From Isoetes taiwanensis (Eukaryota; Streptophyta; Lycopodiopsida; Isoetales; Isoetaceae): a stretch of 64,000 nucleotides of DNA. The notes under the pieces are model-generated. The model was given only the letters and a program-made list of their open reading frames with translations, had not been told where the DNA came from and ran no database searches. Shown here piece after piece: positions 1 through 64,000 of the stretch; the stretch's first letter is position 1, and each line of letters starts with the position of its first letter. The stretch lies in assembly GCA_021234155.1 (NCBI GenBank), contig JAJEKV010000054.1, positions 1,777,468 to 1,841,467 of the forward strand, written 5' to 3'. The position numbers were made by a program, and so were the translations under genes.

Positions 1-240
1 TTAGCTTGGATTGTATTCCAGAAAAGGTGCTTTTAGGTTATAATGAGTCATTTTTTAATGATGTAATTTTTTAAAGTACCAAAATTATATTCTGGAATAC
101 ACTTTTGCTATTCGAGGATAACAGAAGTGTATTCCGGAATACACTTTTACTTTTCTTAAAAGTCAAAGTGTATTCCAGAATACAATTTTGTTTTGGCTCA
201 AATCCAAAGTGTATTCCAGAATACACTTTTGTTGTACAAG
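1..240. repeat. Palindrome cluster 1 (GTATTCCGGAATAC family)
   Basis: Five copies of a near-perfect palindrome, best form AAAGTGTATTCCGGAATACACTTT, lie near 15, 85, 126, 167 and 208. The last three are spaced about 41 bp apart and are joined by T-rich spacers such as tttgctttt. The core is self-complementary, so each copy can fold into a hairpin or bind a dimeric protein. The family is not one I recognise. It recurs at 529-572, 1031-1070 and 3110-3300 on either side of the gene-like unit, and nowhere else that I noticed in the window. Confidence 0.85.
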
Positions 241-528
241 TTTTTGAGACTCAACAGTGATCTTGCAATTTTCCAGGTTTTTCGGGTTTTCGGGTTTTCG
301 GGTTTTCGGCATTTTCAATAGAACCTTGCGATTTTTTTATGTGGAAAAACAAACCAACAACAACTAGATTTTTAGACATTTTTAATTTATTTTGATGACC
401 TTTCAATTTTTTTTTTTTTATTTTGTGTGGATACAGGGTCATGGTTTTTTTAAATAATAAAGCGATTTTGATATTTTTATTTTTAAGTCCAGGGGTACTG
501 GATTTTGCTTCCAAATCATAAGAGGGAA

Positions 529-572
529 ATGTATTCCGGAATACACTTTGTATTCCGGAATACGTTTTGGTA
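529..572. repeat. Two further copies of the GTATTCCGGAATAC palindrome
   Basis: Two palindrome copies lie almost back to back in front of a short G/C-richer stretch (about 590-700). A further degenerate pair sits at 1031-1070. Between them, near 890-1030, a roughly 70-bp segment beginning 'tgaaggatacaagaaaaac' occurs twice, with the copies about 75 bp apart. This shows local tandem duplication. No convincing coding region is seen between 240 and 1080: the open frames there are short, overlap on both strands and lack protein-like composition. Confidence 0.7.
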
Positions 573-1085
573 TTTTTGTTTTCTGCTTTCGCTAAGGCGA
601 TCTTCCCTTGCAAACCTCGGGCTACCATTTCGAAGTGGCGATGGCTTTGGCATTGGCGTTGGCTACAGGCTGAGCTTTGGCGCTGGCCTTCAAAGTTCGT
701 TTGTGCCAGTTTAGAGTTTTTGCCTAAAGTTCGTTGCCCAAAGTTCGATTTCGGCTTGTGTTGAAGCATCTGGCAACTTGCAAACCTATGTTGGAGCATC
801 TGGCGACTTCGAAGCAGATAATTTGCTAGGTAATTTTCGCAGATCTTTGGTGATGCGACAAGAAGAATCGAGGATACTTGTTAATAAACATTATAATTAT
901 GAAGGATACAAGAAAAACAGAGGGATACTGGATCACAGTGCTAAAATAAAGTGGAAAATGTAATAAGCATTATGAAGGATACAAGAAAAACGGAGGGATA
1001 CTGGATCAAGGTGCTAAAATAAAGTGGAAAATGTATTCTAGAATACGTTTTGTATTCCAGAATAGGTTTTTAGTTCAGACGGGAG

Positions 1086-3030
1086 AGGGGGCGAATTTTT
1101 TCTCCGCCTCCTCTGGTGTAATCCGGCGATCTACTTAGGCTGGTGATGGCGGCTCCTAGATTAGGGTTTCTCAAGATTTATGGGTGTGGACGGATCTCTA
1201 GACGGATCTGTGGATGGATTTATTAAGGATTCAGTGGAAGGTTTTTGCAGTTAAGGATTTGTGATTCGACCTTCTCATTCCTCCTGTTAGCAACTGCTTG
1301 GTAGCAGAAGAAGCTTGGAGTCGCAATTCAGTACTGATTTCTAACTGCAGGCTTAGGGAGGAACTGCCAATCTTGACCAAAGCCTTTGTATAATTCAAAT
1401 GAGTAAGTCTATCTTCTCTTTTAGGACGAACATTAACTGTTATTTCTTAGTAAGAGTTCCAAATGCTTTGATCTGTTACTTGACCGTTATCCATCTTCAG
1501 ACCTGGTTGCTTTACATGTGATTCTCTGCATGGAAGAGGCAACAAGCCTTTTGACATCCATGTCTATGCATCTGTTTGTGTAACGCCAACAAGTTGTGGC
1601 TATTTCTGCTAAAGTATCATACGATTTTCTGAGTTCTTCAAGTTTTGTTTAGCATTGCCTCATCGTAGGAAATAAATGGGCACGTTTTTTCCACAAGAAG
1701 CACATGATAAAAATGCTTTTGTGGCTTAAATTTTTAGTCCAAACCCGGTGCCAATATCTGAAGGTTGAGGATAGCCTGTCTCTACATCATCAATTTGTTG
1801 CAGTAAATTTTGAATGACCATTAAGGTTTTATGTTGCAACATCATTCATCCAATTGTTCAAAATCGTTTGTCTGCCTATTTGAAGCTATTTATAACCCTT
1901 CATTATTTCTTATGTTTAGCACATTCACATGTTAAGGAGGATATGAAATTGCAGAAAGAAATACCTAATTTCTTTGAAAAAATGTTGAAGATGAAGTCGG
2001 AGACTTTGTCTAATGGAAAGAGTACAAGTTCTTACCTTCAATACATGTATCTTGTTTATGAATGATAATTTAATATATTGTACAAATATTTGTTCTTAAT
2101 TTTGCAGCACCTGCAGTGGCTTCCAATGGCCTACGGCAAGGATCATTCAAGAACAAGAGTTTTTCCAAGGCATGAGTTTTGATAAAAAGGAATTGGATGC
2201 ATCTTTCAAGCAGGCTGCAGATTCATTAGGATCTGAGCATATGGACAACCATCATTAGGATCTGAACATATGGACAACCATCATTAGGATCTGAAGTGTT
2301 ACACGCAAAAACCAAGATAAGCACAAGCTTGAAGATGGCAAAATGCCAATTCCAATATGAAGGCATGTATGTCGTTTCCTTGGTTTCTGCCTCTAAATTG
2401 GGTTATCTTTGGGTTGATAAATGTAGGTGTTATGTGAACTACTCTTTCAATGCCTTAATAAAGATGTTTACGATAACTCATCTATTCTGCAGAGAAAAGA
2501 GTTAGAACTGAGGACTCGGTTAATCCAATCTTTGTAAAAGAGAGAGTACATAAAATAGACCAAATCGAATGCAATGAGATATTTGTAAAAGAAAAAGTTT
2601 CAAAAGTGGACCAAAATGATTCTTGTTCATGTCTAGTCAAACTGAAGAAGTTACACGCCAAGCACCCGAACGGAGTGTTGCTAATAATGAATCTTATTTT
2701 GACCAAGTACCTCTTACATTGTTATTTATTATTATTACAGGATTGCCGAGCTAGGAGCTTCTAAGGTTAGCTGTGACCCCGACAATGCAGCACTCTACTA
2801 TGCACCTCAGACACAACAGTTTGAGAATCAGGTTTCTTTAACCATTGTTAGCTATCTTATACTTCTTTTGTATTGCTGTTACTCATTTGAATAAGTTTCA
2901 GTTCATAGAGGATGAAGAGGTTGAGGTTACTCCTGTAGTAATCCTCTGTGAAGTTTGAAACATTGTACTCTGTACTTTTTATTATATAAATATAAACCCC
3001 ACCTTGCCTTTAAAAAAAAAAAAAAAAAAA
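1086..3030 (+). other. Spliced gene-like unit with genomic A-tail, product unknown
   Basis: A plant-style leader ('attagggtttctcaag' near 1160) is followed by several exon-like stretches with plausible splice sites. One begins after TTTGCAG near 2107 and reads PTARIIQEQEFFQGMSF onward. One begins after CTGCAG near 2493 and holds a doubled FVKE(R/K)V motif. One begins after ATTACAG near 2742 and reads IAELGASKVSCDPDNAALYY. A final exon after TTTCAG near 2901 reads FIEDEEVEVTPVVILCEV and then a stop. A run of about 18 A follows at 3013-3030, about 70 bp past the stop. I do not recognise the protein family. Frames between the exons do not all join cleanly, so this may be a decayed gene or a partly spliced retrocopy. 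Exon boundaries are approximate. Confidence 0.4.
2229..2300 (+). repeat. 29-bp tandem repeat, about 2.5 copies
   Basis: The unit cattaggatctgagcatatg plus gacaaccat repeats directly, with one G/A difference, and a third partial copy ends near 2296. It lies at the end of an exon-like stretch of the gene-like unit. Because 29 is not a multiple of three, extra copies change the reading frame, so the expansion may have disabled that exon. Confidence 0.8.
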
Positions 3031-3109
3031 TAGTTGTAAATAAGATCCTCTTTCATGTGTTCAGTTATTGTCACAAGCGTCAAAGTTTTCAGCACCTTAA
3101 TACATAGGC

Positions 3110-3300
3110 AACATGTTGTTCCAGAATATATATTTGATTTCTTAGAAAGCAAAGGTGTATTCCAGAATACACATTTGCTTTCCTAGGAAATTAAAAGTGT
3201 ATTCCGGAATACACTTTTGCTTTCTCTGAAAATCCAAAGTGTATTCTGGAAGTTTGTTTTTTAGAAAAGCATAAGTGTATTCCAGAATACGCTTTTCATT
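3110..3300. repeat. Palindrome cluster 2 (GTATTCCGGAATAC family)
   Basis: Five more copies of the palindrome at roughly 3119, 3151, 3188, 3237 and 3270, spaced 32-49 bp, follow the A-tail of the gene-like unit. With cluster 1 they bracket it. Spacers again read like tttgctttctctgaaaatc, so both clusters come from the same tandem array or element ends. Confidence 0.85.
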
Positions 3301-4880
3301 TTACATTTTCTGTTTTATGTGCCCTAGTGTTTATTTGTTTACTTGATTATTTTCTTGTTTTTCATTCAGCCAATAGATCGCCATAACATGTCAAACATGT
3401 TTGATGGAACAATTAAACGTGGAGACTTGGGACAGATACCCAGTTGCAACGTCTGACAAGCATATTGTTCAATATGCACCAAATTTTGAGGATGCCAAAT
3501 TAATGTACTGAAAATTTTAAAGAAATAATAATTATTTTTTCTTCTCTATTTTGATGTTTTTGATATCTCCCTTTTAGAGATTACGTATTCATGCCTACAT
3601 TTTGCCATTTTCAAGGGTGTTTCTTTGCAAAAAATAAACTTGTCACTTAATGAGGGGCCAAAATGAGGGGGAAAAAAAAAATGAACCCTCTGAAATTTTC
3701 AAGTTTATCCAAAAAGGCCAATTTTAAGAGCATGATATTTTTTTAAAGGGAATCTTTGAAATGCTGCAACACTCCCGTTTAATTTGCAATCTTGTTTCAA
3801 GTTTTTAGATGAGATTTAGTATCGTCTTGTTTCAGTTTTCTTGTCTTACCGAGATGTCATGTACTCTTTTTGATATTCAAGGATTCTTATCTTGACATAT
3901 AGTCTCTTTGCTTTTCTGTTTCATTCTTTCTGTTTTGATTTCTTTGCAAAATCCCGCGTGACACATTATACCAGGATTTGACTGCTTGATCCACGGGTCC
4001 TCATAGAGGGCTGTCTTGCAGACGATCTCGAACCTTGACTCTAAATACATACTCCTTCTCATTGTCCTGCCACATTCTCTACTGTTTTGAGTAGCGGTAG
4101 GAGCTTCTAGAATCATCACTCTTCCTCTGAATATTCACATGTTGGAAAGCCTAACTACCAAGGACAATTATCCACTTCCCAGGCATCCAATTTTTTCTTG
4201 GTCTTAGTATTAAGACCTTCAAAATACATTGTGTTTTCTTTTTTTACTCCTGTTGCATGAATTACATGTTAGGATGAGAATGTTAGTTTTAAAATATAGT
4301 TATAGCAAACAAAAGCTAAGGAGTGAAATAAATTGTGCTAATAATTCTAGCCTCAGTTCAATGGCTACAGATCCATTACTTTGCATGAGAAACCTCATCG
4401 ATGGATGACATACAGAGTAAGGTAAAGATGGTAGACACGTCTACACAAACCTCCTAGGATAACCTCTTGTTTGAGATATCAAACGAAGCAATGCAAACAT
4501 CTAATGAGACAATAGATATAGCAATTTCCTGTTGAGGTAGAGCCAAATGCAGACATGATACCTTAGAATCAATCCAGTGTTTGATTCAATGATAGGGCCC
4601 CGAGATTGCATATTGTTGGGCTCTCAAAAATAGGTGGAATGATAGTAAACAATGAGGCTAAACAGTTCTTCACTTGTACTGACTGACTGTCCGTCCGTCC
4701 GTCTGCAAAATATATGAGTAACATGGTGTTAGAATTATCATTTCTTTTGAAGCATTGCAAAGATTTACCGATGCTTTGTAATGCTTACACCAAATAAATT
4801 ACGAGTTAGCAAGAGTTTGGGCATTGGATGCCATGGCACCTCACATCTTCTTTTTTATTTTGGGAGCATGTTGGGTTCCG
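3301..4880. other. Gene-poor interval
   Basis: No supported gene is seen. The interval is A/T-rich and holds short open frames on both strands without recognisable motifs. A simple gact/gtcc run lies near 4680-4700. I saw no conserved RNA or transposon ends. Confidence 0.5.
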
Positions 4881-4886
4881 TGCCAA

Positions 4887-4920
4887 GGAACGCCGCATCT
4901 TACGCCGCATGCGGCGTTCC
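4887..4920. repeat. 12-bp perfect inverted repeat in G/C-rich patch
   Basis: The left arm GGAACGCCGCAT (4887-4898) pairs exactly with the right arm ATGCGGCGTTCC (4909-4920) around a 10-nt loop that contains another copy of CGCCGCAT. It sits at the start of a locally G/C-rich stretch (about 4860-5260) in otherwise A/T-rich DNA, possibly the 5' end of a transcription unit. No gene product could be assigned. Confidence 0.7.
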
Positions 4921-5064
4921 CTCTCCCGCATAGGGGAATATGTGGTCGCATTGGCGGTCTACCTCCATTTTTCAAACTGCTGGACTTCTATGGCTTTTGC
5001 TGCATCTCGTCCTTCCGCGTCTTTCTTCCTCGGGGATTAAGCTTGAATGGCTTTGTAGAGCTCT

Positions 5065-5265
5065 CGATAGATCCTCCTCGAATCCTTCCTTCTTTTCTTC
5101 GCAGCAGGTAATGCCCTGCATCATCGGGGTTGAATGACAAAAGGTAGATTTTGTGGCGTTTATGGCTTTTTTTTTTTAGTGCTCGGGCAGATCCTCCTCG
5201 ATTCCTTCTTTCTTTTCTTCCGGCGGGTGATGCTCCTGCGTCACGGGCTTGAGAGCGAAGGTATG
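5065..5265 (+). repeat. Diverged direct duplication of about 75 bp
   Basis: A block that starts AGATCCTCCTCGAATCCTTC (about 5069) is repeated from about 5189 as AGATCCTCCTCGATTCCTTC. Each copy continues into TTTTCTTC, a GGTAATG/GGTGATG segment and a GAAGG or AAAGG end. The segment between holds a T-run. The duplication could be two related 5'-leader exons or a small tandem repeat. Open frames across it are short and unrecognised. Confidence 0.55.
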
Positions 5266-5299
5266 TTTTTGCGAGGTTTTCTTTGGCATGTAGAATGCA

Positions 5300-6660
5300 T
5301 GTTTGTTCCGCGAACCTTTGAAACTTATGAACCTTTACCAAGTGTTGGAGTTATTCTTTTATTTCTATTATCTCTTTTTACAATGAATTTGCTCACCGAC
5401 CATCGGTATTTTTCCAGGCCCTCATTTTGGCCGACTACCATTGAAGTAAAACAAAATTCACTTGTTAACTTCTGCTCCAAGTAACAAATCCCACATTAAC
5501 TTCTCTTTCTGCTCCAAGTCCGCTCCATATATAAATCAGGCGTAAGTATTTCTCCATAATATTAGGCGGATAGTTGGACAAAATCTCCATGGTACATATG
5601 TTACAAAATGAGTCAAATGTGCCAATATCTTTTGGTCGGGCTCGGCCAGTGTTTAAGTGCACATCGTCCCACATACTTAGATAAAATGGTGCGCAGCAAA
5701 ATGTTGTTCCTCCATGTTCGAAACTCTAACTTGAGACCGTTCAAGCTGCTGTGCGGATTTTACAAGCAGAGGTCGCCAGGCAGAGCAGATCACAACAAAC
5801 CTTAAATACTTTGGGTAAGTTATATGTTGTTCGCAAATCTTGAAACTTTGAACTAGCTAGAAGTTTAGTTGTCTTAATAGTATTTACGTTTTTATGTAGG
5901 TATAAATGCTCATGAAACTATAGGTTAGGTATCTGAAGCTTCACGTTTCCGTTTATGGAGTTTTCAATCAGATGTTATCTTGATGCTTCATTATTCAAAT
6001 TACTGAAATATTACGCTGAAATTATTGATTGTTCTGAGATTCAGGCACATTAGAGCATAATTTTTCTGATGAACATATTTTGGATGTATACAAGACTCTG
6101 CTTTAGCTGATACTTGGATCTTGAGTTGAATCAGTAGTTCCTTAGTTCTCACGTTCTGCATGTGCTAGACCCACTCTCTGTTTGGTTCATAGATTTCTAT
6201 CACAATCCAATGAACCTTGCAGCTCAAGACCGAAACGTTCTGCACGACATTGCTTCTTTACTAGATCTGATATTGTAGCAGCTTTTTCCTTCATATCTGG
6301 AGCACTCCCTTGGGCTGCAATTTCACCTCCAAAGCATACGGGTAAGACAAATTTCCATTTTTTGTTATGTTTGGTTCCTTTCTTAAGTTGTAAACAAAAA
6401 GGGAATTCGAAAACTTCTTATGTATGTGTTTTGGACATTTGGAAAAGCATAATTAATTTCATTGGAAATTTTGAGTAGAACCTTGAGAAGGAACAGAGTT
6501 TCTTTATGCATGATGGTTTCAAACGGGACAACGAATGGGCAGTCTCGCCATTTTGTATCATATCTTCAATTAGTGTGAGCTTCTTTGCTTTTGCATGCAT
6601 ATTCATAGTAATGGAAACACCATATTCGACACTATGATAGGTAGGATTTCCAATCCCTAA
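5300..6660. other. Gene-poor interval
   Basis: A/T-rich DNA without a supported gene. Candidate splice-like signals occur, but no open stretch has recognisable motifs. Nothing repetitive stands out. Confidence 0.45.
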
Positions 6661-6685
6661 ATTCTAATTGTAAGGATTAATCATC

Positions 6686-6711
6686 TATATATATATATAT
6701 ATATATATATA
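6686..6711. repeat. (TA)n tract
   Basis: About 26 bp of TA repeats, followed at once by ACAAGTTTTTGTACTATGAG. The same (TA)n then ACAAG-type junction is found at 11098-11221, 22592-22716 and 27879-27905. Confidence 0.9.
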
Positions 6712-6779
6712 CAAGTTTTTGTACTATGAGTAGTTGCATTATGAGTGGTTGTACCATGAATGATATTAGGCAGGACCCA

Positions 6780-7450
6780 ACAGTCACACAACAAAGCATG
6801 ATTCCTCTAGGTTCTCCAAGATTCTATGAGTATTCCCCTGGATTTCTCAAGATTCTATGAAGATTCTCTTAGACTCTCTAAGATTCCATCAAGATTCCCC
6901 TAGATTCTCAAAAATTCCAGAAAGATTCTCAAAGATTCTCTTAGTTTCTCTTAGATTCTCAAAGATTCTCTAAAATTCTTAAATTTCTACAAAGATTCCC
7001 TAGACTCTTAAGATTCTAGATAGATTCCCTTAGATTTTATTAAGATTCTCCTAGATTCTCCAAGATTCCATCTAGATTCTCATAGATTCTTAAAGATTTT
7101 CAGAAGATTCCTTTATATTCCCTTGGATTCCAAAATAATACCCCAAGATTCCTATAGATTCTATGAAGATTCTCCAAGATTCCATCAAGATTACTTTTAG
7201 ATTCCATAAAGATTCCCCTTGATCCCAAGATTCCTTCAAGTTTCCTCTAGGATCTTAAAAATTTTATCAAGATTCCTTTACAGTCCCTTACATTCTCAAA
7301 CATGCTATCTTGAGATTCCCATAGATTCTCTAAGATTCTCATGATATTCCTTTGGATTCTCTAAGATCCTATAAAGATTCTCCTAGATTCTCTCAACTTA
7401 CCATAGGTTACTTGAAACTCAAAGATTCCCAGAAGATTCTTAGTATTCGA
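6780..7450. repeat. Degenerate 'agattcc' satellite block 1
   Basis: About 670 bp built from variants of a 12-16 bp unit (AGATTCCxxTAGATTCTC with CAAGATTCCATC alternatives). The units are too diverged for a clean period. It ends in a short segment ('tattcgatcatgttggctcc', near 7447) whose relatives also end block 2 near 12390 and 12530. No coding potential. Confidence 0.8.
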
Positions 7451-7998
<548 letters not shown>

Positions 7999-9186
7999 TG
8001 GCCTGAACTGATCCTTGTGACTAGTCAAGACATCCACGCATTTCAAGACTTACTATCTTGAGAATACTGGACTTATCAGGCTCTAAGAAGAGAGGCTTTA
8101 GGGACCAACATTATTAAAACAAAATAGAACTAAAACCTATTAAAACCTGAGCATACCACTTAGAAGTCTAACTTTAGCAAACATCATATATGATTATTAC
8201 TTGAAATATAGGGAGATGTCAACATGTAAAACCATGCTAACAATGAAAGTATCATGCCATAAAGACATAAGATTAGCAGCATTTAATTGAAGACCAGTAT
8301 TAATTAATGTTCAGGATATGAAGAAAGCTTTAATGGTTTAAAGGAAAGATACAAGAATATTCGTAAAGGAAACAGCAGATCCATCGAAGAAATATAAACT
8401 TATTTACTAAATTAATAGTATACATACTTAATGAGAAAGAAGGAAGGAAAACAAGGAAAGGCTAGCAAAAAAGGAAGAGTCAGCAAATAAGATCTACAAA
8501 TTATCATATTACTAACACTAAAACATGCCAGGAAAAAGCATGTATGCCACTGAAAAAAAAGACTTAAGGCAAAGGATGCCGAGAAAATGGTTCATCTTCC
8601 TTGAATATTTACCTAGAAGTCAAAATAAAACAGACTGGACAGCAAAAATGCTTTTGTATTTAGATGAATTACAGATTACAAGTTAATCATCCCTAGTTAT
8701 TTAAAAGGGCAACCAAATAAGCCTACAATAATTCCATATTTGTAAGCTCGAAATTACAAGCATAAGTACAGAAAACTATAAGACATAATACACAAAGGGT
8801 ACACAAAAGGAAGAACCCAGGTATATCCAAGAAAAGTTAAGTCATTAAGAAAAAGCATACACCAGCAACAAAGACAGCTGAATTCTTAAAAAATAGAGTG
8901 CATTAATTATATTAAAGAAAAATATATATAACCCCATGAGTTTATTACAGTATTGAAGTAAACCAAATACATATTATAGATCCAAGCAAATGTAAAACAG
9001 AAATATGATAGATCCAAAAGTATTTGAAACCATAGTATTCATGATCAATCTGCTGATCATAAGGAAAAGGAAGTCTGCTTACCATTTTTCAGGAACAGAA
9101 ATACAAAAATATAGTAGCTCATATAATGCAAATCCACAAGAACGCATAAATGCAACATCCAAAGACAATTACGAGAGAAGGAGCTC

Positions 9187-9288
9187 GGTTACCTGCAGCA
9201 AAAAAGCACTTATTAGCCTGAGAAGGGTAAAAAATGCCTATGCTACAGGTAAGCTATGAGCAACCTTGGCCTTACGGCCCTTTACCCG
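9187..9288 (-). ncRNA. Conserved pLTR hairpin module, copy S1
   Basis: In element sense: GGGTAAAGGGCCGTAAGGCC, then AGCTTACCTGTAG, about 45 nt, then CTGCAGGTAACC. TTACCTGTAG pairs with CTGCAGGTAA over 10 bp, including one G-U. The first part can form its own small GGCC/GGCC stem. The same order occurs in five other pLTR copies. It may be an RNA structure used by the element or a pair of splice signals. Confidence 0.55.
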
Positions 9289-9625
9289 TTAATTAGATTA
9301 AATTAACCACTGTTTAACAGAAAAATAGAATCAGATGTTAAGCTATAATTAATAACAGAGAAACTCCTGACTTGAAGTGTAAACATAAAGCATAAAGCCA
9401 CTAATAGAACTAGTTTGTAAGTTTTTGCTTATTTAGAAACAATTATACTGCCTAGTTACTTTACTCCAGATTGGGTATACTAACTCTAATTGCACCTAAT
9501 AATTACAGATCAGAAACGAAGGGAATAATAATGGTGAAGAACCACTGCTAGTCAGATAATATTATGTATGGATGGCTAGAATGAAACATAGTGAGGGAAA
9601 AACTTAATGAAAAACACATGAGGAC

Positions 9626-9934
9626 CTGATTTAGTGGAATGTCCTCTTCTGAATCCTCATCTTCTGAAAGGGCCACAATATCAGGGATCTGAGGAGGCTG
9701 CTCAGTGACCTTAGCAATGCTGCTGCATGGAGCCAATGGGATAAACTTTTTGATCCCTGGATCATTCTTCTCCCTATTGGGATCCAACCCATGTTGCCTG
9801 CATAATTCCAATAGTTGACGTTTTGTGGGCTGTGACCCCTCATGCTCTAAGCCATGCTTTCTCAGAAATTCAATAAGCTTGGGCCTGGTTTGGCCCTTGT
9901 TGCAAGCACCTTCCGGTCTTCCTGCTTTACTCAT
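9626..9934 (-). CDS. Element exon 1, SAP-like small protein, copy S1
   Basis: About 103 codons from an internal Met (MSKAGRPEG) to a CAG|GT donor. The product starts with a basic Gly/Pro-containing stretch. Two similar helix-loop-helix-like segments follow, TRPKLIEFLRKHGLE and PTKRQLLELCRQHGLDP, then GIKKFIP and an acidic tail ending PLNQ. The pattern (T/S)(K/R)xxLxxLxxxxGL resembles SAP/HeH-type DNA-binding helices, but this is inference from the pattern only. The equivalent exons in S2, S3, the two plus-strand pLTRs and the B terminal repeat end at the same Asn-Gln-type position followed by GT, in phase 0. The upstream Met codons to 9961 add only a Leu-rich leader. Confidence 0.6.
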
Positions 9935-11095
9935 TCTGTGCCTTAGTAAGAGCAAAAGCATACCTGTATTTATAGATCATATAGCTTCCAGCGTGGATTC
10001 CTGCCTGGCGCCTTAACATCCGAACATGGAGACCTAAACTAGGGTTACACAGTAGTTTACAATGGCTTTTAGATAGACGTATGAACCTGGCATAGCTGGT
10101 AGAGGGCATGATGGCGACTCTAGCCAATCTGGCGTGTAACAGTCTGTTGCCGATCACCAAGAAGGAGAGACGGCGAGCGGAATAAGGGCCGGAGTGAACT
10201 TAGGTTAAACACGAATGACAAAAAAGGTAAATTTCTTGATAAATTAAAATAGATAAAAATTATAATGGAGACGCAATATTATAGAGACGCCTACACCAAG
10301 GTTGACAAAAATAAACATTCCCAAACATCTCAAGGGGAAAGCTCTGATAATATTCAACCAAATTGACTATGCAGCATACTTGACAACATACTTTTCATTA
10401 AGCTATGATAATGGTAGACAAAGTAATTAGTGGAGATGCATTACAATATTCCAGAAATGGATGCATAATAATTTAAGGCAAGACACTGAGGGATCAATAT
10501 GAAAATTTTAAAGTAAAAGGGTACAAACGAACATTATGGGCAATGATGATGCTGGGGATGCCTGTCGGAATACTGAAAAAGGTGCATAAGGATAGTGCCC
10601 AGAACATTTGTCACTGTAAGGTAACCTAGATCAAGAGACTAAGGAACAGACAGTTGGGTTAAACAATTACAACCCATAAGACATTTAGGTCAACTCACTT
10701 ATAATTCAAACCTGTTGCAGATGCACTTAAGTTTGAGATAAAAAACCTCACAAACCTGTGCTAAGCATAAGATATTTTGCCTATGTATATCCTAAGGTGG
10801 GGTATGCTACCTTAAGGTGAAACATGCTAGCAAAAGGACAAACCAAGCGCAGTATACGCCTACAACATATTAGTTATGAAAGGGTTAAACTAGAACATGC
10901 TTCTGATTACTAAATAAGTGAACACAAGAGTGTTAAGGTTAAAAATAGGAAGGCTACAATCCTGATGTCTAAGTGTGATACAGATGGAGTGGAAACCTTG
11001 ATCCCTAGAGGAGGCAAACAGACTCAGAATCTCAAACTAGATTACTAACTGAGATGAAAAGTGAGCACTAGACTGGGATAAACCCTAAATCATTT

Positions 11096-11223
<128 letters not shown>

Positions 11224-11284
11224 CAAGTGGTTCTACTATGAAGGACTGCATGAAGTCGACCCTGCAAAACACACCAGTGTGGAA

Positions 11285-12550
11285 AATTTTCCTACATTGT
11301 TTCAAGATTCACCTAAAGATTTCCCTTAGATTATACGAAGACTCCTTTAGGTTATCCTAGATTCCATCGAGATTCTCCTAGATTCTCAAAAATTCTCTCA
11401 CAATTCAGATAGATTTTCCAAGGCGATATGTAAATTTTCCTAGATTGTTTAAGATCCTATTAAGATTCCCGTAGATTCTTAGATATTCTGTGAAGGTTCT
11501 CTAGATTAACTAAGATTTTCTTCAGATTCCTTTGGATTCCCAAAGATTATCCCAAGATTCATCTAGATTCGCCATGATTCTATGTAGGGTCTCTTGGAGT
11601 GCTTTAGTTTATATGAAGATTCTTCTAGATTTTCCAAAATCCCAGCAAAAAACCTAGATTTCGAAAGGTTTTATGAAAATTCCTTTAAATTTTGTTAGAT
11701 TTTTTGAGGATCCCCTTAGATTCTCCAAGGTTACATCAAGATTCCCCTAGATTCTCAAAGATTCCATCAAGATTTGTCATGTTACACAAAAATTCTCCTT
11801 TAGATTCTCAAATATCCTATGAAGGTTCCATGGGTTCTTATAAATTCTCTCGAGATTCTTCTAGATTCTCAAAAAATTGATCCAGATCCATCCAGATTCC
11901 CACGATTCTATGTACATTATATTGGATCTCCTTAGATTTCATGAAGATTACTCTAGATTCTATAACATTCCATCAAGATTCTCAAAGTTTTTTATAAACA
12001 TTCTTTTAGATTCACTTAGATCCTACAAAGGCTCTTATATTCTCTAAGATTCCATCAATATTCCCCTAGATTCTCGAAGATCCCATAAAGATCGTCTAGA
12101 TTTCCAAAGATTCTCTGAAGGTTCACGTATGTTACCCGAGATTCTATGTAAATTCTATTAGATTTTATCAAGATTCTCTTAGATCCTCCAATATTTTATG
12201 AAGATTCCCATAGATTGTCATAGATCATACTGAGACTCCGAAAGTGCCCAAGGTCCTCTTGGGATTCCCCAGAATTCTCCTAGGTTATATTGAGATTCCT
12301 CTAGATTCGTAAACATGCTATGCAGATTCCCCTAGAGTCTCTTAAATCACTATAGGTTTTATAAGATTCTAAGAAGCCTCATAGAATATGATCACATTGG
12401 CTCCAAACTCAGTTCAAGGTTTATCTAGTCCTAGATTCATTCATTTTTTGTGAAGATTCACCTAGAATTTCTCTTAGTTCTCATAGATTACCATAGACTT
12501 TGCGAGGCTCGATGGTTCTAAGAAGACTCCTGGTATTGATCTCATTGGCT
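11285..12550. repeat. Degenerate 'agattcc' satellite block 2
   Basis: About 1.27 kb of the same degenerate AGATTCCxxTAGATTCTC units as block 1, ending in the same 'gatcacattggctccaaactc'-like segments (about 12,390 and again near 12,536). There is no coding content; the short open frame at 11692-11880 is repeat translated by chance. Confidence 0.8.
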
Positions 12551-13082
12551 ACAACTGATATGGTTATCTGCGGTTATTTATTTTTGTTACCATCAAACCG
12601 AACCTGGCATCTAGTCCCATAATCAATATTTGTTTGTAGTACAACTCTACCGGATCAAACGCCTAATCGTTTTTGCTAGTGCGTGTGCAATTGGGAGCTC
12701 GCTTGGTAGATAGTCTTCGCTTCATGATCATTTCAAGTCAACATGGTCACGAAAGTTTGGCAACAATATGGTCACGAAAAAAAATTGTTAACCCATTGTA
12801 AAAAATGGGTGAGTTACCACTAAAAGGCCTAGCTGTGTAGGCATATTTTGCAGTACTTGTGTGTGGATGCAATTATGGCAATGGTCTATTATTCGTGGCT
12901 GAGAGAGCATAGATCTCAAAAAGCATACATATTAAGTTTAGTACAACATAAACTTTAGGTGCCTTATTCGTCAAGTTCTCTGGATATAGTAGTTAGTTTA
13001 AATTGGTCACTCAATAATTCATTCACATAGACATGTATCTCCAAACTCTATAAATTTAATCACCAAGCATAAACCGTTATTT
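12551..13082. other. Gene-poor interval
   Basis: No supported gene, structured repeat or RNA is seen. It leads into the left end of the 2.3-kb tandem duplication. Confidence 0.4.
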
Positions 13083-14212
13083 CTAGGGAAAGCCATGGGT
13101 TCAGGGCCACAACTTAATAATCCCCAAGGGGTTTAACCATCCGAGCTTACACCCACAAATAAAGTTCAAATGCCCGAAGGGGTAACTTGATGTTAAATTC
13201 TCATGACCACCGCCGTTATGCGTTTACAGTATATTGATCACCATAGCCCACCTTTATTCTTTTGAAGTCCATTGTTATGAGCTCTCATTAACACAATAGG
13301 GAAAATTGCTTCACAAACTATTATAGGGATTGGGTGCCTTGTTATATAGCCATAGGTTCAAGGAAAATGTCTATCACATGGCTTGAAATTATGAGTAAAC
13401 CACCAAATCGGGTTAATTGGTCAAGCAAGTGAATTTACTCAAAAATATTATATTTATGACCTTTTATTGTTTCAATTCATATCTTTTTTTTATCGCAAGC
13501 ATAGGGTAAGGACCAAAGTTACATAAAATTGTCACAAGAATATTTTCCACAATGAGATCCTATTTGTACCACTTTTGTAGGCAAATTATTGCAACATAAG
13601 GTTGCTCCAAGCAAAGCCAACCACTACTGCCACCCAGTTCTGCTCGAGGACCTAGATCGATTTCAAAAAAACTTTTCAAGTTCAAGCAACGAGTGTAAAG
13701 TGGAGTCCAACAATTTCCATGGCCCATGATTAGCTGAACCATAGCCAATTAGAAATTTCTCAAGTGGCAGATCTTGACTAATCTCTCCCTGATGCAAAAT
13801 TATGTTGGATCTGGTGTCTGGACTAATCTAACTACTTGGCAATGAAATTGGCATGAGTGAATCTTCATCCAGGAAACCTCTAAATAGCTCCAAGAATCAC
13901 TGTAAAATAAAATTAGAAGATAGGCACCTAGGCAACTAACATAGTCACACATCATCTTCCCTCCTGTATGTTAGGCAAGCACATCTTTATCATGCCAAAA
14001 GCAACAAAAGGCACATCAAAAGACACAGCTCCATAGCAAATTCATTAAGAACAGAAATTTGACACTATAAGCCCCTTCAACCAGATTGAATGCTGAGGAA
14101 GGTAAGATGCATATAAAGGAATCAAGACTCTAAGCACCTGCAAAGAATCACAAGTTCTCTTCAGTAACAGAATGCTTATGGGAGATCTCAAATTGGATCA
14201 AAAGGCACTTAC

Positions 14213-14479
14213 CACACAAGCTGGTGCTAATGGCACAAAAGTCAACGCTTTCCAAAGTTCAAAATGTTGACTTTTCACAACCCACGATCGATTGGTAAAA
14301 GCAGCACATAGAATAAGCAAATTAACAAATGATGTTATCAAAACCCAAACTCTTAATATAATAGAACTCAGTCCAGAGGATATGCTATTTCCCCTTATAA
14401 AGAAAGGAGCAAAATAAACAAATGGGTAATCTAATACTAATCTACATGATAATTCATAGAACCTATCCAATTGAAACAA
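14213..14479 (-). CDS. Host exon, hydrophobic membrane-type protein, copy 1
   Basis: An 89-codon open exon between a TTTTCAG acceptor and a GTGTG|GTAAGTG donor on the minus strand. It encodes LFQLDRFYELSCRLVLDYPF, then hydrophobic stretches (VYFAPFFI and SIILRVWVLITSFVNLLILC), and ends FVPLAPACV, so one or two membrane helices are likely. A short intron (about 70 bp, ending TTTGCAG near 14138) leads to a next open stretch VLRVLIPLYASYLPQHSIW. A further exon-like piece on the same strand near 13640-13800 contains LPLEKFLIGYGSANHGPWK and EIDLGPR. I do not recognise the family. Confidence 0.5.
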
Positions 14480-16509
14480 CTGAAAACATTTTAATTAATA
14501 AAATGGGTCAACGGCAGGCATTAGGCAAGCCAACAACTTACATACTTGCCGTAGAATGAACAGAATATGGTAATTATCCAACTTGTTTTACAAAGGGCTT
14601 CTAAAAACTCCGAGTATGCAAAAGGTTTGATGTCATTAAACTTGATCGGAAAATAATGCTTTATGGCATCGAGTAATAACTTCACAAGTGAGCACAAGTC
14701 TTTGCATTTCAAGCAACAAAATACACAAAATCATTGTCCGGCTTTCTTCCTAGGCTATTCATTATTTTAAAATTACAAAAGTTGCCTTTCGCTCACGGTT
14801 ACTTCTAAGTCAAAAGATATGCTTTCCCCTTCTTCCAAAGATGAAAACCTTAAATGCAAATATATTCACGGATGAATCTGTAAAATATGATACTTCCTAG
14901 GCTATATATTGAAGCTACTTACGACCACCTTGGATTTGAAGAAGTGATCATCTTCAATATGTGGACACAACGAGGAAATTGGATAAATTTAAAATTTCAA
15001 AGCAATATGGGCATGGGAAGCCGATTGCAAACTTCACCTCATTCCACATAGTCTGCGCTACACATACAAATCAAACGTTATAGGACTCACCATTCTGTAT
15101 CATAACATAAAAATAAAAAAAGACATTATCTCACCCGTGTGTGCTGCTTCTAAGAGAGATTCAAATGTGTTAGGTTTATTGACAAACTACATAAGAAAGA
15201 ACACTACACATTGTTAATCCAAACAGATCAATAACACCGTCAACTACACATGCTCATCTCTTAAAACATGATATTCCGTCTACACTTTTAAAAATCACCT
15301 GGGACATTCGCCATTTCATAGACACAGCCATTCTTAAAAGGCAAGAGTTGTCTTCCTCAAATAATAGAGCAACTCCGTCTAGGGAAAGCCATGGGTTCAG
15401 GGCCACAACTTAATAATCCCCAAGGGGTTTAACCATCCGAGCTTACACCCACAAATAAAGTTCAAATGCCCGAAGGGGTAACTTGATGTTAAATTCTCAT
15501 GACCACCGCCGTTATGCGTTTACAGTATATTGATCACCATAGCCCACCTTTATTCTTTTGAAGTCCATTGTTATGAGCTCTCATTAACACAATAGGGAAA
15601 ATTGCTTCACAAACTATTATAGGGATTGGGTGCCTTGTTATATAGCCATAGGTTCAAGGAAAATGTCTATCACATGGCTTGAAATTATGAGTAAACCACC
15701 AAATCGGGTTAATTGGTCAAGCAAGTGAATTTACTCAAAAATATTATATTTATGACCTTTTATTGTTTCAATTCATATCTTTTTTTTATCGCAAGCATAG
15801 GGTAAGGACCAAAGTTACATAAAATTGTCACAAGAATATTTTCCACAATGAGATCCTATTTGTACCACTTTTGTAGGCAAATTATTGCAACATAAGGTTG
15901 CTCAAGCAAAGCCAACCACTATCGCCACCCGGTTCCGCTTTCGAGGACCTAGATCGATTTCAAAAAACTTTTCAAGTTCAAGCAACGAGTGTAAAGTGGA
16001 GTCCAACAATTTCCATGGCCCATGATTAGCTGAACCATAGCCAATTAGAAATTTCTCAAGTGGCAGATCTTGACTAATCTCTCCCCGATGCAAAAATTAT
16101 GTTGGATCCGTGTCCGGACTAATCTAACTACTTGGCAATGAAATTGGCATGAGTGAATCTTCATCCAGAAACCTCTAAATAGCTCCAAGAATCAACGTAA
16201 AATAAAATTAGAAGATAGGCACCTAGGCAACTAACATAGTCACACATCATCTTCCCTCCTCAGTATGTTAGGCAAGCACATCTTTATCATGCCAAAAGCA
16301 AAAAAGGCACATCAAAAGACACGGCTCCATAGCAAATTCATTAAGAACAGTAAATTTGACACTATAAGCCCTTCAACCAGATTGAATCTTTGAGGAAGGT
16401 AAGATGCATATAAAGGAATCAAGACTCTAAGCACCTGCAAAGAATCACAAGTTCTCTTCAGTAACAGAATGCTTATGGGAGATCTCAAATTGGATCAAAA
16501 GGCACTTAC

Positions 16510-16777
16510 CACACAAGCTGGTGCTAATGGCACAAAAGTCAACGCTTTCCAAAGTTCAAAATGTTGACTTTTCACAACCCACGATCGATTGGTAAAAGCA
16601 AAGACATAGAATAAGCAAATTAACAAATGATGTTATCAAAACCCAAACTCTTAATATAATAGAACTCAGTCCAGAGGATATGCTATTTCCCCTTATAAAG
16701 AAAGGAGCAAAATAAACAAATGGGTAATCTAATACTAATCTACATGATAATTCATAGAACCTATCCAATTGAAACAA
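16510..16777 (-). CDS. Host exon, hydrophobic membrane-type protein, copy 2
   Basis: The second copy of the same exon in the tandem duplication, with the same acceptor and donor. It is 268 bp against 267 bp in copy 1 because of a small difference at a CAG site near 16599, which would shift the frame. Given the error pattern seen across the duplication, this may be a sequencing error and not a mutation. The companion exon-like piece near 15920-16080 contains KLLDSTLHSLLELEKFFEID. Confidence 0.45.
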
Positions 16778-17681
16778 CTGAAAACATTTTAATTAATAAA
16801 ATGGGTCAACGGCAGGCATTAGGCAAGCCAACAACTTACATACTTGCCAGAGAATGAACAGAATATGGTAATTATCCAACCTGTTTACAAAGGGCTTCTA
16901 AAAACTCTCGAGTATGCAAAGCAGGTTTGATGTCATTAAACTTGATCGTAGAAAATAATGCTTTATGGCATCGATAATAACTTCACAAGTGAGCACAAGT
17001 CTTTGCATTCTGAAACAACAAAATACACAAAATCATTGTCTCGGCTTTCTTCCTAGGCTATTCATTATTTTAAAATTACAAAAGTTGCCTTGCTCTGGTT
17101 ACTTCTAAGTCAAAAAAGATATGCTTTCCTTCTTCCGAAAGATGAAAACCTTAAATGCAAATATATTCACGGATGAATCAGTAAAATATGATACTTCCTA
17201 GGCTATATATTGAAGCTACTTTACACCACCTTGGACTGAAAGAAGTGATCATCTTCAATATGTGGACACAACGAGGAAATTGGATAAATTTAAAATTTCA
17301 AAGCAATATGGGCATGGGAAGCCAAAGGCAAACTTCACCTCATTCCACATAGTGCGCTACACATACAAATCAAACGTTATAGGACTCACCATTCTCGTAT
17401 CATAACATAAAAATAAAAAAGACATTATCTCACCCGCAGGTGTCTTTGCTTCTAAGAGAGATTCAAATGTGTTAGGTTTATTGACAAACTACATAAGAAA
17501 GAACACTACACATTGTTAATCCAAAACGGATCAATAACACCGTCAACTACACATGCTCATCTCTTAAAACATGATATTCCGTCTACACTTTTAAAAATCA
17601 CCGGGACATTCGCCATTTCATAGACACAACCATTCTTAAAAGGCAAGAGTTGTCTTCCTCAAATAATAGAGCAACTCCGTC

Positions 17682-19050
17682 AGGAAGAAAATGCGCACGC
17701 GCCATCATACTTTTCAATTCTCAGAAACACTTAAAAACTAGAAAAACATAACCATATGGCAAATATCTTGGAACTTAATAAAGATTAGGTCTTGTAACCC
17801 CGGACATTTGATCCATCACTTTGCATATTCCAGCACAACATAAGCACCTCGGAATGCCTCAAATACATGTTACCATTCTGATTTTGTACCTTAAAAAAGG
17901 AGTTGCATTATATATTGCGAGTTGCTCATATGGCTTAGTCAATAATAATCTCCGACAAATTCCTTAAAGTTAACATAAAGTACGACCTTGAAGAAAAAAA
18001 CCTTCGATATATGTTGCTCCAAGAGGATGCAGCAGATAGAAGAGAGTAATAAAATTTAAAGAAAAATCTTGGAGTCCGGGGCTAATATATTTTCATATAC
18101 CTCACATTCGCAGCAAGATGTGCAGAAAAATATGAAAGTTATCTTTAAGCGGATTTGTATCTACGCAGACATAATCTCCACCAACCTTAAAACTGCCGAA
18201 AACCATTCAAACATCACAACTTCTGCTACAAACTTCGCCCGAAGATACCCGAAAAAATAACATGCCATTTGAGATCTGCATTCACGGATAGACAATCCGG
18301 TTGGATTTATAGGCCGACGAGTCCTCGCTCAAGAACCGCCCAAGGAGAAACCCAAGCCCTTGCCGCAAAAGGAGAATGAATAAGAACCATAAGCGAATTA
18401 TGCACGAGATAGGATTAAGATTATTTGATGGGCAAAAAGCGTTTGATTCGGCTCAAGGTAAATGGGATCCTCAACGGGATTTCGGCCATTATTTCATATT
18501 CTTCTTTTTGCGGTAGATGCCCTCAACCGCAGAATTCAAACCTCTCAATCCCGAGTTGCATGGCATTTATGTGTTTTATTCGCATTTCCTTTTGGCGCGG
18601 CTCCATTTGTAGATTTTTAAAGATCTAACCGCTATCTTTAATGCGGATTTTGCAAGAAGATCTAGCAAAACAAATTGAAGAACACAAATGTAAGAAGTTA
18701 AACCCGCATCAAATCGTTGTCCTCCCCTGTTGAACACAAAATGCAAGCTCCGCCATGGCGCCTTAGTAGAAATCGGTCTATAATAAGCGTGGAGCCCTAG
18801 ACAAAGAACCTCGATTTGAGCGCATGTGAAAAAAAAAAAAAGAAATAATTGCCTCTCGCTTTTTGGGAAAAGCTTATCACGCCCCATGCCTTCCACCTTG
18901 GCACAAACCCGAATAGGAACATAACGATCCAGGGATGAGAGTCGGCTGAAAAATGCTCTTGAACCTCGCATGTACTGGGTAAACCGATCACCCAAACTTG
19001 CAAGAGGGTCAGGCTATGCCATGGTGTTACAAAGAAGGGGGGGAACTAAA
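17682..19050 (-). other. Probable 5' part of the minus-strand host gene
   Basis: Upstream of the duplicated exons in the minus direction. An open frame of 139 codons (18576-18995) and a second frame with MEPRQKEMRIKHINAMQLGI near 18590 overlap. Neither is recognisable, and no single frame runs through. The change to more C/G-containing sequence near 18270-18500 and 18880-19020 fits exons or a leader. I cannot assign a product or fix exon boundaries. Confidence 0.25.
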
Positions 19051-19465
19051 AACTTGCCGCCATCGTCTAGATTGCCACGTCAGCAATTTCATAAATAAAA
19101 ATAATTTAATGTAAAAGCAAAACATATGTGGTGGCGTCACCTCATAAGGTGACATTTAATCTCTTATAAATTTTTATAAATAAATGCGGTGCCACCTCAC
19201 CTCTATATTAAATGCAATGCAATTTCTTTGCACCTTCCTTAAGCTTAAATCAAAGGCCAGGATTTAACTTCCCCATATCCAACGGTCAAGGCATGTGGTG
19301 CATGCATGCCCCCATGCATGCCCATGCATGCCCCCATCAGATCAGAAGGCCACAATTGTGCCACCTGTTTTTCTCAAGGGTGAACGGCCGAGATTAACAC
19401 CTATATTTAACATGTTCATGATGCCCCAGCATGTGATATACCTGTATATATATTAGTGATATATA
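19051..19465. other. Non-coding segment, fragment of a short element
   Basis: Shares 'ggtgccacctcacctc' and 'caacggtcaagg'-type stretches with 7640-7760. A run of CATGC repeats lies at 19295-19335. It ends at an A/T-rich boundary with S2. No gene is seen. Confidence 0.4.
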
Positions 19466-20152
19466 AAAAAACTTGGCTTTAGCCTTATCCACAAGACTAA
19501 GCCATTCCAGACCATGGGTCCTGGAACTTATCAGTCCCTAGACATAGTCTAGGGGAGCCTTGGAAGTCCTTTTACTAAACATTAAATGTCATTTGTTCAG
19601 TTTCATTATTGGCCAAAAAACACCACCTTATTTCCTTATTTCCTTATTTGTTCAGTTTCCTTATTTCTTTTTCTTTTTTATTGACATTCTTAGACATCCT
19701 ATCTTAATTGAACCAGACCAATTTCGGCCTCCTATTCTAACTGCATGCATGCCAATTAATTACTTGATGCATTCCTTGCATTTATCTTTCTGCCTAGTTT
19801 AATATACGACCTCTACTATCAGGTCAGAACGGTCATTCTTATAGCCTAGTTTCCATAACATGATGCACAAAAACTTACAGTATATGTTTCATCTGCTCCC
19901 TGATGCTAGAGGGATCTCATCCAATTACTAAGACATATGGAGCATATGCTATCCAAGTTGTATTTAGAACATAACATGTAATGGTAAAGATACCTCAGTT
20001 TTTGTAAAGTTTAACATAACAACGTCATTTAAGCTTGCTAGAAGTGTTGTTCGGTCCATTTTTTCTGGAGACATCGTGTTCCCAAGTTGCTTTTTCTTCC
20101 ATAACATCCAAGAACATCAAACAAAATTCGATGAATCTGGAGATGCAGAACC

Positions 20153-20252
20153 GGTTACCTGCAGCCAACCAGTCCAACATTAGCACATGACATGGTAAAG
20201 AGGAAAGGGCTGTCAGGTAAGCTAGAGTTCGGCATGGCTTATCGCCCTTCAC
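20153..20252 (-). ncRNA. Conserved pLTR hairpin module, copy S2
   Basis: In element sense: GGTGAAGGGCGATAAGCC, a spacer, AGCTTACCTG, 49 nt, CTGCAGGTAACC. The TTACCTG/CAGGTAA arms pair; the flanking GCTT and AACC leave one C-C mismatch. Order and spacing equal those in the other pLTR copies. Confidence 0.55.
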
Positions 20253-21022
20253 CAGATTTTTTACTTCCAAAAAACTTTCTGAATTCTAATAAAAAGGTCA
20301 TCAATAATCAAAGAACCATATTATATTCCTGCCCTGACAGCCGAGCATGTCATGCATGCCTTTTACCATTAGCTGCCTATTGTACTGTTTAGTATGTTTC
20401 ATTTTTAAAAAAAACCAGCCACCAATTATCCTCCCAGCTTTGACAGATCAACCTGTCATGTTTACCAGCCATGGCTAAGTTGGGGATCCACTTCCCTGTT
20501 TCAAAATCAGTCATCAATTAACAAAGAATCACTTCATATTGCTGCCTTAACAGATCAGCATGTCATGCACGCCTTTTAACCTTAACAACCTGTTGTAATC
20601 TTTACTGACTATGGTTTACAATGTTTCAGCTATAAAACAGTTACCATTATCCTTCATCAGAGTTTTTACTTTTAATTTAGTAACAGTCACCAGAAATCCA
20701 GAAGCCCTATATACAAATGCCTTGCCAGTTGAGCATGTCCTGCATGCCTTTTGACAATATCAATCTGCTGTCATGCTTACCAAAAATAGCTTAGTATTTT
20801 TCAGTTCTAAGACGTTTACCAATTATTGCAGACCCATATTACATTCATGCCTTGCCAGATCAGTCCGTCATAATTGCAAACATGTTTTAATTGAGGATCC
20901 ATGTTCCTGGTTTTAATCCCGTCCTAACTTATCTAAGAACCACATTATATTCCGCGTTTTAGCAGTTAACACATCAGGCTTGCTATTTAACTTCTAGAAA
21001 TCAATTGTAATATTTACAAAAC

Positions 21023-21409
21023 CTGATTTAGTTGAGGCTCGAAATCCATTTCGTCTCCACTGGAGTTCGCCATTTGCTGTGTTTCGTATTGCTCCTCAGC
21101 CTTATTAACACTAGACTGAATCTGCTCCTCTTCACAGACCTCTTCTTGTGACAGATACTTGCTGATCTCGCCTTCTTTGTTAGTTGTGGCATTTTTACGC
21201 AAGCCTATACTTCTCCACAATGCCAAGTAAAAACTGTTTGCTTTGGGTTGTGCAACATTTTCCCCTTCCCTTTTGCATAGAGCATTCAGATCAATGCCTG
21301 CTCCACGAATGAGACTGAGCATTTCCAGCCTTGTTAGCTTGTTCTTCCCATAAGGGATGCAAGAACCATGGCGCTTATGCAAAGTAAACTTCTTCTTTGA
21401 ATGACCCAT
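21023..21409 (-). CDS. Element exon 1, SAP-like small protein, copy S2
   Basis: About 129 codons to a CAG|GTTTTG donor. Conserved core: LTRLEMLSLIRGAGIDLNAL, an AQP-containing linker, a second helix-like segment and an acidic Glu/Gln-rich tail ending EPQLNQ. The core (T(R/K)xxxLxLIxxAGIDL...CKRE.E..AQP) aligns with the plus-strand copies (RAYLLNLIKSAGIDLAPICK), so this is the same protein family in a diverged subfamily. The N-terminal start is uncertain. Confidence 0.6.
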
Positions 21410-22589
21410 TGTTGCTTATCCGCCATTGCTTTGTTCTATCCATACAGGATGTTAGGCGGCCCTTATTCGCATGATTCTCCTCTGCTAACTTAGCCTACTG
21501 CTATTTTTACTAACAAGGGAATGCTTCAATCCAAACCTGCGTTTTCTTTGTGGTGTTATCGCTAGCTGCAGATGTCGCCTGCTAACCTTGGCTGCCTTAC
21601 CACTTCTTTGCATGATGCACTCGGCATCAATACGTACTTGCCAGCCTTCATCGCCATGATCAGATTTGGGGAGATTCGCATCCGGGTTTGCAAACCCTAG
21701 TATGGTTTCTGCTACAGTGTTTCCGTTATTCAACTTAGTATTTTCCTTAATTACATTACGTTTTTACTTAAAAGTAATCCAAATGTTGACAACTTATTTC
21801 CTTCTTACCATTTGGTCTTACCATTTAGTCGTCATTACCTAAACCACTCAAAATTCTTATTCCCTAGGATGTGTGAACCCTATGAAGGAATATGCCATGG
21901 TATCCAACGATTTTTATTTTTCTTTGCCTCCTATATAATCAGTACCATTGGTTAGTATTACCTAATGTCCCTTCTGCCCTGGGTGGTTTATTCCTTATTA
22001 TGCAGATCGTCCCCCTTTATGGGCTGCCATATTATTTGTTATCCGCACCCTGGTGCATCATGTTGTTGCCTTCCTCAGATGTATCAAATACTCTTTTAGT
22101 TCTTTCAGTTCTTTCATTTGTTCGCCATTATGTCTTTGCCCTCATCTTTGCGAGTAAATTAATTTAAAATAATATCCTAAGAAATACTATGTGATCAAAT
22201 TACACATGGTTTTATGACCATGTATGCCATCATACCATCATAGTTCCATGTTCCTAAAAAATTCCTTTTTCTTTACCACGAGGTGAACTTGGTTCATTTC
22301 ATAATCCAACTTCCGATTTCACAATGTCATTGATTTGAGGTGATGCAACCTGTCAAACTTGCTTTTTATTTTTCGTCCATCAACCCAGGTCAAATATGCA
22401 CTAACACGGAAGCATGGTTTGCTTAGTAGATTTGACCTTGCCATTTTAAGCTTGTTCACCAATTGTGCAACATATTGTGCAACATATTGCCATGTCTTAG
22501 TAAAACAAATTGAACCAAGTATGTCTTAGTGACAAAACCGATCATAATGAACCATATATTTATATATTGGATAAAATATATATATATTA

Positions 22590-22718
<129 letters not shown>

Positions 22719-23605
22719 AGAAATTTAATGCGTCCTATGGTGCATGTTCGAGTTTTAGCATGTTCCTATGCTGCAAGTTCTTGTCGTGCCCTACATTCTG
22801 AAAGAATGTCTTGAGAATACTCTAAATTCATAGATTCTCTAAGATTCTACTAAGGTTCTCTTGGAGGTTTCGTGGAGATTCCTCTAAATTTTATAAGATT
22901 CCCTCTAGATTCCATTAGATTTCCGTAGATTCTTCAAGATTCTATGATGATTCCCTTAGATTCTCTTAGATCCCTATAGATTTTATGAGATTGCCTTAGG
23001 TTTCCTTACATTATATGAGATTCAAAGAGATTCTATAAAGATTCCCCTAGATACTCTAAGATTTCATCAACATTTTTTTAGATTGCCTTAGATTTTATGA
23101 AGATTCCCTTAGATCCCCTAAATTTTAAGAGATTCCCTTAGGCTTGTAAATATTTTTCTAGATTCTCTCACATTTTATGAGATTTTCTTAGATTCCGTTA
23201 GATTCTCCTAGATTCCTTTATATTCTAGAACTTTTTAGAACATTCTAAGACTTTCTGGAACATTCTAAGACTTTCTAGAACATTCTGAGACTTTCAAAAT
23301 ATCCTAGAACTTTCTGGAAGTATTTCCCTAGATTCTCTTACCTTCCCATGGATTCCTACATTCTCGAACATTCTAGAACCTATTAGAACAATTTGAAACT
23401 TTCTGGAAGAATTTTCATAGATTCCCCCAGATTCTCTTATGTTTTAGGATTTTCTAGAATATTTTGGAACTTTCTAGAAGATTCTAGAACTTTCTAGAGC
23501 CAGAACATTCTAGAACTCTTACGGACTAGTTAGAATGTTATACTCCATTTTATCTTAATCATCGTTACCCTTAAGTATATTTGAAACATAAATTATTCAT
23601 AGAAT

Positions 23606-23680
23606 TAATGCTTGGTCTAGTGGTTAGAATGGAAATTTGGGGGCCAATGACCGTGGTTCAAATCCCCCACACAACATAAA
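23606..23680 (+). mobile_element. tRNA-derived SINE head (or tRNA relic)
   Basis: An A-box-like TGGTCTAGTGG (23613-23623) and a B-box-like GGTTCAAATCC (23655-23665) lie at tRNA-like spacing. Acceptor and anticodon stems do not fold well and no CCA-side pairing is evident. It is therefore better read as the pol III promoter head of a SINE or a tRNA relic than as a working tRNA. The same unit occurs in the other arm. Confidence 0.6.
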
Positions 23681-23689
23681 CATTTTAAA

Positions 23690-24060
23690 AGCCTTTCCTT
23701 AAAGGATGAGCATTCAACGTGGGCCGTAGGATCTTGGACCCGATCAAGGGCCGAGATCGTGCCATGTGGCAAAAATCTAAAGCAACATGAGCCGTAGGAT
23801 CCTAGATCGACGATCAAGATCAAGAACAACCTGGACCGTAGGATCGATTACATATAATTCCCAAAGCCATGTGCACCGTAGGATGTGTCCCAAAGCAACG
23901 TGAGCCGTAGGATCTCGGACCGACGATCAGGATCAAATCAACCTGGACCGTAGGATCGCTTACATATAGTCTATACACAAACTCCCAAGCCATCTGGGCC
24001 GTAGGATACGTCCCAAAGCCACGTGAGTCGTAGGATCTCGGATCAACGGTCGGATTTAGG
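23690..24060. repeat. GCCGTAGGATC-motif repeat stretch
   Basis: At least seven copies of (G/A)(C/T)CGTAGGAT(C/A) spaced about 30-75 bp, often followed by TCGGAC(C)GACGATC. Wordings of this kind are common in plant intergenic non-autonomous elements. No coding content; the antisense open frames are repeat translated by chance. Confidence 0.7.
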
Positions 24061-24099
24061 AGGACAAACATAAGAACATATATATATCAGATATATATA

Positions 24100-24790
24100 T
24101 AAGCTAAATCCTACCTCCAACCGGAAGGCAGTGAAATACCTGCTGAGTATAGGGACAGGAGGACCCCCATACTCATAGGGATCCCCCTGCCAACTGTCCT
24201 AAAACTAATTAATAAAGCCTAGAAGCCAGTACTGCATATTTGTGGCATAAGTGCTTTTCAGTGATATGCCCGAGGGCTTGCTTTGTTTGGCCATAGGCCG
24301 TACTTTGGTAGTATAATCATACTCAGATTGCACACTTATTTTTGCATATGTTTTTTTTCCAAAAAGAAATTGTTTCTACGAGTAGACCTTACCTAGAATA
24401 TGCCTGTCCCCAACGATCGTTCTTTTCTGCAATACTTTATTAGGCCTTTTTTTCTTAAAGTGAGATAGATGGCGGATGTCATCCACATCATTGTTAAATG
24501 TGCAATTTGGACTGCTTTCCTCATTTCAGCATCATCATGATATCCTTTTGAGATAGGAGCAGCCAATTATTGGCTAGCCATATCCATCCAATTGTTGAGT
24601 GTTACGTCCGTGACACCTTGCTAATGATGTACATCAAACAGTTAGTTCTGAATTAGTTAAATATCATCTGATACACAATGTAAACAATACAAATATAAAG
24701 AATTACTTGGATCATATCCTTCTTAACCTTTTATTCTTGTTGGACTACCAAGGCCCATGCCAGTTATACTGGCATCCTGAAATCACAGAA
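24100..24790 (-). mobile_element. 3' terminal fragment of a Penelope-like element
   Basis: In minus sense, a hairpin GGGGGATCCCTATGAGTATG plus GGGGGTCC (24161-24187) is followed by CTGCCTTCCGGTTGGAGGTAGG-like sequence (24110-24131) and then TA-rich DNA. This is the order seen after the RT of element A at 44689-44780. The rest, up to S3, has no recognisable coding sequence. It is most likely the downstream tail of an element whose RT part is lost; S3 would be its upstream terminal repeat. Confidence 0.55.
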
Positions 24791-25479
24791 TATATAAACT
24801 TGGCTTTAGCCTTATCCACAAGACTAAGCCATTCCAGACCATGGGTCCTGGAACTTATCAGTCCCTAGACATAGTCTAGGGGAGCCTTGGAAGTCCTTTT
24901 ACTAAACATTAAATGTCATTTGTTCAGTTTCATTATTGGCCAAAAAACACCACCTTATTTCCTTATTTCCTTATTTGTTCAGTTTCCTTATTTCTTTTTC
25001 TTTTTTATTGACATTCTTAGACATCCTATCTTAATTGAACCAGACCAATTTCGGCCTCCTATTCTAACTGCATGCATGCCAATTAATTACTTGATGCATT
25101 CCTTGCATTTATCTTTCTGCCTAGTTTAATATACGACCTCTACTATCAGGTCAGAACGGTCATTCTTATAGCCTAGTTTCCATAACATGATGCACAAAAA
25201 CTTACAGTATATGTTTCATCTGCTCCCTGATGCTAGAGGGATCTCATCCAATTACTAAGACATATGGAGCATATGCTATCCAAGTTGTATTTAGAACATA
25301 GCATGTAATGGTAAAGATACCTCAGTTTTTGTAAAGTTTAACATAACAACGTCATTTAAGCTTGCTAGAAGTGTTGTTCGGTCCATTTTTTCTGGAGACA
25401 TCGTGTTCCCAAGTTGCTTTTTCTTCCATAACATCCAAGAACATCAAACAAAATTCGATGAATCTGGAGATGCAGAACC

Positions 25480-25579
25480 GGTTACCTGCAGCCAACCAGT
25501 CCAACATTAGCACATGACATGGTAAAGAGGAAAGGGCTGTCAGGTAAGCTAGAGTTCGGCATGGCTTATCGCCCTTCAC
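25480..25579 (-). ncRNA. Conserved pLTR hairpin module, copy S3
   Basis: Identical to the S2 module: GGTGAAGGGCGATAAGCC, AGCTTACCTG, 49 nt, CTGCAGGTAACC in element sense. Confidence 0.55.
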
Positions 25580-26336
25580 CAGATTTTTTACTTCCAAAAA
25601 ACTTTCTGAATTCTAATAAAAAGGTCATCAATAATCAAAGAACCATATTATATTTCTGCCCTGACAGCCGAGCATGTCATGCATGTGCCTATTGTACTGT
25701 TTAGTATGTTTCATTTTTTAAAAAAAAAACCAGCCACCAATTATCCTCCCAGCTTTGACAGATCAACCTGTCATGTTTACCAGCCATGGCTAAGTTGGGG
25801 ATCCACTTCCCTGTTTCAAAATCAGTCATCAATTAACAAAGAACCACTTCATATTGCTGCCTTAACAGATCAGCATGTCATGCACGCCTTTTAACCTTAA
25901 CAACCTGTTGTAATCTTTACTGACTATGGTTTACAATGTTTCAGCTATAAAACAGTTACCATTATCCTTCATCAGAGTTTTTACTTTTAATTTAGTAACA
26001 GTCACCAGAAATCCAGAAGCCCTATATACAAATGCCTTGCCAGTTGAGCATGTCCTGCATGCCTTTTGACAATATCAATCTGCTGTCATGCTTACCAAAA
26101 ATAGCTTAGTATTTTTCAGTTCTAAGACGTTTACCAATTATTGCAGACCCATATTACATTCATGCCTTGCCAGATCAGTCCGTCATGTTTGCAAACATGT
26201 TTTAATTGAGGATCCATGTTCCTGGTTTTAATCCCGTCCTAACTTATCTAAGAACCACATTATATTCACGTTTTAACAGATTAACACATCTGCTTGCTAT
26301 TTAACTTCTAGAAATCAATTGTAATATTTACAAAAC

Positions 26337-26690
26337 CTGATTTAGTTGAGGCTCGAAATCCATTTCGTCTCCACTGGAGTTCGCCATTTGCTGTGTTTCG
26401 TATTGCTCCTCAGCCTTGTTAACACTAGACTGAATCTGCTCCTCTTCACAGACCTCTTCTTGTGACAGATACTTGCTGATCTCGCCTTCTTTGTTAGTTG
26501 TGGCATTTTCTGCAAGCCTATACTTCTCCACAATGCCAAGTAAAAACTGTTTGCTGGGTTGTGCAATATTTTCCCCTTCCTTTTTGCCTAGAGCATTCAG
26601 ATTAATGCCTGCTCCACGAATGAGACTGAGCATTTCCGGCCTAGTTAGCTTGTTCTTGCCCATAAGGGATGCAAGAACTATGGCGCTCAT
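26337..26690 (-). CDS. Element exon 1, SAP-like small protein, copy S3
   Basis: The S3 equivalent of the S2 exon, ending at the same CAG|GTTTTG donor. The core LTRPEMLSLIRGAGINLNAL and the acidic tail ending EPQLNQ are kept. The true N-terminus is uncertain because the two copies differ upstream. Confidence 0.55.
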
Positions 26691-27877
26691 GCAAAGTCGC
26701 TTGCTGCTGAATGACCCTGTTGTTGCTTATCTGCCATTGCTTTGTTCTATCCATACAGATGTTAGGCGGCCCCTTATTCTGCATGATTCTCCTCTGCTAA
26801 CTTAGCTTAGTGCTACTTTTACTAACCGGGAATGCTTCAATCCAAGCCAGCTTTGTCTTTGTGGTGCTGCCGCTAGCTGCAGATGCCGTCTGCTAACTTT
26901 GGCTGCCATTTCCACTACTTGGCATGATGAACTCGGCATCACTATGTACTTACCAGCTTTCATCTTCATGATCGGATTAGGGGAGATCCGCATCCGGATG
27001 TGCAAACCCTAGTTTGCCTTCTGCTACAGTGTTTCCCGTTATTCAACTTAGTATTTTCCTTAATTACATTACGTTTTTACTTAAAAGTAATCCAAATGTT
27101 GACAACTTATTTCCTTCTTACCATTTGGTCTTACCATTTAGTCGTCATTACCTAAACCACTCAAAATTCTTATTCCCTAGGATGTGTGAACCCTATGAAG
27201 GAATATGCCATGGTATCCAACGATTTTTATTTTTCTTTGCCTCCTATATAATCAGTACCATTGGTTAGTATTACCTAATGTCCCTTCTGCCCTGGGTGGT
27301 TTATTCCTTGTTATGCAGATCGTCCCCCTTTATGGGCTGCCATATTATTTGTTATCCGCACCCTGGTGCATCATGTTGTTGCCTTCCTCAGATGTATCAA
27401 ATACTCTTTTAGTTCTTTCAGTTCTTTCATTTGCCTGCCATTATGCTGCTGCCCTCATGCTGCAGTAAATTAATTCCAGAAAATAATATCCTAAGAAATA
27501 CTATGTGATCAAATTACACATGGTTTTATGACCATGTATGCCATCATACCATCATAGTTCCATGTTCCCTAAAAAAATTCCTTTTCTTTACCCTGAGGTG
27601 AACTTGGTTCATTTCATAATCCAACTTCCAGTTCACAATGTCATTGATTTGAGGTGATGCAACCCTGTCAAACTTGCTTTTTATTTTTACGTCCATCAAC
27701 CGGTCAAATATGCACTAACCTGGAAGCATGGTTTGCTTAGTAGATTTGACCTTGCCATTTTCGCTTGTTCACCAATTGTGCAACATATGCCATCGTAAAA
27801 CAAATTGCTGATGTCTTAGTGCTACACCAGATCATGTGAACCAAGTATTTATACTGGACAAAACCGCACGTTAATTT

Positions 27878-27878
<1 letters not shown>

Positions 27879-27905
<27 letters not shown>
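27879..27905. repeat. (TA)n tract
   Basis: About 27 bp of TA at the 5' end of S3, followed by ACAAGTCTTTGTACTATC, the same junction word as the other (TA)n tracts, but here without a satellite block. Confidence 0.9.
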
Positions 27906-27908
<3 letters not shown>

Positions 27909-28219
27909 GTCTTTGTACTATCAATGGGTGACTTCATAGTGGAAGAAGAACTCGTAGTGGAAGCTGAATCGGTCGACATTGCCATATAGTTTCGTATAAT
28001 TTAGTAGTCTCTCTTATCATATGTCATAGGTAAAGCCCAAAGTTTTGTTTGCTCAAGTTAAATTCAAGTATCATATCAGTTAATTTATATGGTGACCTAT
28101 TAATGTCTTTAATGTGCATCTTCTTTGAGATTTTTACCCTCTCAATTGTCCTGTTACACAAATGGAAGTATCCATCTAACCCAAAATCATGATGTTTTAA
28201 GCCAAATCCCTTGACTGAT

Positions 28220-28765
28220 AGCCATTAGTTCAAGCTCACCATTGTTTATTAGAACTTCTAGTAGTCAGAAGTCCACCACTATTTATTAGAACTTCTTCAT
28301 CCACAGAATATGAATGATTCAATGCCAGTGGAAGTGCCATGCTGAAAGCTTATTTCGCAATCCATAATAGTCCTTTTAGAAACTTCAATGGAATTGCTAC
28401 ATCTCTTGCACTCCACATCATTATTTGAGACATTGTTGACTGAAACTATGTTTGATACGTAGTCGCATCTGGCAACAACTAAACTGGTTTTGTAAAGGCA
28501 ATAACTCTGATACTCTTGCCCACTGATTGCGGAACAAATACATGGAGTGTATCTCCATCAAAATCCCCACTATCTTGAATCCTAACTTTAATTGAATAAC
28601 CATCAATTGGTTCGGTAGGACAGGCAAGCTCACCATTGTTTATTAAAACTTCTAGCAGCCATAAGCTCACAATTGTTTATTAGAACTTTTTTCATCAATA
28701 AAATAAAAATGATCCAATGCTGCGCAAAGCGCCATGCTGAAAGCTTGTTTCAAACGTTCCTCTTT
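28220..28765. repeat. Diverged duplication of about 145 bp around a short open frame
   Basis: Segments at about 28228-28370 and 28629-28765 share AAGCTCACCATTGTTTATTA, 'gaacttctagtagtc', 'atgaatgattcaatgc' and GCCATGCTGAAAGCTT words. Between them, the minus strand reads an open stretch with PIDGYSIKVRIQDSGDFDGD and LHVFVPQSVGKSIRVIAF (about 28480-28640). Composition is protein-like, but I do not recognise the family, and it is flanked by repeats, so it may be an exon of a decayed minus-strand gene. Confidence 0.45.
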
Positions 28766-28769
28766 CGAA

Positions 28770-29900
28770 AACTTCAAAATTAGACGTGGTACTTCTCTTT
28801 GCTTCTACATCGCCGAGGAGAGCATCTTGTATGTTCCCCTCCATCTAGGCCTTGTCAATATTCGATGAACTGGTAAGCACGGCGTGCCAACGAATGGTTG
28901 GATGCTAGATTAGGCGCAACCATTTCTCTTTTGGGGGGGGGGAGGAGGGAAGTTTAATGAATCGATTTTCTTTTGCCCATCTGACCATCGCTTATGACCA
29001 AGGTCCGGTGGAGCCATGGCAAAGCTCCAAACTGAAGCTCAAATCACCGTTTTTTATTATCTTGTTTTTTTTTTCTTGCCATGCAATGAAGTATTCCAGC
29101 GTCTATACCTCTGCCATATTGTAAGATCGATTCTTCCAATATTAATTGGTGTAGTTCATGTTGGAACTTTTGTAAACAGGTTAAAATATCTGAATGTCAT
29201 ATGTTTTTATTGTGCAACATTTTCTAGGATGCATGAAGTTGAAGTCATTTTCATTGACTTCTATGTAGAATAGGGCTCATAAGAAATGGTTATAGGTTCT
29301 TTCTCTCTTTTTCATATCAATGCCCCTAATTTTAAGGTTCTAATCTCTGGGCCTAATTTTTCGGTTCTTTGATTTACCTTCTCTGCTCAACAAAGCCCGA
29401 CAGACCTTTAAAAACCATGCTAGAAACGAGAAAAGCGATGCTATCTTCCTATCTTTCTACTGAAACACAAACACATGAGAAGATATGTTGAAGCTGCAAT
29501 CTTATCTTGGAGTGTAGAGCATGCTTTTTCCATGATAATGTCTGCTACTTGGACAATGTCAGGCACCCTAATAAAAGCAATTGCTCATTCGCTGCAGTTG
29601 ATGCTTATTTAGACACTCTTACTCCAGCCAAGACCTAAAGAATCACTTCTGCAATTTACAAACCTTTGTAGTTGGAAGGAAGGTACATTTGCCTCCCATC
29701 TTACTTGATAAACCATTCTAGAACTACGACCTTACAGATCAGAATTTCATTTGCATATCTATGTTACATGTTTACAGTACAACCCTTTCCCATCTTGACA
29801 TGTTGGGTCGCCATTACCTTATGTTTAGTAATCTCCACCTAATCTCTCGCAGTCAGAATCATACAAAACACAATTTGATAGAGTATTCCAATACACCGTA
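28770..29900. other. Gene-poor interval
   Basis: No supported gene. A run of ten G lies at 28935-28944. Open frames are short and unrecognised. Confidence 0.4.
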
Positions 29901-29904
29901 GAGT

Positions 29905-30180
29905 AGCTGTGGCATATGATACACTTGATGACTCACATATAATCCAATTCTTGCCTGTGTCTTCACTTTCCCAAACACAGACCCAAAGAACTCATTCAGA
30001 GATAGGCCCATACAAATATGGTGTAAAATCAGGCAGCCCTACCATTTCCCTAGTTGTGGCATATGATCCACTTGATGAATCACATAAAATGCAGTTCTTG
30101 CCTATGTCTTCCCTTTCCCGTACACAGACCCAAAGGACTCATTCCAAAATAGACCCTGTACAAATATGGTGTATCACCCT
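29905..30180. repeat. Tandem duplication, period about 145 bp
   Basis: Two copies (about 29909-30030 and 30054-30175) share GTGGCATATGAT, CTTGATGA(C/A)TCACAT, TTCTTGCCT(G/A)TGTCTTC and ACACAGACCCAAAG words. A plus-strand frame of 114 codons spans both, giving two copies of a peptide with AYD(T/P)LD(D/E)SH. Since the period keeps this frame open, a protein repeat is possible, but nothing else supports a gene. Confidence 0.6.
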
Positions 30181-30249
30181 GGACACGTCGTCTTTTAATT
30201 ATATCACGTTGTTGGTGAAAATGCTGGAACACGATCCTATAGTAAAAGG

Positions 30250-33200
30250 ATAGTTGTCAGAGATCTAACATCAATTAGAAATATGCGGGCTTGAAGTAAT
30301 GCCACAAAAGTCCAAATATCAATCGTCCTTTGCACTCTATTATAAGCTCAGGACAAAATGGATCAGCATTAGAATCAAAGAACTGGTAAAACATAGCATA
30401 AACAATAATCGTGAGCCAAATTCATCACTGCAATTCGGTTCAAAGCAGGAAAAAACCCAGCCTGCGGGAATTAATGCAAAAGAGAGCTACTACAATTCTT
30501 CATGTTAGAGCAAAAAACGAGCAAAAAAACGAACAGTTGGGAGTATAGGGAGACATGAAGCTGATGCCTAAATTTTTCTGGGCTAAGCAATCTATCGTGG
30601 TCAATATTGCTAGAACCTACTAGCTGAAATTGCTAACAAAATTGTTGGATCATGATTTATCTGCAGCAAAGAACTAAATAGACGAGGATCTGAGATCATA
30701 GTTAGTGCCACAGCGGGTTTTTGCAACCACACATCAAACTCTGCAATGAAGGGAGCAGATTGAAAGATCGAGAAATGTTAAACTGTTTAAAGCACAAAGA
30801 TTTATGGCTATATTGGAAGCAAGGATAGGACTGGAATGAAATTTACAGAGCTATAAGTAGGGATTAAAAAATACCTGGATGGAGGATCCCATGCAGGCAG
30901 CTTTGTTAATCGAATCTCTGGAGGCTAATTGAACCTCTTATCTTAAAAAGTGAAGGCTTCAGTTGTCAAAATAAGGCAAGTCACCATGTCAAACATTTTG
31001 GAAGTGGTAAGAGGCAACATAATATATTTCACAACATGCTATGTTTACCTTCATTGAATGAGGCGCAAAAACTTGTTGTCATATCCAATTCCCTCGCAGC
31101 ATCAGATCCATTAACATTCCCCAACAAACTGCGGTCAAGATTTTGTTTCAAATGCATTTACGTAACTGTGCCAGACATTCTCAGCGAGTAGTAGCTAGAA
31201 CTACCCCAACTTATTTGGTTCTAAACTCAACAAACTCAGCTGAATATTCTAAGAAAATGAATTAGGCATACCGGCAATGTTGGACAACCTCTTCCAAATG
31301 TCTAAATGTTAATCTATAATGAAGTCTTACCATGCCCAAAATTAAAAAACTATCTGCATGCATATGTGGTTTGCAAGAAACTCACAAGTATGTGGATATG
31401 AGAGAATCATATTCAGTTAACTCTCACAACAGCGATGGTTGCAAATAAATGCTGTTTTATCTTTGAGTTTCTGCCGAGCAGTTGCGTGCAAGGAATGCCA
31501 AATAAATTATGACATTGCGCTCAAGCAAACAACGATCTATAATGGCAATGTTCTCAATCCTGAGCACCTGAAAGTACCACAGCATATTTTCCAACCAGAA
31601 TGGGCTCGCCCACCTATACATCTAACTGCACAGACCAGACACCATCTTCTATTTCAATGTACAGCGACACAGAAAACTTACCTGCTTTCTCAATTTTGCA
31701 AACAATCCCCTCTCGATCCAAAAGCCAAATCGATGCTTACCAACACCATCCGCCAAACGCATTCTTCGATCTAACCTCAGTGGCCTCAAATGAAGATTTG
31801 GTAGCCACCATCAGCTGATATTTAGAAAAATCTGTATAGAATCATTTGGTAGATAACGTGTGCTGGGATATAGAATAATTGCCATGATATCTGTATCAGT
31901 ATTTGTCAATGCCAAAAAAATTCAAACATCCATTCCTACTTCATGAAATATATCAGAATGTAATAATGATGCATGGGACAAAATCGAAGAGTCCTGGCTC
32001 TTCATAAATATTTCCAAAACTCACTTTAAGCTTAAATTTATCCTGGCCTACTCTCAGATACCACTCATTTATAAAAGCGACCTGAAATTTACCATCTCCA
32101 GGACTGATAATCTGTTACTTCCAGGGAAAATGTCTATCACCATAAGTATGAATGGAGTGCTCAACATGACCAAAGGGCACAAACTCTGCAACACCTCAGT
32201 CCATTCTATCACTTTTTCCCACTTGTTACTTTCAACCTGGACAGTATACTAACCCCATCTTAAACAACATAGTTCACCTTTTCAGCATTCACCAAAGCAA
32301 AATACAAAGCTTCCTAGCAGAGAACTCAGCCTGCATGCATCTACCTCCATGCTGCCCATCTTCATAGTTCAAACAAATATTTGGACTGATAATTCTAACC
32401 TTCAGGTCAGCATATGCTCATGCAACCTCTTTAAGAAACCTCAACATCAATTTGGGCCGCATTAGTGGGATGATCTGGCGCTGCAAAATTCTTATTTATG
32501 AATTTTATAATCTAACTATGTTCATCAGCTACACATTATGCAATATCAAAGGGGCTCAACTATAGTGCAACGTAACCTTGCCCATGAATGCAACTAAAAG
32601 GCCCATAAACCCTGCAAGTCGCATTTGTCTTGGAATGTCATCATTTACATCCAAAGGCATTTGAAGAATTTGCATCTAGCGGACACCGAAACAAAACGAA
32701 ACACCAGAACAGTGGCAACAGAATTGGCTGGGTCGCTTTACCTTTGTTCACACCGTCAAACTAGGATTGATGTATTACATGAGAAAGAGAGCCAAAATGA
32801 ACAGTCAATTCTAATGAAGAACGAAATACCAGGGCAATGCCCACAAAAATTACATAAAACCATAATAGATGAAAGGCAAATTCCATTAAATATACTGCTA
32901 AAATGCCGTTTCCAAGCCAGATTGAAAATTGACACAGAGGAATGAGATATAGCGCTCGAGCTGCTTTAGCTTGCAACAACTGCTATTTACATGAAAGTTT
33001 TTGCCTATGAAAGATGCAACTGTGTTACTTTGTTGCTTTACTAACCTGACATGAATTCTAAAAGCCCTGCTCTCCTGTGCAAAATCCCAGCTCTAATTTA
33101 TGTCTGCACATGTAAATGCATTGAAGACAATACTTTGACCCTGTTTCCAACCACATCATATAAAATTGAAATTCACGTATAACCTTACATGATGGAGCAG

Positions 33201-34600
33201 ATGAGGCCTTTAAAAGTTTAACTGTATGATGTAATAAATTGCACTCCTCCATCTGCAGCCTCTTCTAAATGTTCACGGGGCCACATAAGGTCAATTGATG
33301 GCTTTATGGATTGTTATTTCGAAGCAATAGATGGCCAAAAGAGGCATGCTCTAGCCTGTACTACCATAATTTTTTCAGCCCAATGCTCGCCATCAGTAAC
33401 CAGCAAAGACAAAACTGGAATCTCAGTTTCATGGGCCTCTATTGCTATGTGATATGAAGACGCATCCAAAAAGGTAAATAATGGCATAAAAGTTCAATAG
33501 TCACTGAATGCAAGCAAAACTAAACCAGCAAACTGTGATTAAAAAACTGCTCCAAGATAGCAAATATTTATCTGCCTTGCATACCTTTAAAGGATTAAGC
33601 TGATGTTGAGTGACATATTGCAACTTTAAGTTTTGCAAAATCAACTTTTCCTTTGGATCTTCAGCTAGTTCTTTTCTTCGAAAACATAAAATATACATGA
33701 CCGCCTGTTCAAGGACAAAACCACCAAGGCAAATTAAAACATATCAAAAGCATCTTTGCTTTGCAACCAAAACGGAATGCCAGTGCACTAGCTTGCAGTA
33801 TTTAAAGCCTTGCTATTTAAGCTCAATTAAAAAACCAAATAAACAAAAAGAATACACACAAAAATGCTTAATATAATCTACCTATCCAAAGATGATGTCA
33901 CAGCAGACAGAGGAAGATATTTTGCACGAAGATATTCGGAAGATATTCTTTGCAGGAGGAATCCTGAAAATTAGAGATGAAATGCCGTTTCAAAGCCAGA
34001 TTTAAAGCCTACATTGGATATCAAATCATGGGCTGCTCTAAACAGAGAGGAACCAGAGAGACGCATTCATAACTGTACCATACGGTTTGCACGGATGGAA
34101 AGGGATTCGAACCCACAATCGTTGCATATCATTGCAAAAATCCTCCTTCAAGCAGAGACAAAATCAAGAACAAAAATTGCCAAAATGCAGAAGCTCACCT
34201 ACAAACAAATTGGGCAAAGGAATTCGGCATCCAAAGCCTTGAATTTTTCCTGGTCTTGGATCACAAAATGCCAAGACAATGCGAGAAGATTGTTCTCAAA
34301 TGCGCCCTTTGATCTTCTTTAGCAGAGAACCATTCTGGCAATTCATCCTAGCATATGCTATGCTGTTGATGCTAACCTGATGAAAAAAACCAAACGCATT
34401 AAATTACATCAATCACGACTTGAGCAGCTGAACAAATTGAGGCTGTGAAGTAACTGATTTTCCAGCGCTATGAGAAGTATTGGATAGGATGAAATCAGCG
34501 GAACCCAAAATCCATTTCAAGAATAAAGACCGTGACATAGAAAAAAGTTTTGTTGTATGCACTGCAATAGAACTCGAAAGCTAAAAAGGAGAATCCTGAA
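30250..34600. other. Gene-poor interval with possible introns of a minus-strand gene
   Basis: Long A/T-rich DNA with short open frames on both strands and no recognisable motif. A tRNA-like B-box (GGGTTCGAATCCC) occurs on the minus strand near 34108, without a matching A-box or acceptor stem. Nothing here can be annotated as a gene with confidence. Confidence 0.35.
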
Positions 34601-34628
34601 ACATTTGCATAAAACAGGAAGAAATTTT

Positions 34629-34868
34629 TTACCTATTTGCAAAAACCCTTGTCAATGCTCTAGAAATCGCACCGGCCATGTACAGAATCAGACAGAGGTC
34701 GGACACAGACGATGAACATGCTAAAGAAAGATTGCAAGGCTGGTCAAAAACACATATAAGCCAGCTGTGCGCGGCTGGCCAAGAACAATGGAAGCCCGCG
34801 CCAGCAGAGATCTTGAGATTCATCAAGCTGCTACGAAAACTTAGACAGAAGACACCAACGGCACACAA
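34629..34868 (-). CDS. Possible exon of an unknown minus-strand gene
   Basis: An open stretch of 79 codons ends exactly at an AATAG|GTAAAA donor-like site. It is Cys/Ser-rich with LYMAGAISRALTRVFAN at the end. The opposite strand is also open (65 codons, MYRIRQRSDTDDEHAKERLQ), so the coding strand is uncertain. No family is recognised. Confidence 0.2.
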   Translation of the reverse strand: MCAVGVFCLSFRSSLMNLKISAGAGFHCSWPAAHSWLICVFDQPCNLSLACSSSVSDLCLILYMAGAISRALTRVFANR

Positions 34869-35239
34869 TAAATAAAATCTTAAATAAAACGAACCTGATT
34901 TGAAGCTGTGATAGACCCATGCGACCCTCTTCCTACAGCCCTGCCAGATCCATGCAAGAAAGAGGGCTGCCTAAGATTTTGTCATAATCTTCTGCTTTTT
35001 AAAACAACCTATAATTCTGTGCAACACGGGAATGCTTGCACCCAAATGCATATCCGATTACATTTCTTGAATCAGAGGTCGAATTCTCAAGAATCAGATA
35101 AAAGGGGCTTTTGCCGGGGCTTATTTGGGAAGATCTGTTAGAAATAAAATTCTTTTATCTCAATGTTACTCTAATACTTTGCATTGCATCTCGTTCATCT
35201 GAAGACAATAAGGAGCAGCGATTAGAAGGTAACCCACCG

Positions 35240-35295
35240 GTAAAACTGAAGACAAATCGCCATAAAGTTTGGCGATGGCGCCAGCAACTGCTCTC
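35240..35295 (-). CDS. Possible small exon of the same minus-strand gene
   Basis: After a pyrimidine-rich TTTTTGCAG acceptor, the minus strand reads AVAGAIAKLYGDLSSVLP and meets an ACCG|GTGGGT donor-like site. The DNA further upstream on the minus strand (35300-35640) is richer in C/G and could be the leader. The product is unknown. Confidence 0.25.
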
Positions 35296-35823
35296 TGCAA
35301 AAAGGGAAATGAAAGTGTTAGATTATGCAAACAATGCAAGGATCAAGAAATTTGGAAAAAGCCAATGGAAAATCCCTTGCCTTTCTTCGAAAAAGCAAGC
35401 AGAGCAAAGAATCAAGCAAGCAGGCTACGAAATGAAAATAACTTTGCCCTCTTTCGGCATTTTAGCAGAACAGTAGTTCAGGCAAATCCCAGATTCGACT
35501 GGTCGAAGGTAGCAACTAAGGCTTGGTCTGTAACAGAGCTACAAAACCGATTACCTAAACATTCTGCCGGAGTTCCGCCGTTGTCGTAGGGAGAAGTAGA
35601 AAAGTGAAGAGCAAAATTCGACGGTCTGGATTAAAAGCCCCAATTTAATTCCTCAAATCCGACGTCACAAATCAAAAGCCCCAAATAAAGGGGTCATTTA
35701 AGGTGGCTTATTTGGGGGCTTAATGGGCGATCGGATCCGAGATGGACGGCCGAGATTTAATTGTCTACACACATCTACACACAAATATAATTGTATATAT
35801 ATAAGAGATATATATGATATATA

Positions 35824-37185
35824 TATGTTCTTATGTTTGTCCTCCTAAATCCGACCGTTGATCCGAGATCCTACGGCTCACGTGGCTTTGGGACGTATCC
35901 TACGGCCCAGATGGCTTGGGAGTTTGTGTATAGACTATATGTAAGCGATCCTACGGTCCAGGTTGATTTGATCACGATCGTCGGTCCGAGATCTGACTCA
36001 CATTGCTTTGGGACACATCCTACGGTGCACATGGCTTTGGGAATTATATGTAATCGATCCTATGGTCCAGGTTGTTCTTGATCTTGATCGTCGATCTAGG
36101 ATCCTACGGCTCATGTTGCTTTAGATTTTTGCCACATGGCACGATCTCGGCCCTTGATCGGGTCCAAGATCCCTCGCCCCGTTGAATGCTCATCCTTTAA
36201 GGAAAGGCTTTTAAAATTTTTATGTTGTGTGGGGGATTTGAACCCTGGTCATTGACCCCCCAGCCCCCCATTCTAACCACTAGACCAAGCATTAATTCTA
36301 TGAACAAATTATGTTTCAAATATACTTAAGGGTAACAATCCAGTTAAGATAAAATGGGGTATAACATTCTAACTAGTTCAAAAGAGTTCTGGAATGTTCT
36401 GGAAGGCTCTAGAAAGTTCTAGAATCTTCTAGAAAGTTCCAAAATATTCTAGAAAGTTCTAGAACATAATCTGGAGGGAATCTATGAAAATTCTTCCAGA
36501 AAGTTTCAAATTGTTCTAATAGGTTCTAGAATGTTCGAGAATGTAGGAATCCATGGGAAGGTAAGAGAATCTAGGGAAATGCTTCCAGAAAGTTCTAGGA
36601 TATTTTGAAAGTCTCAGAATGTTCCAGAAAGTCTTAGAATGTTCCAGAAAGCCTTAGAATGTTCTAAAAAGTTCTAGAATGTAAAGGAATCCAGGAGAAT
36701 CTAACGGAATCTAAGAAAATCTCATAAAATGTGAGAGAATCTAGGAAAATGTTGACGTAAGGGAATCTCTTAAAATCTAGGGGATCTAAGGGAATCTTCA
36801 TAAAATCTAAGGCAATCTAGGAAAATGTTGATGAAATCTTAGAGTATCTAAGGGAATCTTTATAAAATCTCTTTGAATCTCATATAATGTAAGGGAACCT
36901 AAGGCAATCTCATAAAATCTAAAGGGATCTAAGGGAATTTAAGGGGATCGTCATAGAATCTTGGAGAATCTACGGAAATCTAATGGAATCTAGAGGGAAT
37001 CTTATAAAATTTAGAGGAATCTCCACGAAACCTCCAAGAGAACCTTGGTAGAATCTTAGAGAATCTATGAATTTAGAGTATTCTCAAGACATTCTTTTAG
37101 AATGTAGGGCACGACAAGAACTTGCAGCATAGGAACATGCTAAAACTCGAACATGCACCGTAGGACGCATTAAATTTCTTGTATA
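35824..37185 (-). repeat. Inverted repeat arm 2 (1.36 kb)
   Basis: The reverse complement of 22717-24083, with the same parts in order: GCCGTAGGATC stretch (about 35850-36180), tRNA-like head (box B 36234-36244, box A 36277-36287, minus strand) and satellite (36360-37075). Its satellite end faces the (TA)n in front of element A. Confidence 0.88.
36222..36300 (-). mobile_element. tRNA-derived SINE head, arm 2 copy
   Basis: The minus-strand equivalent of 23606-23680, with GGTTCAAATCC and TGGTCTAGTGG boxes. An extra C-rich insertion lies between the boxes. Confidence 0.55.
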
Positions 37186-37207
37186 TACTTATATATTTCT
37201 TGTATTT

Positions 37208-37209
<2 letters not shown>

Positions 37210-37293
<84 letters not shown>

Positions 37294-37316
37294 TATAGAT
37301 ATATATATATATATAT
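37210..37316. repeat. (TA)n tract with AGATATAGATA variant
   Basis: TA repeats ending in ATATAGATATAGATATATAT just before CCCGCCATAACGC. The same ending occurs at 44781-44815 before the second terminal repeat, so it is part of the repeated unit or was copied with it. Confidence 0.93.
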
Positions 37317-38521
37317 CCCGCCATAACGCTAGTACAACTGTCCCTGGCCCTAGGATCAGTGCAGTATAAAGGTGTAACTCCAAACCCTTAATTTTGATGC
37401 ATCACTCTAAGTTGTTAAGCTTCTATCTCACCTTAACCTTGCTGGGCACTATGGGCACACCTTATGTGCACTATGGTTTTAACACTAAACTTTTATTCTA
37501 ACCTTCTAGCATGTCTGGCAGAATAGCTTGTTGCTCTCTATGCTTGGTTTTCATTCTCTTGTTGGGGATACCTCATTTACCCTAATATTGTATTTCACGT
37601 TGGGTCTCTAGTGGCTCACATATGTGTAAGAACCTCTACTGGTCTAGATTATAGTTTTTCTACATGACACTTAGGTTTTGATATTGTGCTGATGTTCCTG
37701 ACCAGCGCTGTATCTTCTTAAGGTAGATGGGTAGACTTCTTGAACATTATTTTCGCATTGATCCAATCTTATCCTCATTGTCTCATTATTTTCGGCATTT
37801 ACCAATTTCAAGATTTTCATATCTTATTACTGGTGTGGTATTGATGTATGGCCTTACCAATTTCTTTGGTTACCCTTTTCAATTTTTGTTAAAATGACCT
37901 TTGTTGGATACAAGCGGCATACTTGGTTGCCCTTGTTGACACCATGGTTACCACTTGGGACAATTTTGTCGGAGTTTTGGTATTTATTAACCACTCAAGG
38001 GTCTCCTTTCGTAGGAATAATCCTTTAAATGCATTTTTTTTCGTATAAGGTTCTTTTTCGTACTATGGCATTTTTTCGTATAGTGACAAGTTAAAAACTA
38101 ACAACTGTTGACCATTATCCACCATATTTCTTGGCATGTGATAAACCCATGGTCTGCGATAACCTATTGCTACTGCCTGTGTTAACCTAACATTCTCCTA
38201 ATACCGCTTCTCGAATCTTCGGCGCCATTGCCTTTTGCAATCATGCTTGAACCTGCTGCTCTAAGGATGCTGAGGAGATCGGATTGCACAAAAATCTGCT
38301 TGTCTTGTATCTTTTTACATTTGGGCTATTTGCTTTGGAAAACACAGTGCGATTGCAACACCTCCGGCTTTGGCATATGTCGGCATTTGCTAAATCTATA
38401 TGGCAAATAAAGTGTTTGGCTTTATAATCCCATCTGGAATAACCTCTATTTTGCATTAAGGCAACTTGTGTGCCTCCTGGCAACTGCGCCATACTGTCTT
38501 TGTTGTTGGTGCCTCCAAGAT

Positions 38522-38859
38522 ATGATGAAGGATGGTAAGAATGAAAAAGCCGGCACTAGGGCTTATCTCTTAAATCGATCAAGAGTCTTTGGCATTGATC
38601 TTGCACCTATTTGCAAAGGGAGAATGAAGTTGTGGCTCAACCATCCAAGCAATTGCTAATGAAGGTGGTTGCTAAATATCAATTTGGATTTGCCTCCTTC
38701 TAAGCGGCTCGGCGGGATCAAGAAATTTATCTCTCAAAGTGGTGAAGGACCCGGCAAAGATGGTCCGGGCGTAGTCTCTGTGGATCTTTGTAGAAAGCAG
38801 AGGCATGCAACAACTTCACTGATGACGAATTTGATGACATCGACATTCAGCCTAATCAG
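38522..38859 (+). CDS. Element exon 1, SAP-like small protein, unit 1
   Basis: The unit 1 counterpart of 46026-46361, ending in QPNQ at CAG|GTTTTG. It is a decayed copy and its frame is not open throughout. The family core (R.YLLN, GIDLAPICK and the acidic DDEFDDIDIQPNQ-type tail) is still visible across frames. Confidence 0.5.
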
Positions 38860-39084
38860 GTTTTGTGTTTGTTTACAGCTCTTAAATATTTGTAATTGGT
38901 GTGTCTTAACCCATTGCAGTCCGCTACTGCACCACATAAATAATCTTCCCATCATTCTGATGGATGCAAATGTGGCCTGAGTAAGAGGCTTACAACAGCG
39001 CATCTAAGCCCCTGTTATATGGTGCATACTCATATTGATTTCAATTTATTCCTTCTATTTCTTTTCTGTTTTAAAGAAAGATTT

Positions 39085-39190
39085 GGTGAGGGGCGATAAG
39101 CTATGTTGAACCGCTGCTTACCTGCTATCCCGAACCTTGTTACCTTCTTTAAGCTAACTTGGGTTTTGTGGGTGTGCGGTGGCGGTTCTA
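39085..39190 (+). ncRNA. Conserved pLTR hairpin module, unit 1
   Basis: GGTGAGGGGCGATAAGC, GCTTACCTGC, then about 48 nt to a degraded right arm (GTGTGCGGTGGCGGTTC) where the sister copy has GTGCAGGTAACTGGTTC. The degraded arm falls on a CAG site, in line with the site-specific error pattern. Confidence 0.5.
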
Positions 39191-40339
39191 CATCTCCAAA
39201 TTTCGTATGTTTTGGATGCATGTGACTAGGGTACATCAAGATTGACAAACTGCTTATGAAAATGAGCTCTGGGTCTGATCTGATCCATTTCTCTATTTTG
39301 GACGTTTCGTTCTATAACTCAGTTATACCGAGGTAATCTGTATTATCTCCAATTTTCAAAGCAGTATTGCTTTAATAACTGGAAAGATGGTTTGGTAATC
39401 TTCTCCCATGCTGGGTTAAGTGTGTATTGCCTTTTAAAACTTTTTCAAGTTGTGGATCTGCTGTTTAAAACACTGATATGCAGCATATGCTCTGCCTTTT
39501 ATAATACTAGCATTTCTTGTTTATGTATGTTGTTGTGCCATTTGGTGGTCTTTTTAATTCAGTAAGCCAATTCTTATGGCATAACCCTTTTTAGTTATGT
39601 TAAGCATGATCTTTTTCCAAAAAAGAATAGGGATTTATATCTGATAGAATACACAGCTTTTGACATAAATATTATCTGAATATTACATTCTTTGTTGCTG
39701 TATATTTACTTTACTACGCACCATAGAATAAAAGAAATAAGCATTTAGATGATGTTTTGTCAGAACTGTGATTCTGTGGTACAACAGTAGTTTACTTGTT
39801 GTGCATTTAACACAAATATGCATTAGCATTGGATATTACCTCTACTGTTCATAATGACTATTGCTTATTCTTGCCACGTGTTCTTACTGGCTTTGTTAAA
39901 AGAACGGTATCTACTTTGTTATGACAACATTTGAAAGAGTCGCTTAATCTATTATGCTACATTTTTGTGCACAAAAATACATTGGCATTTGTTGTTGCCT
40001 TTGCTGTGCCTATCGTGTTAAATATTATGGAGCTGCAGTGCTGGTTCTCTGTGGATTATATGGGTTTCTTTTCAAATTTTGTTATCTTTCTTTAAACTTC
40101 TAGTCTATGTTCTCCTATTTGGGTTCATGAATTAAAAGGTTTTATGGTCTTAGATTGCATAATACTCTTCAAGTATATTCTAAATTTTAGAGCAACTCTT
40201 TATGAAATCTGCTCTAATATAATATAGGATCCCTAAGGCTCTCCTAGTTTCTAGGAGGCCCGATAAATCCTAAAAGGCTTTGGCCTTTCTCGGATAGGCT
40301 AGGTGCGGATGGGTCTAGGTATATATGTAATACTTCAGG

Positions 40340-40358
40340 ACACCGGTTTAACCGGTGT
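40340..40358. repeat. Palindrome at the pLTR/internal junction
   Basis: ACACCGGTTTAACCGGTGT is a near-perfect 19-nt palindrome, just past the 3' end of the first terminal repeat, where internal sequence begins. In unit 2 the equivalent place is a (TA)n tract. It could be a relic of a priming or integration junction. Confidence 0.55.
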
Positions 40359-40552
40359 GAGCCTTAGGGATTCCCTTCTTTTCTATTTTCTTCTGCCTTA
40401 CTACAGTGTATTTTAAGTTATGACAGCATACTAGTCTTTCCTCTGCTGAGATTGTTTACATGCTTTACGCCCTGTGCCTTGGTATTTTTTGGATTCTTTA
40501 CGGTTTATACACTATATTGTTGTATTAACTTCCAAATGCTCTTGCTTGTTAG

Positions 40553-41023
40553 GAAGCTACCATCCCCCATGAAGATGTGGATGTTGAAACTGTTGCTGAG
40601 CAGCAGACTGTATGGAAAGGCATTGATTGGTACCCTGATCTGGTAAAGCTTGGTTATGCCAATTCCAAGATAAAGCCCCCCAACAAGGCTGTACAAGCAA
40701 TATTGGTCTGTCTCATATGGAAGGATGTGCATAAGTACCTAATAAAAAAGGAGGCATTCCTTGGTGAAGATGATGTATCTCTGATCACATTCATAGGTTT
40801 TAACAAAATGTTTGATTTGGTGGCAAAGCTGAACAAACATGGCAGAAACCTAATTACATGCATGAGGCTGATTGATGAAGCACATGAGCAGCTGCCCATT
40901 GCACACTTGGAGGCACAGGATAATGAAATCATGGATGTCCTCACTTTTGTAAAAGGTGCCACTATACTGAGGAGTAATAATAATATTGCATCTAGTGGTT
41001 TCAAAAAGACAACTACTTCGTGA
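40553..41023 (+). CDS. Element exon 2, continuation of the SAP-like protein
   Basis: Opens in phase 0 after TTGTTAG, matching the phase 0 donor of exon 1. About 156 codons, starting EATIPHEDVDVE and containing WKDVHKYL, FNKMFDLVAKLNKHGRN and an acidic EAQDNEIMDV region. No family is recognised. A Lys/Arg-rich stretch follows in another frame close to the end. B lacks the equivalent because a LINE replaces it. A splice from exon 1 to here is inferred from phase and site quality only. Confidence 0.5.
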   Translation, partial: EATIPHEDVDVETVAEQQTVWKGIDWYPDLVKLGYANSKIKPPNKAVQAILVCLIWKDVHKYLIKKEAFLGEDDVSLITFIGFNKMFDLVAKLNKHGRNLITCMRLIDEAHEQLPIAHLEAQDNEIMDVLTFVKGATILRSNNNIASSGFKKTTTS

Positions 41024-41086
41024 AGAAGAAACCAATACCCAAGCGGGTGAAACAGAAATTGGCAAAGAAACCTCTTTGACCTTTCT

Positions 41087-42181
41087 ATGCTTTCAAGAGG
41101 CGAACACCAAGCTGTTAATGTACCTATACCTGCTAATGAACAGCAAGAGGAGGTGATGGATAGCACTGACGTGCTGGAGGACTACAATATTAAGGGCTTG
41201 ACACTATATAATTGCGGTCACTATCCCATCATTTCAGAAAGGCTGGTGGAACTCTTTGGTATTAAGCATCGTCATGGGCTTTGGGAAACACAGAATCTAG
41301 GTATTCTTGCACCTATTAGTATTGACACTTTGAGAAAACTATGCAATATTACAGATGCTGAAATCGAGCAAGCACGCAAGGATGCTGATAATTTTAACAA
41401 AAGAATTGGGAAAATACCTTTGGATCTACCAGTGTCCACGCAGTTTTTTGGTAAGAAATGTGACAGGGACAACGGCATTTACGTTGGCCAAAAAGGCCAT
41501 ATGGCTAAGCTTTCTGACGGTCGATGTGACTTCTACATCAAAAAGATCTGGAGGACGTACTGCCCCTTTCTCAAATGTTGTTGTGACCGTTTCAAGAATT
41601 CAAGTGGAGCCTGCAAAGATCACATAACTTGGTATGATCATGCTGTCTGGTTTATGATCAACAATCTTGATAGGCTGTGGCCAAACCTGTCCATGACGGA
41701 TAGATTTACTGAATTCTATGATGTTATGAATTCCAAAGCCATGAAGGCTGGTGCCATTGCCTTCATTGGTTATCTGAAAATACGCGATATCATGCTTAAA
41801 ATGACTCTCAGACTTGCTGATAATGAGGATGCTGACCTCAAAGAGGAGTTTGGGGATACGAAAGCGGCTTTGTACCTTGAAAGAACGCTTAAAAAGCGTA
41901 AGTTTTTGGAAGATGCCCTAGAATTGGAGGAAGCACAAGCTCCTCGAAAATACGGTGGCAAAAGGAAGAAACAATATGATGATGATGATGAGGTGGAAAT
42001 CTTTATGCCGCCGAAGCTGCGAAAAAAACCTAGTACTTCTCTGATCACTGACATCAGTAGTGAACTCGACTCTATCGAAAATGCAGACCGCATACCTGGT
42101 ACCAATGATTCTGTGAACAAATCTGTTCCTGGGCATCAGACCGTTCGCGATGCTGTCCAACCAAATAAGATGACGTTCTGA
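41087..42181 (+). CDS. Element ORF2, Cys/His-rich protein, copy A
   Basis: An open frame of 364 codons, homologous over nearly its full length to 60781-61899. Conserved: LTLYNCGHYPI near the start; NGIYVGQKGH; KIWRTYCPFLKCCCDRF; then C..HITWYDHAVW, a probable metal-binding Cys/His cluster; GAIAFIGYLKIRD; and a basic/acidic tail with MPPK. YVGQ resembles part of a GIY-YIG nuclease, but the first GIY strand and the usual Arg/Glu pattern were not found. It ends in a TGA 12 nt before an ACAG|GTAATA donor. Confidence 0.65.
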   Translation: MLSRGEHQAVNVPIPANEQQEEVMDSTDVLEDYNIKGLTLYNCGHYPIISERLVELFGIKHRHGLWETQNLGILAPISIDTLRKLCNITDAEIEQARKDADNFNKRIGKIPLDLPVSTQFFGKKCDRDNGIYVGQKGHMAKLSDGRCDFYIKKIWRTYCPFLKCCCDRFKNSSGACKDHITWYDHAVWFMINNLDRLWPNLSMTDRFTEFYDVMNSKAMKAGAIAFIGYLKIRDIMLKMTLRLADNEDADLKEEFGDTKAALYLERTLKKRKFLEDALELEEAQAPRKYGGKRKKQYDDDDEVEIFMPPKLRKKPSTSLITDISSELDSIENADRIPGTNDSVNKSVPGHQTVRDAVQPNKMTF

Positions 42182-42193
42182 TCACCATCACAG

Positions 42194-42566
42194 GTAATAT
42201 TCATTTTATTTGGCTATCAAGCTACGTAATACTCAATATATTTGGAAATCATGCTTACTTTCTTGTCTGATAACTTCTGGTTATTAAAGTTTTATGGAAT
42301 TATGGAATTCTGGCTTTAATGAGTTAATAACAACCCTTTAGTGTATGATGCAAGACGTTTGATAAATAAGGATACCCTTAATGGGTACCTAAAAGAAAGC
42401 CTTATTGGCCATAGAATTTTTTAAGCGGATATCTATTACCCGTGCAAATCTAGTCTGTGCCCCATATTGGAGATGTCTGACATGTATACCATGGTCGTAA
42501 GTTGCTCCAACTATTAGTTTTACTTTTATCACTCTTGCTGAGTTTAACTTCATTACCGCTTAACAG
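42194..42566 (+). other. Intron between ORF2 and RT, copy A
   Basis: GTAATATT donor at 42194 and a CCGCTTAACAG acceptor at 42566. The RT exon then opens with NKTRILDRN. B has an intron at the same place (60286 to about 60769), with its donor also placed 7-12 nt after the ORF2 stop. RT exons in both copies open in phase 0, the phase of the exon 1 donor, so a transcript skipping exon 2 and ORF2 could join exon 1 to RT. Confidence 0.55.
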
Positions 42567-44676
42567 AATAAGACAAGAATTCTGGACAGAAATGATGAAG
42601 GGAGATGGAAGATACGAACTATAAGAGCAAAAAAGAAAATGAAATTTGTTCATTTTACTTTCTTCTCCAAAGCTATTGATCAGATCAAATTCAAGCAGGT
42701 CTTCAAGGATGTTCTGTGCCAACATTTTGGTACTGATGGTGAACAGCTGTTTGATGATACAACCTTTGGGTGGAAATTTGAGAGAAACTTGAGAAGTCTA
42801 CTCTATAAACCTAGAAAGGTTTTCGCGGATGATAAGCAAGTGGCATGCCCTTGTCATAACCCAAGTTTAAAGAAGTACATATGCCAAGAGATTGGGCATA
42901 TTCGAACAACGGATTTAAGTATTGTTCATAGTAAAGCACTTAGGGGCTATCTGAAACTTGGTCTTAATCACATCCCTGATAGACCGTTCTCAATTTGGAG
43001 GTTCAGAAAGGAGATAAGAGCGACAGTTGATCAGTTCTTCAACCTACATAGATTCAGTCTTAATACAACAGAGAAAAATGTTGTTCGTGCTTGCAAGACT
43101 GAGATTACTAATAAGTCATGTATATTGGCAACTGAATTTGTTAAGTCTAACAGATCAAAGCTTAAAAAGTTCCCTATTATGGATACCCTGGTTACCAAAA
43201 ATATTGATTGGCTCGTGAGCAACTTATACATTGCTGGGGTTGATAACGCCTCAAATAATCCTGCATTTGTTTGCCCTAGGCACATGAGGGATGCTGCTAT
43301 TGCCCGACTTGACAGCCATGACTTCATTAAGGTTTCTGCCTCACCTCTTGAAATCAAAGAGAGGTTATGTAAGGAATTGATATTGCTTATCCCCTCACTT
43401 GATCTCGTTACTACTGATTTACCGTATCTGTTCGGGATTTTTAAAGCACACAAAAACTCATATAGATGGCTAACTAGTGCCCACTGCTCTATCTTCTCGC
43501 AGATTGCTTCTCTTGTGGCTAATGGACTTAACACTATTTTAGAGTTATGGCCTAGTATGTGTGAAAGTTCTTTGGCTTCGGTCAACTTTTTTCGTAAAGA
43601 TAAGATTAAAGCATCATGGATTGTTGATTCCGTCTATGATATCGCTTGTAATATGCCTGCACAAGTCAAGGATCTTTTTGTAGCCGACATAACCAGATGT
43701 TACGAGAACATTCCCATTGAGGGGAATGATGGGATCTGCCATGTAATCTCCAGCATCATAAAGAAGGTCTGGAATTTTCAAAGACTTAAGAATAAGAATG
43801 CAAAACTGTGGTATAAATTTAAAAATAATGACCGTGTTTTTAGCCGAATGGAAGGCAAAGAAGTTTAAAGTGACCAATGGGTGATGATTGATGAAAGCTT
43901 GTTTGCCCGAATGAATACCTGGTTGTTAAGAAATTGTTTCCTGCAGATGGGCAGAAAAATTTGGAAGCAGGCTAGAGGAATACCCATGGGGTTTGCCTCA
44001 GCCAGCCACGCATGGTGCAATCTGTACCTTGCTTCCTTTGAGCTCAACTTTGTGCTCCGACTGATAAGGAATGGTAACTTGGATGTTTGCCGCCAAGTAA
44101 TACTTATCGATACATTGATGACATGATTAGTATCAACAACCCTTACATCGTAAAATTTCTTGGTTTTGATGACCAAGCTCAAGTATCGATACCATTTATA
44201 ATCTGAATTTTCTAAGCATTGAGGATGAAAATGGGTCTCTTTGGGGTGACACTAACTTTTGTATTTTTAGAGGACGAAAAGTAAATTTTCTAAGCATGTC
44301 TATTGAAGTATCTGATCCTTTACATGGCATTTTTGAGACGCACCATTATGACAAAAGGGACAAGCTCCCATTTGTGGTCTCTAAATTCGTGCATGCAAGC
44401 GGTTGCAGGCCATATCACTTCGCTAAGAAAGTGATTATTTCACAAATTATGCCATTGCTCTACGTGCACTCTTGTCCGATTGATGCTGCTCATGCTCTAC
44501 TTGGGCTGATACATGCCTTCGTCAAAAAAGGCTTCTTGCAACATGACATCTGGTCTGCAGTGGTTAAGGAGCTTGAAAGCGGGATATTCCCAGGATTACG
44601 CTATGATGTTACAACGGTGCAATGCTTGCTGAAAAAATACAGGTATGCTCTTTGTGAATTTTGTTTTTTATGGTAG
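42567..44676 (+). mobile_element. Reverse transcriptase region, element A (broken)
   Basis: A Penelope/telomerase-type RT region, homologous along its length to the 704-residue RT of copy B. The pre-RT Cys/His motif, the D.A.NNP motif, the AHKNSYRW motif, palm motif A (DITRCYENIP) and the downstream YDKRDKLPF are visible. The region has about two or three breaks. Fossil; no working product is expected. Confidence 0.75.
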
Positions 44677-44684
44677 TAGTGGGC

Positions 44685-44780
44685 TGGGTGGGTCCCTATG
44701 TAGTATAGGGATCCCCCTTCCCCTATTACTACAACTGGGACCTATGCTGCCTTCCGGGTGGAGGTAGGTCTATTTTTTAG
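44685..44780 (+). ncRNA. 3' terminal hairpins of element A
   Basis: Hairpin 1, GGGTCCCTATGTAGTATAGG then GATCCC (44689-44715), has a 10-bp stem with one bulge. Hairpin 2 is CTGCCTTCCGGGTGGAGGTAGG (44747-44768). Both occur in the same order, with changed but pairing bases in hairpin 1, at 24110-24187 (minus). Hairpin 1 also occurs at 58128-58162 (minus). They are probably RNA structures at the 3' end of the element transcript. (TA)n follows. Confidence 0.6.
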
Positions 44781-44815
44781 CATATATATAGATATAGATA
44801 TATATATATATATAT
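44781..44815. repeat. (TA)n tract between unit 1 and unit 2
   Basis: ATATATAGATATAGATATAT-type tract, the same word as before unit 1. Confidence 0.9.
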
Positions 44816-46025
44816 CCCGCCATAACGCTAGTACAACTGTCCCTGGCCCTAGGATCAGTGCAGTATAAAGGTGTAACTCCAAACCCTTAATTTTGATGCA
44901 TCACTCTAAGTTGTTAAGCTTCTATCTCACCTTAACCTTGCTGGGCACTATGGGCACACCTTATGTGCACTATGGTTTTAACACTAAACTTTTATTCTAA
45001 CCTTCTAGCATGTCTGGCAGAATAGCTTGTTGCTCTCTATGCTTGGTTTTCATTCTCTTGTTGGGGATACCTCATTTACCCTAATATTGTATTTCACGTT
45101 GGGTCTCTAGTGGCTCACATATGTGTAAGAACCTCTACTGGTCTAGATTATAGTTTTTCTACATGACACTTAGGTTTTGATATTGTGCTGATGTTCCTGA
45201 CCAGCGCTGTATCTTCTTAAGGTAGATGGGTAGACTTCTTGAACATTATTTTCGCATTGATCCAATCTTATCCTCATTGTCTCATTATTTTCTAAGATTT
45301 ACCAATTTCAAGATTTTCATATCTTATTACTGGTGTGGTATTGATGTATGGCCTTACCAATTTCTTTGGTTACCCTTTTCAATTTTTGTTAAAATGACCT
45401 TTGTTGGATACAAGCGGCATACTTGGTTGCCCTTGTTGACACCATGGTTACCACTTGGGACAATTTTGTCGGAGTTTTGGTATTTATTAACCACTCAAGG
45501 GTCTCCTTTCGTAGGAATAATCCTTTAAATGCATTTTTTTTCGTATAAGGTTCTTTTTCGTACTATGGCATTTTTTCGTATAGTGACAAGTTAAAAACTA
45601 ACAACTGTTGACCATTATCCACCATATTTCTTGGCATGTGATAAACCCATGGTCTGCGATAACCTATTGCTACTGCCTGTGTTAACCTAACATTCTCCTA
45701 ATACCGCTTCTCGAATCTTCGGCGCCATTGCCTTTTGCAATCATGCTTGAAACTGCTGCTCTAAGGATGCTGAGGAGATCGGATTGCACAAAAATCTGCT
45801 TGTACAGGTATCTTTTTCTGACTGGGCTATTTGCTTTGGAAAACCTGGTACGATTGCAACACCTCCAGCTTTGGCATATGTCCTGGCATTTGCTAAATCT
45901 ATATGGCAAATAAAGTGTTTGGCTTTATAATCCCATGCGGAATAACCTCTATTTTGCATTCCGGCAACTTGTGTGCCTCCTGCGCCTGCGCCATACTCTG
46001 TGCTGTTGTTGGTGCCCTCCAAGAT

Positions 46026-46361
46026 ATGATGAAGGATGGTAAGAATGAAAAGCCTGGCACTAGGGCTTATCTCTTAAATCTGATCAAGAGTGCTGGCATT
46101 GATCTTGCACCTATTTGCAAAAGGGAGAATGAAGTTGTGGCTCAACCATCCAAGCAATTGCTAATGAAGGTGGTTGCTAAATATCAGCTGGATTTGCCTC
46201 CTTCTAAGCCTGGCTCTGGGATCAAGAAATTTATCTCTCAAAGTGGTGAAGGACCCAGCAAAGATGGTCCAGACGTAGTCTCTGTGGATGCTGTAGAAAC
46301 AGAGGCATGCAACAACTTCACTGATGACGAATTTGATGACATCGACATTCAGCCTAATCAG
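46026..46361 (+). CDS. Element exon 1, SAP-like small protein, unit 2
   Basis: 112 codons open from ATGATGAAGGATGG to the CAG|GTTTTG donor. The product starts MMKDGKNEKPGTRAYLL, continues NLIKSAGIDLAPICKRENE, then PSKQLLMKVVAKYQLDLPPS, GSGIKKFISQ and an acidic tail DDEFDDIDIQPNQ. Two helix-like (T/S)(R/K)xxLLxxxxxxxL segments resemble SAP/HeH DNA-binding repeats (inference). It is the best-preserved plus-strand copy. An upstream in-frame extension to 45903 exists but starts in less conserved sequence. Confidence 0.65.
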
Positions 46362-46586
46362 GTTTTGTGTTTGTTTACAGCTCTTAAATATTTGTAATTG
46401 GTGTGTCTTAACCCATTGCAGTCCGCTACTGCACCACATAAATAATCTTCCCATCATTCTGATGGATGCAAATGTGGCCTGAGTAAGAGGCTTACAACAG
46501 CGCATCTAAGCCCCTGTTATATGGTGCATACTCATATTGATTTCAATTTATTCCTTCTATTTCTTTTCTGTTTTAAAGAAAGATTT

Positions 46587-46688
46587 GGTGAGGGGCGATA
46601 AGCTATGTTGAACCGCTGCTTACCTGCTATCCCGAACCTTGTTACCTTCTTTAAGCTAACTTGGGTTTTTGTGGGTGCAGGTAACTGG
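46587..46688 (+). ncRNA. Conserved pLTR hairpin module, unit 2
   Basis: GGTGAGGGGCGATAAGC, GCTTACCTGC, 47 nt, GTGCAGGTAACTGG. Left and right arms pair over TTACCTGC/GCAGGTAA. It is the intact plus-strand version of the module. Confidence 0.6.
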
Positions 46689-47827
46689 TTCTACATCTCC
46701 AAATTTCGTATGTTTTGGATGCATGTGACTAGGGTACATCAAGATTGACAAACTGCTTATGAAAATGAGCTCTGGGTCTGATCTGATCCATTTCTCTATT
46801 TTGGACGTTTCGTTCTATAACTCAGTTATACCGAGGTAATCTGTATTATCTCCAATTTTCAAAGCAGTATTGCTTTAATAACTGGAAAGATGGTTTGGTA
46901 ATCTTCTCCCATGCTGGGTTAAGTGTGTATTGCCTTTTAAAACTTTTTCAAGTTGTGGATCTGCATTTTTAAAACACCGATATGCAAAGATATGCTCGCT
47001 TTTTATAATACTAGCATTTCTTGTTTATGTATGTTGTTGTGCCATTTGGTGGTCTTTTTAATTCAGTAAGCCAATTCTTATGGCATAACCCTTTTTAGTT
47101 ATGTTAAGCATGATCTTTTTCCAAAAAAGAATAGGGATTTATATCTGATAGAATACACAGCTTTTGACATAAATATTATCTGAATATTACATTCTTTGTT
47201 GTCAGATATTTACTTTACTACGCACCATAGAATAAAAGAAATAAGCATTTAGATGATGTTTTGTCGAACTGCGGATTCTGCGGGGTACAACAAATAGTTT
47301 ACTTGTTGTGCATTTAACACAAATATGCATTAGCATTGATATTACCTCACCGCTCATAATGACTATTGCTTATTCTTGCCACGTGTTCTTACTGGCTTTG
47401 TTAAAAGAACGGTATCTACTTTGTTATGACAACATTTCAAGAGTTGCTGCTTAATCTATTATGCTACATTTTTGTGCACAAAAATACATTGGCATTTGTT
47501 GTTGCCTTTGCTGCGGCCTATCGTGTTAAATATTATGGAGTCAAGTAAAGGTTTGGTTCTCTCGTGGATTATATGGGTTTCTTTTCAAATTTTGTTATCT
47601 TTCTTTAAACTTCTAGTCTATGTTCTCCTATTTGGGTTCATGAATTAAAAGGTTTTATGGTCTTAGATTGCATAATACTCTTCAAGTATATTCTAAATTT
47701 TAGAGCAACTCTTTATGAAATCTGCTCTAATATAATATAGGATCCCTAAGGCTCTCCTAGTTTCTAGGAACTGATAAATCCTAAAAGGCTTTGGCCTTTC
47801 TGGATAGGCTAGGTCTGGGACCAGTCT

Positions 47828-47830
<3 letters not shown>

Positions 47831-47868
<38 letters not shown>
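47831..47868. repeat. (TA)n tract after the unit 2 terminal repeat
   Basis: 38 bp of TA, at the place where unit 1 has a short 'tatatatgta' relic. Confidence 0.9.
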
Positions 47869-47871
<3 letters not shown>

Positions 47872-50800
47872 TGGGATTCCCTTCTTTTCTATTTTCTTAC
47901 TTTCATAGCCTAGAATGGGTGGAAAGATACTCAGTCTTTCGATATGGGTGGGAAGCTCCATGCTAGTTACCCTTGGTATTTTTGGATTCTTTTAAGTTTA
48001 TACACTATATTTTGTATTAACTTCCAAAATCTCTTGAGTTACTAAAACTACCATCCCCCATGAAGATGTGGATTTGATTCGGGCCTAGGAATGGAAAATT
48101 TGATTGGAATAAAAGCTTGGTTATGCTAATTCCAAGATAAAAGCCCCCCAACAATTTTCAAAATTTAAATTTTGAGTCTATGGTTCCATGGCCAATGTGC
48201 ATAAGTATCCAATGAATAGGTGGAAATGCATGTTGGAATATTTGTTTCAATGGCTAAAGTATTTGGCGTGAAAATAGAACTCATGTACAAGATGTTGCCT
48301 TGTTAAAAAAGCAAAGGTACATATAATTGCAACAAATTGGGCGCATAATATGCAAAATGCATGAGGCACCATGGTCAAAGCACATATAGTACGTGTAAAT
48401 TTTATAATTTGCAGGCAATGTTGGGACATGCCATCATGGAAGTGTTGGCTTTTTGTAAAAGTTTTGCATGCATGAACCTACATGCATGATACGACATCTT
48501 TAAGCATTTAGTGCTTTCAAATAGCATGATACGGCATCTATATGATATGATGTCTTGTTCCTATAAAACAAAAATTTGAAGATATTCTTTGCCTTTATGG
48601 CATGAAAATTAACAATGGTTAATTTGTGGCCTTTGAAAACTTCGATTGAAAAGCAAGAGGCTAGGTGAAAAATAGATCCTATTTGTGAGCTTGGCACCAT
48701 GAGAAAATATCTCACAAGACAAGCATTGACATTAATATAATTGGTTTCACTATCCGGTAAATGTTAAAACTTGGAAATTATTTTTATTAAATCGCCATGG
48801 GCTTTTTGAAATCGAAATGAACCTAATCCAAGTATTGAAGCATTGGAAAACTATGCAATATGGCTACTTGAATCCATGTTGGAATCCAAAGCGGGCACTC
48901 AAGGATCCGGATCGCATGTGATTGCATACAAAAGAATTGGGAAAAATAAAAATGATTCAAAGGATCACGCTGAGTTTTGGTAAGAAATATGGCGTAATTC
49001 TGATATGCACTTGGCCATATATGATTGGCTGTTACACACTTCGTCCATGAGATGCATCGAAAATACCAAGGCATAGATGGGCTCTTCTAGTTTTATTTTT
49101 GGGGCTCAGAATTCAAGTGGTTCGGTTGCGAAAGATCAATTTGTTCTTGGTAAGATTCTTCTTGGGATGATCAACAATCTTGATGCATAACAACTGTTTG
49201 ACGGATATATGGCAAATATCTATTTGAGCGATTTTTTTCTTTAAAAAGCCTTGTCGGGGTTGCCATTGCCTTGTTGGCAAGGCACATATTCAAAATCATG
49301 CATTGTTGCTTTTCGTTATTCAAAGAGCGAGGATAATGGATGGCTAATCGGAGTTTGCAAATATGCGAGGTATGCATTTATACCTTTAAATAACGCCCAA
49401 AAAATAAGCTTTTTGGATATGCCATGAGGTATTATCTATTCTCTCAAACTATTTGAAAGAGCACCAAAACATTTGTTTGCTTTTATCATCATTATTATTT
49501 GAAAAATGTTCTCCAAGATAATTGTGGCTAAATAGCAAAGATGACCGTAGGCGGCCATGTATGTGTAGGTTTTGGTTGTACCTAAAGCCTAGCTACAAAA
49601 TGATTAAGGATGTGGCCTGCGGCTTAAAACTAGCATTGACTTTCCAATAGAGACGAAAATGAGGTATGGATTTTATTTTATTAATATTTTGTTCTATTAC
49701 GGAAAGTTGAGCATAAATCATATTTGTGATTTGTGCTATAATAGATATTTAAATTATTTAAGGACTTATTGGAAAAAATCATGTTGCATTTTTAATAGAG
49801 CACTTAATGGATATGGTTTAAACCTACCGACCCCATTATGGTTTGAATGCATTGGAAGCATAGGCTCAACTTCTAATTTGTGGAGGCTTATAGCGAATAA
49901 TCAAGTTGCACACTTATGATAATGGAGATGGAACGGATACTATAAGAGCAAAAAGAACCATATATTCCATTTGTCGGAAATTCTTTAAGATGCCTTAGTG
50001 TATGAAAATGCAAAGGCATGGCAACAGTATTCTAAAATAGTGAGGATTCAATTGATATAACAACAAATATGACTCTAAATTGAGGCATATAATTACGAAT
50101 AAAACCTAGAAAAGGCCATGGATGATTTATGGGTGCATTCATATGGTCTTATCGAGTTTAAATTGTACTTGTGCCAGTAGCTTAATGAATAAGCAACAAT
50201 GCATTTAAGCTTTTTTGTGTTTAAAGCTAATGGCTGAAGCTAGAAATGGTCTTAGGCATGTTGCACCATGTCTATACTTGGGGTGCATAAAAATTATAAG
50301 TTTGACTAACATGTGACAAGTCCTATTGTAGTTGATTGGATTTGAAAAAAATCACGTTATAATTCCATCTTTCTTGTTAATGTTTTATATTGGGCAAAAG
50401 GATACAATTGGTGATCAAAGGATAAAAGAGACCCAATGTACCTTTTGGCCCTTACAAATTTATTGATTTCCGCCTAATTGTGTATTGATTGGTTGTTGAT
50501 AAGGGTTCTCTCGCATTCCAATTGTCTCTATTTTGCAAACCCGGGTTGGTGTTAACATGGAAGGTTATGGAATCACCTTTAAAAAATGGAAGAGTATACT
50601 ATGCACTTTGTATGTTATTGTCTAAACTATTCAATTTCAATTCAATAATAGTGCATTTTTGCAATTTTACTTTCAATATGACTCTATGCTTTTTGCTTAA
50701 GAATTTGTTGCAACAACTTTTGCATTCAGGTTACATGGCTTTGGGGCTTGAGAACACCTTTTAGAGTTGCCTTGAATGTTAAGTGTTGAATTACGTTATG

Positions 50801-53800
50801 AATATTTTGCAACTACTTTTCATTAAGAATACATGGTGTTGGGGCTTGAGAAATCAGAGTCCTCTACTAGGTAGCCTTAATGGTTAGTTGTTGTATTCTA
50901 GTTTAAATCAACTGAAATTAAAATAGTCATGGGGATCATTGTGGGATGGGCCCCCGGTAACTTTTGTAATATGCCTCGCGACTTCTCAAGGCTTTTCTAG
51001 CGAGGTGCTAGTGTTTGGAGTAATTGTGTTTGCTAGATTGGATCCTAGTAAATAGCTAGTATATATAAAGAAGGTTCGAATTTTCAAAGTTCTTAAGAAT
51101 AATAACCCAAACCGTACAGTAAATACTAATACTAACACTTTGTTTCTTTACAATAACATTTCTTCGCATGACCAATGGGTGATGATTAATATAACTTATA
51201 GTCCTCAATTCTTGTTAAGAAATTGGTTTAGGGTCAATAGCTTGGCTCTCATTAGGGGGTGGAATTTGAGACTTGGCATAGTTCCATAGAAATATTTACT
51301 TATAATCTCCTCAATTATGCTTTGATGTTATTTTTCTAGTCACTCTTTGAACTAACAAGAGTTCATCATTCTGACACATCTGAAAAATGATTCCAAACCA
51401 TACATTAAAATTGGGTGAGTTTTGGATTTTTAAGTTCAAGGATTCCCGGATACTATTTTTAATCTAAGGATTGAGGATGAAAAAAGCTTCAAACATGGAA
51501 GCTAACATTGTATATTATGCTACATTGGTGAGTTTTGGATTTTTTTTTAATTCAAGGATATTGGATACTACTTTTAATCAGGGATTTTTGATCTGATTCA
51601 TTCAAACATGGAAGCGGACATTTGTATCATATTTTTGTTTGCCTAAAACATATGGCATGCATATACAAAATTCATAAGTGAAGGATCTTTCACAAAGAGG
51701 TCCTCACAAGGCTATACTAAATATGTGGTTGTGCCTTACTATGGCTCGGGCAAATGCTGTGTAGAAAAGGGTCCTTGCAACATAAGCTAGGTACCTTGCT
51801 GGTTAAGGAGCTTGAAACAATTATGCCGATTGTTAACACATAGATGTTCTACTGCCCGGTTGGAATGGTTTCTAAATATATATATGCATATATATATAAA
51901 TTTTGTTTTTATGGTAGTACTTTCATGGGCCTAGAATAGTGGAAAGCTCCCCTTCCCCATTACCGATATGGGTGGGAAGCTCCTTATGGAGGTTGGTCTA
52001 TTATTTTTAGCATAAGCATAGATTTTTCCATAATCTTACAAAATCCCGAGAGATACTAAAACTTTTGAGTGCAATTTGATTCGGGCCTAGGAATGCTTAA
52101 AGGTGGAATAAAAGTGGTTTAATAATTTTCAAAATTTAAATTTTGAGCTCTATGGTTCCATGGCCAAACCTTGGTATCCAATGAATAAGTGGAAATGCAT
52201 GTTGGAATATTTGTTTTAACACTAAACTTTTGAAAATAGAACTCATGTACAAGATGTTGCCTTGTTAAAATGCAAGGTACATATAATGCAATAAATTGGG
52301 GATAACATGCAAAAATGCTAAAAGGTACCATGGTCAACTTGGCTATAGTACGTGTAAATTTTATAAAAGCATATAATGTTGGGTGCCATGATTGCCAAGT
52401 GTTGGCTTTTTGTAAAAATTTAGGTTTTGCATGAACCTACATGCATGATACGACATCTTTAAGCTTTAGGCTTTAAGCTATAGCATGATGACGGCATCTA
52501 TATGATATGATGTCATTGTTCCTATGGGGCAAAATTTGAAGATATTCTTTGCCTTTATGGCATGAAAATTAACAATGGTTACCAATTTGTGGCCTTTGAA
52601 AACTTTTTTAAAATGAGGCTAGGTGGAAAATAGATCCTATTTGTGAGCTTGGCACCATGGAAACCATCTGAGACAAGCATTATCTGAGTAATATATTTAT
52701 TAACCACGTTATCCTTTAAATGTTAAAACTTGGAAATTATTTTTTATTAAAAATAGGTTCTTTTTTGAAATCGATTGGCCACGAACCCTATAGTGACAAG
52801 TTAAGCATTGGACCATTATGCACCTCTTGGCATGTGATGAATCCATGTATGGGGAGAAAACCCATGCACTCAAAGATTGGATCTCGCATGTGATAACATA
52901 CTATCTGGCAGCTTCGAATCTTCGTAAAAAATGATTTTGCAATCATGCCACGCGGTATATCATCTAAGGATTCTTGATATGCACTTGGTTGTATATGAAA
53001 AATCTGCTTTGCACACTTCGATTTGCAGATGCATCGAAAATACCAAGGCATAGATGGGCTCTTCTAGTTTTATTTTTAGGGCTCATAATACCTTTGGCAT
53101 TTGTCCCGCATTTGCTAAATTTATTGGCAAATAAAGTTTTTCTTGGGATAATCCCATGGATGCATAACACCTATTTTGAATGCCGCGAACTTATGCCTCC
53201 TCAACCGCGATATCTATTTGAGTTTTTCTTTTCCAAGATATGATGAAGGATGGCCATATGAAAAGCCTTGTTGGCTTATCTCACATATTCAAGAGCAAAT
53301 TGATGTTGCTTTTATTTTCAAAGAGGGAGAATAATGGATGGCTAAACCATCCAAGCAATTGCAAATGAAGCGAGGAGGTATGCATTTATCACCGGATTTT
53401 TCCTTCAATAAATGGCTACTTGGATATGCCATGAGGTTTATCTATTCTCAAACTATTTGAAGGAGCACCAAAACAGATGTTTGCTTTTATCATCATTATT
53501 GGATGTCAGAGAAACAGAGGCATCGTAAATTCAATTGATGGCTAATTTGATGACAATGTATTCAGCCATGTATGTGTAGGTTTTGTGTTTGTTTACAGCT
53601 ACAAAATGATTAAGGATGTGCTGCGCTAAAAACCCATTGACTTTCCAATAGAGACGAAAATGAGGTATGGATCATTCGTGGCTGGATGCCTTGTTCTATT
53701 CGGAAAGTTGAGCATAAATCATGCCCCTCGTGATTGGTGCATACCATATTATTTAAATTATTTCTAACTTATTGGAAAAATCATGTTGCATTTTTTAAAG

Positions 53801-54999
53801 ACTTAATGGATTTGGTGAGGGGCTTATTACTATGTTGAATACATTGGAAGCATAGGCTCAACTCTAATTTGTGGAGGCTTATAGCTTAATAAGTTGCACA
53901 TTTATTTTTTGTGGTGGAGGAATCGGGTTCTAAAAGACCATATATTCCATATGTTTTGAAATTCTTTTAAGATGCCTTAGTGTATGAAAATGCAAAGGCA
54001 TGGACAAGTATTCTAAAAAAATGATTCGGGTCTGAACACAAATATGACTCTAAATTGAGGCATATAACCCGCAATAAAAGTGGCCAGATATGATTTTATG
54101 GGTGCATTCATTTTGGTCTTATCGAAAATGGTTTGATAGTATGCTTAATGAATAAGCAATATGTATTTGCTTTTTGTGTTTTTCAAGCCATGGATTCGGG
54201 GTTAAAAAATTAATAGAGGCATGTTGCACCATGTCTATAATGGGGTGCATAAAAATTATAAGTTTGACTAACATGTGACAAGTCCTATTGTAGTTGATTG
54301 GATTTGAAAACATCTCTTATGTTATCAATTCCATTTTTCTTGTTAATGTTTTGATTTTTTCCCAAAAAGAATACAATTGGTGATCGATTGATAAATGCCT
54401 TTTGAGATAAATGTACCTTTTTGGCCCCTTGCACATTTATTTACTTTCACGCTTAATAGTGTATTGAGAAATAAGCATTTAGATGATGTTTTGTCCTCCA
54501 ATTGATTCTATTTTTGCAAACCGGGTTGGTTTTAACATGGAAGGTTATGGAATGACGCAAAAAAAATGGATTGCTTATACTATGCACTGTTTGTATGTTA
54601 TTGTTAAACTATTCAATTTCAATTCAATAATGAGTGCATTTTTTGCAATTTAATCGATATGACTACTATTTTTTGCTTAAAAATTTGTTGCATTTGTTTT
54701 TGCATTCTGGGTTACATGGCTTAAATATTTGGAGAAATCAGCCTTCTACCGGGTTGCCTTGGATGTTAAGTGTTTTTCAAATTTTGAATATTTTGCAACT
54801 ACTTTTCATTAAGAATACATGGTGTTGGGGCTTGAGAAATTTATGGTCTTCTTTAGGTAGCCTTAATGGTTAGTTGTTGTATTCTAGTTTAAATCAACTA
54901 AAATTAAAATAGTACGGGATCCCTGTGGGATGGGCCCAGGTAACGCCGGAGACGCAAATCCTAAAAGGCAATCTTCTGATAAATCTTCCTGTAGGTGCT
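47869..54999 (+). repeat. Scrambled continuation of the array, blended with a 4-kb repeat
   Basis: Short words (15-40 bp) from unit 1 appear here in the right order: 48056 matches 40565 (CCCCCATGAAGATGTGGA), 49151 matches 41655, 51171 matches 43871, then 52790, 53095 and 54470 match 38083, 38370 and 39737 at a constant offset near 14.7 kb. Between these words lies other sequence, itself repeated with a period of about 3.96-4.0 kb (48470/52427, 49040/53035, 50830/54805). No open frame of the element survives. It may be real recombination, but a consensus built from two different repeats is more likely. Confidence 0.7.
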
Positions 55000-55000
55000 A

Positions 55001-55173
<173 letters not shown>

Positions 55174-56528
55174 TTTTCCCCTTTTCGATTCCTGAATCTA
55201 AAGAGATATCCATCCTTGCCTTCCCATAAAGGTCCCCGCCTATCAGGATTTATGGGGCCCCTAGCCAAAGCCGGGGAATCTTAAGGGCTCCCGCCCAAAG
55301 AAATTAATATTTTTTAGCCTTAAACCAATCCGATGCATGGACTCACATCCCATAAAATTTTATTTTAGCCAAAAGGCATAGACATAAGTAACCTCAATGC
55401 CTAATGAATCGGTTTACCCATTTTCTTTGCATTAATTAATTCTTATAGACCTTACCATAACTAAACCGATGCCCAGCCACAATAGTTTTTAACCGTAACT
55501 AAACAGATGCCCGGGCCCATAGGTCTTACCAGATATCCCATAATGTTTTTATTTAAGCCAAAAGTGTGGACATAAGAAACCACAATGCCTACTAAATTCG
55601 TTTAACCATTTTCATTTGCCTTAATTAGGCCTTATGGACTTATGCCAGCAAGACTCAGAAATACTATCTCATGCTTATATTAATATTCTACCTTCCATAT
55701 TAATTCAAAAAATGTCACCATTGCCCTGTATGCAATGCATTCGCAGTTTCTGCCTATCCAAGTCAACCAAAGCTTCCATTTATTTTTATGATTTTACATT
55801 TCTATGGATTATTATTTCTAGGGCCCTACAAATGTCCAGACCAAAATTTTAAGAGAGAAGCTTAAAAAATCATTTTCCTTGGACTATTGCTTTTAGAAAT
55901 AAGGCTCTTTCCAAATATTCATTAGATCAAGCCTTTCCACTTCCATTAAATGCATACACATCTTATTTTTAAACCATACATTTAATTATCAATGCGTCTT
56001 TAGATAAACCAAAAAGACTTTAATGGTACCATATGCCTTAAGCAAGCACCTATTTATTCTGCATTTACCAGTGTGTTATGCCAGATATTTTTAGTCCTTT
56101 ACCTAGAGCCATACTCTGTTTTATGGACTTTATGCTATCCTAGTTCGGAATTTAATTCCTATGCCTTCTCAAATTTAACACTACCAGTGTATATTAGTAT
56201 TTCGAATCACTGCTGTACCATCAGAAAAGCATGTAAAACATAGCTACTAAATCATAAGTTCCAAAAGAAGACTTCCTTTAATCAAATGTAAAAACAGCAT
56301 AATGTCTTGCCCCCAAAGCAATTACTCATAGTTCAGATCCATCTGTTTCAGATCATATATGTTGCTGCTAAAAGCATAACAAGAAAGCTTACCATTCAGA
56401 GTAGAAATCATCTACTGTTACTTTGCAAAAGAAAAATTAAACGGTTCATCACCCAAACTTGTCACAGTTGCAATGTCCTGTGCAAGCATCCGATTCCTCA
56501 TGCAAAACGAATTTGGAGGAGTTAGACG

Positions 56529-56631
56529 GGTTACCTGCAGTGAAACCAAAGCAAATTAGCCTTAATCAGGGTAAATTACTAAGCCACTAGCAGGTAAGCT
56601 ATCGTCTAATCTCGGCTCTTCGCCCTTCACC
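56529..56631 (-). ncRNA. Conserved pLTR hairpin module, element B
   Basis: In element sense: GGTGAAGGGCGAAGAGCC, AGCTTACCTGC, 50 nt, CTGCAGGTAACCC. The arms GCTTACCTGC and GCAGGTAACC pair at 9 of 10 positions. This diverged copy keeps exactly the same parts as S1, S2, S3 and the A units. Confidence 0.55.
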
Positions 56632-56720
56632 AAATTAAAATCTAAATACAATAAGATTTGTCAAATGCTTCAGTTAAATAAAAGAGTTTAGAGCAGCGAG
56701 AAAAAAATCTACTTTAACCC

Positions 56721-57060
56721 GATTTAATGGGATTGGATCATTTTCATCCAAGTCCCGCTCATCGATTTGGTTCAGCTCCTCATGCTCGGCTTCAAGGGTC
56801 GCCGGCCTATATCTTGGTAATCTCGAGGCCAGACCTCTCCCTGTTAGTCATTTCCACTCCAGTGTTTGTCTTGAAGATACTCTTAATGGTGCCAGCGTTG
56901 CTTGGGCCTGTAGATGCCAGATTATACTTCTCAACCATCTTTTCTAAGAATATCTTGCTTTCCGGTTATGCTTTATGCTTTCTCCATTCGCCTTGCAAAG
57001 CGCCTTTGATTTAGCCCGGCTTTTTCTATCGGATCCAAATAGGTTTAGCCCTTGTAAACC
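56721..57060 (-). CDS. Element exon 1, element B copy (decayed)
   Basis: The minus strand shows the acidic tail DERDLDENDPIPLN ending at the position of the exon 1 donor, as in S1 (IPLNQ), and an upstream stretch with GPSNAGTIKSIFKTNTG. It is not open throughout. Identification rests on the shared tail, the position in the terminal repeat and the nearby hairpin module. Confidence 0.4.
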
Positions 57061-58127
57061 CCTGGGTTCTGTGCCCTCATGCCTAGGCATTGCATGCAAG
57101 AATGGCTAAATTTTTGCCCTACAGCTCAATCGAATGTTCCCTTGTATTAAAAAGGCCGGACCAAATCCGGTTCCTCCGGAAGCTTAGGAATTGGTAAACG
57201 TAAATCCATACATACCTTTTATTATAGCATTGAGAAGATTTTTGCTTGCTTTTTGCATGGCTCCGGTCTCTGCGACATCCTGCCCATTCAAATTTCCTCA
57301 TTACTCGTAGTGGCCTGATCGGAGCGCCACCGTCAATCTTGTTCTTCAGTACATCTTAGGTTAAGATAGCAACCCTAAACTGTTAGTCTGGATGAAAAGT
57401 TTGACACGTTATACCTCTTTGCATTATTATTTTTGTATAATAACCTATTTTATAGGGTGTCGTAAATCAGCCATGCCTCCATGTCTCCCATGTTATGCCA
57501 AATACCATTATCTCATGGTCATACCTATGTTAGAATCTTTATTTCATTAAAATACCTTTGGTTGTAGCCATGCTGTTGTAGCCTATGTTTGCCAATTTTG
57601 GTCCATGCTCCTAGTAGCCCATGCTTTTTCTCATTCCTATTTCGCTGGGCTATGCCTTGGACGTTTGTAATTGCTGAAAGTGTGACAATTCGAACCTCTC
57701 CTCCAACCTTACCCTTCAATACACTTAAGGTAGAGAGAATATACCTTAAACTAATATTCTGCAATAGGAAAACATGTCTATCTCCATGCCTAACTCCTAA
57801 ATAATAAGATTATATCCATATGCTTGTAATTTTTTCATCTCTTACCCTTGGGTGCCTGTGCCATTTCAGTTTTCCTTACCCTGTACCTAGTGCCCTCAAA
57901 ATGTTGAATTCCATTATTAATTGGTCCAAAAACCTTAGACCTTTGGCCTATTAATAATATCCTTAGTATTTACCTTGCTGCCTTACCCCGTTGGTGCAGA
58001 CTTTTGGTCCATTCCTCCATTCTTGAATGCCAAATATTTATTTCCATTTCCTTGTGCTGCAAGACATGTAACGAGACAAAACTCGTTTGGAAGGCATGAG
58101 CTGGTCAAAATGTAGTAAAGGGGTAGG

Positions 58128-58162
58128 AGGGTCCCTATACTACATAGAGACCCTCCCTGCCC
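58128..58162 (-). ncRNA. 3' hairpin of element B
   Basis: GGAGGGTC.CTAT and ATAG.GACCCTCC arms pair at 12 of 13 positions around a five-base loop. It lies about 40 bp after the RT stop and is equivalent to hairpin 1 of element A. Several stem positions differ from A and from 24.1 kb, but pairing is kept. Confidence 0.6.
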
Positions 58163-58203
58163 ACTTTTCTTATATCAGCTGATCACATAATGTTACCTGA
58201 TGC

Positions 58204-60318
58204 TCATAAAAGCCTTTGAGTCTTAAGTACCCTAATGACTGCAGATACATCAAATTTAAGCCCCGGGTATCCACCTTTTTCAAGTGTTCTATAAAGTGTA
58301 ATTTTTATGTCTTTTTCCTTGAAGCCATTTTTAATAAATGCTTGCATGAGTTTGTGCAAGTCCTCTGCTGCAGATACCGGGTTAGTGTGCACGTAAAGGT
58401 GCGGCATAACTTGTGAAATTATAATATTTCTGGCCCAATAATACGGTCTGCATGCCTCTGCATGCACAAATCTGGATATGCGAAACGGTAATTTATCTCT
58501 TTTGTCATAATGACAGGTTTGAAAGATCCCATGATATGGATCCAGGATGCTGATGGTCATATTGAGGAAGTTGACTTTCCTTCCTTTATTTTCCAGCCCA
58601 AAGTGATCTCCCCAATATTCTGTTTCATCCTCTATTGTCAGATAATTCAGATTATATATTGTGTCCAATATGTTGTCCTTGGCTTGGAGCCCGAGAACCT
58701 CTCTGATGTAACAATTATTGAGGCTTAGAAGATCGTCCATGTACCTGCAAGTATCTGCAAAGGTAGCAGCTTCCTTATACTTCCCGGCTTTGACAAGTCT
58801 TAGAATGAACTGCAGTTCGAACCATGCCAAGTACAGATTGCACCATGCTGGGCTACTAGAGAACCCCATGGGGATTCCTTTAACTTGTTTCCATATCCTA
58901 CCACCCATCTGCAAATAGCAGTTTTGCAAGAGCCATGAATTCATATTAACAAAGTATTCTTCGTTGATGCAGATCCAGTTATTGCTTTCAGGTCTGGCAT
59001 GCCTCCACATGACTTTAATTTGGCCATTATTTCCAACCTTGTACCAAAGGTTGTTGTTGTGGTGCTTCTTATTTTGATACTTCCATATACTAGATATTAC
59101 ATTTTTCATGACCTTGCAAATACCGTCATCTCCCTCAAGAGGGATATTCTCGTAACATTTGGTCACATCTGCCACAAACACATCTGTAATTTTTGAAGGC
59201 AAATTGCAAGTTACATCATATATGGAATTAATTATCCATGATGCTCTGATCTTATTTTTTTGGAAAAGGTTAACCTTGGCCAGCTTGTCCTCACATATGC
59301 ATGGCCAGAGATCACAAAGATTAGTTAGGCAAGCTGCAACCAGAGAGGCCAATTGTGAGAAAATAGATTCATGTGCGCTTGTAATCCACCTATAGCTATT
59401 TTTGTGCGCTTTAAAGATACCCAGCATGTATGGTAGCTCTTTTGTTTCCAAACTCCAATCTTGCAGAAACCATTGGATTTCCCGGCTAATCTTTTCTGTT
59501 AGATCATGTGGGCTGATCCCCACTAAGTGGAAGTCCTCACTGTTTAACCTGTGTAAGGCCTCCTCCCTGATGTGCCTTGGGCAGATGAAAGAAGGATTGT
59601 TTGCTGCTTTATCAATGCCAGAGATGTAGAAGTTAGTTACCAGCCAATTCATGTTGCTTGTAACAGTTACATCATTGATTGGGAATTTTTTTTGGTCCCT
59701 CTTTCCCTTAAGAAGCTTTTGAACTGAGGCACATGCTTTTCTTAACATGTCCTTCTTGCACTCAGCAAGAATTTGCTTGTCTATATCACTTGTGCTGTAT
59801 TTATGTACTGCAAAAAATTGGTCTATAGAGTTGACCAACTCGTTTCTGAACTGTATGGAAGTGAAAGGTCTATCCGGTATATGGTTAAGACCTATACTCA
59901 GCCATCTCTTAAGAGCTTTACTATGGATCAGGTCCAAATTTGTAGTCCTAATGTGGCCTATGTCTGGGCAGATATATTTCTTGAGAGCTGGGTTATCACA
60001 TGGGCACGAGACTTCATTGTCCTGGGCAAAAACCAGTTTTGGTTTGTATAGCATACTTTTAAGATTTCCAATGAATTTCCAACCAAAGATGGTTTCATTC
60101 CACATTTTCTCTCCTGCATCCCCCATATATTTTATAAGCACCTCTTTGAAGGCCTTCGTGAACTTCACTTTCTCAACAAATTTGGAGAAGAATCTGAAAT
60201 GTACGTATTTACTACTAGTCTTGTCCTTTACTGTTATTAATCTCCATTTGTTTTCTGCATCCTTGAGTAGGACCCGTTTATTATTCTGTAAATTTGACAT
60301 TTCCAAACCCAATATCAA
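58204..60318 (-). CDS. Reverse transcriptase, Penelope-like, element B
   Basis: An open frame of 704 codons. Residues 105-122 hold a Cys/His motif (C.C ... C....H). GIDKAANNPSFICP at 234-247 matches the 'DKGN' N-terminal motif of Penelope RTs, and YMLGIFKAHKNSYRW at 297-311 matches their 'GLPKIHK' motif. Palm motif A is FVADVTKCYENIP (381-393), motif B KGIPMGFSSSPAWCNLYL (480-497) and motif C YMDD (526-529). GRKVNFLNMTI (579-589) and HYDKRDKLPF (603-612) follow. There is no C-terminal GIY-YIG nuclease. The likely exon start is codon 12, just after a TTTACAG acceptor at 60286. The frame looks whole, but the 5' side of the element is interrupted by a LINE. Confidence 0.88.
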   Translation of the reverse strand: MILGLEMSNLQNNKRVLLKDAENKWRLITVKDKTSSKYVHFRFFSKFVEKVKFTKAFKEVLIKYMGDAGEKMWNETIFGWKFIGNLKSMLYKPKLVFAQDNEVSCPCDNPALKKYICPDIGHIRTTNLDLIHSKALKRWLSIGLNHIPDRPFTSIQFRNELVNSIDQFFAVHKYSTSDIDKQILAECKKDMLRKACASVQKLLKGKRDQKKFPINDVTVTSNMNWLVTNFYISGIDKAANNPSFICPRHIREEALHRLNSEDFHLVGISPHDLTEKISREIQWFLQDWSLETKELPYMLGIFKAHKNSYRWITSAHESIFSQLASLVAACLTNLCDLWPCICEDKLAKVNLFQKNKIRASWIINSIYDVTCNLPSKITDVFVADVTKCYENIPLEGDDGICKVMKNVISSIWKYQNKKHHNNNLWYKVGNNGQIKVMWRHARPESNNWICINEEYFVNMNSWLLQNCYLQMGGRIWKQVKGIPMGFSSSPAWCNLYLAWFELQFILRLVKAGKYKEAATFADTCRYMDDLLSLNNCYIREVLGLQAKDNILDTIYNLNYLTIEDETEYWGDHFGLENKGRKVNFLNMTISILDPYHGIFQTCHYDKRDKLPFRISRFVHAEACRPYYWARNIIISQVMPHLYVHTNPVSAAEDLHKLMQAFIKNGFKEKDIKITLYRTLEKGGYPGLKFDVSAVIRVLKTQRLL

Positions 60319-60769
60319 ACTGGGTTCTGTATTTTAATGATAAAATTGAAACAACCTTACCAAAAAAATCTGTTTTTTGTCTTTCAGATTTTGGGGCGTG
60401 GTTCCCATATTCTGACTTTTACTACGTGCCCATTTCCTTCTTGGCATACTAGCCACTCCCATCCTGGTTCAGTGACCATGGGGATTCTCAAAGGGTTTTT
60501 AGCCCTTTGGTGCAATGATTCTTGTTTTGGCATAATAGCCATTCTTTTTGTTGGCATAATAGCCCTTCCCATTTAGGTCTAGTAACCTTAGGGGTTTAAA
60601 GTTTACACGCAAAGCATGCTTTTAGTCAGGAACTTCCGGGTACCTATAAAAGTTTATTCTACTTTGTAGCAGTAAACAAGTATTCAGGCCGACCCTCATT
60701 AAGAGGGTGTATGCTAATAACAAATTCAGAATTGAAAAGAAATTATCCTTTCATAAAGTAAAGAAGTAC
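60286..60769 (-). other. Intron between ORF2 and RT, element B
   Basis: Minus-strand donor CCAAAG|GTACTT about 60769 and acceptor TTTACAG ending at 60286. It is at the same place as the intron of copy A, so splicing is part of the family plan. No open frame crosses it. Confidence 0.5.
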
Positions 60770-60780
60770 CTTTGGTATCA

Positions 60781-61899
60781 TCAAAACTTGAGAGTAGTTG
60801 GTTTTATGGTCGTGGCTCGAGCATACGCATCTCCAGTAGGTTTGTTGACAGAGTTCTCCATATTGTTGCTAGTTGTTTGGTTTGAAGTTACCTCAGAAAT
60901 ACCTGCTCCAGAACTGGAAGCTTTCTGTGGCTTTTTCTTGTACTTGGGAGGCATGATCACCTCCAAATCCTCATCAAACTTCTGCTTTCTTTTCTGTGCT
61001 GGATACCTTTGTTTCGTATCCCTTTCCTCCAGATCCAATGAATCATTGAGAAACTTTCTAGGTCGTATTGTTTTCTCCAAGATGTCAGCTGTTTTTGTGT
61101 TACCAAATTCCTGTTTTAGACAAAGAGTATTGTCTTCAGCATATTTACTAGTCATTTTGATCATTGTATCCCGAACCTTCAGGTATCCAATGAATGCCAC
61201 TGCTCCAGCTCGCATGCCTTCTGAATTCATCATTTTGTGAAACTGGTAGAACCGGTATCTTGAAGACTTGTTGGGCCATATTTTTTCAGTGCTGTTCATA
61301 ATGTACCAGACTGCCTGGTCAAACCAGGTAATGTGATCATTACAATTTGTAACCCCGTTCCTGCCATATTTGTCACAGCAGCATTTAATGAAAGGGCAGA
61401 ACGTACGCCATATCTTTCTTGCATACAAATCATTCCTTCTCTCATCAGTCTTGGCTATATGGCCTTTCTGGCCCATGTACATACCGTTATTTCTGTTGCA
61501 TTTTTTGCCAAAGAATTGGGTGGTGAAAGGCATGTCAAGTATTATTCTATCAATCCTTTTAGTAAAGGTGTCAGCATCTTTTAAAGACTGTTTTATTTCC
61601 TCCTCTGTTATGCCACATATGCTGATAAGTACACTGGTACTGACAGGGGCCAAAACCCCCAAATTGTGCGCGTTCCAAAATCCTTGATCACATTTGACTC
61701 CTTGCAGTTCTGCCAGCCTAGTGGACAAGATAGGAAAGTGGTAGCAGTTGTAAAGAGTGAGCCTTTTGAGCTCATAATTATCCAGGTCATCCTGCACTTC
61801 TAGTATTTCAGGTTCCACCTCCTGCGCTGGTTCCAGTTCCAAAACCTCATTCTGTTCCTCTTCTGACAGCATATTGATGCTGAATAGACAGTTAGTCAT
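60781..61899 (-). CDS. Element ORF2, Cys/His-rich protein, element B
   Basis: An open frame of 372 codons, clearly homologous to 41087-42181: LTLYNCYHFPI, NGMYMGQKGHIAK, KIWRTFCPFIKCCCDKY, C.DHITWFDQAVWYIMN, GAVAFIGYLKVRDTM and a Lys-rich end with MPPKYKKKPQK. The conserved start is the internal Met at codon 10 (NMLSEEEQ, matching SMLSRGEH in A). The first few codons border the LINE insertion and may not belong. The role is unknown: a nucleic-acid-binding partner of the RT, or the missing nuclease, are the two ideas. Confidence 0.7.
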   Translation of the reverse strand: MTNCLFSINMLSEEEQNEVLELEPAQEVEPEILEVQDDLDNYELKRLTLYNCYHFPILSTRLAELQGVKCDQGFWNAHNLGVLAPVSTSVLISICGITEEEIKQSLKDADTFTKRIDRIILDMPFTTQFFGKKCNRNNGMYMGQKGHIAKTDERRNDLYARKIWRTFCPFIKCCCDKYGRNGVTNCNDHITWFDQAVWYIMNSTEKIWPNKSSRYRFYQFHKMMNSEGMRAGAVAFIGYLKVRDTMIKMTSKYAEDNTLCLKQEFGNTKTADILEKTIRPRKFLNDSLDLEERDTKQRYPAQKRKQKFDEDLEVIMPPKYKKKPQKASSSGAGISEVTSNQTTSNNMENSVNKPTGDAYARATTIKPTTLKF

Positions 61900-61903
61900 T
61901 ATC

Positions 61904-64000
61904 TTTTTTTTTAATTGAAGGCTACTATATATATATTTAGAAAAGGATTTACAAAAACTTCTTTTTCAAGGGAGAAGGAACCCTAAAAAAAGAAAGGAGA
62001 TCCGTAAACAACCAAATTTAGAAAACAGGGATCATCCTAGAACTTGTTTAGTTTAGGATAAACTAAATATTAAAATTATCTTGCTAAAAAAGTCTCCATC
62101 CTCAGAATAGATAGATTGTTCAGTGATAGGATCTCAGGTGATAGTTCCTGGTCTTCCTTGCCTTCCCCTTCGTCTTCTCGTGGAATGTACAGTAAACACA
62201 CATGCATGCTTTTGCCATGGCCATGTTGAACCGGCCTCTGCTATCCTTTGCCTGGCAGATTAGCTCTCTCCTTATATTGTAGTTTCGACACGTAAAGAAT
62301 GCCACCACACCGGCATCTCTCCATGTGCTCGTAACACCGGCTGCTCCAAATACCTTGATCCATTCGTTGTTCGCATTCAGGTCCATCTTCCTCCACTTGA
62401 GTTTGCGCACCAGCAGAAATAGAGTACCTGCAGTAATGAAGTCATCCATTAATCTCTTGAATCCACTTAACATCAAACTGGAACTGTCTGATTATTCCTT
62501 CGGGAGGAATAATTTCACCATTAAAGATAAAAGAATTCCTGCCCTTCCATATCCTCCAGAGGAGGACAAAGATTCTCCAATCCTTGGGGTTCTCTGGCAT
62601 GAAAAAATCCTCCTCACTTAAATGAATGAGATCATATCCCAGAATTCCCGAGGCAAGCTCTAAAATCCATTCTGACCAAAGACATCCTCTAAAAAGATGA
62701 TTTTCATCCTCTTTTGCTCCAAGGCATCTTTCACGCACATCGAATTGGCCATAGATAATTTATATCTTTTCGAGTTAGTAGCCAAGGCTCTATGCCAAAG
62801 TTGCCAGATGAATGACTTAATCTTCGGGTTAATGGGGCTTTTCCACATGAAATTCAGATTCTTGATACATCTTTCCGGCTGAACATTCCATTTTATATGA
62901 ATAGTAATTCCTTCACCCCTCATGAGATACTTGTATGCTCTTCTAACAGCATAACCTTCCTTTCCTTCATTTAGCCAAGAGTTATCCTCATGAGTCCAGT
63001 TATTATTCATGATGGCAATAAGGACATTATTATAGAGGGTCCTGGTCTGCATTCCTTCATTAACCAAAGTGGACCTGTCAAAAGGTATAATTCCATTAGC
63101 ATCAAAAAGATCCCTAATAAAAATGATTCCCTTACTCTTCCATAACTTGGCCTGATCAGGAAAGTGGCAGGCCAGACAGAGGTTAGGGTTGTTGAGCAGG
63201 ATAGCCGGATTCCAGAAGATGGTCTGATCCATGGAAAGCCCTTCTTTCCAGGTATACATTCCCTTAATTTGATCCCAGGCCCTGATCCATTTCTTGATAA
63301 TACCTGGGGTGGATGCAGGGACAGTAAAAGGAAAGAAGATAGAATGGGGAAGCTCCATCTTTAAAGATCTCCACCCATAAGGATGACATCTTCCAATATA
63401 GTGCCTAATCAGGATAGAAATAGGATGCTTGATGGAGTTATAACAGGCCTTATAAAAGTACTTGGCAGCCAATGCCATCCCCTGCTTCTCAATATTGATT
63501 GTTCCCAGTCCTCCATTGCTCTTAGATTTGCAGCATTCTTTCATAGAGACCGGGTGCCAGCACCTCCTGTTCGCCTTACGGGCAATAAATCTACCAATGA
63601 TTCCCCCGCAATTTGTTAGCAATTTTTTTTGGAGCAAGAATAATCAAGATTGATACACATGAGAAGAAGAAATCATAAAATTAGCTATGATCGCCCCTTC
63701 CATTCTTAGAGAGATATTTAGAGTTCAGAGTGTCAACCTTTTTGTAGAATTTTTCAACTATACTTCCCCATAAATCCGAAGCATTGCTTCTGATTGCAAA
63801 TGGGATACCCAGGATCTTTGAGCTAGTATTAGGAGAGTTATACTTACATCCCATGGTTTGACCATCAGTTCACCCTTTCCTTGATCCCTTGCTTGAATTG
63901 TTGACTTGGCATGGTTTATTTTACATCCCGAAGCCTCACCAAATTCTCCAAGGATTTCTCGAACATTCATAATGGAATTCTCATCCATAGACATTAGGAT
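61904..64000 (-). mobile_element. LINE, 3' part, inserted into element B
   Basis: A minus-strand LINE with its A-tail seen as a T-run at 61904-61912, right at the upstream edge of B ORF2. In coding order: the end of the RT domain with GCKINHAKST (63758-63994), NGGLGTINIEKQGMALAAK and other post-RT motifs, then a zf-RVT domain split over two frames (62660-63637 and 62442-62738), with PINPKIKSFIWQLWHRALAT and CLGAKEDENHLFRGCLW. Frame changes near 63,640-63,760, 62,700 and 62,460 show that it is dead or carries sequence errors. An RNase H tail is not evident. The 5' part lies beyond the window. Confidence 0.85.
62660..63637 (-). pseudogene. LINE ORF2 fragment, post-RT region and zf-RVT start
   Basis: 325 open codons: RRCWHPVSMKECCKSKSNGG (the post-RT 'WxxVSWxxVCxPKxxGGLG' motif), YTWKEGLSMDQTIFWNP, then KWNVQPERCIKNLNFMWKSP and PKIKSFIWQLWHRALATNSK, which begin the zf-RVT domain. 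The zinc-binding Cys/His end (CLGAKEDENHLF) continues in the overlapping frame 62442-62738. LINE-type reverse transcriptase accessory region. Confidence 0.8.

Follow-up and report, generated by a model that had tools for sequence, protein, structure and literature searches.

Of all mobile elements, Penelope-like elements (PLEs) are the nearest kin of telomerase. Naiad and Chlamys elements form tandem pseudo-LTRs and insert at microsatellites, and Chlamys is found, with a microsatellite bias, in green algae and spike mosses; both were reportedly described by Craig et al. in 2021 as PLEs with an N-terminal GIY-YIG domain. According to PMC6431247, endonuclease-lacking PLEs have two ORFs without an endonuclease (EN), and in rotifer Terminons a hammerhead fold at the 3' end precedes a stretch complementary to telomeres. 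EN(-)PLEs are listed for Selaginella and conifers in a review table, and, according to PMC3846280, Penelope/Poseidon introns are retained in genomic copies. Here we analyse a 64,000-nucleotide stretch (the window) of the genome of the quillwort Isoetes taiwanensis, whose elements probably represent a large, interspersed, tandem-forming family of Penelope-like retroelements of a lycophyte, with no recognisable endonuclease.

Results

Quillwort elements share a multi-gene unit

In all 30 reverse transcriptase (RT) loci fetched from the Isoetes taiwanensis genome, ORF2 lies upstream of the RT on the same strand, and both genes are under purifying selection (median dN/dS ~0.10), which argues against ORF2 being an unrelated host gene; exon 1, far from being absent from other copies, recurs beside many of them. 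The multi-gene plan is therefore a real family trait and no accident, as the preliminary description had held. Each unit runs from exon 1, a short leader, through the ORF2 exon (~550 codons with a terminal stop), the RT exon (~700 codons), a ~94-nt structured RNA and an AT tract to the next unit, and measures 7.5 kb in element A and 7.2–8.4 kb in several arrays (ORF2 or motif spacings, for example in C1025, C912, C1064, C985 and C1094). Tandem or partial-tandem copies with pseudo-LTRs are seen for A and D in the window and in genomic arrays. Relatives of the family were also sought in viral and prokaryote contigs, and none was confirmed. A literature search returned no title or abstract start describing the quillwort family, a description within Craig et al. 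2021 being possible, and the main text of the Isoetes genome paper has no mention of Penelope.

Within the window (Table 1), RT exons were confirmed in the two copies A (plus strand, broken frame) and B (minus strand, open), whose ORF2 sequences are 47% identical. The direct repeats of A (37283–40686 versus 44782–48154, 93% identical) are present as claimed earlier, although they are 3.4 kb long and not 3.0 kb. Within the window, B does not display the whole plan: its ORF2 homology ends at 61899, adjoining an A9 run and a same-strand L1, and the sole traces of its exon 1 are found downstream. Copy B is, judging by its sequence, cut by L1.

Table 1 Features of elements A, B and D in the window.
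Feature	Position	Strand	Remarks
(TA)n tract, left edge of element A	37210..37316	.	
Element A left terminal (pseudo-LTR) repeat, into ORF2 exon	37317..40686	+	93% identity to 44782-48154
Exon 1, left copy of A, frame broken	38523..38858	+	limits by offset from 46026-46361
ORF2 exon of A incl. stop	40553..42181	+	interrupted by in-frame stops around 41021-41050
Putative intron of A, ORF2 stop to RT exon	42194..42566	+	donor-like and acceptor-like sites
RT exon of A, frame broken	42567..44676	+	tblastn to B: three pieces and frames
Conserved structured RNA of A (R1 model)	44674..44767	+	87.7 bits
AT-rich tract, unit junction of A	44782..44816	+	
Element A right partial repeat, ends within ORF2 exon homologue	44817..48154	+	
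Exon 1 of A's right repeat, ATG to NQ/GT	46026..46361	+	phase-0 donor-like end
Open RT exon of B with CxC motif and YMDD	58207..60285	-	
ORF2 of B, C-terminal two thirds	60784..61899	-	
Structured RNA element of B, most of P3 and AT tract missing	58078..58169	-	76.6 bits
Exon 1 remnants, downstream repeat of B	56810..57105	-	
Structured RNA element of D (third element, internally deleted)	24111..24199	-	66.5 bits
Element D upstream repeat	24790..27905	-	left edge at (TA)n tract 27879-27904
Element D downstream repeat	19463..22620	-	94% identity to 24790-27905
Exon 1 of element D	26337..26663	-	

Left edges fall at (TA)n in five of five examined cases, two of them inferred (L074 and L075, in which the sequence reaches the (TA)n tract and not beyond). 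These edges are not fully independent, because repeat X (35808–37316) adjoins A, the downstream repeat of D and the C1052 element, in each case on the left. Repeat X also occurs in one of 30 GIY-YIG loci (L044) and is absent from 29. Three right edges comprise a clear (AT)110 in L078, one that is AT-rich and that of A, which is neither. The copies seen are interstitial, with edges at TA tracts directly visible in a few of them.

RT protein may be made by exon skipping

Exon 1 starts with an ATG and ends in NQ/GT, a phase-0 donor of weak consensus (CAG/GTY). The exon, previously called SAP-like, exists in the repeats, but its SAP character is weak: with Pfam SAP, one of five exon 1 proteins gave a sub-threshold match (E 0.034) and four gave none. 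The proposed phase-0 splice from exon 1 is consistent with this donor-like end, and the splicing itself is something we infer from sequence. The 'second exon' (40553) had been regarded as separate from ORF2 (41051); the two form one exon in the same frame, open in seven loci (L064–L070, 541–568 aa). Thus the ORF2 of ~365 residues is conserved and present in A and B, but the real exon spans ~550 codons.

From the ORF2 stop to the RT, both A and B contain an intron-like stretch, corresponding to the conserved intron of the preliminary description and putatively spliced. A donor-like site lies 3–16 nt past the ORF2 stop in 23/30 loci and was not recognised in 7/30; in A, a donor at this position would preserve the frame. 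The RT exon shows a phase-0 acceptor and lacks a conserved ATG. A crude first automatic scan had given phase-0 acceptors in 27/30 loci, three of them at a farther site, and other phases in L018, L065, L067, L068 and L070; a frame-anchored scan took its place. Because donor and acceptor are in phase 0, ORF2 terminates in a stop in 30/30 loci and the RT is without a conserved ATG, we propose that RT protein would be made by skipping of the ORF2 exon. Readthrough of the ORF2 stop into the RT was also considered and is not favoured, by phase.

The RT resembles telomerase and no endonuclease domain was found

Among 46 RT relatives, which include no named Penelope, Athena, Coprina or Chlamys reference, the RT was not seen to group outside PLEs; its nine closest are proteins from Selaginella, Chara and metagenomes, and a precomputed GIY-YIG is present in nine of the remaining 37. 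A CxC motif, common to the GIY-YIG-bearing relatives, is invariant in RT alignments A2 and A5. A model of the L027 RT (pLDDT 89) matches telomerase over residues 84–705, and its top 16 structural matches are all telomerase; searching the PDB with the RT sequence gave no match under E 0.6. Model and motif together uphold the earlier Penelope-like assignment, and by its motif the RT is likely of the CxC (Naiad/Chlamys-like) type.

As described before, the RT is without a C-terminal GIY-YIG: the 17 full-length family rows gave no profile match, and 97–126 residues follow DKR in them. Also, no GIY-YIG was recognised in RT, ORF2 or exon 1, in the window read in six frames, up to 21 kb from 63 RT places or, by Pfam, in the 1002-aa model of Selaginella P0004. 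Supply of the domain by neighbours was rejected, as 0/30 GIY-YIG loci match the family RT, ORF2 or exon 1. In the sequences searched, we found no known endonuclease domain in family elements.

ORF2 yielded no homologues at E 1e-3, either with a single-sequence query or with a 22-row profile (7995 candidates scored). Against Pfam to E 1 it matched five families only, the best being zf-C2H2_aberr (6/22 rows, E 0.0014), and a PDB profile search gave nothing under E 0.025. The structure prediction (L069 copy) reached a pLDDT of 40 and was not used; since the model is this poor, it is possible that ORF2 is a novel nuclease. A likeness of ORF2 to the N-terminal part of P0004, apparent by eye, was no better than shuffles.

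A structured RNA lies ahead of the unit junction

In 31/31 loci, the RNA element lies 3' of the RT stop, just ahead of the AT tract and the next unit, and its helices covary and are capable of forming a pseudoknot. In the first alignment, of 25 sequences, double-sided changes were limited to four pairs, a count that 46/500 shuffles attained as well; the stronger covariation figure was obtained after L073 joined the alignment. Single-strand folding favoured either P1 or an extended P2, depending on the copy, which leaves room for both a pseudoknot and a two-state switch. A nested outer helix (AGTG/TACT) in place of the pseudoknot was rejected, its four pairs varying on one side only. The same loci also match the RNA model in antisense orientation, though more weakly, which is what hairpins would give. 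In Rfam, the element has no family at threshold and the window no match at gathering, and five loci searched to E 10 gave six matches, none of them a hammerhead; even the best (E 1.9) fell far short of gathering.

Discussion

On balance we favour, as probable, an endonuclease-free, telomerase-like PLE group that inserts at (TA)n. The family resembles Naiad/Chlamys in its CxC motif before the RT and equal RT C-terminal length, and in the tandem pseudo-LTRs and microsatellite insertion known from those elements; unlike them, it has no detected GIY-YIG, a separate ORF2 exon plus leader exon, and a structured RNA without an Rfam family at threshold. With Penelope/Poseidon elements, including conifer Dryads, it shares a telomerase-like RT, tandem partial copies and, according to PMC3846280, introns kept in genomic copies, which are putative in the quillwort, whereas their C-terminal GIY-YIG and hammerhead were not found. 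Like Athena/Coprina and Terminon EN(-) PLEs, as described in PMC6431247, it has no known endonuclease domain and more than one ORF and, compared by description, a 3' RNA fold ahead of a stretch capable of pairing with the target; their hammerhead and telomere repeats contrast with another fold, a TA tract and interstitial sites here. The RT model shares its fold with telomerase (TERT) over the matched residues, but unlike TERT the quillwort RT is mobile, interspersed and within a multi-ORF unit.

Tentatively, and as less likely than not, we suggest interstitial endonuclease-free retrotransposition by an RT with a full telomerase-type core that would be guided by a new pseudoknotted RNA, the adjacent UA tract pairing with broken or unwound (TA)n, the RT being made only when an orphan-protein cassette exon is skipped. 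In the favoured reading, inclusion of the ORF2 exon would give an exon1-ORF2 protein and skipping an exon1-RT protein. Unspliced unit RNA would be bound via the structured RNA by the RT and probably also the ORF2 protein, a role that we infer for this RNA, and would be copied at exposed 3' ends within (TA)n tracts. Such tracts may break easily and could pair with the UA tract, their exposed ends standing in for the nick normally made by GIY-YIG, and head-to-tail arrays would arise where one and the same (TA)n is used again.

The RT group, which includes Chara and Selaginella, together with the occurrence of Chlamys in green algae and spike mosses and its microsatellite bias, would also suit a Chlamys element with its N-terminal GIY-YIG in an overlooked upstream exon and the usual Chlamys movement; this is quite improbable, however, given that the GIY-YIG searches of the RT, ORF2, the six window frames and the surroundings of the RT places were all negative, as was that of P0004. 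It is somewhat doubtful that the family amounts to an ordinary plant representative of the endonuclease-deficient Athena/Coprina PLEs already recorded for Selaginella, with the RNA as no more than its 3' fold and TA tracts replacing telomere repeats. The Terminon layout in PMC6431247 (two ORFs, no EN, 3' fold, pairing stretch) is the same as here, and the review table places EN(-)PLEs in Selaginella and conifers, but the RT shares its CxC motif with GIY-YIG-bearing relatives, no hammerhead is among the Rfam matches, and the copies seen occupy interstitial sites with TA tracts.

Two further alternatives concern parts of the proposed guided-RT mechanism. Readthrough or reinitiation past the ORF2 stop of a spliced, bicistronic exon1-ORF2-RT mRNA could yield the RT, and the donor-like sites past this stop and the kept frame in A speak for such a route; we hold it to be unlikely, as the identity of the stop codon and the phase of the distance both vary, some loci have no recognised donor and the RT has no conserved ATG. 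Equally unlikely in our judgement, the structured RNA might represent a new class of self-cleaving ribozymes and separate the units of tandem transcripts, as a counterpart of the hammerhead in other PLEs. Its position where two units meet, immediately ahead of the unit start at which copies have their left edge, and its covarying, pseudoknot-capable helices are consistent with such an activity, but it is a candidate from sequence, and folding also allows a simple two-state hairpin.

How an endonuclease-free PLE gets to interior sites is an open question, and the quillwort family may show one way. Here, a covarying RNA of a family under selection occupies the place of the hammerhead and telomere-pairing stretch in rotifer Terminons. 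Since this RNA, the well-modelled RT and the (TA)n target are small enough for in vitro work, telomerase-like priming and hammerhead counterparts become testable in this PLE branch. If the guided-RT reading is true, these elements would be a natural intermediate form linking mobile PLEs to telomerase and its RNA.

A Penelope-like family with a conserved ORF2

A reverse transcriptase (RT) search of the plant's own genome, in which 63 of 4773 candidates were scored and 30 loci fetched, shows ORF2 upstream of the RT and on the same strand in all 30 loci, including element B itself (L001) and one near-identical pair (L028 and L029). This upholds the earlier view that the plan is a family trait. 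In-frame stops are absent from 39 of the 63 RT matches, with one stop in 20, two in three and seven in one. Median dN/dS is 0.096 for the RT and 0.099 for ORF2, from the 6 of 136 and 7 of 171 pairs, respectively, whose dS was usable.

At least three family elements, A, B and D, lie in the window. The RTs of A and B sit where the preliminary description placed them, that of B reading open and that of A spread over three frames. Element A lies between direct repeats that are 93% identical; the third element, D, is internally deleted, and its repeats are 94% identical, each with an exon 1. The description of B as sharing the whole plan holds for the RT and for ORF2 in part: the C-terminal two thirds of ORF2 are present, and homology breaks off at 61899, up against an A9 run and an L1. 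This L1, a plant one (zf-RVT), abuts B with its A9 tail and seems to interrupt the element. Directly right of A, two repeats that are 76% identical, with an exon 1-like stretch, are probably a decayed relative of the family. The window also holds a 2.3-kb tandem duplication (97% identical).

Features in the window and copies of repeat X elsewhere
Feature	Position	Strand	Remark
A, (TA)n tract	37210–37316		left edge directly after tract
A, left direct repeat	37283–40686	+	
A, RT	42564–44676	+	three frames
A, right direct repeat	44782–48154	+	right edge at 48154, no AT tract
B, RT	60333–58207	-	open reading
D	19463–27905	-	
D, (TA)n tract	27879–27904		left edge
Diverged exon 1 copy	9626–9934	-	
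Plant L1	61900–63643	-	zf-RVT-bearing ORF 62663–63643
Repeats right of A	48150–50961; 52121–54944		exon 1-like stretch 53092–53600
Tandem duplication	13082–15379; 15378–17681		
Weak covariance match	17125–17210		E 0.036
Repeat X	35808–37316		
Repeat X	22578–24096		inverted
Repeat X	L076:1–475		genomic locus
Repeat X	L044:2173–3249		genomic locus

Exon structure and RT expression

ORF2 is a single open stretch of 541–568 codons in seven loci (L064–L070), starting at an acceptor-like AG|GAAGG in five of them. The separate second exon proposed earlier does not stand: in A, it and ORF2 are two halves of one exon in the same frame, split by in-frame stops. ORF2, described earlier as Cys/His-rich, has invariant Cys, His and Trp residues.

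The exon 1 product has a conserved core, M(G/P)KxEG..TRxKLLDLI..AGLDL..LC...QPTKxFLE.IV.RYNL, followed by an acidic tail. Exon 1 ends at NQ|GT, in phase 0, in nine copies (L003, L004, L006, L026, four in the window, and L072, with an earlier break in its frame). A stop precedes any NQ|GT in L001, L009, L011, L013, L014, L018 and the left copy of A; in the remaining loci with exon 1 the stretch ends before NQ|GT, or another CAG|GT is picked (L008). The suggested SAP-like character is weak, with sub-threshold Pfam SAP matches in one of five copies, the diverged copy in the table, and no match in the other four.

ORF2 terminates with a stop in 30 of 30 loci, with all three stop codons in use, and 225–715 nt separate the ORF2 and RT matches. 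No ATG in the RT exon is common to the copies. In 38 of 40 sequences (29 of L001–L030, eight of nine ORF2 loci, and A) an in-frame CAG (TAG in L021) precedes the first conserved RT Arg/Lys by exactly four codons; read as an acceptor, it would be in phase 0. The exceptions are L005, one codon shorter with its CAG in phase 0, and L063, where it was not found. A donor-like site lies 3–16 nt past the ORF2 stop in 23 of 30 loci, at distances in all three phases. Together, the NQ|GT end, the AG|GAAGG start and the RT CAG put the exon 1 donor and the ORF2 and RT acceptors all in phase 0, and the simplest reading of these signals is that ORF2 is a cassette exon. Its inclusion would yield the ORF2 protein, and its skipping an exon 1–RT protein. 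The short stop-to-donor distance would spare the including form from nonsense-mediated decay, and, the exon 1 donor (CAG|GTY) being weak, some RNA may stay unspliced and available for copying. In P0002, a metagenome RT relative, the N-terminal ORF seems to continue across a pyrimidine tract and codons resembling an acceptor ahead of the RT start, a hint that relatives too have the intron before the RT.

A conserved structured RNA at the unit boundary

Between the RT stop and the next unit come a conserved stretch of ~94 nt and an AT tract, in that order. B (the same copy as L001) lacks P3 and the AT tract, and the stretch is partly deleted in L030. A first alignment of 25 sequences had four pairs changed on both sides, equalled in 46 of 500 shuffles. 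With L073 added (26 sequences), P1 has 11 pairs, P2, a loop-to-downstream helix, eight, and the P3 hairpin five, 96.8% being paired; in 8 of the 26 sequences one of the P1 pairs does not form. Six pairs, three each in P1 and P2 and none in P3, now change on both sides, equalled by 1 of 500 shuffles and 0 slid versions, counts that are not probabilities because the sequences are related.

On the coding strand, a covariance model of the nested helices matched all 31 loci holding an RT 3' end, 24 of which were in the model (outside it: L001, L008, L009, L011, L012, L029 and L030), and it matched none of 30 GIY-YIG control loci. In the window it matched A, B and D and, weakly, one other place; antisense matches of lower score fall where the coding-strand ones do. 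The genome holds 88 exact copies of a 21-mer around P3, none reversed, often at array spacings (e.g. 8333 and 8337 bases). Rfam gave no family at gathering in the window, and six matches, all far below gathering, in five loci. In single-strand folding of seven copies (z -2.1 to -3.8), P1 competes with an extended P2, so the modelled RNA would be either a pseudoknot or a switch.

Endonuclease search and insertion sites

By Pfam, the RT and ORF2 pieces of the window, 22 ORF2 rows and five exon 1 copies yield no GIY-YIG, in line with the reported lack of a C-terminal domain in the RT. A profile built from 16 N-terminal GIY-YIG domains recovered its own kind at 100% and ORF2 at 0.3%, and had no significant match in a six-frame translation of the window. 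Among 140 genomic GIY-YIG matches scored, the nearest to any of the 63 RT places is 21 kb away. The GIY-YIG matches in the fetched loci (L031–L060) lie mostly in ORFs of about 60–200 codons with YIGQT-like motifs, in several repeat families not linked to the family RT. Sequence searches found no relatives of ORF2, which may be a new kind of nuclease.

The left edges of A, D and three further genomic copies examined as short stretches, C1067 ((AT)60 or more), C1019 ((AT)84 or more) and C1052, all lie at TA tracts; the C1067 and C1019 stretches end inside the tract, and we infer the unit start beyond. On the right, the partial repeat of C1052 stops at an (AT)110 tract and D at an AT-rich stretch. 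In the window, tracts of at least eight TA account for 1.1% of the sequence; the control loci, 97 kb in all, contain none. Repeat X lies left of A, of the downstream repeat of D, and of C1052, which links these sites in part. Repeat X has minisatellite units of type GTAAGGGAATCTAAGG and ends in a (TA)n tract directly left of several family elements.

Terminons, as described in PMC6431247, have no endonuclease, and carry a hammerhead fold, then a stretch complementary to telomeres, by which they pair with chromosome ends; the Isoetes family instead has a different fold and a UA tract, and its examined copies lie at TA tracts. By this parallel, endonuclease-free, telomerase-like priming at TA ends is the favoured mode of movement. 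The main alternative role for the RNA is that of a ribozyme cleaving at the unit boundary. The Anolis PLE is reported to prefer AT-rich DNA and to begin reverse transcription at an internal point of its RNA, close to where the ORF starts, so that a genomic tail remains. The right repeats of A and C1052 would be consistent with a tail of this kind: the first stops about 130 nt inside the ORF2 exon, the second about 250 nt short of it.

For two parts, the structured RNA and the ORF2 protein, the libraries searched gave no match at threshold. The family shows no recognisable GIY-YIG, a feature of the PLE branch with which it shares the CxC motif; it is real, and its fold and architecture bear out its placement as Penelope-like.
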